From the IMG/VR virus record IMGVR_UViG_3300029448_006778, positions 1 to 55,700 of that record: a stretch of 55,700 bases of DNA. One strand, 5' to 3'. This DNA comes from a virus. The notes under the pieces were generated by a model. The model was not told the origin of the DNA. It saw only the letters and a list, made by a program, of their open reading frames with translations, and did no database searches. Every line of letters starts with the position of its first letter. Positions within the stretch are counted from its first letter, which is position 1. Shown piece after piece: positions 1 to 55,700 of the stretch. The position numbers and the translations under genes were made by a program.

Positions 1-279
1 TGTTAAAATTGTTAATCTTCTATTACCAGAAGCTTTATAAATATTCTTAAAAACCCTAAACATAGATTTAATCTTTTTGGGTTGTATCACTTTATCAAAA
101 TCAGAAAAATCAAGCTTATCACCTGGTTTAGATTTGTATATTGCATATTCACCAGTTGTTAATGTTTTTCTTTTTCCTTTATTAATTACATATATTTTTG
201 AATTTGATTTTACTAATGTATCATCAAAATCAAACACTCTTAATTTTTTTTCTAAAATTAAACTTTTCAATTTAATCAT
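1..279 (-). CDS. HAD-family phosphatase with capsid-targeting-like N-terminus (partial)
   Basis: The gene is cut by the left edge; 93 codons are visible from the ATG at 279. After a ten-residue leader, MIKLKSLILE, comes RVFDFDDTL, which is HAD motif I with the nucleophile and acid/base Asp pair. The visible part ends near RLTILT, which looks like HAD motif II. HAD enzymes of this kind remove phosphates from small molecules or nucleic-acid ends; the substrate cannot be read here. The leader ends in I-L-E and matches the leaders of four other genes in the window, so I infer packaging into the phage head and cleavage after Glu10. The start overlaps the upstream stop as ATGA. Confidence 0.8.
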   Translation of the reverse strand, partial: MIKLKSLILEKKLRVFDFDDTLVKSNSKIYVINKGKRKTLTTGEYAIYKSKPGDKLDFSDFDKVIQPKKIKSMFRVFKNIYKASGNRRLTILT

Positions 280-692
280 CTTCTGTACAACCAACCACCA
301 TGTACATCGAATCTTGCATATGTTTTAGGTTCAAATATATTACCTCTTACACCCTTTGCTCTTCCATTGTATCCGGCAGGTTTATAAATGTCACCATTAC
401 TTTTATCTACAAAGAAATGTACACTCATACCTTTTTTTGGTTCGTTTGCACGAACATTAACTATTCTATCAAACTTTGGGCCTTTTTTCAAATGTGCTGG
501 ATGTTCCCAACTACCCATTTTGTGTGTAGATGGAAATGATTTTTTATGTTGTTTCTCTGCAGATTTCTTCATAAAATCTAACATCTTTTTCATAGCTCTT
601 TCATATCCAGCAATTGCTTCGTTTTTTGCAGTAATCTCTTTTGCAATATCTTTTGCAATATCTTCACCTAATAGTTCTTTTAGTTTAATCAT
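276..692 (-). CDS. Putative internal virion protein, unknown function
   Basis: A protein of 138 residues starting MIKLKELLGE, the ten-residue leader shared with four other genes and ending in the (L/I)-x-E pattern cut by T4-type prohead proteases. Residues 11-50 are charged and helical. The C-terminal half (about 85-138) is rich in Gly, Lys and aromatics, with segments such as SVHFFVDKSNGDIYKPAGYN. I do not recognise a catalytic motif. It overlaps its neighbours by ATGA downstream and by one base upstream, so it is likely co-translated with them. Packaging into the head is an inference from the leader. Confidence 0.75.
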   Translation of the reverse strand: MIKLKELLGEDIAKDIAKEITAKNEAIAGYERAMKKMLDFMKKSAEKQHKKSFPSTHKMGSWEHPAHLKKGPKFDRIVNVRANEPKKGMSVHFFVDKSNGDIYKPAGYNGRAKGVRGNIFEPKTYARFDVHGGWLYRR

Positions 693-1081
693 TAGATTTT
701 ATCCATTAATCTTTTAATCTGTTTTAACATTTTTGCAGTACCTTGGGCATTTTGAAATACACCATAATCTTGTCCAATCTTTACTAATTCGTCAAACTGG
801 TCTCGTAAATCATACTTCATTTGTCTCCAAGTCCTACTATCAATTTTTTTTGCAGGAAGTACTTTTATATTACTTTCTACCAATGTAGGTTTTTCATCTT
901 CATCAAAAGTTTCTTCTTTGAATGCAAAAGCATTACCTGTAAAAACTTTACCAACTTCCATACCTTGTGGTAAATTTATATCAAATGCAGATTCATTTAA
1001 TTGTTCTGTAGAACAACAATCTCCACCACATTCACATGCATGTTTTGTTTCTTCTTTTATTAAATTTTTTAATTTTATCAT
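692..1081 (-). CDS. Putative internal virion protein with Cys cluster
   Basis: The protein is 129 residues from the ATG at 1081. An in-frame upstream ATG at 1105 would overlap the previous gene, and the 1081 start places the shared leader, MIKLKNLIKE, exactly at the N-terminus. Directly after the leader is a compact Cys cluster (CECGGDCC) that could bind metal. The C-terminal 50 residues are helical and basic. I recognise no enzyme motif. The gene lies two bases after the upstream stop in the chain of leader-bearing genes downstream of the prohead protease. Delivery into the capsid is inferred. Confidence 0.75.
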   Translation of the reverse strand: MIKLKNLIKEETKHACECGGDCCSTEQLNESAFDINLPQGMEVGKVFTGNAFAFKEETFDEDEKPTLVESNIKVLPAKKIDSRTWRQMKYDLRDQFDELVKIGQDYGVFQNAQGTAKMLKQIKRLMDKI

Positions 1082-1082
1082 T

Positions 1083-2075
1083 TTACCAAATCCTTGCGAA
1101 AGCACCTGAAGTAATAGTATTGGACATCTTACCGATTTCTTTTCCTACTCTCTGTGCATTGAATCCCATATATTCATTATCAGGGAAATTTTTCTTATCT
1201 CTCATATCTCTTTCTAAATCCATACGATACGAATCTATTTTTTCATAAAACTTATTCATAGCAGTTGTGATAGAAGCTAATGCACTCATTACATCACCCT
1301 CATCTGTAGGGTCTAACTTTTTACCAGCCATTATTTTATCAGAAAATGCATTTGGTTTACCACCTACTAATCCAACAATTAGTTTATTAGCATAATCTTT
1401 TGTTTTCTTAATTACACTTTTTACTTTTGCTGGGTCATTGTAAATCTTCTTTAATGCAGCTTCATATCTTCTTTCATTTTCTTGTTTAAAATCTTTATCA
1501 GTTCTCCATGTCCAAGAACCATCTTTAACATCTGATCTTAATTTTCTTAATACATCAGCACCAATATAAGGTAATAACTCATCAGTTAGAATTTGATAGA
1601 ATTGAATTCCATCTATCTTTTTAATTGATTGTGGACTTTGATACCCATATTTGTTTAAACCAAAAGTTTTATAATTATCTGCACCCCATTTTGTTGGGTT
1701 ACCAACTGAGATATCTTTAGCATAATACGATTTTGTCCACCAAATTGTCTTACCATTATTTAATACACTTACAATAGTACCTTTATCTATCTCTTGATCA
1801 CTTTCCCAATATCTATTACCTTTTGCATAAAGAGTTACTTTCTTACTTGTCACTGCAATCGCAACACCTTTTCTTGGTAGTTTATTTAACTTGTTGATAT
1901 GTTTATCTTGTATCTCACTTGCCATAACACCTTGTTTTGCCATCCAAGTATATAAATCTCTATCTAATCCCCAATTTTGTTTTGCAGAAAATTTTCTTAA
2001 TATATTACTTTTAAATTTTTCTGTAATAAGGTGTGATACTTTTGATTCTTTTAGTATGTCTTTTAATTTTATCAT
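1083..2075 (-). CDS. Putative internal virion protein, 330 aa, unknown
   Basis: It starts with MIKLKDILKE, the shared ten-residue leader ending in L-K-E; a second candidate site of the same pattern (I-T-E) follows at about residue 18. The rest is a soluble, Lys-rich protein with Trp-containing segments, including SWTWRTD near residue 187. It has no membrane segment and no motif I recognise. Its start overlaps the stop of the DUF3008-like gene as TAATG. Position after the head protease and the leader suggest a protein packaged in the head or part of the prohead core. The function is unknown. Confidence 0.75.
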   Translation of the reverse strand: MIKLKDILKESKVSHLITEKFKSNILRKFSAKQNWGLDRDLYTWMAKQGVMASEIQDKHINKLNKLPRKGVAIAVTSKKVTLYAKGNRYWESDQEIDKGTIVSVLNNGKTIWWTKSYYAKDISVGNPTKWGADNYKTFGLNKYGYQSPQSIKKIDGIQFYQILTDELLPYIGADVLRKLRSDVKDGSWTWRTDKDFKQENERRYEAALKKIYNDPAKVKSVIKKTKDYANKLIVGLVGGKPNAFSDKIMAGKKLDPTDEGDVMSALASITTAMNKFYEKIDSYRMDLERDMRDKKNFPDNEYMGFNAQRVGKEIGKMSNTITSGAFARIW

Positions 2076-2668
2076 TATCTTAAACTCACATTTTTACCGA
2101 ACTTCTTCCACATATTCCCAATTACTATGTAGAGTTTCTTTTCGTTTAGTTTATTCATCTTTTCTTTTATTGGGTCACTGGCCTTATCATATAGTTGTGT
2201 GAATAATCCAGCACTTAAACTATCTAATGTTCTACCACCGAGTTTTCCATAACCATTTTTTTGTATATCAAAAATCTTTTGAACACCCTTTGATTTGGTA
2301 ACTTCTTCTTGAGTTAAGGCCTGATTTTTAAGATAATCGTTTTCATCTTTATTTGATTCTTTTAAATCTCTATCTTCTGGACCAGTTCCACCAGGTGATT
2401 TGAGTTTCCTACCTGTGACTGAATGTGTATAACCACAAGTTTCTAACTCTAATCGAATCATCTCTCTAAGTTTCTTTAACATTTCTTTTTTCACTTTATT
2501 AGGTAATCCCTTGTGTTTTGTTGATGCATATTTCTCAGTATCTTTCTTACTCATAGATTTTGCAGCATCTTTAACTGATTTACTTACTTTACTTGTTGGT
2601 ACTTCACCTTTTTTATAAGCATGAACCAAACCCATAAATCTCTGTTGAGCTTTGGACTTGGAAGGCAT
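2075..2668 (-). CDS. DUF3008-like phage protein
   Basis: The 197-residue protein begins with the signature SKAQQRFMGLVHAYKKGE, typical of DUF3008, a small family common in T4-like and marine phages with no assigned function. The first 75 residues are strongly basic. The tail of about 120 residues is not part of that signature and contains an L-K-E site near residue 103 (RDLKES). It sits directly after the prohead protease, where T4-like phages keep head-assembly genes. A role as a scaffold or core component is possible but not shown. Confidence 0.75.
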   Translation of the reverse strand: MPSKSKAQQRFMGLVHAYKKGEVPTSKVSKSVKDAAKSMSKKDTEKYASTKHKGLPNKVKKEMLKKLREMIRLELETCGYTHSVTGRKLKSPGGTGPEDRDLKESNKDENDYLKNQALTQEEVTKSKGVQKIFDIQKNGYGKLGGRTLDSLSAGLFTQLYDKASDPIKEKMNKLNEKKLYIVIGNMWKKFGKNVSLR

Positions 2669-2669
2669 A

Positions 2670-3287
2670 TTACTCTCCTCGTATAATTTTATTAATTATA
2701 TCTTCTGCTTTACAAAATTGTCCACAAGTTCTCGATTGTCCTCTTTCGACATTCTCGTTTACTGGATATAGAAATGCTCCATGTGTTGATGGATTCGATA
2801 CAAAATCAAATGCAATCAATTCAAAGTCATTTCCAACTTTTTGTGCAGGTTCATCATCTGGACCTTCTGATACGGTTTCAACTGAACCCATACCACGAGA
2901 ACTAATACCTAACTTGATACCATTCTTGAATAATTCTCTTAAAATATTTCCACTTGGTGTTGTTAGGATTTCTACCGTTCCTAATAAGTTATCACCCTCA
3001 AAGTGCATTTCTGTAATATTATGAGATACATTTTGTAAATTTACTACTGAACTATCTGGATGATCTAATTCACCAAGTGCTCTTTTTTGTTTAATAAAAT
3101 TACTATTATATTTTTTTGACTCACGAACCAAAATATCTCTTGGATATACTCTTCCATTTTGATTTTTTGCTTCTGCTCTTTGTAATACACCTTTAACAAC
3201 TAACTTTCCGTTGTTTTCTTTGATTGACTCATTTACTTGAGTTGCTGATATATCAAATGGTATATAATCTACAATTAAATCCCTCAT
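2670..3287 (-). CDS. 21: Prohead core protease, T4 gp21 type
   Basis: This is the serine protease that digests the prohead core and trims leaders before DNA packaging. The 205-residue protein has the two hallmark blocks of the gp21 (peptidase S80) family. GELDHP at residues 72-77 supplies the catalytic His76, and GISSRGMGS at about 127-135 supplies the catalytic Ser. A segment NGRVYPRDIL at about 44-53 is also typical. The family cuts after (L/I)-x-E. Five proteins in this window carry such a site at residue 10, which makes them likely substrates. The length matches the T4 enzyme (about 212 residues). The gene follows the core-type genes downstream of the portal, as in T4. Confidence 0.92.
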   Translation of the reverse strand: MRDLIVDYIPFDISATQVNESIKENNGKLVVKGVLQRAEAKNQNGRVYPRDILVRESKKYNSNFIKQKRALGELDHPDSSVVNLQNVSHNITEMHFEGDNLLGTVEILTTPSGNILRELFKNGIKLGISSRGMGSVETVSEGPDDEPAQKVGNDFELIAFDFVSNPSTHGAFLYPVNENVERGQSRTCGQFCKAEDIINKIIRGE

Positions 3288-3288
3288 C

Positions 3289-3759
3289 TTATTTCATCCT
3301 TTTAATCATTCCTACAACTTCTCTCATAAATTTAGTTACATTATCTTTGTAGGATTTTTTTATATCTTTTGCTAATTTCTTATTTTCTGTTCTTGGGTCT
3401 CGTAGAAAACCTTGTTCTACTTTTAACATTCTTTCTCTAAACTTACCCTCAATCTTAATTAACATTTGTAATTCTTTTTTAGTAATTCTAATATCATCTG
3501 GACTTTCTGTTACTGATATGGATTCATTTTCTCTTTTTTTCTTTTCATCTCTATCCATTTTATCATTTGCATCTTGTGCAGCTTTACTCATTTTATTATC
3601 GATGTCTTTTGCTCCACCTGGTTTTGCAGGTCTACCACTACCTTTACCACCCTCTTTATTTAACTTATGTTTTTTCATAGTATCTTCAAGAGTAGGTAAC
3701 GGATCACCGAAACTTCTATTCAATATGTCAATAGATTCTTTTAAATATTTATCGTTCAT
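3289..3759 (-). CDS. Putative prohead core or scaffold protein
   Basis: A highly charged, mostly helical protein of 156 residues with a disordered Gly/Lys-rich segment at about 35-55 (GGKGSGRPAKPGG) and a basic C-terminus. It has no catalytic motif. It sits between the portal and the prohead protease, where T4 has core genes 67 and 68, and its start overlaps the upstream stop as ATGA. The position and composition suit a prohead core protein, but I see no direct sequence signature for gp67 or gp68. Confidence 0.65.
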   Translation of the reverse strand: MNDKYLKESIDILNRSFGDPLPTLEDTMKKHKLNKEGGKGSGRPAKPGGAKDIDNKMSKAAQDANDKMDRDEKKKRENESISVTESPDDIRITKKELQMLIKIEGKFRERMLKVEQGFLRDPRTENKKLAKDIKKSYKDNVTKFMREVVGMIKRMK

Positions 3760-4400
3760 TGTAATTTCCCTACTTTGTTAGCTAACTTAACTAATCTTTC
3801 TGAAATTTTACTCATTGCCTTATGTGTGTTCTTCCAATATGAGTTTGAATCAACACTTAACTCGTTCTTCAATTTAACATTCATATCAATAAGTTTACTT
3901 AATCCATTTAATGAATCCCTTACTTCTCTCATTGAACGACCAATCTTTTGTTTTGGGGATAATGTTTCGTCATTTCTCCAATCGTGATAACGACCTTCGT
4001 TTACTTTTTCAAAACCAAATACATCTGGTTTTTTATGTCCTTTTTTCTTTTTCTTAGAGAATGCCATTGGTGTATCATAATGTCCAGTACCTGTTCCATC
4101 AATTCCTGCAGATGCAGTAGTGTTTGATTCTTCAAGTTCTTTGATTTCTTGTTGAACTAATGTTTTTATAATACTTTTTACTGATTCTGTTTTTTTATCA
4201 ATCTGTTTACCAAATGCAGGTTGAACTCTTGATACATCTTTAACTGCCTTCAAACCTTTTTTTAACATTTTACCTACAAGTGTTTTTGCTTGACTAGCAG
4301 ATTGTGCATTTACTATAGTATTTGCAAGTCCATGTTTTTCACCCAAGTCAAACTTAACTGAAAACATTGCCTCGTTGATTTTATTTTTTACTTGTGACAT
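3756..4400 (-). CDS. Head-module protein, unknown (core candidate)
   Basis: The 214-residue protein has a basic helical N-terminal half, a low-complexity middle with a Lys run (about 116-123), and a C-terminal block (about 135-214) beginning NEGRYHDWRNDETLSPKQK. I believe this block recurs in marine phage head modules. It starts MSQVKNKINEA, with an I-N-E site at residues 8-10, but the leader otherwise differs from the shared MIKLK type. It overlaps the upstream gene by 20 bases. The location between portal and protease suggests a role in head assembly. The function is not assigned. Confidence 0.65.
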   Translation of the reverse strand: MSQVKNKINEAMFSVKFDLGEKHGLANTIVNAQSASQAKTLVGKMLKKGLKAVKDVSRVQPAFGKQIDKKTESVKSIIKTLVQQEIKELEESNTTASAGIDGTGTGHYDTPMAFSKKKKKGHKKPDVFGFEKVNEGRYHDWRNDETLSPKQKIGRSMREVRDSLNGLSKLIDMNVKLKNELSVDSNSYWKNTHKAMSKISERLVKLANKVGKLQ

Positions 4401-5253
4401 TTTTCAATTCCTTAACTAATTCGTAATATCTCATTAAACTTACGACATTTTTATCTTTTACCACACTACTATTAGAAATAGTATCAGTATGATTGATTGC
4501 CTCACTTAGTTTAATCTTAGTGATTTTATCATCTACTTTTGGTAAATAAGTTTTTAATGTCTTTTTAATTTTAATAACCTCATTATCAACAAATTCCTTT
4601 AATGAATTAGTATTAGATATATTATTGATATATTCTTTCAATAAATTCTTTTGATTTTCATTTAGGGATTTGTATTTGGAATTGAACTTATCAACTAACA
4701 ATTGATATGTCAAAAGTCGTAAATCTTTATCTTCAGTACCATAACTTTCTAATACTTTGGATTTTGTATCTTTACTATTTTTATTGTTAGTTATATGTTC
4801 GACAATGGTAATTGTACTATCAGTAGTTTCTATAGGACTAAAAGTTTCTTTACCTGTTTCTGTAGAAAATACTTTAAATATTGATGCCAACATTTTAAAA
4901 TTTGGAATTCTTGTATTAAAGAACTCTTTTACATCATAATTTTCTTTAATTGTTTTAATTAAATTAAATTTTTCGCTATTTAGTCTACGATTAGATAAAT
5001 TCCTGCGAGTTTTTATTACTGCTTCAAGTAATTTCTCTCCATGAGAATTATCACCGTATTTCTTTTCTAATAAAATTTTATAAAGTTCGTATTCTTTTCC
5101 CAATTGTGTTGTTTTATTGAAAAATTCTTTAAAAATTTTAACTGCAGGTGTATCTTTTGTGTCATTTAAGACATCAACCGTTATCTGACGAGATAAAAGT
5201 TCATAAAGAATACCTGTATTCTTTATTTTATTGTGTTTTACTAAACGAGACAT
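4381..5253 (-). CDS. Head-module protein, unknown (scaffold candidate)
   Basis: A soluble helical protein of 290 residues that opens with KIKNTGILYELLSRQIT at about 9-25. The rest is Lys-, Asn- and Ser-rich, with long predicted helices and no membrane segment or catalytic motif. It is the first gene after the portal, separated by 70 bases, and runs into three further head-module genes by overlaps. That position suits a prohead core or scaffold component. I do not recognise a named family. Confidence 0.65.
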   Translation of the reverse strand: MSRLVKHNKIKNTGILYELLSRQITVDVLNDTKDTPAVKIFKEFFNKTTQLGKEYELYKILLEKKYGDNSHGEKLLEAVIKTRRNLSNRRLNSEKFNLIKTIKENYDVKEFFNTRIPNFKMLASIFKVFSTETGKETFSPIETTDSTITIVEHITNNKNSKDTKSKVLESYGTEDKDLRLLTYQLLVDKFNSKYKSLNENQKNLLKEYINNISNTNSLKEFVDNEVIKIKKTLKTYLPKVDDKITKIKLSEAINHTDTISNSSVVKDKNVVSLMRYYELVKELKNVTSKK

Positions 5254-5323
5254 ATCAGCTCCATGTTTTCTATTTGACTACTAATAAATATAAAACTATT
5301 AAGAAATGTGTATTTTATAGACA
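5254..5323 (-). promoter_or_regulatory. AT-rich gap after the portal gene, possible promoter
   Basis: These 70 bases separate the portal stop from the next start, and gaps this long are rare in the window. Read on the minus strand the gap contains TTTTATATTTATTAG, which resembles sequences in the gaps near 18.24 and 49.58 kb. A GGAG ribosome-binding site lies six bases before the ATG at 5253. No hairpin with a T-run is evident. The promoter role is a guess. Confidence 0.3.
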
Positions 5324-7171
5324 CTATTTTTTTCCTTTGTAATCATTATATTCTTGTTCAACTTCATCTATTTTCTTCTCTTCAGATAAAATTTCTTGTG
5401 ATTTTTTACCCATTGTCTTTTTCAATGCATCATAGTGAGCAAGTGCTAATGGTGATTTGGTATATTGATTCTTTTTATCTTGTTTTCCTAAAGGATCTCT
5501 ACCTCTTGCACCACTATCTTTACTATACTTGTTCATTTCCTTGGGTCTACCTGCACCCTCGTGTCCACCCTCAGGTGAACCACCTTGTTCATCTACATCA
5601 CTCCAAACTGAACCTGCAACTGAATCATCATTGTCGTCATCCGATGATGTCATATCACTTGGTGTTCCAACTGATTCTCCAGATGCTTGTGGATCATTGC
5701 CTTCATTTTCGATTTGTTCGTATCTAAATTTATTTTTCTGGTCTTGAACAATTTGTTTTTCAATTTCTTTCTTCTCATCATCTGAAAAATTAAACACATT
5801 GTTATAAACCCATTCACTTGGTAGTAATTTCTCACCAATCATATCACGAGCTAATGAAACTTTCTGTCCCCATAGTTCAATCTTTTCTTGGTCATACATT
5901 GTAGATGGATTAGTTAATTCTAATTCGAAATTCACCAACTCTGCATCTGTATACCCTTGTGAATATAAGTGAACAACTGCAATCTTTGTTAACTCTGATA
6001 TAATAATTCTCTGTATTCTTTCTATGGTTCTAGCAAATCTTACATCTTCTGCTGCGAGTGTTGCTTTACTTCCCATGTTTTCATCAAATCCTAAGAATGC
6101 CTTTGGTACTCTTAGTGATGCCAATAGTTTATTCTTTAAATATTCAATGTCATCAGTTGAATCATAATCTAATCCACCCAACTCTGATATTTCAGTTCCA
6201 CTATCTCCACCTCGAACTGGCATAAAGAAGTCTTCTGTTAGGTTCTGTATATTATATTTTAAATTATAATCTCCAGTATTCTCATCAAGGAATGGTGTTT
6301 TCTTCATCTTGTTGATGATTCTTTGCATATAATTATCGACTTCATTTGGTGGTATATTACCAATGTCAATCTTGTAAACTCTCTTCGATGGTGCTCTCAT
6401 AATTCTGTGAATCAACATCGCATCTTCCATAAGAGTTAATTGTTTCCAAGTCTTTCTTGCACTTTCCATCATTGATTTACCATAAGGTAAAAAGTTACTA
6501 TCACTTGCCAATCTGAAGTGTGCTACTTGAAAGTTTTCAAATTCAATATTATTACCTTTTTGTTTTGCTCCAAGGTAAGGATGTGCACCCTCAATACTTT
6601 CTAAATAGAATTTAGTATAGTATGGATTAATTGGATCTTCACCCTCTGCTCTTACGACTTCATAAGGTGACAATGGTATAACATTAGTAATACCATACTT
6701 CTCATTTACATCTAAGTATAGATAAAAATCTCCATACTTACACATATTACGAACCCAAGGCCATAGGTTGAACTCAATGTTCATAATATCATAAAATAAA
6801 TTATGTAATATTTCTTTAATGTTTTCGTTATCTGATTTAATCTCAACCACATTACCATATTCTGATTTCATTGTTGATTCATCTGAATAGATATCCAATG
6901 CACTCGATATGATAGAGTCACTATCCATCGTTTCATAGTCTTTAAATAACCCCAATCGTGCAGCCATCACTTGGTGAACTGACGAATAGCCTGTCCCCAC
7001 TAAGTCTAAATTTGAATGTAGTTTAGAATATCTATCTACAAGATGACTCTTCATTTGATGTTGTACTTGATCTGTATCAGCAATTTTTAATTTCCTACCA
7101 CCAACATTTCTTACAATAACATTTGTTGAAAATAGTCGTTGTAATCGACCAAATAATGATTTATCTGCCAT
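5324..7171 (-). CDS. 20: Portal vertex protein, T4 gp20 type
   Basis: The portal forms the dodecameric ring through which DNA enters the head. The 615-residue protein has the gp20 core, including the block MRAPSKRVYKIDIGNIP, followed by the characteristic FMPVRGGDSGTEISELGG and the helix-rich stem region after it. T4 gp20 is 524 residues. The extra length is an acidic, Gly/Ser/Asp-rich C-terminal tail from about 500 to 615, probably disordered. The gene comes straight after the terminase, without the tail sheath and tube genes that separate them in T4. Confidence 0.94.
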   Translation of the reverse strand: MADKSLFGRLQRLFSTNVIVRNVGGRKLKIADTDQVQHQMKSHLVDRYSKLHSNLDLVGTGYSSVHQVMAARLGLFKDYETMDSDSIISSALDIYSDESTMKSEYGNVVEIKSDNENIKEILHNLFYDIMNIEFNLWPWVRNMCKYGDFYLYLDVNEKYGITNVIPLSPYEVVRAEGEDPINPYYTKFYLESIEGAHPYLGAKQKGNNIEFENFQVAHFRLASDSNFLPYGKSMMESARKTWKQLTLMEDAMLIHRIMRAPSKRVYKIDIGNIPPNEVDNYMQRIINKMKKTPFLDENTGDYNLKYNIQNLTEDFFMPVRGGDSGTEISELGGLDYDSTDDIEYLKNKLLASLRVPKAFLGFDENMGSKATLAAEDVRFARTIERIQRIIISELTKIAVVHLYSQGYTDAELVNFELELTNPSTMYDQEKIELWGQKVSLARDMIGEKLLPSEWVYNNVFNFSDDEKKEIEKQIVQDQKNKFRYEQIENEGNDPQASGESVGTPSDMTSSDDDNDDSVAGSVWSDVDEQGGSPEGGHEGAGRPKEMNKYSKDSGARGRDPLGKQDKKNQYTKSPLALAHYDALKKTMGKKSQEILSEEKKIDEVEQEYNDYKGKK

Positions 7172-7183
7172 GTTTTACCTCAC

Positions 7184-8767
7184 TTACAAGAGCCACTCTA
7201 ATGACTCTTTTTCTTTGTTTTTTCCAGTTTCCCACTCCCAACTATCGTTTTTATTCACATCATCGTTAGTGTACAAACCCTCATTATCCATCATTTTGGA
7301 TAATGTCTTTTTTGTTAATTCAATTCCCTCGGTTCGTAGTCTTAATGCAGTATCACGAACCCATAAACCAATAGCAAAAGACATAACTAAATCATCGTTA
7401 TATCCTCTCATTGCTTCGGCTCTATTATTAATATAAACGAATGTTAATAATTCATCTATTAATCTACTTGAGTGAACCACTACTGATTCATCTCTAAAAT
7501 ATTCTTCAAGTTTTGCAATAATTAATGGACGGGTTTTCATTGTAGTTGTAAATCCTGCCACCATATTTCTTTCTTGAGCTCTATATCGATTACCCATCTG
7601 ATGTTGTGTATCAATATATTTTAAATCTTTACTTGTATAAAATAGATTAGGATAATCCCTATCTATTACTTGTTGGATTGTTGCCCAACCAATGTTGTTG
7701 TTTTCTATAATTAGTAAGGCATCGTTATATTCTGTTGCTATACTTACTAACATATTTCCAAAATCTTTGGTATTTATTCTACCTTTGTATTCTGCGACTT
7801 GTTCTATAGTTTCAATGTCAATAACATGGAATGCTGAATAATCTCCACCATCTCCTCTACCCACATCTGCACATACTACATAATTATTTTGATAGTTTGG
7901 TGGTTCCCAAATCCAACAATTACTATCAATACCTCTTCTTTCAAGTGGTTCCTTAACTGATGTTTCTCTACACTTTTCTAATAATACTGCATCAATTACT
8001 GAAGTACCAGAAGTTAAGAAGTCACAATCACATTCTTGTGCTGCACTTCCTGGCCCAAGTAGTGTATCTTGTTCATCTCTCCATTCTTGTTTCCTATCTG
8101 GATGAACCGTCCAATGTAACTTGATTGGATTAAACAAACCAACAGCATCTTCGGCCTCTACCCAAGTTTTGTGGAACCAATTACCAACTCCATTAGGTGT
8201 TGACAATGCAATACATTGTCCACCAGTAGTTAGTGTTTGTTGTGCTGCAGTCCATATATCATCAATCTTATCAATGAATGCTGCCTCATCCAATATCAAT
8301 AATGATAATGCCTCTGAACGAGCTGCTTCTGGACCTGATGCAACTGCCTTAACTTGTGAACCATTTTTATATCGTAAGTTCAGTTTGTTATCCTCAACAC
8401 ATCTTTGTTTCAACCAACTCGGTAGATTAGCATGCATAACACGAATTTTTGTTACCAAATTTTTTGCCACATCTTGTTTGGTTGCAATTACCAAAATGTT
8501 TTTATCTTGATGAAAAGTCATCATCCATAAAGAATACCCTGCAGTTAATGTTGATAACCCTAACTGACGAGCTTTCAAAATAACATTCATTCGATGTTCT
8601 TGAAATTCATCAACAACTTTATCTTGAAAGTCAAATAAGTCAAATGGTATCTTACCTCGTATTGGATGTTGTATAACACAATACTTTTTCATAAAATATG
8701 CTGGACTTTGTGCACACTTTATGTATTCTGACTTAATTACTTCTTTTAATTGTTTTGGTTGTCCCAT
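7184..8767 (-). CDS. 17: Terminase large subunit, T4 gp17 type
   Basis: The DNA-packaging motor and headful nuclease, 527 residues. The ATPase domain shows ARQLGLST at residues 66-73, a Walker A in which the usual lysine position is Leu; Lys65 may serve instead, as in other terminases with a shifted lysine. Walker B is LLILDE at about 156-161. The nuclease domain begins with VVCADVGRGDGGDYS at about 297-311, carrying the first metal-binding Asp residues. The start overlaps the upstream stop as TAATG. The portal gene follows after 12 bases. Confidence 0.94.
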   Translation of the reverse strand: MGQPKQLKEVIKSEYIKCAQSPAYFMKKYCVIQHPIRGKIPFDLFDFQDKVVDEFQEHRMNVILKARQLGLSTLTAGYSLWMMTFHQDKNILVIATKQDVAKNLVTKIRVMHANLPSWLKQRCVEDNKLNLRYKNGSQVKAVASGPEAARSEALSLLILDEAAFIDKIDDIWTAAQQTLTTGGQCIALSTPNGVGNWFHKTWVEAEDAVGLFNPIKLHWTVHPDRKQEWRDEQDTLLGPGSAAQECDCDFLTSGTSVIDAVLLEKCRETSVKEPLERRGIDSNCWIWEPPNYQNNYVVCADVGRGDGGDYSAFHVIDIETIEQVAEYKGRINTKDFGNMLVSIATEYNDALLIIENNNIGWATIQQVIDRDYPNLFYTSKDLKYIDTQHQMGNRYRAQERNMVAGFTTTMKTRPLIIAKLEEYFRDESVVVHSSRLIDELLTFVYINNRAEAMRGYNDDLVMSFAIGLWVRDTALRLRTEGIELTKKTLSKMMDNEGLYTNDDVNKNDSWEWETGKNKEKESLEWLL

Positions 8768-9150
8768 TAGTTTGTTATTTGTCCTGCAAGATTAACTGAA
8801 ATTGCTGTAGCACCTACACCATAAACAAACCATAACCATTTATTTTCATGCCACTTAGGTTTAACAAGTTTAACCTTATCTTTATAAAGTTCATTTGTTT
8901 CCTTTAGTAATAAAATCTGAAGTTCTCGTTTTTCTATTATTAAAGAATCCATAAATGCATTCTCTTCTAATTTAAATACGACACTTTCTAAATCAGATAT
9001 TGCAATGGTGGATAGACTATCGGCCTTTTCAAACCCTTTTAGTCTATTTGCCCACTCAATTACATCTGTTTTAGGTAGAGTTATGGTTTCTTCTTCAGTT
9101 TGACCAAGAAGAACACTAAACAAAAATACTATGTATATTAAATATCTCAT
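8767..9150 (-). CDS. Small exported or membrane protein, possible lysis role
   Basis: A 127-residue protein with an N-terminal signal sequence or membrane segment (residues 1-16, RYLIYIVFLFSVLLG), a charged helical middle (about 45-95) and a second hydrophobic stretch near the C-terminus (about 107-125). This layout resembles small phage envelope proteins such as spanins or holins, but there is no lipobox Cys and no signature I recognise. It lies next to a second small hydrophobic-plus-coiled-coil gene, upstream of the terminase. The lysis role is a weak inference. Confidence 0.6.
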   Translation of the reverse strand: MRYLIYIVFLFSVLLGQTEEETITLPKTDVIEWANRLKGFEKADSLSTIAISDLESVVFKLEENAFMDSLIIEKRELQILLLKETNELYKDKVKLVKPKWHENKWLWFVYGVGATAISVNLAGQITN

Positions 9151-9165
9151 ATATATAAGTATATA

Positions 9166-9453
9166 CTACTTACTAAATTTCTTCAAATATTTTAATGCTT
9201 CATCAACATCTTGTACATCTGATGCTTCTTTTGCCTTAATTATTTGTTTTTTAGTATTAGTTACCTTTCGTTTAAGATTACCAACTTCTTTTTTGTTGAC
9301 TTTCTTCTTCTTCTCAAGTTTAACTACTTCTTCTTCAAGTTTAGTTACTTCTTCACTCTTCTTCTCTATTGCTTTATCTAACTTTTTGATTTCTTCTTTT
9401 TTCTTTCCACCAAAAAATAGATTTGTTATGAATCCGATTATCTTCCCAATCAT
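9166..9453 (-). CDS. Small membrane-anchored coiled-coil protein
   Basis: The 95-residue protein has a short hydrophobic N-terminus (IGKIIGFITNLFFGG, residues 2-16) followed by about 60 residues of Lys/Glu-rich heptad sequence, a predicted coiled coil. The shape resembles inner-membrane spanins, but similar proteins occur in structural contexts. It starts in a TAATG overlap with the upstream gene. The product cannot be named from sequence alone. Confidence 0.6.
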   Translation of the reverse strand: MIGKIIGFITNLFFGGKKKEEIKKLDKAIEKKSEEVTKLEEEVVKLEKKKKVNKKEVGNLKRKVTNTKKQIIKAKEASDVQDVDEALKYLKKFSK

Positions 9454-9725
9454 TATTCATCCTCCTTGTTAGGTTTACTTATTCCTGCGTCATCTAAAAG
9501 TTCATCAAGTGAAAATGTATTAAACTTTTCTTTGTGTCGTACATCTTCATATTCTAAACTCATAAGTTTTCTCACTACCCTCGTGTAAAGATTTACTAAT
9601 GAATTAGTTTCTTTACCACCAACTTTATTATTATAATCTATAGCAATCTCACCTAATCGTGAAGTTAATGCCATTAAATCAAGTACTATTGATTCAGGTA
9701 ATATTAAGTTTTTTGGCTTCTTCAT
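9453..9725 (-). CDS. Hypothetical small protein upstream of terminase
   Basis: A soluble, mostly helical protein of 90 residues with an acidic C-terminus (DELLDDAGISKP near residue 73). I recognise no motif. It overlaps the upstream zinc-ribbon gene by 32 bases and the downstream gene by TAATG. In T4 the small terminase subunit precedes the large one, so this gene and its upstream neighbour are positional candidates for that role. Nothing in the sequence confirms it. Confidence 0.6.
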   Translation of the reverse strand: MKKPKNLILPESIVLDLMALTSRLGEIAIDYNNKVGGKETNSLVNLYTRVVRKLMSLEYEDVRHKEKFNTFSLDELLDDAGISKPNKEDE

Positions 9726-10260
9726 CTATTTCATTCTCTATTTTAGTTATGTAATCACGAGCTTCTTTTACTACATGAGAAAATTCGGTTTTACCCATTT
9801 CCCACTTTTCTCTTTCAAGTTCAACATCTTGAACCCCAACTGAATTGAGCCATTCAACTTTTCCATCCGAGTCTTCAAACTCGTCAATACTTTGTTTTAA
9901 ATCATTTAAATATGATTTTTTATTTTCTAATTCTATATTCTTTGCATAGTCTTCAAACTTACCCTCTAAACGAAGTCTGTTTTCAAACTCAATTTGACAA
10001 TCAAAACAATGTCCTTTAGTTCTCCAAAACTTTGTATCAAGTTTTTTCTTCATTGTTTTTTTACATTTAGGACAAAACCAAGGCATTCTAACATCTTTCA
10101 TAATGTCTGTCATTTTTCCTTGACGAGTTTCTCCACCTTTATCTACTGGACCCTTACCCTCGTATCCTACTTGAACATAATCTTTTTCATGTTCTTTACC
10201 ACTCATTAAATCCTTGAGTGCCTTATTCTGTCTTTCCATGTCTTTACTATAATTTGCCAT
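9694..10260 (-). CDS. Zinc-ribbon protein, unknown
   Basis: The 188-residue protein carries two CxxC pairs, CPKCKK at about 59-64 and CFDCQ at about 80-84, forming a likely zinc ribbon. Long charged helices follow (about 85-185). A good ribosome-binding site, GGAG, lies upstream of the ATG. The fold suggests nucleic-acid or protein binding. It precedes the small gene and terminase, so a packaging or late-regulation role is possible. No named family is recognised. Confidence 0.65.
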   Translation of the reverse strand: MANYSKDMERQNKALKDLMSGKEHEKDYVQVGYEGKGPVDKGGETRQGKMTDIMKDVRMPWFCPKCKKTMKKKLDTKFWRTKGHCFDCQIEFENRLRLEGKFEDYAKNIELENKKSYLNDLKQSIDEFEDSDGKVEWLNSVGVQDVELEREKWEMGKTEFSHVVKEARDYITKIENEIDEEAKKLNIT

Positions 10261-10268
10261 TGTAACTC

Positions 10269-13200
10269 CTATCCAAACTTTAAACTACCAAGAATTTGAT
10301 TGATTGGTGCAAATGCTCCTGTGAATTTATAAATGTTTCCTTTATACTTAAACACTATACCCTCACTTGGAACGATTGCCTTTACTCCACCAATCTTCTG
10401 TAGTTTTTCTATTTGTATTTTTAACTTTTTCAATTTTTCTATTTTATCTGGTTTTTTCAAATCTTTTAGTGCATTTAATAATTCTTTCTTTAACTTCTGT
10501 ACTGATTTATCAGGGGACACTGCAATGTATCCTTGTATATTTTTCAGTATCTCTGCACCCACTTGGAAGAATAATATTTCAAATGGTTTAATATTTTGTT
10601 TAAATATCTTACTATGATCTTGTTTATCTGTGGATGTTATCCAATCTAAAAATTTAGGATTATCTTTAAAATCTCTTTTAATCTCTGGTATTTTATATCC
10701 CTTATCAAAGTATGCCCATCGTTTAACTAACTTTGCAAATTGACTTGGTTTTAATTTAACTTTATATTGTTTTGATGCATTAAAGATATACTCTCTCCAA
10801 AATGATTCGTGATACATACCCAAAGTATCTTTATCAGATAATGCATATTGTTTTTGTAACTTATTTAATTGTCCTAAAAATTTATTTCTTAACTTACCAA
10901 AGTCTTGATGTTTTGGTACACTTAAAAAATTTGGTTTACCAATCTTAAACATTTTTTGTATGTGATTATTTGTTTGTTTAATCATACCTGCCAACATACG
11001 AGCACTATCTTTTGGTTGTCCAATAGGTCTACCACTCTCATCATACTCTAATGTTCCATGAAATATTATTTCTGCAACATCGTAATCTATTACATTTGCA
11101 GTTGCTGGATACATAACCTCTAAATTCATCCATTTCTTACCATTACCGAATACTTTATCTTTTTGTTTATCATTTAAACTACCTATAGATTTCTCTAAGT
11201 CTTTCATCGCACCTACAAAAGCTTTTTCTATATTACCCCTACCACTAAACATAGATTTTATTCCATTCGTGGTTGGAGCAGTTTTACCAAAATTCTTTAA
11301 ATGTCCTTTGTTACGAGCTGCTCTTAACTTACCATCTATCCAACTTACCATTAGATTTTGTCCATCGAGTTTTTCTGTAACCCCATCTTCTCTATCTAAC
11401 TTTCCACCTATACCATTAATAATTATCTGTTTCAAATCTGAAAACATCAAATTATTATCATCAAATGGATGTGCCATATGTCCGTATGCTCCACCCTCTA
11501 TTAATAAGTCAACTTCTTGTAAAAAACTTTCTTTAATGTCTTCTATAGAATCACTTTTAGAGGCATCACCTGGTGCTAAGTCAAGGTTTATTACTCTTTG
11601 AGTATTCTGGTCACCTGTTTGAACTCCAGGTAAAGCTGGTGCTTCAACTGGTACACCTGTTACATTCTTTTCATCAGGAGTTAATCCTAACCATTTAACT
11701 ATTTTAAAATCTATATTAGAAGTTACTTTCTCAATCCATTGTTTATATGCAATTATTGGATCTTGACTTGGGAATCTCTCACCATATGGGCCTGCACCTC
11801 TTCTACCAAATGCTACGGTTGGAACTTTGTCCATTCTCGTAGTATAATCTAATCCAGGATCATTTGCGTTCTTACCTAAAATATAATGTACTAACTCCCA
11901 TCCAAGTCCTCTTTGTGATTCACTATTATATAAAGTTTCAATCCATTTTTTAGATTGTTTTTTGTAATCACTAAATCCATCATAGAATGTTGGTGGGCCA
12001 TCATCTGTTGGAAAGTTTGTAGATGGTGATGATTCTTTTAATATTTCACTTATATCATTATGTATAATAAAATTATCAAATGTTTCAAATAGTTTTTTAA
12101 ATTTATTTGTCATCATATTATAAACACCCTTATCAAAGTATCCGAATGCCTGTTTAAATAATTTAGGTCTATCCTCTTTCTTTACTTTTGGACTACCTAA
12201 TAAGTTTCTCATTACGGTTCCACTTACATCTTGTCCACCAACTTTAATTGATTGGTGTGGTGCAACCATATAGTATCCATGTTCTTCATGTCCTTTTAGG
12301 TTGTTTTTATTTTTATTGTAATCTTGAAAGTATGATAATTTACCACTTTTATTCTTACCACCTTTTAGTCTTCCTGCATCTTTCTTACCGAAGATATAAA
12401 CTACTGCAGTAGTTTCTGGATCAAACTTTTTAAGTAAACTCTTTGCAACCAATGGTATTTTTTCTTTTATAATTTTATTTTTAGGTACACCCATTTTCAC
12501 CATATGTCTAACTTTTTCTGAATAGTTCATTGGATGTTTTGGTGGTTTCTTTATATCTGAAGTAGTGATATATGCGTCATCAACTTTAGATTGTAACCAC
12601 TTAAATGTTTTTAAATGATGTGGGCCAAATGGTTGATATCTACCACCAAATATACCGATTACTTTTTTAATCTTTTTTTCTTGTTCTTTTAGTTTATTAC
12701 TTTTTTTCCATTGAGCATAATTCTTATCAGATATTTTTTTACCATCTTCATTTACTTTTTTACTTGTATCGGTTTTCATAAATGGGCCTCTACGAAGTGT
12801 TCTAAATTTTACTGGTACTTCTTGTCCAAATAATTTTTTTGGTGCTAATATTCTTAAAGTAACCATTTCAGTTTTGTTATCTATTTTTTTTGTTTCAAAA
12901 TCTATTTCTTTGTATTTTCTACCTTTGTGAGTAAGATTAAATCCTGTAATGTTTTTGTGAACCTTTCTACCTGATACTGCTTGTTTTGCTCTTTCATTAA
13001 ATTTTTTATATCCACTACCATAAGGAACTGATGTATTTCCTTTTCTCTTCATCTTCTCAACACCCTTTCTACTTGGTGATGGAATTGCCATTTCATTAAT
13101 GATACCACCTCGTTTATTATACCAAGTTCTAAATTTTGCTGGTGTTCCTACGGTTACACTTCCTTTTGCAATCTTTTCGGCTGCTTTTCTAATATTTGGA

Positions 13201-15431
13201 TAATCATTTCTACTTAATAAAAATACATCTTGAACATGAATTTGATTAACAAGTATTTCGTTCCACCCGTGTTGTGATGGTTTATCTTTTTGACTTAATA
13301 TGTGTCGTTTGATTTGTGGTTTGTATTTATTAATAATTTTATAACCCATATCAATATATTTTTTAATCCATTTTCTTTTCAATGGGCCCATTATTTTTTT
13401 CATTTCTTTTTCTTTACCTCTATAACCACCTTGATAATCGCCCCAATAATCATTTTCTTTTTCCCACTTCTCTTCTGCTTTTCTGTATATTCTATCCCAA
13501 CTTCTTCTATCCATTTTTTTGCTTTCAATGGCTGATTTTAATTCATTATACATTTTACCACCAGCAACTTTACCTGCCAAATCTTGAACTGGAATCCATC
13601 TACGACCTGTATTATCTGGCATTGATTGCATATCTCTTGTACTTGCAACTAATAAAGTTCCCTCTATTTGATAAATGATACCACCACCTGATTGTATACC
13701 TTTTCCTTTTGCAAGTTTCTCACCTTTGTCTACTCTGGTAAATGTAGATAGTGTTCCTTTTTTTCCAACAATTCTTTGAACTTGTTTTATATCACTTTCA
13801 TATTCTGCATTACCGACATGAAATACACTTACTTTTTCTTTACCCAATATACTTTGTATTTTTTTAGTAGACAATGGAACATAATTAGCATACCAACGAC
13901 CGAATGTTGCGTCAAATGTTGATGTTCTATGAACCGAATGAAATTTTGGTTCTTTATCATCATCTTCTGTTAGTTCGTTCTTCTTTTTCTTTTTGGATGT
14001 ATCAGGGTTGTAATATTGATGTTCCCCATCTTTTTGATTTGCAGGTGTTGGTGATTGGTTTCTAAGATAGTTAGGTTTGTTTAACATTTCTAAAAACTTT
14101 TTCTTTTCTAAGTCTTTTATTTTATCACCAATTGCCTTTCCTTTTAATCCAACTATATCACTACCCTTTACACTTAACTTAAATGTTGCAAGTTTTCTAA
14201 AATCTTTACCAATCATTCCACCCCACACAACGATTTGTCTTGGTGTTAATGTAGTTTTCTCTTGTGCCTTTTTAACCATATAAATATTTTCTGGTTTGAA
14301 GTTAGTTAAATAAACTAAGAACTGAATGTTGTTACTTTCTTTTGCACTATACTTTAGTGAGTTTAATTGTTTACCTAACTTACTTACATCATTCTTTCTT
14401 AAAATCATTGCAAGAAATAAAATATAATCCTTGACATTTGGATAAGGTTTTCGTATATTTAGTTGTGGTAATATTTGTTTTGTAAATCCAAACTTATCAC
14501 ATGCTTCCATAAATAATTTAGGATTTTTACCCTTTTCTATACCCTTTACAAATTCTTCTCTAATTCTTTCTCTACTTACACCCTTTAAACTTGGATTATC
14601 TAATAATGCCTTTTCAGTATCTTTATCCATCTTACCACCGATAACTGCTTGAAATCTCAATGCTCTTAATTTTCTTAACGGGTCTTCGTCAAATCTTCGT
14701 TTTGGATTACCAACCGTTCTTACTAATTTATTTTTTAAATCTTTTAATCCACCTGTTATATCAACTATCTCATCTCTACCAATATCATAAAATAATGCAT
14801 TGATAGTTAAATCTCTTCGTTTAACATCACCTTGTATATCAGAAAAATCTACTGCATCAGGTCTTCTACCCTTACCAATATCTTTTCTGAATGTAGCAAT
14901 CTCATGTCCACCCACAACCACAACACCAAATTGTTTACCAACTTCATATGTTTTGAATCCACCACTCTTTGCAATCTTCAATACTTCTTCTGGTTTTGCA
15001 TCAGTTGCCAAATCAAAATCTTTTGGTGATTTACCAAGGATTGCATCACGAACTGCTCCACCTACAATGTATAATTGTTTTTTGTTTTTCTTGAATAATT
15101 TATACAACCCTTTAATATCACCAGGAACTTTTACTTGAACTTTCTTTCCCTCGGTAAACTTATCTGCTCCTCTCATGTCTGGATCAGGTGCAACTGAATC
15201 TTTACCTGGTTTCTTGTTTGGTAACAATTTTCTATCTGATTTTATTATTCGGAACTTTAATGCCGTTCTATTATTAATAAGTAAATCACCCTTTTCATTA
15301 TAACCAATAGTCTTAACTTTAGTTTTTTTATTCTTAAAACGGCCTGTTAAGATAGTGTCCCCAATTTCTACGGGGATTTCTATATCTTCTATTAAAGGTT
15401 TTGTTAACCATTCTGTTAGTCTGTTTTTCAT
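10269..15431 (-). CDS. 1720-residue multidomain protein: tRNA-nucleotidyltransferase, cytidylyltransferase-like and ligase-like modules
   Basis: Residues 119-460 form a CCA-adding/poly(A)-polymerase-type nucleotidyltransferase: GGAVRDAILG at 124-133, metal site DFDLATD at 138-144, RRDLTINAL at 205-213, and the DEDPLRKLRALRF block at 248-260. Residues 495-780 are an unassigned domain with STFTR and GGGIIYQIEG. Residues 922-1080 resemble a class I cytidylyl/adenylyltransferase (GGRYQPFGPHH at 929-939, SGTVMRN at 1070-1076). Residues 1310-1720 look like a covalent nucleotidyltransferase of the DNA/RNA ligase type: EKLDGQ with candidate Lys1354, LEVMYP at 1437-1442, EGIVFK at 1690-1695 and KFTG at 1702-1705. 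Sites of the prohead-protease type, (L/I)-x-E, occur in the linkers at 13-15, 487-489, 778-780, 914-916, 1131-1133 and 1310-1312. It may be a virion polyprotein; that is inference. Confidence 0.85.
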   Translation of the reverse strand: MKNRLTEWLTKPLIEDIEIPVEIGDTILTGRFKNKKTKVKTIGYNEKGDLLINNRTALKFRIIKSDRKLLPNKKPGKDSVAPDPDMRGADKFTEGKKVQVKVPGDIKGLYKLFKKNKKQLYIVGGAVRDAILGKSPKDFDLATDAKPEEVLKIAKSGGFKTYEVGKQFGVVVVGGHEIATFRKDIGKGRRPDAVDFSDIQGDVKRRDLTINALFYDIGRDEIVDITGGLKDLKNKLVRTVGNPKRRFDEDPLRKLRALRFQAVIGGKMDKDTEKALLDNPSLKGVSRERIREEFVKGIEKGKNPKLFMEACDKFGFTKQILPQLNIRKPYPNVKDYILFLAMILRKNDVSKLGKQLNSLKYSAKESNNIQFLVYLTNFKPENIYMVKKAQEKTTLTPRQIVVWGGMIGKDFRKLATFKLSVKGSDIVGLKGKAIGDKIKDLEKKKFLEMLNKPNYLRNQSPTPANQKDGEHQYYNPDTSKKKKKNELTEDDDKEPKFHSVHRTSTFDATFGRWYANYVPLSTKKIQSILGKEKVSVFHVGNAEYESDIKQVQRIVGKKGTLSTFTRVDKGEKLAKGKGIQSGGGIIYQIEGTLLVASTRDMQSMPDNTGRRWIPVQDLAGKVAGGKMYNELKSAIESKKMDRRSWDRIYRKAEEKWEKENDYWGDYQGGYRGKEKEMKKIMGPLKRKWIKKYIDMGYKIINKYKPQIKRHILSQKDKPSQHGWNEILVNQIHVQDVFLLSRNDYPNIRKAAEKIAKGSVTVGTPAKFRTWYNKRGGIINEMAIPSPSRKGVEKMKRKGNTSVPYGSGYKKFNERAKQAVSGRKVHKNITGFNLTHKGRKYKEIDFETKKIDNKTEMVTLRILAPKKLFGQEVPVKFRTLRRGPFMKTDTSKKVNEDGKKISDKNYAQWKKSNKLKEQEKKIKKVIGIFGGRYQPFGPHHLKTFKWLQSKVDDAYITTSDIKKPPKHPMNYSEKVRHMVKMGVPKNKIIKEKIPLVAKSLLKKFDPETTAVVYIFGKKDAGRLKGGKNKSGKLSYFQDYNKNKNNLKGHEEHGYYMVAPHQSIKVGGQDVSGTVMRNLLGSPKVKKEDRPKLFKQAFGYFDKGVYNMMTNKFKKLFETFDNFIIHNDISEILKESSPSTNFPTDDGPPTFYDGFSDYKKQSKKWIETLYNSESQRGLGWELVHYILGKNANDPGLDYTTRMDKVPTVAFGRRGAGPYGERFPSQDPIIAYKQWIEKVTSNIDFKIVKWLGLTPDEKNVTGVPVEAPALPGVQTGDQNTQRVINLDLAPGDASKSDSIEDIKESFLQEVDLLIEGGAYGHMAHPFDDNNLMFSDLKQIIINGIGGKLDREDGVTEKLDGQNLMVSWIDGKLRAARNKGHLKNFGKTAPTTNGIKSMFSGRGNIEKAFVGAMKDLEKSIGSLNDKQKDKVFGNGKKWMNLEVMYPATANVIDYDVAEIIFHGTLEYDESGRPIGQPKDSARMLAGMIKQTNNHIQKMFKIGKPNFLSVPKHQDFGKLRNKFLGQLNKLQKQYALSDKDTLGMYHESFWREYIFNASKQYKVKLKPSQFAKLVKRWAYFDKGYKIPEIKRDFKDNPKFLDWITSTDKQDHSKIFKQNIKPFEILFFQVGAEILKNIQGYIAVSPDKSVQKLKKELLNALKDLKKPDKIEKLKKLKIQIEKLQKIGGVKAIVPSEGIVFKYKGNIYKFTGAFAPINQILGSLKFG

Positions 15432-15435
15432 TTAT

Positions 15436-16650
15436 CTACCATTTACGACAAGACCAGTAACGAGCTTTATGTCTTGGGCCTGGACTATCACAATTGTGTC
15501 TTGCTCTAAATGCTTTACGAGCTTTAGGATTAGACTTTCTAATTCTCATAGTACCACCCTTAGCATCCCCACCTTGTCCAAAATTAACTTTAACCGTGTT
15601 ACCTTTAGGGTTTTTAACATACACCTTAAATTTCTTTGTATCACCTTGCATTGGTTTACCAAGTTTTACTTTTCTTCCTTGATATTCTGCCTCATTGATA
15701 TCTTCATTGTTAAAATCAAATGTATATCCACCAAACTCACCTGTATTAGATTCGTAATAGAGTTCGTTTTCACCTAACCAAACATTAGTCTGAACACCCT
15801 CTTTCTTTACACAATTAGGATATGTTTTACCGAACATTTTCTTCATACCTTTTTTCTCATATCCTTTCCAACACTTCTCATCAAGACTCCAAACTTTGAA
15901 TTCTTTAACATCTTTTTCTTTTTCTTTTGTAATTCCATCTATTCTTTTAGATAAGTTTTCTTTCTTTTTCTTCTTCTTACCCTTTTCTTCATATCCACTT
16001 GCAAATGCTGCCTTTCTTTGAGCATCACTAGCAAATCCCTCTTTTTTGGATTTGTTACCCCAATTCTTTGCACCAACTTTTCTACATTTTACCAATGCAC
16101 CACTTGCGTAAGCAGATGGCCAGACATCATAACGAGATTTTACTTTATGATAACATGCATCCTTTTCACCAGCAGCTTCATCAAATTGAGCTTCTGTGAG
16201 TTTCTTTCCTACTAATTCTTCTAAATTCATTATGTTTTCCGCTTTCGTTTTTACTCTAATTGGTTTTTTACCACCACCTCTTATTGATGATGTTCCACCA
16301 CGATTTGCTTTATTTTGTGCACTTCGTTTTCTACGAGTAGCACTTTCCTTATCTTTCTTACTCATACTACGAGCTTTACTTGCAGGAACACATTTTGCAT
16401 ATGCTCTCTTTTTACCACTTGTCCCACAAGCTGGATGTTTACCACTTTTATCTTTCTTACCGATATTCACCCATTTATCACTAAACCATTTTTTTAAATT
16501 TTCATCAACAATATTTCCACAATTAACACAAGTATTTTCATGTGCCAATAATTCTAACATATCGTTCTTAACCATCATCTTTTCTTTTGATGATAACCTA
16601 TCTTTCTTTTTTCCGATTTCTCTCGGTTCGTCTATGTGAAATGTTGCCAT
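15436..16650 (-). CDS. Cys-rich modular basic protein, probable virion component
   Basis: The 404-residue, very basic protein is built from short Cys-containing modules in a row. They are CVNCG near residue 41, a segment around HPACGTSGKK at 72-81, a KVKSRYDVWPSAYASGALVK module at about 168-187, KCWKGYEKKG at about 258-267, and a final HNCDSPGPRHKARYWSC at the C-terminus. I recall several of these as repeated modules in uncharacterised T4-like marine phage proteins. An internal stretch NLEELVGKKLTE at about 143-154 resembles a protease site. It lies four bases before the 1720-residue gene. The function is unknown. Confidence 0.7.
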   Translation of the reverse strand: MATFHIDEPREIGKKKDRLSSKEKMMVKNDMLELLAHENTCVNCGNIVDENLKKWFSDKWVNIGKKDKSGKHPACGTSGKKRAYAKCVPASKARSMSKKDKESATRRKRSAQNKANRGGTSSIRGGGKKPIRVKTKAENIMNLEELVGKKLTEAQFDEAAGEKDACYHKVKSRYDVWPSAYASGALVKCRKVGAKNWGNKSKKEGFASDAQRKAAFASGYEEKGKKKKKKENLSKRIDGITKEKEKDVKEFKVWSLDEKCWKGYEKKGMKKMFGKTYPNCVKKEGVQTNVWLGENELYYESNTGEFGGYTFDFNNEDINEAEYQGRKVKLGKPMQGDTKKFKVYVKNPKGNTVKVNFGQGGDAKGGTMRIRKSNPKARKAFRARHNCDSPGPRHKARYWSCRKW

Positions 16651-16653
16651 AAT

Positions 16654-16971
16654 TTATCTCGGTGGTTTGGATTCCCAAGGGCCCCAATGTCCTAATTTTA
16701 CCATTTGTGTTGCTGCTTCTTTACCTGTATATTTATAAACTGGATATCCCTTTACTGGTATTCCACCTAACTTATAATACTTCTTTTTTGGTAATGCCAA
16801 TTTCTTTCCATTGGAAAAATCCATTACCATACTTCCTTTTTCTATCCAACAATGACCATAAGGTTTCCTATCACTTGCCAACAACGCAACTCCGTGACAC
16901 AACTTAAATTGTTTATCACCCATTTTTTCAATGATAAAATTACCATTGGCCTGATAACAATCTCCAGCCAT
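16654..16971 (-). CDS. Small Cys/His protein, possible papain-fold enzyme
   Basis: I choose the ATG at 16971, which overlaps the endolysin stop as TAATG (105 residues); an upstream in-frame ATG at 16998 would overlap more. The sequence shows GDCYQANG near the N-terminus, GHCWIE in the middle and VMDFSNG after it. That order, Cys, His, Asp, is the layout of small papain/transglutaminase-fold enzymes. The spacing is compatible, but this is pattern reading only. Its place directly after the endolysin would suit a cell-wall or virion peptidase. Confidence 0.6.
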   Translation of the reverse strand: MAGDCYQANGNFIIEKMGDKQFKLCHGVALLASDRKPYGHCWIEKGSMVMDFSNGKKLALPKKKYYKLGGIPVKGYPVYKYTGKEAATQMVKLGHWGPWESKPPR

Positions 16972-17453
16972 TATACTGACAATGTTCTCTTGAACCAACC
17001 AAATAAAAATCGTTCTTGTTCAGGTTTTTTATTAACTAAATCGTAATAGTGTTTTAATCTATAACAACGAACTCTATGATCTGATGGTTTATATGTATCA
17101 ACTGCACTTTTAGTACCTGGCCCAAATCCACCATCAACTGCCAAGTCAGCACCTTTTGCATTACATGCTCTTTGTAAAACTCTTACTGCAGTTCCTCTAC
17201 CTTGATTCACACACATATCAAAAAAGATATGTTTTAAATTTTCTGGTAAGTCATCTACTTTATTTCTATCCCAATAATCTCTTTTGTAAATTTCTTTAGC
17301 ACCATCTTTTGTAAGGTTCTTGATATCTACATCAGGATAAAATCTACCTGCAATACCAAAATTAGTTTCTCCACCCAAGTCTTTTGGGTCGTGTACATAT
17401 CCGCCTTCATGTTCAAGTGTTATTTCTATAATTTCATCAAATGTAGTTAACAT
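16971..17453 (-). CDS. GH108-type endolysin (N-acetylmuramidase)
   Basis: A lysozyme that cuts the glycan strand of peptidoglycan. The 160-residue protein starts MLTTFDEIIE and carries the GH108 signature EHEGGYVHDPKDLGGETNFG at residues 14-33, with Glu15 the likely catalytic acid. The second half (about 85-150) matches the peptidoglycan-binding part usual in these enzymes, with GADLAVDGGFGPGT. I start at 17453 because AGGAG lies eight bases upstream; an earlier ATG at 17609 falls inside the previous gene. No signal peptide is seen, so release would need a holin. Confidence 0.88.
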   Translation of the reverse strand: MLTTFDEIIEITLEHEGGYVHDPKDLGGETNFGIAGRFYPDVDIKNLTKDGAKEIYKRDYWDRNKVDDLPENLKHIFFDMCVNQGRGTAVRVLQRACNAKGADLAVDGGFGPGTKSAVDTYKPSDHRVRCYRLKHYYDLVNKKPEQERFLFGWFKRTLSV

Positions 17454-17454
17454 C

Positions 17455-18198
17455 TTATTTTCTCCTATTAAGTAGTTTTTGTTTACGAACCCACATCTTT
17501 CCGATTTTGTTTTTGATGGGTTTGTTAACAAACTTTCTAACAACTTTAGTAACCAATGGAACAAATTTTGCCTCCGCTTCTTCTTCGGATAAATGTTTTG
17601 AATTATCAATTATCACGAAATTATTTTTGAATAAGTTTTGAAAAGAACCAAGATTTTTTTGTACATCTTTCCAACTTTTCTCTAATAACTCTGGTGGTAA
17701 GATTCTATCTCTTTCTTGATTTCTTTTTTGTGCAACTTCTAATGAAGTATTTACCATACACATATAAGTATCGTATCCATCATCTTCTAACATTTTTTTC
17801 ATAGTTTGGATTTTACCGAAATCGTGTCCTGTACCATCTATTATCATACCCAACTTACCTTGTTGGTATAATTTCATTCTTTGTTTGGTAAGTGATTTTG
17901 AAAAAGTTCTTAACCCACTATAATCTGATTGTGATGGGTCTGTTAAATTTTTAAATACCTCATCTGGCATTTTATCTAAATCTGTACCGAATCCAAATTT
18001 CTTTAACAAAAATTTTAATTCTTTATCAGAGTTTACCATCTTCATACCACTCATCGATATATTAAATTTATCTGGTATACCAAATAGATTTTTTGCAACA
18101 TAAGTTTTACCACTACCAGGACCACCTGCAAGAAATACGGCTTTGAATATACCTTTATCTTGTATACCCTCGTGTATTAAGTCCATTAATTTGATCAT
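17455..18198 (-). CDS. P-loop kinase with capsid-targeting-like N-terminus
   Basis: The 247-residue protein starts MIKLMDLIHE, the shared leader ending in I-H-E. A Walker A follows at residues 25-32 (GGPGSGKT). IIDGTGHD at about 124-131 and an Arg-containing lid, KRNQERDR at about 158-165, complete the pattern of the polynucleotide-kinase/zeta-toxin branch of P-loop kinases. Members phosphorylate 5' ends of nucleic acids or small molecules; the substrate is not determined by these motifs. The leader implies packaging into the phage head. The C-terminus is strongly basic, which would suit nucleic-acid binding. The gene precedes the endolysin. Confidence 0.82.
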   Translation of the reverse strand: MIKLMDLIHEGIQDKGIFKAVFLAGGPGSGKTYVAKNLFGIPDKFNISMSGMKMVNSDKELKFLLKKFGFGTDLDKMPDEVFKNLTDPSQSDYSGLRTFSKSLTKQRMKLYQQGKLGMIIDGTGHDFGKIQTMKKMLEDDGYDTYMCMVNTSLEVAQKRNQERDRILPPELLEKSWKDVQKNLGSFQNLFKNNFVIIDNSKHLSEEEAEAKFVPLVTKVVRKFVNKPIKNKIGKMWVRKQKLLNRRK

Positions 18199-18252
18199 AG
18201 TCTTTTCCTGTAAATTTTGAATAATTTGTACAACTATAAATATAAAAGAATA
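18199..18252 (-). promoter_or_regulatory. AT-rich gap between the glycan block and the kinase, possible promoter
   Basis: These 54 bases separate the aminotransferase stop from the kinase start, a natural boundary between two functional blocks. The minus strand reads TTTTATATTTATAG about 45 bases before the kinase ATG, similar to the gaps near 5.28 and 49.58 kb. An ACAGGA ribosome-binding site lies close to the start. No terminator hairpin is visible. The promoter role is inferred from position only. Confidence 0.3.
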
Positions 18253-18930
18253 CTAAATTATGTGTTTTTTATAAATGTCAAGTTTACTTAAATCCCAATA
18301 ATCCTTATATGATCCAGTCTTTATATTGGTATTGTTTTCTTTAATTAGTTCATCAAACAATAATATACCATCTGCTGCATGTTCTGGTGGCATATACATA
18401 TTATATCCCAACATTGTAGGTGTATCGTCTTTATACCAAACACCACTTGATAAGTTTCTACCAGAATATCTAATAGTTCTTAACCAATCATATGCATCTT
18501 TATCATTTAGTAATACAACACCACCCTTTGTCATCTTTAATGGTTTATTGTAGTGAAAGGACATACACATATATGAGTCTTCGATGTACATATCTTTTTT
18601 AAGATAATGTGCACAATCATATAAATTGTATGGTTTTATTTGATAATAACCATTCCATTCTACATCTTTAAATTTAATTGAATGATTACTTTGAATTGAT
18701 AATGATGGTAGTGAAATAAATGTTTGTTTTGGTAATTCTACATAAGAACTTTGTTTAAGATATTTTAAACATAAAAATAATGCATCAGTACAATTATCAA
18801 GTACTACTGCATATTTAGAACCACAATATGTAGATAACTTCTCTTCAAATAAATCTACAATCTCTTGAGGATCATCAAACTCATAACCACTATCTTTTAA
18901 TAATTTAAATTCTTTTCTTTCTACTCTCAT
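18253..18930 (-). CDS. Short DegT/DnrJ/EryC1-type aminotransferase
   Basis: PLP-dependent sugar aminotransferases of this family make amino sugars. Visible features are YCGSKYAVVLDNCTDALFL near residues 35-53 (the glycine/Ser-Thr cofactor region), SFHYNKPLKMTKGG (position of the Schiff-base Lys), and a region like RTIRYSGRN. At about 225 residues it is much shorter than the usual 370-400 and lacks most of the C-terminal domain. I start at the ATG at 18930, preceded by AAAGG; it overlaps the radical SAM gene by 26 bases. Being shortened, it may act on an unusual substrate or be inactive. Confidence 0.78.
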   Translation of the reverse strand: MRVERKEFKLLKDSGYEFDDPQEIVDLFEEKLSTYCGSKYAVVLDNCTDALFLCLKYLKQSSYVELPKQTFISLPSLSIQSNHSIKFKDVEWNGYYQIKPYNLYDCAHYLKKDMYIEDSYMCMSFHYNKPLKMTKGGVVLLNDKDAYDWLRTIRYSGRNLSSGVWYKDDTPTMLGYNMYMPPEHAADGILLFDELIKENNTNIKTGSYKDYWDLSKLDIYKKHII

Positions 18931-20851
18931 TAATAACCTTTGTTTCATATGCTCTATTTCTTCGTCCCCACCAAATGTTTGTTTGAGCCCAATCTTTAAC
19001 ATCACCATCATAATTTTCTGATTGGAACTCGTAAGTATGTCCACCATTTTTGATAGGTTTAGAATCATATATAACTTCTTTTAAATTATAATTAAATGAT
19101 AACTTCTTTGGATAGTTTTCAAAAGGATCTTTAACTATAGCTTGTTGGAACTTAACAATATCCTGTATCAACATTACATCTACATTAGAAAAAGTTTTTA
19201 TTAAAAAATCTTGAATTTCACTATAAACTTTATCTTTATTCATCATAGTTTTTATTGCAGTAGATTCTTCAAAGTCCCAATAATAATTACCTGTAACCTC
19301 TTCTACTTTTCTACCCCAAAGTTCTTCTTTCTTTAATATCTTAGTTAATATACTTCTTATATCTTTTAGTTCACTACCAAGAAATGTATTTGGATTATCG
19401 CTCATATGTTTATATAAAGCATCATAAAATTCTTTATACTGAATATTGTCTGTAACTTTTAAAGTTCTACTTATATGTTGTGTAAATCCTAAGAAATGAC
19501 AATACATGAACATCCATCTCCACATAGAAGCCTCAATATACTCATCTCTGTTCATTGTTTTACTACCAACTACCATATATTCCTTTTCATCTTTTAACAT
19601 ATCAGGGTAGTCGTGATGAAAGAATGCAGGTGTAGTTTCTACGACATCAATTTCATATTCTTTAATATAACTTGGTTCAAAAAATGGTGTATTCGGTAAT
19701 GCAGTCATTGGATACACACCAACATAATCGTGGAATTCCATATCTAATATCTGATAAATACCATCCTTAAAAGTATCAATTGTTTCTAATGGTAGTCCAA
19801 GAATTAATTCAACATAACTTACCAATTCCTTATCTTTATATAAATCAAAGAATTCCTTTAATTTACCATTATCAACATTTTTTCTTCTCACTGCCTTTAA
19901 TACTTCAGGATTCATAGATTGTAATGCAATCGTAATTCCTTTCATCATACCTGCCTCTGTAAGTCTATGTGCATACTCAATAACTTTGTCTGCCTTTGCC
20001 TTTGCCCAATCTACACGAATGTTATCAGGAAAACCAGTTTCTTCTTTTAACTTTGTCATGTACTTAACTTGATCAAGATGTTCTTTAAACAATCCATAAT
20101 TAGAATCTGCATTGTAGAAAAATAATACTTTATTTTTTGATAACCAATCTAACTCTTTAAATATCTTATCATTAGTTTGTTTTGCAATCTTTTGAAAGTA
20201 TTTATCACCGATTTCACAAAATGTACATTGATAAGGACATCCACGAACACTTTCGATTGTTCCCTCAAAATCATACTTGTGATCTTTAATCTTAACTAAA
20301 CTATCAAATAATCCATCTAAATATGGACTTGGCATTGCATCAATATCTTTAATTCTAATTCTCGGTGGTGTTGATATCAAATCACCAAGTGGTGGATTGA
20401 TAGTAATTCCCTCAACTTTAGTCCAATCTTTATCTTTAAGGTATCGTAGTAAAATATCTTCGAATGTTAACTCACCCTCACCATGAACTAATATATCAAT
20501 ACCTGGATTATCTTTACAAAATTGTTTACATCTATCACCTTTAGGTGTTCCTTGTCCACCAAATACAACTACACATTGTGGATTTATTTCTTTTACTTTT
20601 CTTATGATTGAAGTGTTTTGTACTGAATTCCATACAAAATTAGAAACACCAATGATATGAGAATCTTTTATTTGTTCAACAATTTCTTCCTCATCCTTTC
20701 TATAATACATCCAATCTTCCATCTCTAATGAAAAATTTTCTACAATAGTTGGATTTAGGCGACAATGTCCCCATATCAAACCAGTTGAGTATGGTAACTT
20801 AACTTGATTTGCTGTTATATCTGATAATTCTAAAAAACTTATTTTATACAT
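18905..20851 (-). CDS. Cobalamin-binding-type radical SAM enzyme
   Basis: The 648-residue protein has an N-terminal Rossmann-like region (about 60-160, with GVSNFVWNS, VVVFGGQGTP and HGEGE) typical of B12-binding radical SAM proteins. The iron-sulfur motif is CPYQCTFC at 205-212. A TIM-barrel region follows, with ALQSMNPEVL and LILGLPLET. Such enzymes carry out methylations or rearrangements on unactivated carbons. The C-terminal 250 residues are not assigned. It overlaps both neighbours and lies in the glycan block, which suggests modification of a sugar or lipid precursor. Confidence 0.87.
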   Translation of the reverse strand: MYKISFLELSDITANQVKLPYSTGLIWGHCRLNPTIVENFSLEMEDWMYYRKDEEEIVEQIKDSHIIGVSNFVWNSVQNTSIIRKVKEINPQCVVVFGGQGTPKGDRCKQFCKDNPGIDILVHGEGELTFEDILLRYLKDKDWTKVEGITINPPLGDLISTPPRIRIKDIDAMPSPYLDGLFDSLVKIKDHKYDFEGTIESVRGCPYQCTFCEIGDKYFQKIAKQTNDKIFKELDWLSKNKVLFFYNADSNYGLFKEHLDQVKYMTKLKEETGFPDNIRVDWAKAKADKVIEYAHRLTEAGMMKGITIALQSMNPEVLKAVRRKNVDNGKLKEFFDLYKDKELVSYVELILGLPLETIDTFKDGIYQILDMEFHDYVGVYPMTALPNTPFFEPSYIKEYEIDVVETTPAFFHHDYPDMLKDEKEYMVVGSKTMNRDEYIEASMWRWMFMYCHFLGFTQHISRTLKVTDNIQYKEFYDALYKHMSDNPNTFLGSELKDIRSILTKILKKEELWGRKVEEVTGNYYWDFEESTAIKTMMNKDKVYSEIQDFLIKTFSNVDVMLIQDIVKFQQAIVKDPFENYPKKLSFNYNLKEVIYDSKPIKNGGHTYEFQSENYDGDVKDWAQTNIWWGRRNRAYETKVINESRKKRI

Positions 20852-22239
20852 TTTTCTATATTCTCGAATAGTTTTTTAAATTGTTCATCTCTTGATTTTC
20901 CTAAATCCATGAAGTGGTTTTTATTATGTATTAAAATTTCTTTCATATCTGAATACCACTTTTTCCATTCATTTGTTGTCATTTTTTCTAATCTTAAAAC
21001 CTCATTTACTATTGCTTTATATCTTTTTTTATTGTCTCTGATTTTATCATAAGACTCATCAATATAAGGTTCAAAAGTTTTAAATCCTAATTTTTTAAGT
21101 TCACTCATTGTTCCTGGTCTACCAAACATAATAAATGGATGATAATTACCTACACATTTCCATGTTTTTTCTGTTATGTAGTCTGTATCTACAAAGAAAT
21201 TTGACTCAGTAACTATACTATAATAAGTATCGCAAAATGGTTTTTTAGTATCATAACGAAACCCATGTACATGAGATAAGTCATGGTGGTCAATCATATT
21301 CTTTTTTCGTTTTACCACTTCTTCAATATGTGGTTTTAATTCTTTCTCATAATGTTCTAATGAATCATAAATCTGTAAAAATTCATTCCAAAATGAATCT
21401 ATTCTTTTTGGAAACTTAAAGTCGTTTCTCAAAGAAAATTGAAAACTTACTAAATTTTTATCTAATAATTTGTATTTTAAAAATTCAGAAACTAACATTG
21501 CTCGATGTGGATGCATTCTTCTATTAAAAGATAAAAAATTATGTTTTCTTTTTTTACCAAGACTTTCTAAAAATTCTTCCTCTGATACTGAACCCAATCT
21601 ACCTTGTGTTCTTTTTTCCTCAAAATTTTCTACACCAATATTATACTCATATCCCTTTTCATATAAAAAATAATGATAATTTAATGTAGATATTCTATCA
21701 CTTGTAATTTTATTATTTCTACAAAATTTATTATATTGTCGTGTTATACCATAATTACCACTTGTAACAAGTATAACTTTATTTGGATTCAATTTATTTG
21801 CATTACATATAATGTGTAACCTTTCAAAGAATTCATTAGTTACTAATCCCTCGTGAACCATCGTTATTAAAATTGCACCCTTTGATGATTTTAATTTACT
21901 CATAGTCGTTTGTGGTATACCTCTTGTAAAATCCCAATTATAATATAATGATTTTTTTGAAAGACTCATACCAAAACTATTTTTAAAATCACCAAATATT
22001 TCGACAGGATATATCCACTTGTCTGAAGATTTAAGTTCAGATGTATTAATTACTAACTCTTCAAAGTAGTTTCTAAAACTTGAATTATATACATGCCAAC
22101 CTACACCAAACTTCTTCCTAACTAACGCTTCAGTATCGTCATAATGTCCACCTCGTTCTGATAGGATATAACTTAACACATCAGGGTGTAATGCATTTGG
22201 TATTAAATATGGATTGTTGTGATCAAATACTATTTTCAT
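20839..22239 (-). CDS. Putative glycosyltransferase, GT10-like paralogue A
   Basis: The 466-residue protein belongs to a five-member paralogous family in this window. It shares two blocks with the others: FLSFNRRMHPHRAMLV at 235-250 and, at about 340-398, a module with SIVTES, ITEKTW, HPFIMFG, LKKLGFKTF and DESYD. The TEK-(x)n-P-F-I-(x)-G pattern resembles the donor-binding end of GT10 fucosyltransferases and other GT-B enzymes. No signal peptide or membrane segment is seen. ATGA links it to the SGNH-like gene upstream. The donor and acceptor sugars are unknown. Confidence 0.72.
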   Translation of the reverse strand: MKIVFDHNNPYLIPNALHPDVLSYILSERGGHYDDTEALVRKKFGVGWHVYNSSFRNYFEELVINTSELKSSDKWIYPVEIFGDFKNSFGMSLSKKSLYYNWDFTRGIPQTTMSKLKSSKGAILITMVHEGLVTNEFFERLHIICNANKLNPNKVILVTSGNYGITRQYNKFCRNNKITSDRISTLNYHYFLYEKGYEYNIGVENFEEKRTQGRLGSVSEEEFLESLGKKRKHNFLSFNRRMHPHRAMLVSEFLKYKLLDKNLVSFQFSLRNDFKFPKRIDSFWNEFLQIYDSLEHYEKELKPHIEEVVKRKKNMIDHHDLSHVHGFRYDTKKPFCDTYYSIVTESNFFVDTDYITEKTWKCVGNYHPFIMFGRPGTMSELKKLGFKTFEPYIDESYDKIRDNKKRYKAIVNEVLRLEKMTTNEWKKWYSDMKEILIHNKNHFMDLGKSRDEQFKKLFENIEKCIK

Positions 22240-23063
22240 ATTAATTCTATTACTCGTTTTTTCAAAACATTATTAAAGTACACTTGATGTCCATCCCACT
22301 TAACATGCAAATTATCATCCCACATAGGTAACTTTGTTTCTTCTGCATATTCTACAAGACCATCATAGTCATTGTGATGAACAAATTTTTCTTTATCAAT
22401 TAAGTCCCACAAATGATGTGTTTCCGAATATGGTTTATGTAAAAATTCTCCATCCTTATTAGTAAATATGTTCTTCATAGTATGAAAAATGTATTTAATT
22501 TTATTTATTTTTAAAAACCATTGTAAACTCAATATTGACTCGTATGTATTTATTATTGAGTACTCGTCTGTATAAAAGTTTTCATAGTATGTATTCATCC
22601 ATTCTGCATACTCTTTATATGTATATCCATCTTTTGATGGAAACCCACCACTTCGTAAGTAACCCCAATCTCTATTCTGTGAATTATAACTAATGTTGAA
22701 TCCCTCGTCAAGTCTTAATGGTTCAGTAGTTCCTAAATTTTTAGTTAGTTCAGGCCATTTATATGTTTCATTTTTAGATGCAAATAAATCTCTACGAATA
22801 GGATCACTCCACATAACTACAACCAATATATCTTCTGGATTTTGTTGTGGTTTATCAAGTACATATTTTAATCTTTTAATAACTCTCTTTGATATCAAAC
22901 TATTACCAGAAGCAGGTTCTCCTGTATGGTAACTCCAAGTAAAATCTTGAGACTCTTCTAATGCGTTTGTCCATGTTTTTTCAGATTCTTTCATTATAGG
23001 TAAATCTGCTCTTTTAGAAAAACTACACCCACCTGTAATTAATGTTTTATATTTATTTTGCAT
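22236..23063 (-). CDS. SGNH-hydrolase-like protein
   Basis: I start at the ATG at 23063 (275 residues), with GGAG nine bases upstream; an ATG at 23078 is less well placed. Near the N-terminus, LITGGCSFS is a block I-like site with the nucleophile Ser. VVVMWSDPIRRD marks the middle. The C-terminus has DDNLHVKWDGHQVY, with the Asp and His of block V. SGNH enzymes include carbohydrate esterases and O-acyltransferase-like domains. It is one of four such genes here. A role in adding or removing O-acyl groups on a glycan is inferred. Confidence 0.7.
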   Translation of the reverse strand: MQNKYKTLITGGCSFSKRADLPIMKESEKTWTNALEESQDFTWSYHTGEPASGNSLISKRVIKRLKYVLDKPQQNPEDILVVVMWSDPIRRDLFASKNETYKWPELTKNLGTTEPLRLDEGFNISYNSQNRDWGYLRSGGFPSKDGYTYKEYAEWMNTYYENFYTDEYSIINTYESILSLQWFLKINKIKYIFHTMKNIFTNKDGEFLHKPYSETHHLWDLIDKEKFVHHNDYDGLVEYAEETKLPMWDDNLHVKWDGHQVYFNNVLKKRVIELI

Positions 23064-24363
23064 TATAGTAATCTCCATATTCTACTAATATTGTTGATTT
23101 ATCAGTACTATATGCTTTCATAAATTCTTGAAAGATATCTTCGGTGTTTTCAAGAACAACTACATTAACTTCATGTAACATACTCTTTAACTCTTTAATA
23201 TAGTTTTGTGTATGTTGTACTCCACCATTTAATGGTTCAAGAGAACCTATTGCAGTTCTTATTATAACTCTTGGTTTCATAATACCATTACTCATACTTT
23301 GTATTTTATCTAAATGATTTACTAATGAATCCATACCTCTTAATAAAAAATCCATTCGTGGAAAACAACTAATTGGTGTATAACCATTTAATGCCATTCC
23401 GATACTCATTCCCATTTGAACCTCTTCAAATACTGGTAGTTCTAATCTTTTGTTATCATCTACATCCTCTAAAGTACCAAAAATAGAATTACCACTATAT
23501 TTAACTGATTGTCCCATAAAGATAGTATCATCTTTATCACTCAACCATTTCATTGCTCGGTTTAATTCGTTTTTATATTTCACGATTCTATTCCCCTGTT
23601 TAGTTCCTACTACTTGAAGTTTCATTGCCATATCATGGAAACCAAATGCAGTTTTTTTTCTATGTTCCATTACTGAAATTGTATGGTTACCCAAAGAAAA
23701 TTTACTTGCAATATTTGGTGGTGCAAATTTCAAGTCATATTTTTTTAAATATTCATAATTTCTATGAATTAGTAAGTCTTCGTTTTCCTTTGCAACATCA
23801 CCCGAATCCTTATTATAATAAAATATATTACCTATTTTATTTCTTGTGTTTGTGAAGTAATCTGATGTTGCCTCACAAAACTTTTTTGATCTTATTGTCA
23901 ATCCTCCATTGAAGTGTCCTATATCATCTATAATTTCTGATGTATTTTTTTGATGTCCATCAGAGATAGTATAAACAAAATCATACTCAAGAAACTCTTT
24001 TGTCCACTTTTCAATATTAGTTATTTGACAATCCCATTGGATTAATAGACAATGTTTTGCTTCAAAAAACTTATGTAAATATTTTAATACAAATTCTCCA
24101 TAATCTTCATAATCTAAAACACCATCTAAGTGTATCCAATTTTCTTTTGATGTCGGTGGTGATTTTGGTGACACAATTGCAAAACTACGAAATGGTAATT
24201 TTTTAAATTCATTTAAAACATCAACACTTTTCTCAAGTCTTACATCTGTTGCATCATCACCACACCCATCAACTAAACGAACATCAACATCATATTTGTA
24301 ATCTTCGTTTACATAAACATGATTCATTTGTGGAATAAAGTTATCGTCCCAAAAATTACTCAT
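23053..24363 (-). CDS. DUF5672-like glycosyltransferase fused to a ThDP-enzyme beta domain
   Basis: Residues 90-170 show a DUF5672-type glycosyltransferase pattern: HCLLIQWDC, EFLEYDFVYT and GHFNGGLTIRSKKF. Residues 278-430 match the pyrimidine-binding (beta) part of ketoacid dehydrogenase/transketolase enzymes: DDTIFMGQSVKYSG, then PVFEEVQMGMSIGMALNGY with the Glu that activates the cofactor, and RTAIGSLEPLNGGVQHTQ. The matching alpha-type half is the separate gene at 34888-35583. The fusion links sugar transfer to ThDP carbon-carbon chemistry in one chain. It overlaps the dioxygenase gene by eight bases. Function beyond the families is not known. Confidence 0.78.
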   Translation of the reverse strand: MSNFWDDNFIPQMNHVYVNEDYKYDVDVRLVDGCGDDATDVRLEKSVDVLNEFKKLPFRSFAIVSPKSPPTSKENWIHLDGVLDYEDYGEFVLKYLHKFFEAKHCLLIQWDCQITNIEKWTKEFLEYDFVYTISDGHQKNTSEIIDDIGHFNGGLTIRSKKFCEATSDYFTNTRNKIGNIFYYNKDSGDVAKENEDLLIHRNYEYLKKYDLKFAPPNIASKFSLGNHTISVMEHRKKTAFGFHDMAMKLQVVGTKQGNRIVKYKNELNRAMKWLSDKDDTIFMGQSVKYSGNSIFGTLEDVDDNKRLELPVFEEVQMGMSIGMALNGYTPISCFPRMDFLLRGMDSLVNHLDKIQSMSNGIMKPRVIIRTAIGSLEPLNGGVQHTQNYIKELKSMLHEVNVVVLENTEDIFQEFMKAYSTDKSTILVEYGDYYNAK

Positions 24364-25096
24364 ATAGATTTATTCTTTCCCTTTTCATTTGACCACCTGG
24401 ATTGAAGTGTGCATCTTGTCTAAGATAACTACCAAGTGCAGCTCTTCTCCATTTAGTCTTGGAATCATTAGTCTCTGAACCATGAATTACATGGGAATGT
24501 AAAAATATAACATCACCTGAATTCATTGGTAGATATACTTTTTCATATCTATCAGTCCAAACACCATCAACCCATTCTCCTGGTATATGACAAGGTTTAC
24601 CTCGTTCATTTCTCCAATCATCTGGATTTGTTAATAGTCTATCCTCATCAATATTGATTGGTAAACAACTTTCAACTTGTGATTCTGGATAAACATATAG
24701 ACATCCATTCTCATAATTACTATCATCAATTGCACATGATGCATTTATAATATCACCTCTGTTTGCATGTGAGTAAAAAATGTTTTGATGTACATCTCTA
24801 CCCAACTCACCTGGTGGTTTATAATACATCCAAGTTTGTAATCCATCTACTCTACCACCTATTAAAGTTTCAAGTATTTCCAATGTTCGTGGATGTCTCC
24901 ACAACTTATCAAATAACTCTGAATCTTTATGTGTATATGCATATGGTCTTGTATTATCATCTTCATCTGAAGTTTTTCGTAATTCAATTAACCTATTACT
25001 TTCTTCTCTATACTCGTCCATAACCTCTTTGGGAAATATATTTTCTGTATAATATCCCTTTTCATTATAAAAGTCGAGTATTTCCTTATTTGTCAT
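24356..25096 (-). CDS. Phytanoyl-CoA-dioxygenase-like protein
   Basis: The family uses Fe(II) and 2-oxoglutarate to hydroxylate small molecules. The 246-residue protein keeps the fold markers: PPGELGRDVHQN (His103), NGCLYVYPESQ at about 130-140, GDVIFLHSHVIHGSE (His205) and WRRAALG (Arg near 217). The usual iron-binding pair is H-x-D. Here it reads H-Q-N, with Asn at 105, so one carboxylate ligand is replaced; the codon is AAC. Activity may be altered or lost. It sits between an epimerase and the DUF5672/ThDP fusion, both with short overlaps. Confidence 0.82.
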   Translation of the reverse strand: MTNKEILDFYNEKGYYTENIFPKEVMDEYREESNRLIELRKTSDEDDNTRPYAYTHKDSELFDKLWRHPRTLEILETLIGGRVDGLQTWMYYKPPGELGRDVHQNIFYSHANRGDIINASCAIDDSNYENGCLYVYPESQVESCLPINIDEDRLLTNPDDWRNERGKPCHIPGEWVDGVWTDRYEKVYLPMNSGDVIFLHSHVIHGSETNDSKTKWRRAALGSYLRQDAHFNPGGQMKRERINLYE

Positions 25097-26036
25097 CTCT
25101 AAACTCCTGTTCGTACCATTCCATAGTTTTCCTTAAACCCTGAATTAGAGTATGTTTCGCCTCCCATTGGTACTTAGTTTTCATCTTATCAGAACTTATC
25201 TTTCTGATTGGTATCATAGATGGTTTTCCACTAATATATTCTATTGGTGCATTATAATCTGCAATGGCCATACAAGTAGTTAGTATTGTATTGATATTGA
25301 AACTTTTATTTGAACCAATATTTACTACTTCATATTTCTCTTTACATTCTTCCATTACGGTAACTAACCCATCTACAAAATCTTCTATATAAATTATATC
25401 TCTAACTTCTTCTCCATCACCCCATACTTCAATTGGATTGTGTTTATCCATTACTTTTTTTATTGTTGCAGGTGTAACATGACACTTATCAAAATCATAC
25501 TTATCGTGTGGCCCAAAACAATTACCTGGTCTAATTACTAAACAATCCATATTTGGTGATAATTGATTTGCATATAAATCACACAACACTTCACCATATC
25601 GTTTCATCCAACCAACTGCATGGTAAACTGGATATGGTTCTTCAAATATATTCCAAGTCTCATCAACCAATTTATCATCACTTGGTGGATATACGGTTGA
25701 ACTACTGATAAATACATACTTCTTCACTTCATTAAAATATGCAGCTTCAATTAATTGTGTATTTACTATGACATTAGGTGTAACATGAACCAAAGGTGAT
25801 TTCACGGTATCAACTGCATTTGAAGTATTTGCAGAACAATTAACTACAATATCCATACCCTTTGTAATTTCTTTACAAAAATCCATATCTCGTAAATCAC
25901 CATAAGTGTATTCCACACCCTTTACTCTTTTATTATTTTTATGTATTGTACCATAAACTTCATACCCATCATCTAATAATCTTTGTACAAGATTATATCC
26001 TATTAGTCCTGATGTACCTGTTACTAAAATTTTCAT
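25086..26036 (-). CDS. NAD-dependent sugar epimerase/dehydratase (SDR)
   Basis: The start at 26036 (MKILVTG) overlaps the upstream stop as ATGA, giving 316 residues. The Rossmann motif GTSGLIGYNL near residue 6 and IRPGNCFGPHDKYD in the middle are typical of extended SDR sugar enzymes such as GDP-fucose synthases. The active-site segment reads YHAVGWMKRYGE, and the expected Tyr four residues before Lys is Val. That makes the catalysis unusual unless another Tyr serves. It lies next to a UDP-sugar dehydrogenase, so it probably acts on a nucleotide sugar. Confidence 0.85.
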   Translation of the reverse strand: MKILVTGTSGLIGYNLVQRLLDDGYEVYGTIHKNNKRVKGVEYTYGDLRDMDFCKEITKGMDIVVNCSANTSNAVDTVKSPLVHVTPNVIVNTQLIEAAYFNEVKKYVFISSSTVYPPSDDKLVDETWNIFEEPYPVYHAVGWMKRYGEVLCDLYANQLSPNMDCLVIRPGNCFGPHDKYDFDKCHVTPATIKKVMDKHNPIEVWGDGEEVRDIIYIEDFVDGLVTVMEECKEKYEVVNIGSNKSFNINTILTTCMAIADYNAPIEYISGKPSMIPIRKISSDKMKTKYQWEAKHTLIQGLRKTMEWYEQEFRDDK

Positions 26037-26860
26037 ACTATTGCTCTCCCTTTCATTTTTTCCCAATCTTTATTTTTTCTTACTTTGTTATTTACTTTTA
26101 AAACTGAATCTAATAACTCGGTATCAAATTCACTAACAATCGCAGAAACATCTTTTGGTAAACAATGTCCACCAAATCCTAAATCACCATCAGGACCTGG
26201 TACAGCCCAATGTGATTTACCTAATCTTTCATCGTATGTTGCATACTCCACAACTTTATCATAATCAATACCCACTTCATCGGATACCATCTTCATTTCA
26301 TTTGCAAACGATACCTTGGTTCCCAAGTAACAATTGATAAAATATTTAACCATTTCAGCAGTCTTACTACCTGTCTTGACTATTGTTGCATGTGGGAATA
26401 CTTTTGAATATATTTGTCTTAGTTTGTTAGTACCTTGTCTAACACCACCCAATATAATTCTTTTTTGATTTTTAAAATCCTCAATAAAGTTTGCTTCTGT
26501 CAAAAACTCTGGATTGAATATAACATTCACACCTTTATACTTCTTATGTAATCTGTCTGTAGTTCCTAATGATATTGTTGATTTAATTACTACAATTGGT
26601 TTAGAGATATTACTCAAGTCAACCCTATCGTCTATATCCTTAACCACACTCTCAACTATATCTGTATGACAACTACCATCCTTATTCATTGGTGTAGGAA
26701 CACACACAAATATAACTTTACAAGTTTCAACCAACTCAGTTAAATCACAAGTGCTCTTATCTTCATCATACTTATCGTATGTCTCTATATTGTAATGTGG
26801 TTCAAATCCAATTTTAATTGCACTACCCACATATCCTTGTCCTATAATTCCTATATTCAT
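26033..26860 (-). CDS. UDP-glucose/GDP-mannose dehydrogenase-like, short form
   Basis: These enzymes oxidise a nucleotide sugar to its uronic acid. Visible are GQGYVGSA at 7-14 (NAD site), FVCVPTPMNKDGS at about 51-63, FNPEFLTEAN at 115-124, EMVKYFINCYLGTKVSFANE at 169-188, and GFGGHCLPKD at 228-237 with catalytic Cys233. At 275 residues it ends soon after the catalytic block and lacks the C-terminal UDP-sugar-binding domain of the usual 400-450-residue enzymes. It may need a partner or use a different substrate. Confidence 0.88.
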   Translation of the reverse strand: MNIGIIGQGYVGSAIKIGFEPHYNIETYDKYDEDKSTCDLTELVETCKVIFVCVPTPMNKDGSCHTDIVESVVKDIDDRVDLSNISKPIVVIKSTISLGTTDRLHKKYKGVNVIFNPEFLTEANFIEDFKNQKRIILGGVRQGTNKLRQIYSKVFPHATIVKTGSKTAEMVKYFINCYLGTKVSFANEMKMVSDEVGIDYDKVVEYATYDERLGKSHWAVPGPDGDLGFGGHCLPKDVSAIVSEFDTELLDSVLKVNNKVRKNKDWEKMKGRAIV

Positions 26861-26861
26861 T

Positions 26862-28247
26862 TTAAAATCCCTCTTTCCCTTGTTCAGGTGGTATTATCTC
26901 TTGACTTATTTCTTTATATACTATTGGTGTTTTATTTAAAACAATATCTAATATAACATTTCTATTATGTATAAATTTTTCTTCCATACTATTGTAAATT
27001 TTATGTAGTTCTTCCTTATCCATTTTCATTACTCTATCAACTTCATCTAAAACCATTTTAAGTCTTTTAACTGGATGTGGTTCATCATCATAACTTTCAT
27101 CAAATAGTTCAGGAAAAGTTTGAAATCCCATTTCTCTTAGTTTTTTCAAACTATATTTTGCATTCACTATTACAAATGGATGATAACACCAAAGTGCATT
27201 TAAAGTTTTTTCTGTTAGGAATATTGTTTCATGTTGATGTAAATCCCAAGTGTTGTATTCAAGTTCATAGTTTGTTTCAGTCACAACACTAAAATATGAA
27301 TCTTTATAAAATTCATAATTAGGACTATATCGACCTTCAAATGATTGAGAATTATCAAATGTTTCCCAATCAATTCTAATTGGAATATTTTTTAAAAATG
27401 TATCATAATAATCTAAAGTATCGAGTTGTGTTAATATTTTTTTAAAATCTTGAAACTCTTCTTTACCCATAGTTTCATCTTTTAAATCATCATTAAAACT
27501 AATTAATCCCTCTTTTTGATATTGTTTTTTTAATAAATGTAATGTTACCAAAATTCTATGTTTCATTGGATTTGCAATTAATGATAATATTTTATTGTTT
27601 CTAATTTCTTTATTCATTTTTAATTGTAATCCATCTGTATCATATAATCTATTATACTCACCAGCCATACTTGATATCCAACCATCCTTATTAATAAAAT
27701 CATTTACACCAAAATATACGAAAGGTAAATAGATATTATCATATATGTTCAGAAGTGGTTTTTTAGTATCATATATCCATTGATTGAAATCTTCTTTATC
27801 AATTATATAATTATCTTCCATTGTAGATCTTGGTAGTAACTCATCTTCCGCTCTCATATTTCTCCACACATCATGTGAATCTAATACATTTAGTGTAGTT
27901 GCATATATGTAGATTTGATCTGGACGAATACCATATAATGAACAAAATTTATAAATAAACTTCCATCTCATTCCCATATCACTACCCTCACCAAAACCAT
28001 CAATTACTATTTTAAAATTAGTATTTGCATTAGATATTAATTTTCTCATATTTTCAACAATATCTTTATTTAAAAAATGTCCATCCAAATCAAAAAGAAA
28101 AAGAGTAAATATATCCCAACCTTTCTCATCAAACATATCATCATAACCATCTTCTATATAATATGTCTTCACTTGAAAATTAGGATCACCTTGATAAAAT
28201 ATCCTAAATAAATTACTACTATGGCCATTGAATCTTATAACATTCAT
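26862..28247 (-). CDS. Putative glycosyltransferase, GT10-like paralogue B
   Basis: The 461-residue member of the five-gene family carries the module at about 319-388: SVVTETN, FLTEKTLNALWCYHPFVIV, LKKLREMGFQTF and DESYDD. An HR-containing block precedes it, ANPMKHRILVTLHLL, at about 225-239. The N-terminal 200 residues differ from its paralogues, as expected if they bind different acceptors. It has no membrane segment. ATGA couples it to the next family member upstream. Donor and acceptor are unknown. Confidence 0.7.
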   Translation of the reverse strand: MNVIRFNGHSSNLFRIFYQGDPNFQVKTYYIEDGYDDMFDEKGWDIFTLFLFDLDGHFLNKDIVENMRKLISNANTNFKIVIDGFGEGSDMGMRWKFIYKFCSLYGIRPDQIYIYATTLNVLDSHDVWRNMRAEDELLPRSTMEDNYIIDKEDFNQWIYDTKKPLLNIYDNIYLPFVYFGVNDFINKDGWISSMAGEYNRLYDTDGLQLKMNKEIRNNKILSLIANPMKHRILVTLHLLKKQYQKEGLISFNDDLKDETMGKEEFQDFKKILTQLDTLDYYDTFLKNIPIRIDWETFDNSQSFEGRYSPNYEFYKDSYFSVVTETNYELEYNTWDLHQHETIFLTEKTLNALWCYHPFVIVNAKYSLKKLREMGFQTFPELFDESYDDEPHPVKRLKMVLDEVDRVMKMDKEELHKIYNSMEEKFIHNRNVILDIVLNKTPIVYKEISQEIIPPEQGKEGF

Positions 28248-29380
28248 ATACTCATTACCTTTTTAAGTTTTTTTAAAACTCTATCACTTTCAACTCTATT
28301 ATCAAAAAAGTGATTTAAATTATGTAATCTAATTTCATTTGTCTTCATTACTTCGGTATGAAACTCATCATCTGACATCTCATTAAATCTTTTAATTTCC
28401 ATAAGTACATGATTTAGTCGGTTTTGCCATTTTGGTTTTGTATCATATGACTCATCAATAATATTTGAATATGTTTTATATCCCATATCTTTTAATCGTT
28501 GTAACGAACCTTGATTTCCCAATAATATAAAAGGTAATCCAAAGTAAAGAGGTCTTAGAGTTTTTTCTGTTAAGAATAAATGATTATCAACATTTGCTTC
28601 ACTCTCCGATACAATATCTATAGAATGTTGTTGATACAATGGTAATAAGTTTTCTTTATGTGGTGTTAACCACTTCATATCCGCAAATGCATGTTTTATG
28701 TTCATATTTAAATGTTGATCTTTATCCATATTATTCATAGTTACTCTCGTATCCTCAAGTATTGGTCCTACTTCTTTTTCATATAATTCCTCTACACTTT
28801 TATAGTTCATATTTTTAAAATTATAAACATCTAAAGGTTTACCATATTCTAATTCTGAATGATTGATATATTTATCTAATTTGTGTTTCTTTATAGATTT
28901 TAAAAATAATTGTCTGTGTTCCTTTAACCTACCATTCATATTTAAAAATCTATATGGTTTTTTATCATTAAGTGTTTTAGTTATTGTATCCAATACTTTG
29001 TCTTTATATTTTGGACTAAAATTCTCTTTTATCGCAACTTCCATAAAATATGCACTAACAATGTTTATCTTATTATCAATTGAATTAATTTTACAATATC
29101 TATCATATTCTGTTTCTAATGAGTCATCACCCATAACCAATATAATTTTATCAGTAGGTAATGAAAATTTTGTAATCCATTTATATAAGTCTTCAAATAT
29201 ATGAAAGTCTGAAACTTCATGTTCGTGTGCAACTACTAAATAATCATATTCAGTAATAAGTTTCCCATTACAATCTTTTAACTTATCTCCATATATTCTT
29301 TCTATATTAATAATAGAAATATTACTATCATATCCTCGTGGATATAAATTATGAAAATAGTTTCCTAACATATAGTTCAT
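28244..29380 (-). CDS. Putative glycosyltransferase, GT10-like paralogue C
   Basis: The 378-residue family member has RFLNMNGRLKEHRQLFL at 144-160 and the C-terminal module at about 253-313: IDIVSES, FLTEKTLRPLYFGLPFILLG, LQRLKDMGYKTY and DESYD. It is the tidiest match in this set to the donor-site layout of GT10-type enzymes. It is joined to paralogue B by ATGA and lies one base after paralogue D. The cluster of three adjacent copies suggests successive transfers in one glycan. Confidence 0.72.
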   Translation of the reverse strand: MNYMLGNYFHNLYPRGYDSNISIINIERIYGDKLKDCNGKLITEYDYLVVAHEHEVSDFHIFEDLYKWITKFSLPTDKIILVMGDDSLETEYDRYCKINSIDNKINIVSAYFMEVAIKENFSPKYKDKVLDTITKTLNDKKPYRFLNMNGRLKEHRQLFLKSIKKHKLDKYINHSELEYGKPLDVYNFKNMNYKSVEELYEKEVGPILEDTRVTMNNMDKDQHLNMNIKHAFADMKWLTPHKENLLPLYQQHSIDIVSESEANVDNHLFLTEKTLRPLYFGLPFILLGNQGSLQRLKDMGYKTYSNIIDESYDTKPKWQNRLNHVLMEIKRFNEMSDDEFHTEVMKTNEIRLHNLNHFFDNRVESDRVLKKLKKVMSI

Positions 29381-29381
29381 A

Positions 29382-30422
29382 TTAGTTACTCGACTCCAAT
29401 TCTGTTAATAATTCTTTTAGTCTATCTATCTGTTCCCATGATAAATCTTTTGCAACCGTCCAATTGTGTTTTAGTCTCTGTTGTATTTCTTTACTATAGT
29501 ACCAATTATGTAATTCGGTTAATGTATATTTTCCACTTATTCTTTTAATATTTTCACATACTTTTGAATATCTCATTTTGTCGTTTTGAATATCATCATA
29601 TGATTCATCAAATATATCAAAAAAAGTTTGAAATCCAAATGACTTTAATACTTTTAAAAAACCTGGTGAACCCAACACGATAAAAGGTTGAAATGCAAGA
29701 ATAGGTTTAAATATTTTTTCATCAAGAAAATCTGTAGTTGCCTGTGCATCTCCATTTGGTAAAGTTACAATATTGATATATGAATCAAAATGTAATGGAT
29801 AATTTATTAATGTAGGATCCATAATAGAGTTTCTTCCCCATTTTTCATCACCATCTAAAAAAATAGGATTATCATCTTTAGTATACGAATAATGTGTCTT
29901 ATTTAAAAGATTAGTTTTTTTAAGAAAACTATACAAATAATCTCTATGTTTCTTTTTTTCTCTATTTAATGATATAAAATATTTTGTTCTTCTAAACTTC
30001 TGTCCTGATTCAAATAGTTCAAGTGTATTACTTGTTGGATTTTTTTCTACCATATGTGTTAACAAATAATTAAAAGTATCGGTATTATTTTTAACACCAA
30101 ACTTTGGAATACTTTTTACCACATCTGGACTTAAAATATAAACTGGATTATTATGATTTAATTCAACTCTTGTACCACCCCAATTACTTGCAGAATCATC
30201 TATTAAAACAACAACTGGTATATGAATATCTTTGAGTACTTTTTTTATAAAATTACCATCGTGATAATCTTTAGTAAATTTCTCACCATTCATAACAAGT
30301 ATATCACCAGTTTCATATTCAAATTCTAAATCTACTACTTCTTTAAATTCTTTATCAATCCACTTTAATATAGTTTTACATAACTTTGGAAAGTTATTTC
30401 CATTATCTAATATATAAATCAT
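29382..30422 (-). CDS. Putative glycosyltransferase, GT10-like paralogue D
   Basis: The 346-residue family member has FISLNREKKKHRDYLYSFL at 149-167 and the shared module at about 215-276: INIVTLPN, FLDEKIFKPILAFQPFIVLG, LKVLKSFGFQTF and DESYDD. TEK is here DEK. No membrane segment is seen. It starts in an ATGA overlap with the epimerase gene upstream. Same caveats as its paralogues: the family assignment rests on short motifs. Confidence 0.7.
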   Translation of the reverse strand: MIYILDNGNNFPKLCKTILKWIDKEFKEVVDLEFEYETGDILVMNGEKFTKDYHDGNFIKKVLKDIHIPVVVLIDDSASNWGGTRVELNHNNPVYILSPDVVKSIPKFGVKNNTDTFNYLLTHMVEKNPTSNTLELFESGQKFRRTKYFISLNREKKKHRDYLYSFLKKTNLLNKTHYSYTKDDNPIFLDGDEKWGRNSIMDPTLINYPLHFDSYINIVTLPNGDAQATTDFLDEKIFKPILAFQPFIVLGSPGFLKVLKSFGFQTFFDIFDESYDDIQNDKMRYSKVCENIKRISGKYTLTELHNWYYSKEIQQRLKHNWTVAKDLSWEQIDRLKELLTELESSN

Positions 30423-31333
30423 TTTTGTAATTCCTCGTAATATTCTATTGTTTCTGTTAATCCCATTTGTAATGTATATTCTCTTTCAAACCCATAGGAT
30501 TTCATTCTATCTGTGTTCATTTGTCTTCTCATATCACCATTTGGTTTTGTTAAATCATACTCTATCTCTGTTCCAAAGTATGTACCAATCACACTTGCAA
30601 TATCTGATATTCTAACTTCTTCACCACTACCAAGATTCACAACATCATTCACTCTATTCTGAACCATATGTATCATTCCACGAGCTACATCTTTTGAATA
30701 TATGAAATCTCGTATTGGTGTTCCATCACCCCAAACATTTAATACTTTATTATGATAACCCTTTTTAATCATTGATGCAATCACGGTAGATTCATCACCA
30801 AAATTATCAAAAGGGCCGTATATGTTTGCTGGTCTAACAATGGATATATTTTTATAATTATTTGTAATACTAACAGCTTCACAACTTAACTCTCCCATTC
30901 GTTTTATGTATGCAGGAATCTTATCGTTCTCACTTGGAACTCTATCCCACACATCATCTTCATTATAAAATTCACTTGGTGGATAAACCCCAACTGAACT
31001 TGTGTAAAGAAACCAATCAGGTTTCCATTTACCAACTGCACGAATCACATTCGTATCAAATTGTAACATTGGTAAGTAATCTTCTGGTCTTTCCTTTACT
31101 CTCAAAGGTGAACCCTTAATACCTGCCAAGTGATATATGTGATCATAATCTGCAATAATACTTGTGTTACTACTATGAGTCATATCTAATCCATAATACT
31201 TTGCGTTACTTGGTAAATCTTGTGGTATGTTGAAATCTTTATCAACTACACCAACCTTATCATAAATTTTAGAACACAACTCTACAAGTTGTCTTCCTAC
31301 CATTCCTCTCCCACCGATTATAAGTGCTTTCAT
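30419..31333 (-). CDS. NAD-dependent sugar epimerase (SDR)
   Basis: The 304-residue protein has the NAD motif GGRGMVGRQL near residue 7, SSVGVYPPSE in the middle, RPANIYGPFDNFGDES and DGTPIRDFIYSKD, all typical of extended SDR epimerases of the GDP-fucose-synthase/GalE kind. The segment that normally holds YxxxK reads IPAYIKRMGE, so the Tyr is two rather than four residues before Lys. It is coupled by ATGA to genes on both sides. It probably converts a nucleotide sugar used by the adjacent transferases. Confidence 0.86.
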   Translation of the reverse strand: MKALIIGGRGMVGRQLVELCSKIYDKVGVVDKDFNIPQDLPSNAKYYGLDMTHSSNTSIIADYDHIYHLAGIKGSPLRVKERPEDYLPMLQFDTNVIRAVGKWKPDWFLYTSSVGVYPPSEFYNEDDVWDRVPSENDKIPAYIKRMGELSCEAVSITNNYKNISIVRPANIYGPFDNFGDESTVIASMIKKGYHNKVLNVWGDGTPIRDFIYSKDVARGMIHMVQNRVNDVVNLGSGEEVRISDIASVIGTYFGTEIEYDLTKPNGDMRRQMNTDRMKSYGFEREYTLQMGLTETIEYYEELQK

Positions 31334-32046
31334 TTTATCTCCTTTAGTAGATATTCAAACCATTCTTTATTTCCTTTATCATTTGGATGGCCATCGTTTT
31401 TTGCATAATAGGAAATATCTTTGTTTTTCAACTCTAAATCTATATAATGTCCACCACAAAAATCTTCCCAAGATATATCAACAAGTGAATCATAAACATT
31501 AAGATATTTTGGAAAGTATTTTGTTGTTAACTCTTTTAACTTACCGATTGAATTAAACATTATATTATCTATATTATTATTTTCAAAAATATTCTGTAAA
31601 GAGATAATAAAGTGATTTGTTTTTTGAACATATTCCTCTTCAGAGAATAAATTTTTAAAGTAAAACTTCCAATGATTATATTCTCGTGTTGGCCATGATT
31701 CAGGTTTGTTATCAACTAATATACTCATAATATCTATTTTTTCATATTCTCTTTCTGGTCTGTTTAACAATGTTTGTGGATGTTTAAATTCAAATCTTGT
31801 TGATTCTGTCCAACCGATAAGAAAAAGTGTATCGTTTAATTTATCTGTATTCTCGTGTATCCAATCAATTGTTTTTCTAAAAATCATTTGATTAGAACCA
31901 CCACCCTCTGATAAATTAATATCTTCTGCACCAAAGTGTTTTGCGAATAATGTGGATACTCTATTCTCTTTATTAGTTGTACCATATCCCTCAGCCCAAC
32001 TACAACCACAAGTAACTATGTATTTGTACTTTAATATTTTGGCCAT
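31330..32046 (-). CDS. SGNH-hydrolase-like protein
   Basis: This 238-residue protein is the third of a three-gene tandem of SGNH-like genes. Near the N-terminus is TCGCSWAEGYG (block I with Ser), then LSEGGGSNQM (block II/III Gly and Asn) and LIGWTESTRF. The C-terminus has YYAKNDGHPNDKGN, giving the block V Asp and His. The order of blocks is that of SGNH/GDSL esterases and acyl-transfer domains. It lacks a signal peptide and is probably cytoplasmic. O-acyl chemistry on a glycan is inferred. Confidence 0.72.
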   Translation of the reverse strand: MAKILKYKYIVTCGCSWAEGYGTTNKENRVSTLFAKHFGAEDINLSEGGGSNQMIFRKTIDWIHENTDKLNDTLFLIGWTESTRFEFKHPQTLLNRPEREYEKIDIMSILVDNKPESWPTREYNHWKFYFKNLFSEEEYVQKTNHFIISLQNIFENNNIDNIMFNSIGKLKELTTKYFPKYLNVYDSLVDISWEDFCGGHYIDLELKNKDISYYAKNDGHPNDKGNKEWFEYLLKEIK

Positions 32047-32732
32047 ACCTTTTCCTTAATTTTTGATTTTTCTTCAATAATATCAAATAAATAATTACTC
32101 CACTTTTTATGATTTACTTTATTAGGATGGCCGTCAATCTTTGAAATATATTCTGTATGTTCAAATGGTGTAGTTGAGTGATTACCACCACAAAATTCTT
32201 CCCAACTCATATCTACAAATCTATCAAAGATATTTTGTGTGGTTTGTAATAATCCTGATGTAGTATCGAATAGTAAATAATTAACATCTTGTTTTTGTAA
32301 AAATGATTCAAATAATATAATATCTCTAATAAATTTTTCTCTCATCAGTTCTTCACTAAAAAAATGTTCTACATAATATTTCCAATGTTTTGCATAATCT
32401 ACTCCATGTTCTTTTACCTGATTATCAAATGATTGTTTATGTGTAAAACTTGTTGGATGTCCTTTATGAAATACTTGATTTATATCATCCCATATATCCC
32501 ATCTATAATATCCTGAAAATCCAATAACAAAATAATGATTTTTGATATTACGATGGTTCAAAATATAATCCATCGTAGTTCTCATAACCCAATCATTTGA
32601 TGCACCACCTTGACAAACATTTTTTTCTGAACATTCCATTAATTTAGATAAGTGATAACTGAATCGTTCATTCTTTTCAACTCCCATTCCCTGTAACCAA
32701 CTTGCTCCATTTACATACAAAGTATTATACAT
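32031..32732 (-). CDS. SGNH-hydrolase-like protein
   Basis: The 233-residue middle gene of the tandem. Block I is YVNGASWLQGMG, followed by VCQGGASNDWVMRT and VIGFSGYYRW, and the C-terminal block V is SKIDGHPNKVNH. A segment MSWEEFCGGNHS is shared with the next gene (ISWEDFCGGHYI), so the two arose by duplication. It overlaps the upstream gene by eight bases and the downstream one by 16. No signal peptide is present. Confidence 0.72.
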   Translation of the reverse strand: MYNTLYVNGASWLQGMGVEKNERFSYHLSKLMECSEKNVCQGGASNDWVMRTTMDYILNHRNIKNHYFVIGFSGYYRWDIWDDINQVFHKGHPTSFTHKQSFDNQVKEHGVDYAKHWKYYVEHFFSEELMREKFIRDIILFESFLQKQDVNYLLFDTTSGLLQTTQNIFDRFVDMSWEEFCGGNHSTTPFEHTEYISKIDGHPNKVNHKKWSNYLFDIIEEKSKIKEKVWPKY

Positions 32733-33375
32733 CTTTAATTACCCTATAAAGTTTTCTAAAAAACATATTATTTGATTTTCTACCAGGATGTGTTTTGTTA
32801 TTACCATAGTCTTCATATTCTAACTTGATATTATTATCTAAATGTTGTGAGTCTTCAATTGATAACAACACACTTGGTATATCTTTTAATAAAATTTTTG
32901 TTGACTCAATATAATTTTCACTTATACTTTTTAATTTTTCTTCACCAATTAATTTAATAAGTTTTTCCCATTTTGAACTCCATGGGCCACCTGGTTCATC
33001 TATAAAATCAAAACGATGGTGGTATGTAAAGTAAACAACTACACATTTTACATTTTTTATATTTGGTAATTCTCTCTTTAAAGTGTTATAAATGTATTCA
33101 TTTGAACACGAACCTTGAGATAAATTAATTAAATTACAATTCATTTTTTCTGATAATCTATGCGACCAAGTATCCTCTATATTTAGTCCTAATCCAAAAG
33201 TGAAACTATCTCCAACCACAACTAAGTTATCATCATACCATTTACCTGAACCATCATATCTATATCCACTTTCATTAAAATGATAATCTGTTTTACTTGA
33301 TGTGTCACCTGCATAATAGTTACTATGGTTACTAATTAGATGTTTTCTATTTCCTATATATTTTAAACTATCCAT
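32725..33375 (-). CDS. SGNH-hydrolase-like protein
   Basis: The 216-residue first gene of the tandem is closest to the textbook GDSL form: VVVGDSFTFGLG at about 51-62 (Ser nucleophile), LSQGSCSNEY (block II/III) and a C-terminal NNKTHPGRKSN with the His of block V. The usual Asp before that His is replaced by Lys-Thr here, so the dyad may differ from its neighbours. It overlaps the transferase gene upstream by eight bases. It probably acts on a glycan or acyl substrate. Confidence 0.74.
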   Translation of the reverse strand: MDSLKYIGNRKHLISNHSNYYAGDTSSKTDYHFNESGYRYDGSGKWYDDNLVVVGDSFTFGLGLNIEDTWSHRLSEKMNCNLINLSQGSCSNEYIYNTLKRELPNIKNVKCVVVYFTYHHRFDFIDEPGGPWSSKWEKLIKLIGEEKLKSISENYIESTKILLKDIPSVLLSIEDSQHLDNNIKLEYEDYGNNKTHPGRKSNNMFFRKLYRVIKDV

Positions 33376-34879
33376 TTACAATTCTTTTCAACTTAACAAA
33401 CATTTCACGATATACATTGTCATTAAAATGATTTATAAAATATTCATGGTTATGTATCATATCTTTTTTTGACTTATAAACTAATTTGTGTAATTCTGTT
33501 CTTGACATTGAACTTAATCTTTTAATATTCTCATATATTATATCAAGTCTATCTCTACCATCTTCAACTTCATCGTATGAATTATCAAAGATATTATCAA
33601 AGGTTTTGAATCCTAATTTTTTTAATGCTCTTATAGTTCCTGGTTCACTTATCGGTATAAATGGTGTACCGAGTGCAAGAGGTCTCCATATCTTTTCTGT
33701 AAATATTGGCCCACAAGATGGTTCATTATAGAAACCACCATCTTCTTTACCAAAATTTCCTGAATATGTTTCACAACATATATCAAAATAAACATTTAAA
33801 TATGATATTGGATTATAATACGGACCATATGTAGTATCATAATGTGTTAGTAATCTTGAACCTTTATCATTTTTTGCAGATTCACTTGAATGTGCAAGTG
33901 TCATAGGATCATCAATTCGTGAAGTTGTGTAATTTATATTATTTAAATCATCCAATTCAATTTCCATCATATCATGTGTTAATGGTAGTATTGGTTTTAA
34001 TGTTTTCATCCACTCATCAAATTCTTTTTTTGGAATAGAACCACACAATTCATATAAATTAAATGCTCTCGTTGAATGTGTTGCATTACCCATTGATGGA
34101 AAGTTTATTTTGTTGTCTTCTTGTATTTCTTGAAAAGAACAATATCCCTTTTTATATAATCCATCTCTTACCAAATTATACATTAGTAAAACTCTTGGTG
34201 TTCTTGGCATAAAATTATTGAACATAAAGTGTTTCGGTCTTAAAAAATATTCTTGATTTAAAATTAAATTACTCCAAATATTATCTTTTGATAATCCTTT
34301 AAAGGAATCATATGCATTTGAACAATGTGTAACAAATGGTATTGCATTAATTTTTTTACTATACTTTCCCCACAATTCATCAACAAGTACATCACCATCA
34401 CTATAAATTATACTTTCATGTGGTATTTGATTTTTGTCTAAGTATTCAATCGTATTTTTTATATTTGACTCTTCCATAATTCTACCCTCAGGAGAAGTAT
34501 CAAACCATATTTTTGCCCTACCACTTTTTATATTCTCAATATGATTACTTGTTAATCCCAATTCTAAAACAAACTTTATCTGATTGTATGGTCCGTGATT
34601 TGATGAATCTGGTTGATATTCAACATATATAAGATATGGTTCATTTTTGTCTAAGAAATCCTCAGTATGATGTATTTTGAATTTATCCTTACCACCATCA
34701 AAAAAATAAAACAAATGTGATAATCCACTACCATATTTATTTTCCTCATCTGAAACATATAATCTCTGTGTTCCCCAAAGTTTCCAATGAGATGTTTTGC
34801 TTCCTGCTTTCCTTGGTTCTTCTGAACCAACTTCATTTCTATCAATTTCACTATATTTAAATGCAATAATATCTAACAT
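33368..34879 (-). CDS. Putative glycosyltransferase, GT10-like paralogue E
   Basis: I start at the ATG at 34879 because AGGAG lies five bases upstream; an ATG at 34903 lies inside the previous gene. The 503-residue protein carries FNNFMPRTPRVLLMYNLV near the middle and the module near residues 375-450: FDICCET, IFTEKIWRPLALGTPFIPI, IRALKKLGFKTF and DNSYD. Of the five paralogues its TEKIW-(x)n-GTPFI block is closest to classical GT10 fucosyltransferases. The N-terminal third is unrelated to the others. Confidence 0.74.
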   Translation of the reverse strand: MLDIIAFKYSEIDRNEVGSEEPRKAGSKTSHWKLWGTQRLYVSDEENKYGSGLSHLFYFFDGGKDKFKIHHTEDFLDKNEPYLIYVEYQPDSSNHGPYNQIKFVLELGLTSNHIENIKSGRAKIWFDTSPEGRIMEESNIKNTIEYLDKNQIPHESIIYSDGDVLVDELWGKYSKKINAIPFVTHCSNAYDSFKGLSKDNIWSNLILNQEYFLRPKHFMFNNFMPRTPRVLLMYNLVRDGLYKKGYCSFQEIQEDNKINFPSMGNATHSTRAFNLYELCGSIPKKEFDEWMKTLKPILPLTHDMMEIELDDLNNINYTTSRIDDPMTLAHSSESAKNDKGSRLLTHYDTTYGPYYNPISYLNVYFDICCETYSGNFGKEDGGFYNEPSCGPIFTEKIWRPLALGTPFIPISEPGTIRALKKLGFKTFDNIFDNSYDEVEDGRDRLDIIYENIKRLSSMSRTELHKLVYKSKKDMIHNHEYFINHFNDNVYREMFVKLKRIVNG

Positions 34880-34887
34880 ACTAACTC

Positions 34888-35583
34888 CTAAAACATTACC
34901 CAATTACCAGTACCATGATGTGGATAATCACTTTTATATTTATAATAAAATACATCTTTAGGTACATCTTGTTTTTTACCCCAAGTTTTATCAACTGGTG
35001 TATTTGTAGAAAGGTTATTATCCTCAATTACAAACTCTAAAGGTAAATCATTGTTACGAGCATATTTATATACCTCGTGAAATATCCCACTTTCAAATGT
35101 CATATCACCAATAAAACACCATACTTTAGGTAATCTATTTTCACGATGTTTTTTATTATCTCTTTTTATAGATAAGGCAGTTCCCAATGCGATTGGTAAA
35201 GTTCCACCTACGATTGATGATGAATAAAATTTCCATTGTTTATCTATTGGATGTGTATCCTTATTTTCAGAATTAAAGTGATTAACACTCATACTCTTAC
35301 CATCCTTAATTTGTCTCATTACATTATCTCTATCTATACCATGTAATAATGCATGATAATGGTTTCTCCAACTACAAAAAACCCAATCCATTTCACTTAC
35401 ATATTGAAAAACCTCTATCAATTGTTCTTCATTATTTGATGCAAGATGGACTGGTGCAGTAATTTCACCATCATTATAAGAATCTGCGACTTCTGTTTCG
35501 AAGTCAATTAAATCTTGTTTAGTTAAAGTTATATCTCTAATAACTCCACCATCTAAAATGTGTTTTGGTATCTGTACACTCAT
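34888..35583 (-). CDS. ThDP-dependent enzyme, alpha-type half (short)
   Basis: The 231-residue protein carries the thiamine-diphosphate motif, GDMTFESGIFHE from Gly159-Asp160 ending near IEDNN at 186-190, the G-D-x(25-30)-N pattern of E1-alpha and transketolase subunits. GGTLPIALGTALSIKR precedes it. The C-terminal domain usual in E1-alpha (about 330 residues) is absent. The beta-type half is fused to a DUF5672 domain at 23053-24363, so I infer the two assemble into one enzyme. It is coupled by ATGA to the RmlC-like gene upstream. Confidence 0.83.
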   Translation of the reverse strand: MSVQIPKHILDGGVIRDITLTKQDLIDFETEVADSYNDGEITAPVHLASNNEEQLIEVFQYVSEMDWVFCSWRNHYHALLHGIDRDNVMRQIKDGKSMSVNHFNSENKDTHPIDKQWKFYSSSIVGGTLPIALGTALSIKRDNKKHRENRLPKVWCFIGDMTFESGIFHEVYKYARNNDLPLEFVIEDNNLSTNTPVDKTWGKKQDVPKDVFYYKYKSDYPHHGTGNWVMF

Positions 35584-36086
35584 TTGTCTCTCCCATATAC
35601 TATTGGATTATCTATTGGCCATTGTATTTTTAACATCGGATCATTCCACTTAACACTAATCTGTTCACTTGTATCAATATACTCATTTGGATAAGATTGT
35701 GTATAGTGAAATACACACTCATCAGTTAAACATAAGTGTCCATTAAGAAAACCTGGTGGAACTAATACACTCATATGATTTCTATCTGATATCAAATAAC
35801 TTTCCCAATTTAAATAATTTACACTATCTTCTCTATAATCAACGACAACTAAATATATTTCACCATACACACAAGTAATGTGTTTCCAAGTTTCGTTGTC
35901 TCCGTGTAAACCTCTTAGGACATTCTTTCTTGAACGAGTGAATTTAGATATTTTTTCTTTTGGTGTTTCATATGAGTTTTCCCAATATGTCCACATCTCA
36001 CCACGATAATCCATATGTGGTTTTGGTGCAAACATTGTTACTTCTGGTAAAACATCTGATTCTTTTTTATCGTATGGGAATGTCAT
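35580..36086 (-). CDS. dTDP-4-dehydrorhamnose 3,5-epimerase-like (RmlC family)
   Basis: A cupin-fold sugar epimerase of 168 residues. VLRGLHGD at 56-63 holds the catalytic His61 of the RGxH block, and VPPGFLNGHLCL matches the block usually read VPxGFAHGF. YLVVVDYRED follows the first block as usual. At 168 residues it is slightly shorter than RmlC (about 180). Neighbouring SDR and ThDP genes suggest it acts on a nucleotide-linked 4-keto sugar. The exact substrate is not determined. Confidence 0.86.
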   Translation of the reverse strand: MTFPYDKKESDVLPEVTMFAPKPHMDYRGEMWTYWENSYETPKEKISKFTRSRKNVLRGLHGDNETWKHITCVYGEIYLVVVDYREDSVNYLNWESYLISDRNHMSVLVPPGFLNGHLCLTDECVFHYTQSYPNEYIDTSEQISVKWNDPMLKIQWPIDNPIVYGRDK

Positions 36087-37045
36087 AATGATGTTCCATA
36101 ACTTAATGGAAATGCATTTCTATAATGTGAACTTTCTTGTGGAACTATAATTTGGTATGCCTGAATTAATTCTTGTACACCATCTTCAATACTATACTTT
36201 GGTTTCCAACCAGTAGATTCTATCTTTTTATTACTAACGACATAATCTCTTTTATCTGGATCTACAAAATAATCTGAATAAGTAATTGAAGTGTTAGGAA
36301 TATATTTTTGTATTCTTTCTACTAATTGTTTTTTATTGATGTTTGTGTCTGATAAACCAACATTGAATATTTGTCCTTTATGTTTATCATAGTTTTCAAT
36401 CATAAACTCAAATACTGATGCAACATCTTGTATGTGAATAAAGTTTCTAACAAAAGTTTTTTCAAATATTGTTATATACTTATCTGTCAATAACTTATAT
36501 ACAAATTCATTTACCAACAAATCCAATCTCATACGACTTGATACACCAAATACGGTTGCCAATCTAAATACAATACCATTACTAAATGATTTGATATAAT
36601 TTTCCGCATCACACTTGGTGTGTCCATAATGTGATACTGGTGTTAGTCTATCCTCTTCTGATACTTCCCCATCATTCCTACTACCATAACCACTATTAGT
36701 ATTTGGAAATAATAATTGTTGTTCTTTAGTAATATTATCTACTATGTCTTTAATGTGATGGTAATTTATTGAAGTTGCAAGTTGTTTATCATTTTCACAT
36801 GCAGGAAACCCTACAAGTGCTGCAAGTGGAATTATAACATCATGTTTTGTAACCTGTTCTATTAGTAATTTATAATCACGAACATCACCATAAATAAATT
36901 TGAAATTTGAATTTCCACATAAATCTATTAATGATGTTTGATTATACATCAAATTATCTATAATGGTTACACTATGATTTTGTAACAATTTTCTGGTGAT
37001 AACTGAACCTAAGTATCCAGCTCCACCTGTAATTAATATTCGCAT
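36083..37045 (-). CDS. NAD-dependent epimerase/dehydratase (SDR), first gene after the structured RNA
   Basis: The 320-residue protein has GGAGYLGSVITRKLL at 7-21 (NAD site), VSHYGHTKCDAE with the intact YxxxK pair, RLATVFGVSSRMR, and RNFIHIQDV, all standard for extended SDR nucleotide-sugar enzymes. Unlike the other two SDR genes here it keeps the catalytic Tyr-Lys spacing. It directly follows a terminator-like hairpin and a folded RNA, so its expression may be controlled by that leader. ATGA couples it to the RmlC-like gene. Confidence 0.87.
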   Translation of the reverse strand: MRILITGGAGYLGSVITRKLLQNHSVTIIDNLMYNQTSLIDLCGNSNFKFIYGDVRDYKLLIEQVTKHDVIIPLAALVGFPACENDKQLATSINYHHIKDIVDNITKEQQLLFPNTNSGYGSRNDGEVSEEDRLTPVSHYGHTKCDAENYIKSFSNGIVFRLATVFGVSSRMRLDLLVNEFVYKLLTDKYITIFEKTFVRNFIHIQDVASVFEFMIENYDKHKGQIFNVGLSDTNINKKQLVERIQKYIPNTSITYSDYFVDPDKRDYVVSNKKIESTGWKPKYSIEDGVQELIQAYQIIVPQESSHYRNAFPLSYGTSL

Positions 37046-37050
37046 AAAAA

Positions 37051-37071
37051 AGCCTCCAAGTAATTAGAGGC
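37051..37071 (-). terminator. Terminator-like hairpin just upstream of the SDR gene
   Basis: On the minus strand GCCTC, a ten-base loop and GAGGC are followed at once by TTTTTT, the form of an intrinsic terminator. The T-run runs directly into the ATG at 37045. It could end transcripts from the sulfotransferase side, or act as an attenuator with the folded RNA before it. Confidence 0.6.
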
Positions 37072-37086
37072 ATCTATATAGTAAAA

Positions 37087-37179
37087 CTATTTAAATGCCA
37101 CCCTTATTTTATAGTCTACGATAGTGGGTTAGGACTTTCTCCGAAGAGTGTTAGCACTACCTGACTTATATATAAATAG
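37087..37179 (-). ncRNA. Structured leader RNA, possible wcaG-type motif
   Basis: The gap between the sulfotransferase stop and the SDR gene can fold into nested helices on the minus strand. The outer stem pairs CTATTTA (37179-37173) with TAAATAG (37093-37087). An inner stem pairs AGTC (37166-37163) with GACT (37116-37113), and the next pairs GGTAGTG (37161-37155) with CACTATC (37126-37120), with one G-U. A hairpin CTC-TTCG-GAG (37148-37139) has a UUCG tetraloop. GGGT (37103-37100) could also pair with ACCC (37129-37126). The described wcaG RNA motif of cyanophages sits before just such epimerase genes; identity with it is untested. Confidence 0.6.
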
Positions 37180-37965
37180 TTAGTAATCTGAAAAATCCTT
37201 AGAATATTTAAATGTTTGAAAATCTTCTGTGAATAAATCATATACAATTTTTTTTGATTTTTCAGTATAAAAATCTTTCCAAGATGGTAAATATTTTTCT
37301 GTTTCATTTTTGTTCATATCTAAACCAAGATTTTCAGTATCACCCCACATTGTACAAGAATCGTAACCACTTATCTTTCTTTCACTTTCAATTTCTAATA
37401 TTTTGTTCATAGTTGGATGTGTTTGTATCTCACTAATATCCACTCGTTCAAAATCTTCTATTGGAAAATTACTTAACTCGTTTACATATGAATGAGCATG
37501 TCCATCAACAATATTACCCTTTTTGAATTCTTCACAAAAATGTTGAAAACTTTTTTGCCATTCTTCTTTAGTCATATCCTCTAATGTGGTTTTTAATTCT
37601 ATCGGTTTATAATCTTTAAAATCATCTATTACTTCATACTGATAAACTTTTTTATTATTTTCTGTATGTTGTACACTTATTTTATATCCAAATGCCCATA
37701 CTGAAAGAAACCTTTCATATGGATTTCTTGTAATTATAACTTTATGTAAGTTTTTATATACTTCCTTATCCATTTGTAGATAAAACCAAGATGATCTTCT
37801 AAATGAAGTATGTGGTATTTGTATCCATTGTTCAGGATAACACCACATTAAACAAGTTGTTAGATATGTTGAGGCTACCTTTTGATTAACTATGATTATT
37901 GCACTTAATTCTGATATATTTGAATTTGAAAGAGGGCCACCTGTTGATACAATATTTATTGGCAT
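37180..37965 (-). CDS. Sulfotransferase family protein
   Basis: The family moves a sulfo group from PAPS to a carbohydrate or other acceptor. The 261-residue protein shows the 5'-phosphosulfate site IIIVNQKVASTYL at about 23-35 and the 3'-phosphate site VIITRNPYERFLSVW at about 76-90, both in the expected order. The length is normal. It lies one base after the carbamoyltransferase gene and before the structured RNA. It is a candidate to decorate the glycan made by the neighbouring genes. Confidence 0.85.
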   Translation of the reverse strand: MPINIVSTGGPLSNSNISELSAIIIVNQKVASTYLTTCLMWCYPEQWIQIPHTSFRRSSWFYLQMDKEVYKNLHKVIITRNPYERFLSVWAFGYKISVQHTENNKKVYQYEVIDDFKDYKPIELKTTLEDMTKEEWQKSFQHFCEEFKKGNIVDGHAHSYVNELSNFPIEDFERVDISEIQTHPTMNKILEIESERKISGYDSCTMWGDTENLGLDMNKNETEKYLPSWKDFYTEKSKKIVYDLFTEDFQTFKYSKDFSDY

Positions 37966-37966
37966 A

Positions 37967-39421
37967 TTAGTAAACCTTTACTTTATATTTTTTACTGAAT
38001 TCGACACCATCTTGATGTGAATTAACTATTGGTTGTCCTTTTATATTTAGACTTGTATTCAATACCATTGGACAACCTGTCTTCTTATAGAACTCCTTGA
38101 TTAATTTATAGTAACCTGGATTATCTAATTTACTTACGGTTTGTACTCTTGATGTATTATCAACATGACATATTGCAGGATACCTTTCTGGATACTTACA
38201 AGGTGCAGTAAATTGCATAAATTGACTTTTCTTTACTGGCATATCAAATATTTCATGGGCATGTTCTTCAAGGACGGATGGGGCGAATGGACGAAACTTC
38301 TGTCGATGTTTTATTTCATTCACCCTATCCTTAATCCCATCTCCTCTTGGGTCTGCCAACAAACTTCTATTTCCTAAAGCTCGTGGGCCGAACTCTGCTC
38401 TACCATTAGCAACTCCTACTATCTTACCCTCTAATAATTCTTTTAAAACTTTATCAATTGGATACTCACCTTTAATATCATAACCAAGAAAACAATTATC
38501 AAAATTTAGGTGTTCACCTAATACATATGCAGCACATCCCAATGAACTTCCACCATCTCCTGGATTTGGTATAATCCACAATGATGGATATAACTCTTCT
38601 GCAACCATAGAATTTGCAACACAATTTAATGCAACTCCACCACCATAACACATATTATCTGTTTCAGGAACTAACTCCTTTGTTTTGAGAAAAATTTCGT
38701 ATATCTCATCTTCTATAAGTGACTGAACATTTGCTGCTATATTAAACTTCCAATCTTCACTATCATCGTCTGGATAATGTATTGAGTCCCAACTCAAACA
38801 CCCTCGATGTAAATTTGCACCCATTAATTCTTTTAACTCTGATTTGATATCACGATTAGGTTTACCATATGCAGCCATACCCATTAGTATGTATTCATCT
38901 TCTTGTGGTTTTAATCCAAGTCGTTGTGTCATTGCACTATAGAATAGTCCAAGTGATTTAGGATATTTTTTTGAATATCGTTTTTCAAAGTTACTACCAT
39001 TTGCATACCAAATAGTTAATGTTTCAAATTCACCAATTGCATCTATACATACAATTGCACTCTCATCATATGGTGATGTATAATAGGATGCAGCAGCATG
39101 AGATTGGTGATGACTTACATATTCATCTATCTTGATACCAAATTGTTCTAAATGTGCAGATGGAAGATTATTTTTTGCAAATGCTTCTGAATATTGTCCT
39201 GCATATATTTGTCGTAACTTCTTACACCATGGTCTTTCAAAATACACAACCTTGTCCCAACCACCATATTGTTTTACATCTTCTATCATTTCCTTATTAA
39301 GAAGACTATCATTCTTGATACCACTATATCGTTCTGCATGTCCTGCATACAAAATATCTTTACCATCAAGTAGAGTTATACATGCATCGTGATTTAATGC
39401 GTTAATTCCTAATATTCTCAT
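37967..39421 (-). CDS. Carbamoyltransferase, NodU/CmcH type
   Basis: These enzymes make carbamoyl-adenylate and pass the carbamoyl group to a hydroxyl of a sugar. The 484-residue protein begins ILGINALNHDACITLLDG; it has HHQSHAAASYYTS (metal-binding His residues) at about 104-116 and YGGGVALNCVANS in the middle. The C-terminal domain has FGPRALGNRSLLADPR and VLNTSLNIKGQP. Both domains are complete, though the protein is somewhat short of the usual 550-600 residues. Its start overlaps a tiny coupled gene as ATGA. Confidence 0.9.
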   Translation of the reverse strand: MRILGINALNHDACITLLDGKDILYAGHAERYSGIKNDSLLNKEMIEDVKQYGGWDKVVYFERPWCKKLRQIYAGQYSEAFAKNNLPSAHLEQFGIKIDEYVSHHQSHAAASYYTSPYDESAIVCIDAIGEFETLTIWYANGSNFEKRYSKKYPKSLGLFYSAMTQRLGLKPQEDEYILMGMAAYGKPNRDIKSELKELMGANLHRGCLSWDSIHYPDDDSEDWKFNIAANVQSLIEDEIYEIFLKTKELVPETDNMCYGGGVALNCVANSMVAEELYPSLWIIPNPGDGGSSLGCAAYVLGEHLNFDNCFLGYDIKGEYPIDKVLKELLEGKIVGVANGRAEFGPRALGNRSLLADPRGDGIKDRVNEIKHRQKFRPFAPSVLEEHAHEIFDMPVKKSQFMQFTAPCKYPERYPAICHVDNTSRVQTVSKLDNPGYYKLIKEFYKKTGCPMVLNTSLNIKGQPIVNSHQDGVEFSKKYKVKVY

Positions 39422-39522
39422 TTGTAGATAAACGGGTCTCGTTTTTTAATTTCTTTAAGCCTTTTCTTAAAAAGATACCATCTTTTAACTTTATTATAGT
39501 ACTTTTTTATTATTTTAATCAT
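39418..39522 (-). CDS. Tiny coupled gene, 34 residues
   Basis: A 34-codon reading frame fills the gap between the radical SAM and carbamoyltransferase genes exactly. Its ATG overlaps the upstream stop as ATGA, and its stop overlaps the next start as ATGA. The peptide is strongly basic and amphipathic, starting MIKIIKKYY and ending RDPFIYK. Precise coupling on both sides and an otherwise empty gap support a real gene. I know of no function; a membrane-surface or nucleic-acid contact would suit its charge. Confidence 0.65.
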   Translation of the reverse strand: MIKIIKKYYNKVKRWYLFKKRLKEIKKRDPFIYK

Positions 39523-40970
39523 ACAACTTCGTCCTTTTTTATCTTAGAACATTCTTCCCAAAATTGTTTTATTTCAGGGAAGACTCCTAAAATATTTGTT
39601 TTTCTCCTCTTATCATGTTCTGTAAAAAATTGATAAAAGTCATATCTATTTCTCTTTAAACTCTTCTCGTCAATATCTCCTTGACACCAATCATAAATTC
39701 TCTGTAGTTTTTCCATTTCCATATGTGAAAATACATCATCACCTTTTTCAGTAAAACCTTTTTCTTGAATAGAGTGCATTAAATTAACTTGAGATTGAAT
39801 ATTTTCTTGAAATACTTTTGGTAAAATTCTAACACTTTGATGTGATGGATGTCTTAAATAAGATATGTCTGCAACAACCGAATTCGATGTGTATCTATCT
39901 ACCGAATTATACTTCTCTTTTAATAAATAGAGTTGTTCAATAAATAAGTCAAAATTAAATACACTTAATGCATTATAAGTAACCATAAAAGTTAATGATG
40001 GTTTTGTTAATTTAGTTAAAGTCTTTTCACAATTTTTCCAAAATGCTCTATAGTTTAAACCATGTCTAATATACTCAGATTTTGTTCCCCAACCATCTAT
40101 ACTTGTAAATATTTGAAAATCTTTTACCAAATTTCTCTCAGTAATAATTTTTACCTTTTCTATAAATTTATCCATTAATTCATCAGGTGCACCCATATTA
40201 GTATTTACCGATAACACAAGGTTTTTATTTGGTTTATCTGTTTTAATAATATAATCTAATACTTTAAAAGTATCTTTTGATAATAGTGGTTCACCACCTG
40301 TGATTCTAAATGTATGTAAATCTTGGTACAAGTCTGGCCACCATTTCCAAAATGCTTCTACATATGGATTTTCTTCTTTTTGTGGGATAGGCATTAATTG
40401 TGAATGTTTTAGTCCACCCAATGAATTAAATTTTGTTGTTGTTGGATAACCACCCTTGTCTTTTATTTCATTCATCCATTGTGTTGAAATGTGTGGTGCA
40501 CAATAACTACATTTAAAATTACAAGCATTAGAAAAAACTACTTCTACATAGGTTGGATTTACATTCTCTCTCCAATCAATCAAATAATTTTTATTATCTT
40601 TTTTATGTTGAATTTTGTCCCAAAATGATTTTGCCCAAGGTTCATTACTCTTTAATATTCTATCACTAAAAACATCACTATTATCTTCTACATTCCAACA
40701 ATAATCACACTCACTTGGTCTAGCATCTGTTAACATTTCTTTACGAGCATGTTTCTTATACCAAGTATTGTGTAGTGCAGATGGATCCTTTTTAATTTCA
40801 TCCAATGGTATCTTATGTGTTCTTGGATGATGACAAGAGTGTGTATGTCCATTTTGTAAATGTATTGTAACTTGCATCCACTTTGCAACACACATACCAC
40901 AACCAACTGAATCTAATCTTCCCTTGGTTTTATTTAACTCATGTACATCTTTTTCTGCTTGTGTTTTCAT
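39519..40970 (-). CDS. Radical SAM protein with extra Cys motifs (twitch type)
   Basis: I start at the ATG at 40970, an ATGA overlap with the upstream stop; an ATG at 40976 is equally open. Numbered from 40976, an N-terminal cassette carries CGMC at 26-29, HTHSCHHP at 44-51 and CDYC at 90-93. The radical SAM motif CNFKCSYC follows at 152-159, then TGGEPLLS. The same cassette precedes the radical SAM motif in the gene at 46543-48843, so the two are paralogues. Extra Cys residues suggest an auxiliary iron-sulfur cluster. The substrate is unknown; the setting suggests a sugar or peptide. Confidence 0.85.
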   Translation of the reverse strand: MKTQAEKDVHELNKTKGRLDSVGCGMCVAKWMQVTIHLQNGHTHSCHHPRTHKIPLDEIKKDPSALHNTWYKKHARKEMLTDARPSECDYCWNVEDNSDVFSDRILKSNEPWAKSFWDKIQHKKDNKNYLIDWRENVNPTYVEVVFSNACNFKCSYCAPHISTQWMNEIKDKGGYPTTTKFNSLGGLKHSQLMPIPQKEENPYVEAFWKWWPDLYQDLHTFRITGGEPLLSKDTFKVLDYIIKTDKPNKNLVLSVNTNMGAPDELMDKFIEKVKIITERNLVKDFQIFTSIDGWGTKSEYIRHGLNYRAFWKNCEKTLTKLTKPSLTFMVTYNALSVFNFDLFIEQLYLLKEKYNSVDRYTSNSVVADISYLRHPSHQSVRILPKVFQENIQSQVNLMHSIQEKGFTEKGDDVFSHMEMEKLQRIYDWCQGDIDEKSLKRNRYDFYQFFTEHDKRRKTNILGVFPEIKQFWEECSKIKKDEVV

Positions 40971-42472
40971 TCCCATTCTGGTATATTCTCATGTCTACAT
41001 ATAAAATTTATAAAATCATGTCGTCCAAGTTTGTCTACTGAATCAACTTCGTATTTTAAATCAGATACACCATCTTGTTTAGTGTCCCAAAGTCCATATT
41101 GTACTTCACTAAAAAATCGTTTCTCATTTCTACTTGTATCTTCTTGGAATACAAAACGATTATTTACAATTCCATTGATTGGATGTTTTAATGATTTAAA
41201 TCTACCATTTCTACGATGTGGTACAATTGTATGTTCTATATCATCAAGTTCTGTAAAATCCCAATCACATCCATGATTTACTCCATGATTTTCATTTCCA
41301 CTTAAATCATAAACAAAATTCTCATCTATTTTTTTGAAATCATAATATAATTTACAATCTTCAACTTCATTCAAATCAGTATAATCACTTTCGTATATTT
41401 TTTTTATTTCTTCTTTTGTTAAAACTCTATTCCACATTCCGAGTTGAGATACTTCTCCGTAAAAATAATTATTTGGTGAAACATCTGTTGGATTTTTTAC
41501 ACCAAGATAATATGGTAATCCACCATACCTCTTTGGTTTTCCACTCATCTTTAATGGTGACTCTACTCCATGTCCAAATCTTGCATCGGACTCTTCCCCA
41601 TTCATATAGAATCGTATTTCTTCTGTTTCTGAATCCATTGTGACTAATAAATGTGTCCAAGTATCAGGGTTTCTTTTCAACCACATATAGTTATGGTTAT
41701 TTTTATAATCATACATAGAAAAAGAATATGCACGAGAGTTATCATATGCAAATCCCATTTGATAACCAGGTCGTCCTAAAATATAATTGTGTACATATTT
41801 TCTATTTTTTAAGTCACCAATTAAATACATTGGTATATCAAAGTTATCAAAAGACTTTACTAAAATACTCCAAGTAAAACTATCTGTTGTTAGTTCTCTT
41901 AATGTAGGTGTTGGTGGAATTTCTATATAAGAGTCTATACCATCAAACGAAACTGAACCTACCTCTTTATTAGACTTCGATAATTTTTGTCTGTTAACGA
42001 ATCCCTCTTGTTCACATCTCCATAACAAATCATCATCTTCCATACCCCAATTCCAATAATCATTTGAATAACCATTGATTTGTTCATATTGTTCTTTTGT
42101 AAAAAGAACTGCACCACCAAAATATTGAATAGATGGTAACATATAATCAAACTGACTTATATGTACTGCAATATGTTTTGGATGTTCTTTAGGATAACTA
42201 TAATCACAAGTTTCATCTTCAGGTAACATATCTATATCGTGAAAACAAAAATAATCATATCCTTGTTTTACTGCTTCTGCAAATGCAATATTTTTTGCAG
42301 TTCCACGATTAAACCTAAGAATAGTATCAGGTTCAATTTGATTTGCAACAAATATTTTAAATTCTATATCAGGATGATACTTTTCCATAAAGTTTTCCAT
42401 ATGTGGAATAAATTCATCCAAATGTTCTTTTCTACGATAATGTGGAACACATATTGCTAATTTCTTACTCAT
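40967..42472 (-). CDS. GT7-type galactosyltransferase with inserted LamG-like domain, copy 1
   Basis: The ATG at 42472 gives 501 residues; an upstream GTG at 42481 is possible. The GT7 fold is split. The first part has FCFHDIDMLPEDE (metal DxD at about 79-81), FGGAVLFTKEQY and YWNWGMEDDDLLWRC (about 140-153). The second part, after residue 417, has GRFKSLKHP and DGVSDLKYEV, the C-terminal blocks of beta-1,4-galactosyltransferases. Between them (about 172-395) is a LamG/concanavalin-like jelly roll with FDGIDSYIEI, WTHLLVTMDSE and FYGEVSQLGMWNRVL. It probably transfers galactose or a related sugar, with the insert binding glycan. Confidence 0.82.
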   Translation of the reverse strand: MSKKLAICVPHYRRKEHLDEFIPHMENFMEKYHPDIEFKIFVANQIEPDTILRFNRGTAKNIAFAEAVKQGYDYFCFHDIDMLPEDETCDYSYPKEHPKHIAVHISQFDYMLPSIQYFGGAVLFTKEQYEQINGYSNDYWNWGMEDDDLLWRCEQEGFVNRQKLSKSNKEVGSVSFDGIDSYIEIPPTPTLRELTTDSFTWSILVKSFDNFDIPMYLIGDLKNRKYVHNYILGRPGYQMGFAYDNSRAYSFSMYDYKNNHNYMWLKRNPDTWTHLLVTMDSETEEIRFYMNGEESDARFGHGVESPLKMSGKPKRYGGLPYYLGVKNPTDVSPNNYFYGEVSQLGMWNRVLTKEEIKKIYESDYTDLNEVEDCKLYYDFKKIDENFVYDLSGNENHGVNHGCDWDFTELDDIEHTIVPHRRNGRFKSLKHPINGIVNNRFVFQEDTSRNEKRFFSEVQYGLWDTKQDGVSDLKYEVDSVDKLGRHDFINFICRHENIPEWE

Positions 42473-43919
42473 TCGTAACACTCACTACTTTTATATTATT
42501 ATTATCTTCTTTATTGACTACTTTATAATCTAACGATGATAATCCATCTTTTGAATAATCTTCCAAGTCTGTTCTAACCAAATTAAAAAATCTTATTTGA
42601 TTTTCTCTTGATCTCCAATCTTTATATTTTGTTGATTGCCATCCATTACTTTCATGGTCAAGACAAATAAACTTACCATCTCGTCTTGTCGGTAAAGATT
42701 TCTTTTCACCTATTTGTAATTCTGATTTTCTTCTTATTGCACCATAGATTTCACCATTATGGTTATACTTTGAAGAGTCTTTAACTTTATTCTCTTGTAT
42801 GTTTTCAAAGTCATAACTTAATATTAAATCATCAACAAAAGAATATTCATTTTTTGGTTTAGTAACATCGTGTGGTACACCATCATTAAATAATTGTCTT
42901 ACTGCTCTTCTATCAGTAAATCTTTTCCACATACTAACTTGTGCAATTCTACCACTAAACCAATTATTATCTTTTGGTAATTTCGGACTTGCACATCCTA
43001 TGAATAATGAATCACTTTTTTTATTAATACTAAGATTACCAAAGTAATTTGATGGTGAGTTGTCTACTTCATTTCCATTTACATATAGTGATAATGTTTT
43101 TGATACTGAATCTACACTAAAAACCACATGACTCCATTGTTCTGACATCTTGTGACTAACTACCATTGCCTGTTCTGAATTTGTATTCCACACACCACCT
43201 TTATATTGTTGTGCACTTGTCCAACAAATACCAGAATGATAACCAGGTTTACACATTAAGTGAAACTCATCATAATCCTTTTGTCTATCTATTTCTAATT
43301 TATCGGATGGTTCTACCCACATTTCCATTGTGTAGGATCGTTCAAATGTTTTATTCATTATTGGTGATGAATCAACTTCTATATAATCTCCTGGTGAGAA
43401 ATACATTAAGTTAATAAATGGATTACTGAATTGTTTTGAAGAGACAAGTTCTTCATTCATAGGAACACCACTTTGTCTGCACCTATATAATAAGTCATCG
43501 TCTTCAAATCCCCAACCCCAATATTCATTTGAGAATCCATTAATTACTTCAAAGTGTTGAACTGGAAACATCGTTACCCCACCAAAGTATTCAGGATATG
43601 GTAATTTATACTTATTGTTCGACAACTTTGTTGCAAGATGAGTCGGTCTATCCACCCATGAATAGTCACATGATTCATCTTCTGGTAACATATCAACATC
43701 GTGAAATACTACATAATCACATTTTAATTGTTTAGATATATCAAATCCAATATTACATAACCAACCTCGATTAAAAGGTAAGTCATTTGCCTGTTCGACT
43801 ATTATGATTTCATAATCAACAATGTTCTGTGATTGTAATCTGTCTTCTATTGATGGTATAAACCGAGAAAGATGTTCTTCTCTGTCCCTATACGGAACTA
43901 CTATACCAAGTTTTGACAT
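42465..43919 (-). CDS. GT7-type galactosyltransferase with inserted LamG-like domain, copy 2
   Basis: The 484-residue paralogue has the same split layout. Its first GT7 part has VFHDVDMLPEDES (DVD at 74-76), FGGVTMFPVQHF and YWGWGFEDDDLLYRC (EDDD at 139-142). The LamG-like insert runs from about 170 to 395 with SPGDYIEVDSSP, WSHVVFSVDS and FSGRIAQVSMWKRF. The closing GT7 part has GKFICLDHES and DGLSSLDYKV. All visible catalytic motifs are intact. It overlaps copy 1 by eight bases and starts in TAATG after the small coiled-coil gene. Confidence 0.84.
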   Translation of the reverse strand: MSKLGIVVPYRDREEHLSRFIPSIEDRLQSQNIVDYEIIIVEQANDLPFNRGWLCNIGFDISKQLKCDYVVFHDVDMLPEDESCDYSWVDRPTHLATKLSNNKYKLPYPEYFGGVTMFPVQHFEVINGFSNEYWGWGFEDDDLLYRCRQSGVPMNEELVSSKQFSNPFINLMYFSPGDYIEVDSSPIMNKTFERSYTMEMWVEPSDKLEIDRQKDYDEFHLMCKPGYHSGICWTSAQQYKGGVWNTNSEQAMVVSHKMSEQWSHVVFSVDSVSKTLSLYVNGNEVDNSPSNYFGNLSINKKSDSLFIGCASPKLPKDNNWFSGRIAQVSMWKRFTDRRAVRQLFNDGVPHDVTKPKNEYSFVDDLILSYDFENIQENKVKDSSKYNHNGEIYGAIRRKSELQIGEKKSLPTRRDGKFICLDHESNGWQSTKYKDWRSRENQIRFFNLVRTDLEDYSKDGLSSLDYKVVNKEDNNNIKVVSVTNE

Positions 43920-44236
43920 TATTTTTTACCGAATATATTCTTTAATACTCCACCACTTTGTTCTTCTTGTGCTTGTGGTTGTGGTACTGGTTGTTGTACA
44001 TATTGAACTGGTTGTTGTGCAGGTTGTTGTGGTGTATTTTGTGGTGATTGATTCAATCCCATCTGATACATTTCCCATAACTTCCAATCAATTGCTTCTA
44101 ACTTCTCTTCGATACTTGTTAATGCACGAAGTAGTAATGCAAAGTTATCATTTGTACTCATTCCACTATCAAGAGCATCTCTTGCATCTTTGATATCTGA
44201 TTTTGTATCTGTTGTACTTGTTTTTTTAGTTGCCAT
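43919..44236 (-). CDS. Small coiled-coil protein with Pro/Gln-rich linker
   Basis: The 105-residue protein has a Lys/Asp-rich start, a helical segment (about 30-62, NFALLLRALTSIEEKLEAID) likely to form a coiled coil, and a Pro/Gln repeat linker (about 64-90). It ends in a basic tag, VLKNIFGKK. A strong ribosome-binding site, AAGGAG, precedes the ATG. It lies between two of the GT7-LamG genes. The shape suits an oligomeric linker or virion protein rather than an enzyme. Confidence 0.65.
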   Translation of the reverse strand: MATKKTSTTDTKSDIKDARDALDSGMSTNDNFALLLRALTSIEEKLEAIDWKLWEMYQMGLNQSPQNTPQQPAQQPVQYVQQPVPQPQAQEEQSGGVLKNIFGKK

Positions 44237-44250
44237 TTTTTAACTCCTTG

Positions 44251-45717
44251 TTATCCTTGAACTAATAATTTACAATGTCTATCCCAAAATGGTTCAGCCT
44301 TTAAAACTCTGTATCTACATTCTGTAAGATCATTTGTAATTTTTTTGTTTGTTAAATTTTGTAATAAAACCATATTCTTATTTGCAGTTTTACCTGTATA
44401 ATTTGTTTTGTCTAATTTTTCGAATTCATTTCCTATATAACCAAAGTTTCCTCTATCCCTTAAAGGTAAATATAACTCAGATTTCTCTTTAACTACATTT
44501 ATTTTTGGTATTACGAAATTTGTTAAAATCATGTTATTTCCATGTCCACTTTCGTCCCAAATTATTGATTTGTAACCAGAATTATAATTGTAATAACCTA
44601 TAGGTCTCTCTACAACATAATCTTCTTTACTCATTATATTGTTTTTATATAATTTATACAAAGAATTTTCATTCAATGTTATATCAAAAAAAGATAATTC
44701 ACCAATAGATATATCAGAAAAACATCTTGAAGTTTGTGTACTATTGGTTGCACACCCAACAAATATTGGTGTATTATATTGGTATTTTTTTAATGGTTTT
44801 TCTATAAAAGTAGAACCAACCAACGAACCATTTACATACATATTTGAAGTCTTGGTTTCTATCGAATAGTTCATAGACACAAAATACCAAACATCAGTTT
44901 GTACTGGATAATCACCTACTCTAATATATTCATCTTTAGCATTCCACAAATTACAAGAAATAAAAGTTTGTTTATCACCTCTCTGTTTCTTTGTGAATTT
45001 TATACCACTATGATAACCACTTCTACTAAATACATATGATTCTTTTTCTATTTCTTCGTCTAATTTTACCCAAACATTACAAGTAAAATTACCATTAAAC
45101 AATCTTTTCATGTCTTTAGTAACTGGATTAATAACACCATAGTTTCCATAATCTATCTTAATACCATTCATAACTCTTTCTTTTTTAATTTTCTTATCCA
45201 TAGGATATCCAAGTTTATTTAACTTATACAACATATGTAAATCTTCATATCCATCTCCCCAAAAGTTATTTGAAAACCCACCTACATTTTCAAATACTTC
45301 CTTACTGAACATCAATGCTCCATTATAAAAATAGTCATTCGGTAAGTTTTCTCCATCTGGTCTAAAATCAGGGTGAACACCAAAACTTATCTCGTCTATA
45401 GAATTAACCAAACACTTAGGTCTATCATCAAACTCATAGTTACAATATTCATTCAATGGAATAAAATCAGTTCTGTGAAAAACAATATAATCAAAATCGT
45501 AATTCGTTGATAATGATTTTATCAATGCCTCTCTACCATATACGAATCCTATATTAAATAATTTACCATAGTTTATAACTTTTTTATTTGACTTCAAATC
45601 AACTATCAGTATTTTAAATTCAATATCCTTACCTTTAAAAAACTCTTCCATATGTGCTACAAAATTTTCAGTATGTGTTTCTGAATAATCTGTAACTATT
45701 AGTAATTTATGTTTCAT
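44251..45717 (-). CDS. GT7-type protein with inserted LamG-like domain, copy 3, degenerate motifs
   Basis: The 488-residue third copy keeps the layout: GT7 start, LamG-like insert (about 175-405; VWYFVSMNYSIETK, SDISIGELSFFDITL) and GT7 end (GNFGYIGNEFE, LTECRYRVL). The metal and acid motifs differ from copies 1 and 2. FHDVDMLP has become FHRTDFIP (residues 80-87), and the EDDD block is YEDLHML (157-163). Catalysis by the usual mechanism is doubtful; it may act as a binding protein or use a changed site. It overlaps the upstream transferase gene by 11 bases. Confidence 0.75.
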   Translation of the reverse strand: MKHKLLIVTDYSETHTENFVAHMEEFFKGKDIEFKILIVDLKSNKKVINYGKLFNIGFVYGREALIKSLSTNYDFDYIVFHRTDFIPLNEYCNYEFDDRPKCLVNSIDEISFGVHPDFRPDGENLPNDYFYNGALMFSKEVFENVGGFSNNFWGDGYEDLHMLYKLNKLGYPMDKKIKKERVMNGIKIDYGNYGVINPVTKDMKRLFNGNFTCNVWVKLDEEIEKESYVFSRSGYHSGIKFTKKQRGDKQTFISCNLWNAKDEYIRVGDYPVQTDVWYFVSMNYSIETKTSNMYVNGSLVGSTFIEKPLKKYQYNTPIFVGCATNSTQTSRCFSDISIGELSFFDITLNENSLYKLYKNNIMSKEDYVVERPIGYYNYNSGYKSIIWDESGHGNNMILTNFVIPKINVVKEKSELYLPLRDRGNFGYIGNEFEKLDKTNYTGKTANKNMVLLQNLTNKKITNDLTECRYRVLKAEPFWDRHCKLLVQG

Positions 45718-46570
45718 ACTTATAACGATAGTTTATACATTTTTCTCTAATCAAATTCCATCTCGAATATGATTTTTTTGTTATATCTTCAAATAAAAAT
45801 TCATTGGTATTAATTTTTAAATTGTTATCCAATAAATAATCCCACATTCTTTTATATTCTTCGTGGTAAGAATAATCTGTTTTAGTCATAACGACTTGTC
45901 TTAGTCTTTCGTAACATTCATAATCCCATTTGAAGTGATGAACTTGTACAAAACAATCATCTACTGGATATCTATTTGGATGATTCCACCTATCACCATA
46001 AGTATCTTCCCCATCAAATACTGCATAGTGTTGTCCTGATGATATTTGTACATTTCCCTTACACAATACAATTTTATTTGGACATGCATTAGATATAGGT
46101 TCACGAAAGAATCCAGCTAATGGAAAAGTTTCCCATAAATCAGAATCTTTTGTTAATCTTGGAAATGTTCCACCACTACCTAATCTATCTAAAAATCCAC
46201 CTGTTACAAAATCATAATTTTTTATTTCACACTCTTGTATAATATCATCTATTGGTTTTGGATAAAATTGTAATTCATCATCATCTGCTACTATCCACCA
46301 ATCGTTAGGTTTTAACATTTTAGTTTCATTGTATAATTCTGTAACATGGTTCCAATCATATGGTGGATGTTCACTAACTTTATGTATTTTTAATTTATAG
46401 TTATCAAGTACTTCTTGTACTTGTTCTACCAATCTTGGATTGTTATTATTCTTATAAACAATAACATAAATATTATCTACTAAATCTATATAATGGTTTA
46501 ACATATGATATAACATAGTAGGATTGTGTCCACATACGGTAACTAAATTTTTGGTACTTTTACTGACCAA
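45707..46570 (-). CDS. GT-A glycosyltransferase (GT2/GT92-like)
   Basis: The 287-residue protein opens with VTVCGHNPTMLYHMLNHY, has IYVIVYKNNN, and WWIVADDDELQFYP at about 92-105 with the metal-binding acidic triplet. SGQHYAVFDGED and VHHFKWDYECYERL follow. This is the pattern of Glyco_tranf_2_4/GT92-like enzymes that add a sugar from a nucleotide donor. The only ATG near the start overlaps the upstream gene by 28 bases. No membrane segment is present. Donor and acceptor are unknown. Confidence 0.8.
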   Translation of the reverse strand: MVSKSTKNLVTVCGHNPTMLYHMLNHYIDLVDNIYVIVYKNNNNPRLVEQVQEVLDNYKLKIHKVSEHPPYDWNHVTELYNETKMLKPNDWWIVADDDELQFYPKPIDDIIQECEIKNYDFVTGGFLDRLGSGGTFPRLTKDSDLWETFPLAGFFREPISNACPNKIVLCKGNVQISSGQHYAVFDGEDTYGDRWNHPNRYPVDDCFVQVHHFKWDYECYERLRQVVMTKTDYSYHEEYKRMWDYLLDNNLKINTNEFLFEDITKKSYSRWNLIREKCINYRYKYET

Positions 46571-48843
46571 CTTGCTCTCCTACAATTTTCCCAAAATTCT
46601 GCAAGTTCAGGAAATATTTCTAAGAAGTTTTTATCTCTTCTCTTATCATACTCATTAAAGAAATTAAAGAAATCTCCACGATTCTTCATCAACCAATCAA
46701 CATCATCCAATGGTGACTCCGCATAATCTATCAATCTTCTAAACTTCTCAATTTCAAAATCATAAAACCCACTATGTCCGTGTCCATAAATGTGTAAATA
46801 TTTATCTTCACGATATTGTTTCATCAGTTCTATATCTTCTTTCATCTTATCAATCCATTTTGTCGGTAAGATTCTTAGTGATTGATGTGATGGTTGTCGT
46901 AAATACGCAACATCCAATAATATTGCATAGTGTCTATATCTCTTTCCATTATAGTGTTTTTGTTTTAAATGAAAAACACCCTCAATTAATTTATGAAACT
47001 CTGGTGCACTTAATGCATTGTAAGTTGCCATAATAGTTACTGATGCCTTTGGAACTTCTGTTAAAAACTTATCAATGTTTGCCCAAAATCTATCAAACTC
47101 TAATCCATCACGAATGTATTCTGCCTGGTCACCCCAAGACTCTATACTCGTATAAACTGAATAATTCCAAACTAAATCATTTTCAGTAATCTCTTTTGAT
47201 TTTTCTATAAACTTTTCAAACAAATCTTGTGGTGGACAAAAATTTGAATTTATACTAATTTCTAATTCTGGATTTACATCAGGATTATCAATAATATAAT
47301 CCAACACTCTAAATGTATCTTTGTGTAGAATGGGTTCTCCACCAGTAATTCTTAATGTATGTAAATCTTCAAATAATTCTGGCCACCATTTCCAAAATGC
47401 TTGATTATATGGATTGAATTTTTTATATGGTATCGGCATCATATCTGCTCTCTTCAACCAATCTGTATTATTAAATAATCCACTTGTTGGATATGGGCCT
47501 TGTTTTGCTATCTCGGATTGCCATCTTGATGAACTTTTTACATCACAATAACTACATGCAAAGTTACATTGATTACTGAATGATATCTCAACATAAGGTG
47601 GATTGGTATCTTCTCTCCAATCCGAATCTCTAATCTTTCTAAAGTCTGGTAATGCCCAAGACTCAGCACTCTTCATATGTCTATCACTAAATGCATCTTT
47701 ATTTGCATCTTCAACTTTCCAACAATAATCACATTCCTTTGGTCTACCACCCTCTAACATCATCTTTCGTTGTAACTTTTTAAACTTTGTATTGTGTAAT
47801 GCAGATTTATTATTTTCTAATTCATCTAATGGTATTTTATGTGGTACTGGATGGTGACAACTATGAGTCATTCCATTCTGTAATAATAGTGATACTTGAT
47901 TCCATTTTGCCAAACAAAATCCTTTACCAACTTTATTTAATTCTCGTTTTAATATATTGATTTCTTTTAATCCATGTAGACTTTTTTCTTTAAAGATATC
48001 AATATCTACTTCTTGTTTCTGAGCCTCTTCATCTTTAATTTCAAATTGTTCTAAATGAACTCTCATTTTTAATTCTTCACTTGCCTTTTTTAATTTACCC
48101 TCGTTTTTCAATTTAGTAATTTCTGCTTCGATATATGGTGAAGAGTGTTTCAATAAATGATACTTATGTCTTTCAAAATTTTCATCAAGTCCACTACATA
48201 TTTCCATAAATAGAATGTGTTTCATAACATCAGATGCAGAAAGTTCAGAGCGTTCTCGTTTCATTCTTTCGATTTCATTCTTGGTTTCTTCTTTAAGTTC
48301 TGGCAGTAAAGCATCTAACCTCTTTCGAATTTCAGTTTTTGCATACTCTTCATCATTATCCATATTTGAATACCAATTATCTGTATCTTTATTTTCTTTA
48401 TTTAGAAGAATAACTCGTTGTTCTAATTCTTGAAATGGACTTAATATTTTATTTGATTTTTTTATAATTCTAATTTCATGTTCAACTTCTGGTGAAGTGT
48501 GTTTAATACATTGTGTAACTGCAACTCTATATTCAAGTTCTTGTGTAATATTAACAATCTTTGCACTATCTGGTACATGATTATAATATCTAAAAATCTC
48601 TTCATCAATATATTCGTTTACATACCTCTCACATTCACTTAACTTGATAAGATAATAACATTCTTTATCAAATTGTTTTTTGAAAAAATCTTTATCCTTT
48701 TTTACATATTCTTCCATTCGATTAGTAACCCACTCTGTTGAATGTTTTCTTCTAATTTCATAATCGAATTGTTTAGGTGGCCATTCATTTAAATGTTGGA
48801 ACTCTCTTATACCTTTATTTTCTATTTGAACAAAATTATTCAT
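46543..48843 (-). CDS. Radical SAM protein with long helical N-terminal extension
   Basis: The 766-residue protein has an extension of about 300 residues made of charged repeats. Segments such as LEYRVAVTQCIKHTSPEVEHEI and LKMRVHLEQFEIK recur in varied form, suggesting internal duplication of a helical unit. The conserved cassette then follows: HSCHHP at 328-332, CDYC at 371-374, and CNFACSYC at 426-433, the radical SAM motif, with TGGEPIL after it. From residue 308 on it matches the gene at 39519-40970. It starts in ATGA after the methyltransferase gene. Confidence 0.86.
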   Translation of the reverse strand: MNNFVQIENKGIREFQHLNEWPPKQFDYEIRRKHSTEWVTNRMEEYVKKDKDFFKKQFDKECYYLIKLSECERYVNEYIDEEIFRYYNHVPDSAKIVNITQELEYRVAVTQCIKHTSPEVEHEIRIIKKSNKILSPFQELEQRVILLNKENKDTDNWYSNMDNDEEYAKTEIRKRLDALLPELKEETKNEIERMKRERSELSASDVMKHILFMEICSGLDENFERHKYHLLKHSSPYIEAEITKLKNEGKLKKASEELKMRVHLEQFEIKDEEAQKQEVDIDIFKEKSLHGLKEINILKRELNKVGKGFCLAKWNQVSLLLQNGMTHSCHHPVPHKIPLDELENNKSALHNTKFKKLQRKMMLEGGRPKECDYCWKVEDANKDAFSDRHMKSAESWALPDFRKIRDSDWREDTNPPYVEISFSNQCNFACSYCDVKSSSRWQSEIAKQGPYPTSGLFNNTDWLKRADMMPIPYKKFNPYNQAFWKWWPELFEDLHTLRITGGEPILHKDTFRVLDYIIDNPDVNPELEISINSNFCPPQDLFEKFIEKSKEITENDLVWNYSVYTSIESWGDQAEYIRDGLEFDRFWANIDKFLTEVPKASVTIMATYNALSAPEFHKLIEGVFHLKQKHYNGKRYRHYAILLDVAYLRQPSHQSLRILPTKWIDKMKEDIELMKQYREDKYLHIYGHGHSGFYDFEIEKFRRLIDYAESPLDDVDWLMKNRGDFFNFFNEYDKRRDKNFLEIFPELAEFWENCRRASWSVKVPKI

Positions 48844-49550
48844 TTTTTCCTCTGTACCAATGTTGTACCTGTAGACATCGGTAATGCCGTTTTATCTTTG
48901 AAGTCAAAAAAGTTGAATACTTCCCACTTATCTTCTTCTGTTATTTTTTTAATTAACTTTGATGGTCCTGACATATCATCAAACTTCTCACCTTTTGGTA
49001 CTATTAAACTATTAAAATATTTTTCATCTGTGTCGTGTATTGATATGATTCCATTTTCTGATAACCTTTCACTATACAATTCAAAATCCAATTCTACTTG
49101 TTCATATGAATGTCCAGCATCAATATGTAAAAAATCAATTTCTATATTATTTCTTAAAAAGAAATTATAGTATGCATCATCAGTTAGTGCCTCTATAACT
49201 TTTGGTTGAAATGTTTCTACAAAATAACTCTCTTCGTCCCAATCTGGTTCTCCATTTACTCCATTTTTTGCATCAACAACAAATGTAGTTCCAAAATTCC
49301 CATCTATAAATACATCTAATTCTTTTAAATCCCAATGTGCAGCAGTCATCATTCGTGGAACAAATCCACCACCACTTCCTAAACAAACACAAGTTTTAGA
49401 TTTCATTAAATATGGTATCAAATAGAACAACAAACCACCACCTAAATAGATGTGTGTTGCACCATGTGATTCTTTGTATTTTACTGGTTTGTCTTTATCC
49501 CCATTATGTAATAATGAATCGTAAATCCAGCCTTGATTTAATAACCCCAT
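48840..49550 (-). CDS. Class I SAM-dependent methyltransferase
   Basis: The 236-residue protein shows CVCLGSGGGFVPRMM at about 54-68 (SAM-binding glycine loop), then DFLHIDAGHSYEQVELDF with the acidic end of a following strand, and GIISIHDT. This is the Methyltransf_24 layout, common in O-antigen and antibiotic clusters. It likely methylates a sugar hydroxyl or a small precursor. It is the first gene after the 46-base gap and is coupled by ATGA to the radical SAM gene. Confidence 0.84.
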   Translation of the reverse strand: MGLLNQGWIYDSLLHNGDKDKPVKYKESHGATHIYLGGGLLFYLIPYLMKSKTCVCLGSGGGFVPRMMTAAHWDLKELDVFIDGNFGTTFVVDAKNGVNGEPDWDEESYFVETFQPKVIEALTDDAYYNFFLRNNIEIDFLHIDAGHSYEQVELDFELYSERLSENGIISIHDTDEKYFNSLIVPKGEKFDDMSGPSKLIKKITEEDKWEVFNFFDFKDKTALPMSTGTTLVQRKK

Positions 49551-49595
49551 AATAACCTCATTTTTCCTACTATTTCCTTATATATAAATATAACC
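49551..49595 (-). promoter_or_regulatory. AT-rich gap before the glycan block, possible promoter
   Basis: The gap holds TTATATTTATATATAAGG on the minus strand, about 40 bases before the methyltransferase ATG, with a GAGG ribosome-binding site close to the start. Similar sequences occur in the gaps near 5.28 and 18.24 kb. It is well placed to be the main promoter of the glycan block, but no function has been shown and the match to a T4 late promoter box (TATAAATA) is only on the opposite strand. Confidence 0.35.
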
Positions 49596-50249
49596 TTACC
49601 ACTTCAAACGATTATAAAATGTTGCAAGATGATCACTTATATAAAAATTATCTTCATTTTCAATATATGCATTTTGATAAAATCGATGGTCTGCAGGATA
49701 CAACTTCTTATTTAATCCTCTACTGACTTCCCAAGGTTTCCATTCTGAACTATGAAATACTACTTGTCCACTATCACAAGTTGATTCTTGTATTCCATCT
49801 TTATTAATTATTGGTTTAGAATATCTACTTTCTCTATCAAGTATTTTCATAAATTTAAAACCTGTATCATGTTTAAAAGTTATAAATTTTTCTGATTCAA
49901 TTGAATTATCTAAAACATCTAACAAATGTGTGTATAAATCAGTATGTATAATATTGTCATCATCACATAAATAAACCCAACCCTCTTTAACATTTTCCAT
50001 TAATGCATTTTTACATTGATTTCCCCAACAACCATCTTCGGTTTCGGTAAAAGAATCCATATAATTAAATAAATTAATATCTATATCTTCTTTTTTACAT
50101 ATCAATGTATCAATTGCAACATGCCATCTTATATCAAAATTTTTTCTAAAGTCTGGTAACATCATAAATGGATTATCAAATATACTTTCTTTTACTAAAT
50201 GTAAGTTGTGTGGATAAAGTCCACATGGTGTACCAATATTTAATATCAT
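49596..50249 (-). CDS. GT-A-fold glycosyltransferase
   Basis: The real ATG at 50249 (217 residues) overlaps the upstream stop as TGATG; the preceding codon, TTG, is not needed. GWVYLCDDDNIIH at about 90-102 carries the metal-binding acidic triplet of GT-A enzymes, and GCWGNQCKNALM precedes it. The C-terminus has YPADHRFYQNAY and ISDHLATFYN. The layout is like the GT2/GT43 enzymes. It lies directly after the Hint-domain protein, so it may modify fibre proteins, but this is inference. Confidence 0.76.
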   Translation of the reverse strand: MILNIGTPCGLYPHNLHLVKESIFDNPFMMLPDFRKNFDIRWHVAIDTLICKKEDIDINLFNYMDSFTETEDGCWGNQCKNALMENVKEGWVYLCDDDNIIHTDLYTHLLDVLDNSIESEKFITFKHDTGFKFMKILDRESRYSKPIINKDGIQESTCDSGQVVFHSSEWKPWEVSRGLNKKLYPADHRFYQNAYIENEDNFYISDHLATFYNRLKW

Positions 50250-51745
50250 CAATTACTACCTTTATTATGAACCAATATATTTTCTACAAAATAAACATCA
50301 CTTGGTTCTACATCAATGTTTACAACTTCTACTTCTTCCTTTACTTTAGTATTTTGTTCTACGACTAACTCATCAAAACTATTTGTTAAAAACTTATCAT
50401 CAACATCTATGTTACCTGCTCTTAACCATTCCCATTCATTCATTACACCAACATATCCTTTATTAACAAAAAGTTCATGTTCATCAGTAACATTTAGTTC
50501 ACTATATAATCCAGTTGATAAACTTCTTGCAATTATTTTATGATAATATGGTTTATAATCAAACCACATATGTTCTACATATGCAGTGTCGTTTGTGAAT
50601 CCATCATATGATGATGTTGTCCAACTTGACCATACTTTAAATCCTCTATCTTCATCTGGTAATGTTTTAATATTGAATGTACTAACTTTATCACCAACAT
50701 CTATATCTTCTATGTTTTTTTCTGTTCCATCTTCCATTAAAACTTTTGAACCTGGTAAGAAACATGCTACTGATTGTCCACCATAAGTATCTTGTATTTC
50801 AACCTCTTTAGTAATTGCAGTATTATATCTTGTTGCATGATCATTATATCCATCACTTTGTTTATCTTCATGAAACTTACCACTTATCTCTACGGTTTGA
50901 TCATCATATTCTAAACCTGCCCACTTTTTCAATGATATATGATCCATAAAAATATCACCACTACTACCAGTAAATTCTAATCGTAATTCAACACTCGTTG
51001 AACCACTTGTATAAAAATTATCTGTAAATAAATCCCAATTATTTGTATTGTTTGCTGCATTTCTACCAAATGTATGTGATGAAGTTTGTAATACTGCTTT
51101 AATATTTCTATCCCCTGCACTTGTATTATAAAATCTACCTTGAATTTCATATGTTGAATATGCACTTACTGATATCGTTTGTCGTAAACAACCAGTAGTA
51201 ATCTTTGCAGCAAAACTCGAACCACTTCCTGCCGGGTCAGCATTTGGTGTTCCACCACTATAAGTATGTTTATTTACTCCTGAACCATCTTTCGTCCAAG
51301 TACCTGGTTGTGTATCACTTGTCCAAGTTGCAAAATTACCATTACCCACAACACTACTTGCCATAACCGTTTTTAAATCAGAAATAGTTCCTGCAGTAAA
51401 TGTCCTACGAAATCCAGCATCTGTACTCAATGAGAATGCACTTGAGTTATTAGTTGTCCAAGTAAAATTATTTGCATTATTTGCAATCTTACTTGTAAAT
51501 AATGGCCCAGCATTAGAAAATGTTAAATCATAGTTTTCAGAAGTTTGTTCATCTACATTTGCATAACCACTTAAAGTACTACCAACATCACTAATTGAAA
51601 ATGCAGACATACTTATTTGTGAATTTGCAGCACCACTCCCACCAACACTTCCCAATGAAGTCTCGGTTGTATAATCAGAACGAGAAGATGTTACTGCTCT
51701 TCCTAATTTTCCTAATGATAAGTTTTGATTTGATGCTGTACTCAT
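50249..51745 (-). CDS. Tail-associated protein with CBM-like domain and C-terminal Hint domain
   Basis: The 498-residue protein has a Ser/Thr/Gly-rich N-terminus. A jelly-roll region resembling carbohydrate-binding modules of the CBM4/9 type follows at about 133-275 (GNGNFATWTSDTQPGTW; GDIFMDHISLKKW). The Hint domain runs from Cys328 (ACFLPGSKVLMEDGTEKNI) through VTDEHELFV at 419-427 (TxxH) to VHN at 492-494. The final residues KGSN follow the splice-like Asn. Hint domains cut themselves or join proteins. Here only four residues lie after the Asn, so release or attachment through Cys328 is more likely than true splicing. Confidence 0.82.
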   Translation of the reverse strand: MSTASNQNLSLGKLGRAVTSSRSDYTTETSLGSVGGSGAANSQISMSAFSISDVGSTLSGYANVDEQTSENYDLTFSNAGPLFTSKIANNANNFTWTTNNSSAFSLSTDAGFRRTFTAGTISDLKTVMASSVVGNGNFATWTSDTQPGTWTKDGSGVNKHTYSGGTPNADPAGSGSSFAAKITTGCLRQTISVSAYSTYEIQGRFYNTSAGDRNIKAVLQTSSHTFGRNAANNTNNWDLFTDNFYTSGSTSVELRLEFTGSSGDIFMDHISLKKWAGLEYDDQTVEISGKFHEDKQSDGYNDHATRYNTAITKEVEIQDTYGGQSVACFLPGSKVLMEDGTEKNIEDIDVGDKVSTFNIKTLPDEDRGFKVWSSWTTSSYDGFTNDTAYVEHMWFDYKPYYHKIIARSLSTGLYSELNVTDEHELFVNKGYVGVMNEWEWLRAGNIDVDDKFLTNSFDELVVEQNTKVKEEVEVVNIDVEPSDVYFVENILVHNKGSN

Positions 51746-51756
51746 ATTAATAAATA

Positions 51757-52764
51757 TTACTCGTTGTATATTCGTAGGTATTTTTCAACCCATTCTTCTG
51801 TATTATCATATCTTTTTAATTCATTTCGTAATAAAATAAGTAGATGATGTCTTTGTTCTTTGTTAAGTTTTTTTATTTCATTTACACACTTATCAAATTC
51901 TTCTTTAGTAGTTGCTCTAAATGGGTACTCAATGTCATCACACCAATTGTGTGGTAATATTGGTAATTTACCATAGTCAACTGCTTCAAAAATACTATAT
52001 CCAAAAGGTTCATTCAAATGTGCAGAATGACTTATACCCCAATCATCTCTTTCTAAGAAGTTTTTCAAGAATTGATATTTAAATTGAAATATTTTTGTAT
52101 CTTTAAATTCAATCTTGAGTTTCTTCTCCCACTCTCCAACATCAAAGATATCGGTAAACGCCATAGACTTGTGATTTAAAAGAAAGTGTGGTGCTTTCCT
52201 TGTTTCCATTCTGGCGGCAAATCCGATAGTGTCGTTCATCACGATATCTTTGTTTCGTTGAAATTCATAACAATTAGGTATATTAATTAAATCAAATTTT
52301 TTATGTAGTGGTGTATCTTCCACACCAATCCAAACTTTGTGTTTAGCCCATTTTAAGACTTCACTTTCCCATTCCTTTGAAGACGCAAAATGCATCAATC
52401 TTGGTAAGTCCAATACGAATCCGGCATGTAAACTCAAATCCAAACTCACATGAACAATGTTAGAATGAATTTTTTCACGATTTTCGGAAATTAATTTATG
52501 TGGTGTATAGTATCCATGTAAAATGTTAATACGCCGCGAATCATTGATGTATCGTTCAAACTCGATAGGATTGTCACTTTGCCATATGACTTCTACATCG
52601 GTATCGAACTTCACATCAAACTTTTCTGGTTTGGTTCTGTGAATTAATAATTTACTTGGATAAGTTAACTTGGGTGCAATTTCCTTTAACCACTTATTTA
52701 CCCAAACATCACTACCACCATATACAAGTGAACCACCACCTGTGCTGTAATATACATCAAACAT
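51757..52764 (-). CDS. GT-B glycosyltransferase with atypical base composition
   Basis: The 335-residue protein has a GT-B layout with GGGSLVYGGSDVWVNKWL near residues 8-25, NILHGYYTPHKL in the middle, and NEPFGYSIFEAVDYGKLPIL towards the C-terminus. That last segment has the E-x(7)-E spacing of family 1/4-type retaining enzymes. Base composition in sampled segments is about 37-43% GC, against about 18% in a sampled stretch near 21.4 kb, so it may be a recent acquisition. It sits between the two Hint-domain proteins. T4-type DNA glucosyltransferase is a possible alternative role. Confidence 0.78.
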   Translation of the reverse strand: MFDVYYSTGGGSLVYGGSDVWVNKWLKEIAPKLTYPSKLLIHRTKPEKFDVKFDTDVEVIWQSDNPIEFERYINDSRRINILHGYYTPHKLISENREKIHSNIVHVSLDLSLHAGFVLDLPRLMHFASSKEWESEVLKWAKHKVWIGVEDTPLHKKFDLINIPNCYEFQRNKDIVMNDTIGFAARMETRKAPHFLLNHKSMAFTDIFDVGEWEKKLKIEFKDTKIFQFKYQFLKNFLERDDWGISHSAHLNEPFGYSIFEAVDYGKLPILPHNWCDDIEYPFRATTKEEFDKCVNEIKKLNKEQRHHLLILLRNELKRYDNTEEWVEKYLRIYNE

Positions 52765-52773
52765 TATAACTCC

Positions 52774-53823
52774 TTACTTATCGTGAACATTATGTGTCAT
52801 ATATCCTTGTGCAAAGAATACATCATAAGGTTCACAATTTAAATTTACAACTTCTACTTCTTCCTCAATTTTTTGTATAGTGACAATTTGTACTTCTGTT
52901 AAATCATCTCTTATTAAATAGTCATCATACTTAACTAACTCATCAGTTCTTTTATACTGATAAATATATCCACTACCCTCTTCACCTCTACTTATTGTAG
53001 ATTTCACTAACCACGGATGTTCTTCAGTAGTACTAATCACACTATTAATTCTATAATAACTCTCATAGTAATCAAAATACAAATGTTTAACACTACCACT
53101 TACAAGAGTCATATCTGATATATCATCATCACTCCATTCACCCCAAGTATCTGTGGAATCAAAATCTAATGGTATACTATCTTTTGAATATGCAACAATC
53201 GTATCTCCGACATCTACATCTTCTATATTTTTATAAAATGTATTTCCCCTATCATCTTTCAGGGTTATACTCGTCCCCAACAATAAACATCCACCACCAC
53301 CATAAATATCGTACACAGCACCGTAAAACTCATCGAAGTGTATTGGATGTGTTGCACTACCACTTATCGGTCCTGTAGTGTCCCAATCAAAATTTGGTTT
53401 ATTATCTGTCTCATCGTGTACAACGGAACCAAGTGTATCATGGATACCTGCAACTGATGAAAAGTCTTGATACAAATCGTGAATATCTGAGTTTGCAGAA
53501 TTGACTGCAACTCCTCTTTCATCATTGATATCCTTAATTGACATTGAAACATCTTGTCCTATTGTTGGTATTAATAAAGCACCACTTCCTGGTGTATTTA
53601 GTATTCCAATATTTGTACTACCACTTGAATAATTTGAACCATTATTTGTAATATTAACACTTGTGATTACACCACTTGAATTACTCGTACAAGTACCTGC
53701 AAAACTTTGTCCATGTTTTGATTTAGTTCTTACGGATAAAGTATAGGTTTGTGCATTACCAAATCCACCACCACCCTCTGAAATATTTATACTTTTTATC
53801 TTCCAACCAGCCTGAAGAGCCAT
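52774..53823 (-). CDS. Tail-associated protein with C-terminal Hint domain
   Basis: The 349-residue protein starts MALQAGWKIKSINISEGGGG, with Gly/Ser/Asn-rich strands to about residue 175. The Hint domain begins at Cys179 (GGGGCLLLGTSITLKD), has TTEEHPW at about 265-271 and ends THN at 343-345, followed only by VHDK. Its Hint part resembles that of the gene at 50249-51745, including VEVVNLNCEPYDVFF versus VEVVNIDVEPSDVYF. The N-terminal parts are unrelated. The setting between fibre genes supports a virion protein with self-processing. Confidence 0.82.
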   Translation of the reverse strand: MALQAGWKIKSINISEGGGGFGNAQTYTLSVRTKSKHGQSFAGTCTSNSSGVITSVNITNNGSNYSSGSTNIGILNTPGSGALLIPTIGQDVSMSIKDINDERGVAVNSANSDIHDLYQDFSSVAGIHDTLGSVVHDETDNKPNFDWDTTGPISGSATHPIHFDEFYGAVYDIYGGGGCLLLGTSITLKDDRGNTFYKNIEDVDVGDTIVAYSKDSIPLDFDSTDTWGEWSDDDISDMTLVSGSVKHLYFDYYESYYRINSVISTTEEHPWLVKSTISRGEEGSGYIYQYKRTDELVKYDDYLIRDDLTEVQIVTIQKIEEEVEVVNLNCEPYDVFFAQGYMTHNVHDK

Positions 53824-53824
53824 T

Positions 53825-54403
53825 TTATAACCTCTTTTTCAATTCTATTATATCACTCTTTAAATCTTTTATTTGTTTTTGTTGATCATTTATACCTTGA
53901 ACCAACAACGATACTACTCTATCATATCGTACTGCCTTAAATCCATCATCACGAGTAACCACCACTTCAGGTAACACTTCTTCTACTTCTTGTGCAATCA
54001 AACCTACATCGTGTCCTTTTTGTATATCGAGTTCATGTGCCTTTTCATTCCAATCAAACTCTACTCCTCGTAATTTACTCAATTTAAATAACGAATCTTC
54101 TATTGGACGAACATTATCTTTTAATCTTATATCAGAAGAATAGTATGCAGTAATATTTCCTGTTGCAAAAATGTTTCCACTTACATGCAATTCAGTAGAC
54201 GGACTAACTCCTATACCCAATCCAGTATTAGTTATGTTTATCTTTGTGGATGTGGCGTCATCATTTATACCAAGAGAATTAAATTTCTTTAAGTTAATAT
54301 TGTCGTATGTAGTATCACCTGTAAGTGCATCATATAAATTTGTTACATGAGTACTTGTAATACTCCCACCACTTGATATTCCTGATTTGTCTAAATTAGC
54401 CAT
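53825..54403 (-). CDS. Tail fibre protein with S74 intramolecular chaperone
   Basis: The 192-residue protein has a short fibre part (GLGIGVSPSTELHVSGNI) and ends with the peptidase S74 chaperone from about residue 88: SDIRLKDNVRPI holds the Ser90-Asp91 cleavage site, and GHDVGLIAQEVEEVLPEVV is the conserved core. S74 domains help the fibre trimer fold and then cut themselves off. The C-terminal helix (DQQKQIKDLKSDIIEL) is the trimer coiled coil. The short fibre part suggests a distal tip module. Confidence 0.92.
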   Translation of the reverse strand: MANLDKSGISSGGSITSTHVTNLYDALTGDTTYDNINLKKFNSLGINDDATSTKINITNTGLGIGVSPSTELHVSGNIFATGNITAYYSSDIRLKDNVRPIEDSLFKLSKLRGVEFDWNEKAHELDIQKGHDVGLIAQEVEEVLPEVVVTRDDGFKAVRYDRVVSLLVQGINDQQKQIKDLKSDIIELKKRL

Positions 54404-54414
54404 TTACATTTATC

Positions 54415-54945
54415 CTATACTTGAATCCAAAAGGATTTACCCCCACTTGCTCCACTACCTGGATTACCACCTGGGTCAGCACTTAATCCACCTGCAGATC
54501 CACCTGAACCTTTTGAACCACCACTCGTGGCAACATTACCATTGTATTCTGATGTCGTTATTATAACTACGGCTCCACCTGGACCACCGGCTCCTCCACC
54601 GCCTCCTCCAGAACCAGCACCACCTACACCACCACTATTGGAACCTTGACCACCTGAACCACCTGCAGCACCACCTACTCCAGTTACAGATCTTTTTGAT
54701 GATTCACCTTTTCCGCCATCATCACCATCTCCATTAGCAGTTGAACCACCAGTGGCACCACCACCACCGCCTCCTCCTCCACCACTTCCACCTGATGAGG
54801 TAAGTCTATCTGCGGTTGTTGCTTCATCCATAACATCTCTAAACATTTGTAATATATGTGGATCAATTACATCGATTCTTGTTGCTGCACTTGCAGTTGA
54901 ACCTGCAGCTCCTGTTCCACCTTGATTACCTAAAGTTACTGCCAT
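54415..54945 (-). CDS. Glycine-rich receptor-binding-like protein
   Basis: The 176-residue protein has a 45-residue start (RIDVIDPHILQMFRDVMDEA), then about 110 residues dominated by Gly runs broken by Ser/Ala/Asp, and a short hydrophobic end (KSFWIQV). A segment AVVIITTSEYNG interrupts the Gly repeats. The pattern recalls the glycine-rich (polyglycine-II) adhesin tips of T-even and related phages. A good ribosome-binding site (AGGAG) precedes the ATG. The receptor cannot be predicted. Confidence 0.75.
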   Translation of the reverse strand: MAVTLGNQGGTGAAGSTASAATRIDVIDPHILQMFRDVMDEATTADRLTSSGGSGGGGGGGGGATGGSTANGDGDDGGKGESSKRSVTGVGGAAGGSGGQGSNSGGVGGAGSGGGGGGAGGPGGAVVIITTSEYNGNVATSGGSKGSGGSAGGLSADPGGNPGSGASGGKSFWIQV

Positions 54946-54969
54946 TTTCTTTCTCCTATTTTAAATTTT

Positions 54970-55700
54970 TTATACACCATCACCACTACCACCGGCTCCA
55001 CCATTTCCACCTTGTGATTGTATACCACCAGTTGTTGAACCTGAATTTTGATTTATTGTTCTTGCAAAAATCAACACAATTCCACCAGTTCCACCAGCAC
55101 TGCCTCCAGTTCCACCATCAAGAGCCAAGTTGGTGTTTCCTCTTCCACCGACACCACCATTTGCTCCTGCTTGTAATGTACCACCATAACCACCTGATCC
55201 AGAAACACCTGGTGAACCACCTGCTGCTCCACCATTACCACCAGTAGATCCATTGTTATGTATAGTTCCACTATTAGTTAATGTTTTTTTGACAAATAAT
55301 CTATATCCATGTGTACATAATTTTACACCACTATCTATTTGTAAGTTATTACAATAAACATCATTAGTCATATGATATTCATCTGAACCTGTATATGCAA
55401 ATGCAACTGAATTAGATGAAGTTATCGCATTAGTTGCATTAAAAGTACTACTTACACTTTCTCTATTCATTGCAGATTTGTTTCCTGTTATATATGCACT
55501 TAGTCTTGTACTTCCTGTAAACTCACCATCAGTTCCTGCTCCAAACAATCTACTTCTTTCAATCAAATAATCGTCACTTGCAATGTTACCATCTTTTTGG
55601 AAAGTTATTTGTGATGAACCAGTCATAAATGTTGCCTGTCCATCTGGTAATAATGCATAACCACTACTACTGATTTCTAAATTATTTCCTGAACTACTGA
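54970..55700 (-). CDS. Glycine-rich tail fibre protein (partial)
   Basis: The reading frame is open through the right edge of the window, with at least 24 codons before the ATG at 55626 (ending ALLPDGQATF), so that ATG is probably internal and the true start lies outside. The visible part holds FQKDGNIASDDYLIER, a segment of about 90 residues with fibre-like strands, then a Gly-rich C-terminus (TGGNGGAAGGSPG) like that of the next gene. It is a likely adhesin or fibre protein. Confidence 0.75.
   Translation of the reverse strand, partial: SSSGNNLEISSSGYALLPDGQATFMTGSSQITFQKDGNIASDDYLIERSRLFGAGTDGEFTGSTRLSAYITGNKSAMNRESVSSTFNATNAITSSNSVAFAYTGSDEYHMTNDVYCNNLQIDSGVKLCTHGYRLFVKKTLTNSGTIHNNGSTGGNGGAAGGSPGVSGSGGYGGTLQAGANGGVGGRGNTNLALDGGTGGSAGGTGGIVLIFARTINQNSGSTTGGIQSQGGNGGAGGSGDGV

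What the first reader, a model, noticed from the sequence alone, without database searches (positions are those of the whole stretch)
1..18198. Five proteins share a ten-residue leader ending in a prohead-protease site: likely capsid-targeting sequences
The genes starting at 279, 692, 1081, 2075 and 18198 begin MIKLKSLILE, MIKLKELLGE, MIKLKNLIKE, MIKLKDILKE and MIKLMDLIHE. Glu is always at position 10 and (L/I)-x-E always precedes the cut. T4 internal proteins carry a ten-residue capsid-targeting sequence (MKTYQEFIAE in IPI) with the same length and cleavage rule, and a gp21-like protease gene lies at 2670-3287. The bodies after the leader are unrelated (kinase, phosphatase, unknowns). A shared leader on unrelated proteins fits targeting better than common descent.
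Basis: partly seen in the sequence, partly recalled or inferred. Interest (0 to 1): 0.85.

Follow-up and report, generated by a model that had tools for sequence, protein, structure and literature searches.

The report
Phage capsid-targeting tags on swappable cargo
A T4-like, probably marine phage puts the same removable ten-residue tag on many unrelated proteins, most likely so that they are packed inside the virus head, trimmed by the head protease and injected into the host; the principle is known from phage T4, but this cargo set is far larger and includes apparent RNA-repair enzymes and a cleavable multi-enzyme chain.

Summary
Five minus-strand genes begin MIKLxx(L/I)(L/I)xE, and none of 20,000 shuffles of the window's N-termini gave more than two matches to an even looser pattern. 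In relatives fetched by protease or kinase homology, not by leader, 82 of 88 distinct ORFs starting MIKL carry [LIV]-x-E with E at position 9 or 10, with 118 sense and 0 antisense hits. The leader keeps the register of the T4 IPII/IPIII targeting sequence (residues 4, 7, 8, 10) but not its letters. A wider scan finds it on about 128 cargo clusters. In nine relatives, 40 of 42 leader genes lie between the prohead protease and scaffold genes, where T4 has none. The kinase body keeps [LIV]-x-E|G at its start in all 31 contexts tested, whether preceded by the leader or by a fused domain. The 1720-aa ORF (15431-10269) therefore looks like a polyprotein cut at the same sites. Its modules plus the tagged kinase and phosphatase resemble an RNA/tRNA-repair set; that function is inferred. 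One correction: MKTYQEFIAE is T4 IPII/IPIII, not IPI. Verdict: new variant of a known kind.

The parts
250..279 (-). leader MIKLKSLILE| (predicted cut after E10)
   Evidence: full-length relatives L193 and L155 keep the leader, L198 has the body without it
1..249 (-). HAD-type phosphatase body (truncated by window edge); motif FDFDDTL
   Evidence: full-length relative L193:2239-2760 matches phrog_415 'polynucleotide kinase', E 1.1e-6
663..692 (-). leader MIKLKELLGE|
276..662 (-). DUF7717 body
   Evidence: Pfam PF24835, E 1.8e-11
1052..1081 (-). leader MIKLKNLIKE|
   Evidence: N-terminal part with the leader kept in most of the 16 relatives matched
692..1051 (-). 129-aa protein body, Cys-rich N-terminus, no family
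2046..2075 (-). leader MIKLKDILKE|, followed by a second site LITE19|
   Evidence: E10 and E19 invariant in 10 relatives; residues 1-20 have pLDDT below 50 in a low-confidence model
1083..2045 (-). 330-aa protein body, no family; in L059, L065 and L026 fused behind another tagged module with the leader kept inside
2075..2668 (-). DUF3008-containing protein between protease and cargo cassette
   Evidence: PF11450, E 1.5e-10
2670..3287 (-). prohead protease (gp21-like, Peptidase_S77), the proposed cutter
18169..18198 (-). leader MIKLMDLIHE|
17455..18168 (-). P-loop kinase body (AAA_33 / zeta-toxin-like; weak polynucleotide-kinase match)
   Evidence: [LIV]xE|G conserved in 31/31 contexts
10269..15431 (-). 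1720-aa predicted polyprotein: leader MKNRLTEWLTKPLIE|, small domain, CCA-adding nucleotidyltransferase, unknown module, spacer, NMNAT-like module, ligase-like module
15387..15389 (-). predicted cut site LIE15|DIEIP, end of polyprotein leader
15150..15152 (-). predicted cut site FTE94| before the CCA module
   Evidence: relatives have INE/ISE/VNE 6 aa before the same module
13965..13967 (-). predicted cut site LTE489|
13092..13094 (-). predicted cut site INE780|, start of IPSPS spacer
   Evidence: E precedes the EFGAP form of this spacer in all 12 contexts listed
12993..12995 (-). predicted cut site FNE813|, end of spacer (VNE in several relatives)
12747..12749 (-). predicted cut site VNE895|
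   Evidence: VNE or LKE at the same place in L071, L081, L100, L117
12684..12686 (-). predicted cut site LKE916| before the NMNAT-like module
   Evidence: 27/30 contexts have [LIV]xE within 8 aa
12033..12035 (-). predicted cut site LKE1133| after the NMNAT-like module
11496..11498 (-). predicted cut site LIE1312|GGAYGHM before the ligase-like module
   Evidence: 27/33 contexts have a site within 8 aa, 23 of them immediately before
10272..11495 (-). ligase-like module: KLDG, NLE and EG.VFK motifs invariant
   Evidence: Pfam RNA_ligase weak in 16/19 members
5324..7171 (-). portal protein (head module landmark)
   Evidence: phrog_213, E 7.8e-73
7184..8767 (-). terminase large subunit (head module landmark)
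   Evidence: phrog_2, E 7e-51

Best explanation
The leader is a T4-type capsid-targeting propeptide. Its hydrophobic residues (4 and 7) bind the prohead core, so any protein carrying it is packed during head assembly. The gp21-like S77 protease then cuts after (L/I)-x-E, leaving the mature body inside the head to be ejected with the DNA. The same cut sites separate the domains of a 1720-aa polyprotein that needs only one leader. Because body and leader part at one fixed point, bodies are exchanged freely; most sit in a variable cassette between the protease and scaffold genes. Shown by sequence: the shared leader, its register, its clustering, the body swapping, and conservation of the cut-site motif at body and module starts. 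Inferred: packaging, cleavage, ejection, and the roles of the bodies (perhaps RNA/tRNA repair and other counter-defence).
For: Leader statistics: (82/88 with [LIV]xE without requiring E; 118 sense, 0 antisense). Register: T4 capsid targeting maps to residues 4 and 7 and processing to 8 and 10, and gp21 cuts at L/I-x-E (PMC9026906); the leader has L4, (L/I)7, (L/I)8, E10. Location: 40 of 42 leaders lie between protease and scaffold in nine relatives, 51 kb inside versus 107 kb outside. Protease; 12 of 20 long contigs picked only because they carry the leader also have S77, against 0 of 14 control genomes. Swapping at the leader. Cut-site motif kept when the leader is replaced by a fused domain: kinase 31/31, NMNAT-like 27/30, ligase-like 27/33, CCA 4/5. 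Leader kept inside fusions even after loss of its start codon (IIKLKDVMRE in L026). Major capsid protein site IDE64|ASR, near the 65-residue propeptide of T4 gp23 (PMC5694885).
Against: No virion proteomics or N-terminal sequencing for this phage or its relatives was found. About half of the listed ligase-module contexts have LLLM|GG directly before the module in place of [LIV]xE|GG, though some of these have a site 7-8 aa further upstream. Five of 88 MIKL ORFs have no [LIV]xE with E between positions 7 and 13. Eight of 20 leader-bearing contigs lack an S77 hit, though all may be partial. Some tagged bodies are lysozymes or M23 peptidases, which could belong to tails.
Confidence: 0.86

Rival explanations
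1. The leader is an uncut scaffold- or core-binding helix: it directs proteins to the head but is not a protease site.
For: The hydrophobic positions alone could do the targeting. T4 experiments separate targeting (4, 7) from processing (8, 10), and an Asp at position 10 still targets without processing (PMC9026906).
Against: E is not needed for binding, yet 82/88 MIKL ORFs keep [LIV]xE, and the same triplet is kept at module starts where no MIKL leader is present.
Confidence: 0.07
2. The leader is a recombination tag or a translation signal selected at the DNA or RNA level; the peptide is incidental.
For: Body exchange happens right at the leader, and many leader genes overlap or abut the gene before.
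Against: Third codon positions vary freely while the amino acids are fixed. Window leaders share only 18-26 of 30 bases. The leader peptide is retained inside fused ORFs, once without a start codon.
Confidence: 0.03
3. Common descent: the tagged genes are old duplicates whose bodies diverged beyond recognition while the N-terminus stayed.
For: The leaders are nearly identical.
Against: Bodies belong to different folds: P-loop kinase, HAD, NUDIX, ART, GNAT, RNase_T. The same bodies occur without a leader (L198 HAD) or behind other domains.
Confidence: 0.02
4. The kinase, NMNAT-like and ligase-like domains of the long ORF stay one multi-domain protein; [LIV]xE at domain starts is just a linker habit of this phage group.
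For: No direct cleavage data. The ligase-like lineage with LLLM shows the site is not obligatory. [LIV]xE also occurs inside the ligase domain at the catalytic KLDG motif.
Against: Control windows inside the modules rarely hold the motif apart from that KLDG site, and nine or so unrelated upstream sequences all end in [LIV]xE exactly at the kinase start.
Confidence: 0.15

Closest known systems
T4 capsid-targeting sequence of internal proteins IPI, IPII, IPIII (Tevenvirinae)
   Same: About ten residues, hydrophobic 4, 7 and 8, E10, gp21 rule L/I-x-E, diverse bodies with a conserved leader, S77 protease.
   Different: Different consensus (MIKLKxxLxE instead of MKTYQEFIAE); far more bodies, including enzymes; most lie in a cassette between protease and scaffold genes, where T4 has only about 30 bp while its IP genes lie elsewhere.
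T4 Alt (packaged, gp21-trimmed ADP-ribosyltransferase)
   Same: An enzyme packed in the head, processed and injected; ART domains also occur among the tagged bodies.
   Different: Here several different enzymes are fused in one chain with apparent cut sites between them.
phiKZ/SPN3US-type ejection proteins and their propeptides
   Same: Many inner-head proteins trimmed after Glu by a gp21-related protease.
   Different: Those propeptides are mostly over 100 residues and do not share a short common leader (PMC5694885).
P1 DarB N-terminal targeting signal
   Same: An N-terminal signal packs a defence protein in the head.
   Different: Signal of more than 9 residues; no consensus among Dar proteins (PMC9024508).
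Polyvalent proteins of phages and conjugative elements
   Same: Multi-domain, apparently injected effectors with ART and other domains.
   Different: Polyvalent proteins as described often carry peptidase domains of their own (PMC5512222); here no such domain was found and the separate prohead protease is proposed to cut.

Membership tests
T4-type capsid-targeting sequence (CTS) | Short N-terminal leader with hydrophobic residues at 4, 7 and 8 | tested here: met
   All five window leaders; 88 distinct MIKL ORFs in relatives (position 7 was part of the pattern, position 8 was not). T4 residues:
T4-type capsid-targeting sequence (CTS) | Ends in gp21 cleavage rule (L/I)-x-E | tested here: met
   5/5 in window; 82/88 in a set not selected on E
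T4-type capsid-targeting sequence (CTS) | Same phage encodes an S77 prohead protease with active-site residues | tested here: met
T4-type capsid-targeting sequence (CTS) | Same leader on bodies without homology to each other | tested here: met
T4-type capsid-targeting sequence (CTS) | Leader sequence homologous to MKTYQEFIAE | tested here: inconclusive
   Same register, different letters; ten residues cannot prove descent
T4-type capsid-targeting sequence (CTS) | Proteins found cleaved in virions | not testable with these tools
   No proteomics located
T4-type capsid-targeting sequence (CTS) | Leader sufficient to pack a foreign protein | not testable with these tools
   Needs a reporter fusion
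Polyvalent protein | Several unlike domains in one chain encoded next to virion genes | tested here: met
Polyvalent protein | Own peptidase domain in the chain (frequent rather than strictly defining) | tested here: not met
   None found by Pfam or PHROGs in the 1720-aa ORF or its modules
RNA/tRNA repair set (kinase, phosphatase, ligase, CCA-adding enzyme) | CCA-adding nucleotidyltransferase | tested here: met
   phrog_2244, E 1.2e-58
RNA/tRNA repair set (kinase, phosphatase, ligase, CCA-adding enzyme) | Polynucleotide kinase and 3'-phosphatase | tested here: inconclusive
   phrog_505 E 9e-6 for the kinase, phrog_415 E 1.1e-6 for the HAD relative; the kinase PDB profile matched seryl-tRNA(Sec) kinase, E 5e-4
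RNA/tRNA repair set (kinase, phosphatase, ligase, CCA-adding enzyme) | RNA ligase | tested here: inconclusive
   Motifs invariant, Pfam RNA_ligase weak in 16/19, no PDB profile hit, fold search not significant although an RNA ligase structure (1s68) ranked first, E 2.5

The most novel reading that the evidence does not exclude
These phages load their heads with a ready-made RNA/tRNA repair kit (5'-kinase, 3'-phosphatase, RNA ligase, CCA-adding enzyme, NMNAT) through a shared short tag and a protease-cleaved polyprotein, so that host anticodon-nuclease defences are countered before any phage gene is expressed.
Probability: 0.3. Interest if true: 0.88.

Novelty: new variant of a known kind. Interest (0 to 1): 0.72.

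Why it matters
If right, a ten-residue pattern becomes a reader for proteins that T4-like phages, many of them uncultured and probably marine, carry in their heads; about 128 cargo clusters, most without a known family, gain a predicted place and time of action. It suggests that phage heads can deliver sets of enzymes, including a cleavable polyprotein, and gives a targeting tag and protease rule that could be tested in a laboratory phage. No paper in the searched library describes this leader, its cassette or the polyprotein; the library is open-access only.

Tried and rejected
Searching the window with a 30-residue concatenated leader query found nothing (too short for a protein search). A T4-like MK(S/T)(F/Y) leader pattern gave no hits in four cultured relatives. 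The structure prediction of the ligase-like module reached only pLDDT 66 and its PDB fold search was not significant; the 330-aa protein reached 61 and was not searched further. PDB sequence searches found nothing for the ligase-like module and nothing meaningful for the HAD protein. A first clustering of bodies chained unrelated families and was replaced by one requiring 50% coverage. The 128-cluster set was partly fetched with the leader itself, so its E10 is partly by construction; one search was run without E to avoid that circle. Literature searches for virion proteomics of the Flavobacterium and Pelagibacter relatives gave none usable.

Full report
Observation. The first is cut by the window edge. 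They are the only ones of 56 genes whose N-terminus fits M..h..hh.E; 20,000 shuffles of the pooled residues never gave more than two. A degenerate DNA pattern finds exactly these five in the window, none on the other strand and none with the reversed pattern. The bodies after residue 10 are not similar to each other.

Setting. The window is a 55.7-kb virus record, probably a fragment of a larger T4-like genome. Its first 18 kb hold the head module: terminase and portal, S77 prohead protease and the cargo genes; the rest reads as mostly sugar and tail genes (by eye). The closest cultured relatives by portal are Microcystis phage Mel-JY01 and Flavobacterium phage immuto. Related loci were fetched by protease and kinase homology, so not by the leader.

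Leader in relatives. In 129 loci (1.48 Mb) a loose leader pattern gives 127 hits on the coding strand; the five on the other strand are the window's own genes, which are coding there. Without asking for Glu, 82 of 88 distinct ORFs starting MIKL have [LIV]-x-E with E at 9 or 10, and outside the window 118 are sense and none antisense. Together the loci give 284 distinct tagged proteins in about 128 body clusters, with matches to ART, NUDIX, GNAT, RNase_T, ATP-grasp, phosphoribosyltransferase, lysozyme and M23 families among others. Of 20 long contigs chosen for having the leader, 12 show an S77 protease. In nine relatives where both ends are visible, 40 of 42 leaders lie in the 4.9 to 6.5 kb between protease and scaffold; T4 has about 30 bp there.

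Why targeting and cutting. In T4 the IPIII leader needs residues 4 and 7 for targeting and 8 and 10 for processing, and gp21 cuts after L/I-x-E (PMC9026906). T4 IPII and IPIII start MKTYQEFIAE, IPI does not. The new leader has the same register. Third codon positions vary while residues are fixed, so the peptide is selected. L006 and L007 match the window almost exactly through the DUF7717 gene and then carry a different body behind the same start, diverging within codon 3 of the leader. In L059 and L065 the tagged 330-aa protein is fused behind another tagged module with MIKLKDVLRE kept inside; in L026 the inner leader has lost its start codon (IIKLKDVMRE). The HAD body occurs with leader in L155 and L193 and without it in L198.

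Polyprotein. The kinase body of 18198 is, in other phages, part of longer chains. Whatever precedes it (MIKL leader, nine-residue leader, several unrelated domains, or in Agrobacterium phage Atu_ph07 an N-terminal domain that reads as ART-like, my reading and not tested), [LIV]-x-E stands directly before it: 31 of 31 distinct contexts. The NMNAT-like (27/30), ligase-like (27/33) and CCA (4/5) modules of the 1720-aa ORF show the same near their starts, while control windows inside modules mostly do not, the ligase KLDG motif being the exception. In Mel-JY01 the NMNAT-ligase half is a separate gene with its own N-terminal leader-like stretch. The simplest reading is a chain packed through one leader and cut into enzymes by the prohead protease. 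About half of the listed ligase contexts instead have LLLM|GG directly at the module start, so that junction is not universal.

Cargo function. CCA-adding enzyme is a firm assignment. Kinase and HAD match polynucleotide-kinase families weakly, and the ligase-like module has invariant nucleotidyltransferase motifs but only weak Pfam support and no significant fold match. An injected RNA/tRNA repair kit is therefore a hypothesis at about 0.3. Phage RNA repair against host anticodon nucleases, and NAD- and ADP-ribose-related enzymes packed in myovirus heads, are both described (PMC9503650); packing of the repair enzymes was not found described.

Known versus new. Variable internal proteins with a conserved targeting leader are known in T-even phages (PMC3012670), as is injection of Alt and IPI. 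New here, as far as the searched library shows: the MIKLKxxLxE family, its very wide cargo, its cassette between protease and scaffold, and its use inside a polyprotein. The main gap is the lack of any virion data.

Noticed in passing
window 50249-51745 and 52774-53823 (-): Two tail-region proteins end in Hint/intein-like domains (CFLPGSKVLMEDGTEKNIEDIDVGDKV...VHN; CLLLGTSITLKDD...THN), by eye only.
   Followed up: no
window 18253-50252 (-): A run of about 30 genes that read as sugar-nucleotide, glycosyltransferase, radical-SAM and carbamoyltransferase-like enzymes, suggesting elaborate glycan synthesis; by eye only.
   Followed up: no
L026:1444, L037:276, L101:6316 and others: About half of the listed ligase-module contexts read TKELLLM|GGAYGHM instead of [LIV]xE|GGAYGHM, as if the cut site had been lost or moved in one lineage.
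   Followed up: partly
window 12993-13094 (-) and L026:82, L047:1030, L090:11052, L097:7889: A spacer peptide E|(EFGAPAGV)IPSPSRKGVxKMKRKGNTSVPYGSGYKKxNE| recurs at different polyprotein junctions.
   Followed up: partly
L250:760-3080 (Agrobacterium phage Atu_ph07, AUZ94865): A long hypothetical protein with MKWNDLNE|, an N-terminal domain that reads as ART-like, EVTE|kinase and repeated LTE|LFDT and LNE|LFDT junctions looks like a polyprotein of the same kind in a giant phage.
   Followed up: partly
L010:908-3067 and L102:9703-11862: The polyprotein is split into two ORFs in this contig, the second starting within the NMNAT-like module; a real split or a sequencing frameshift.
   Followed up: no
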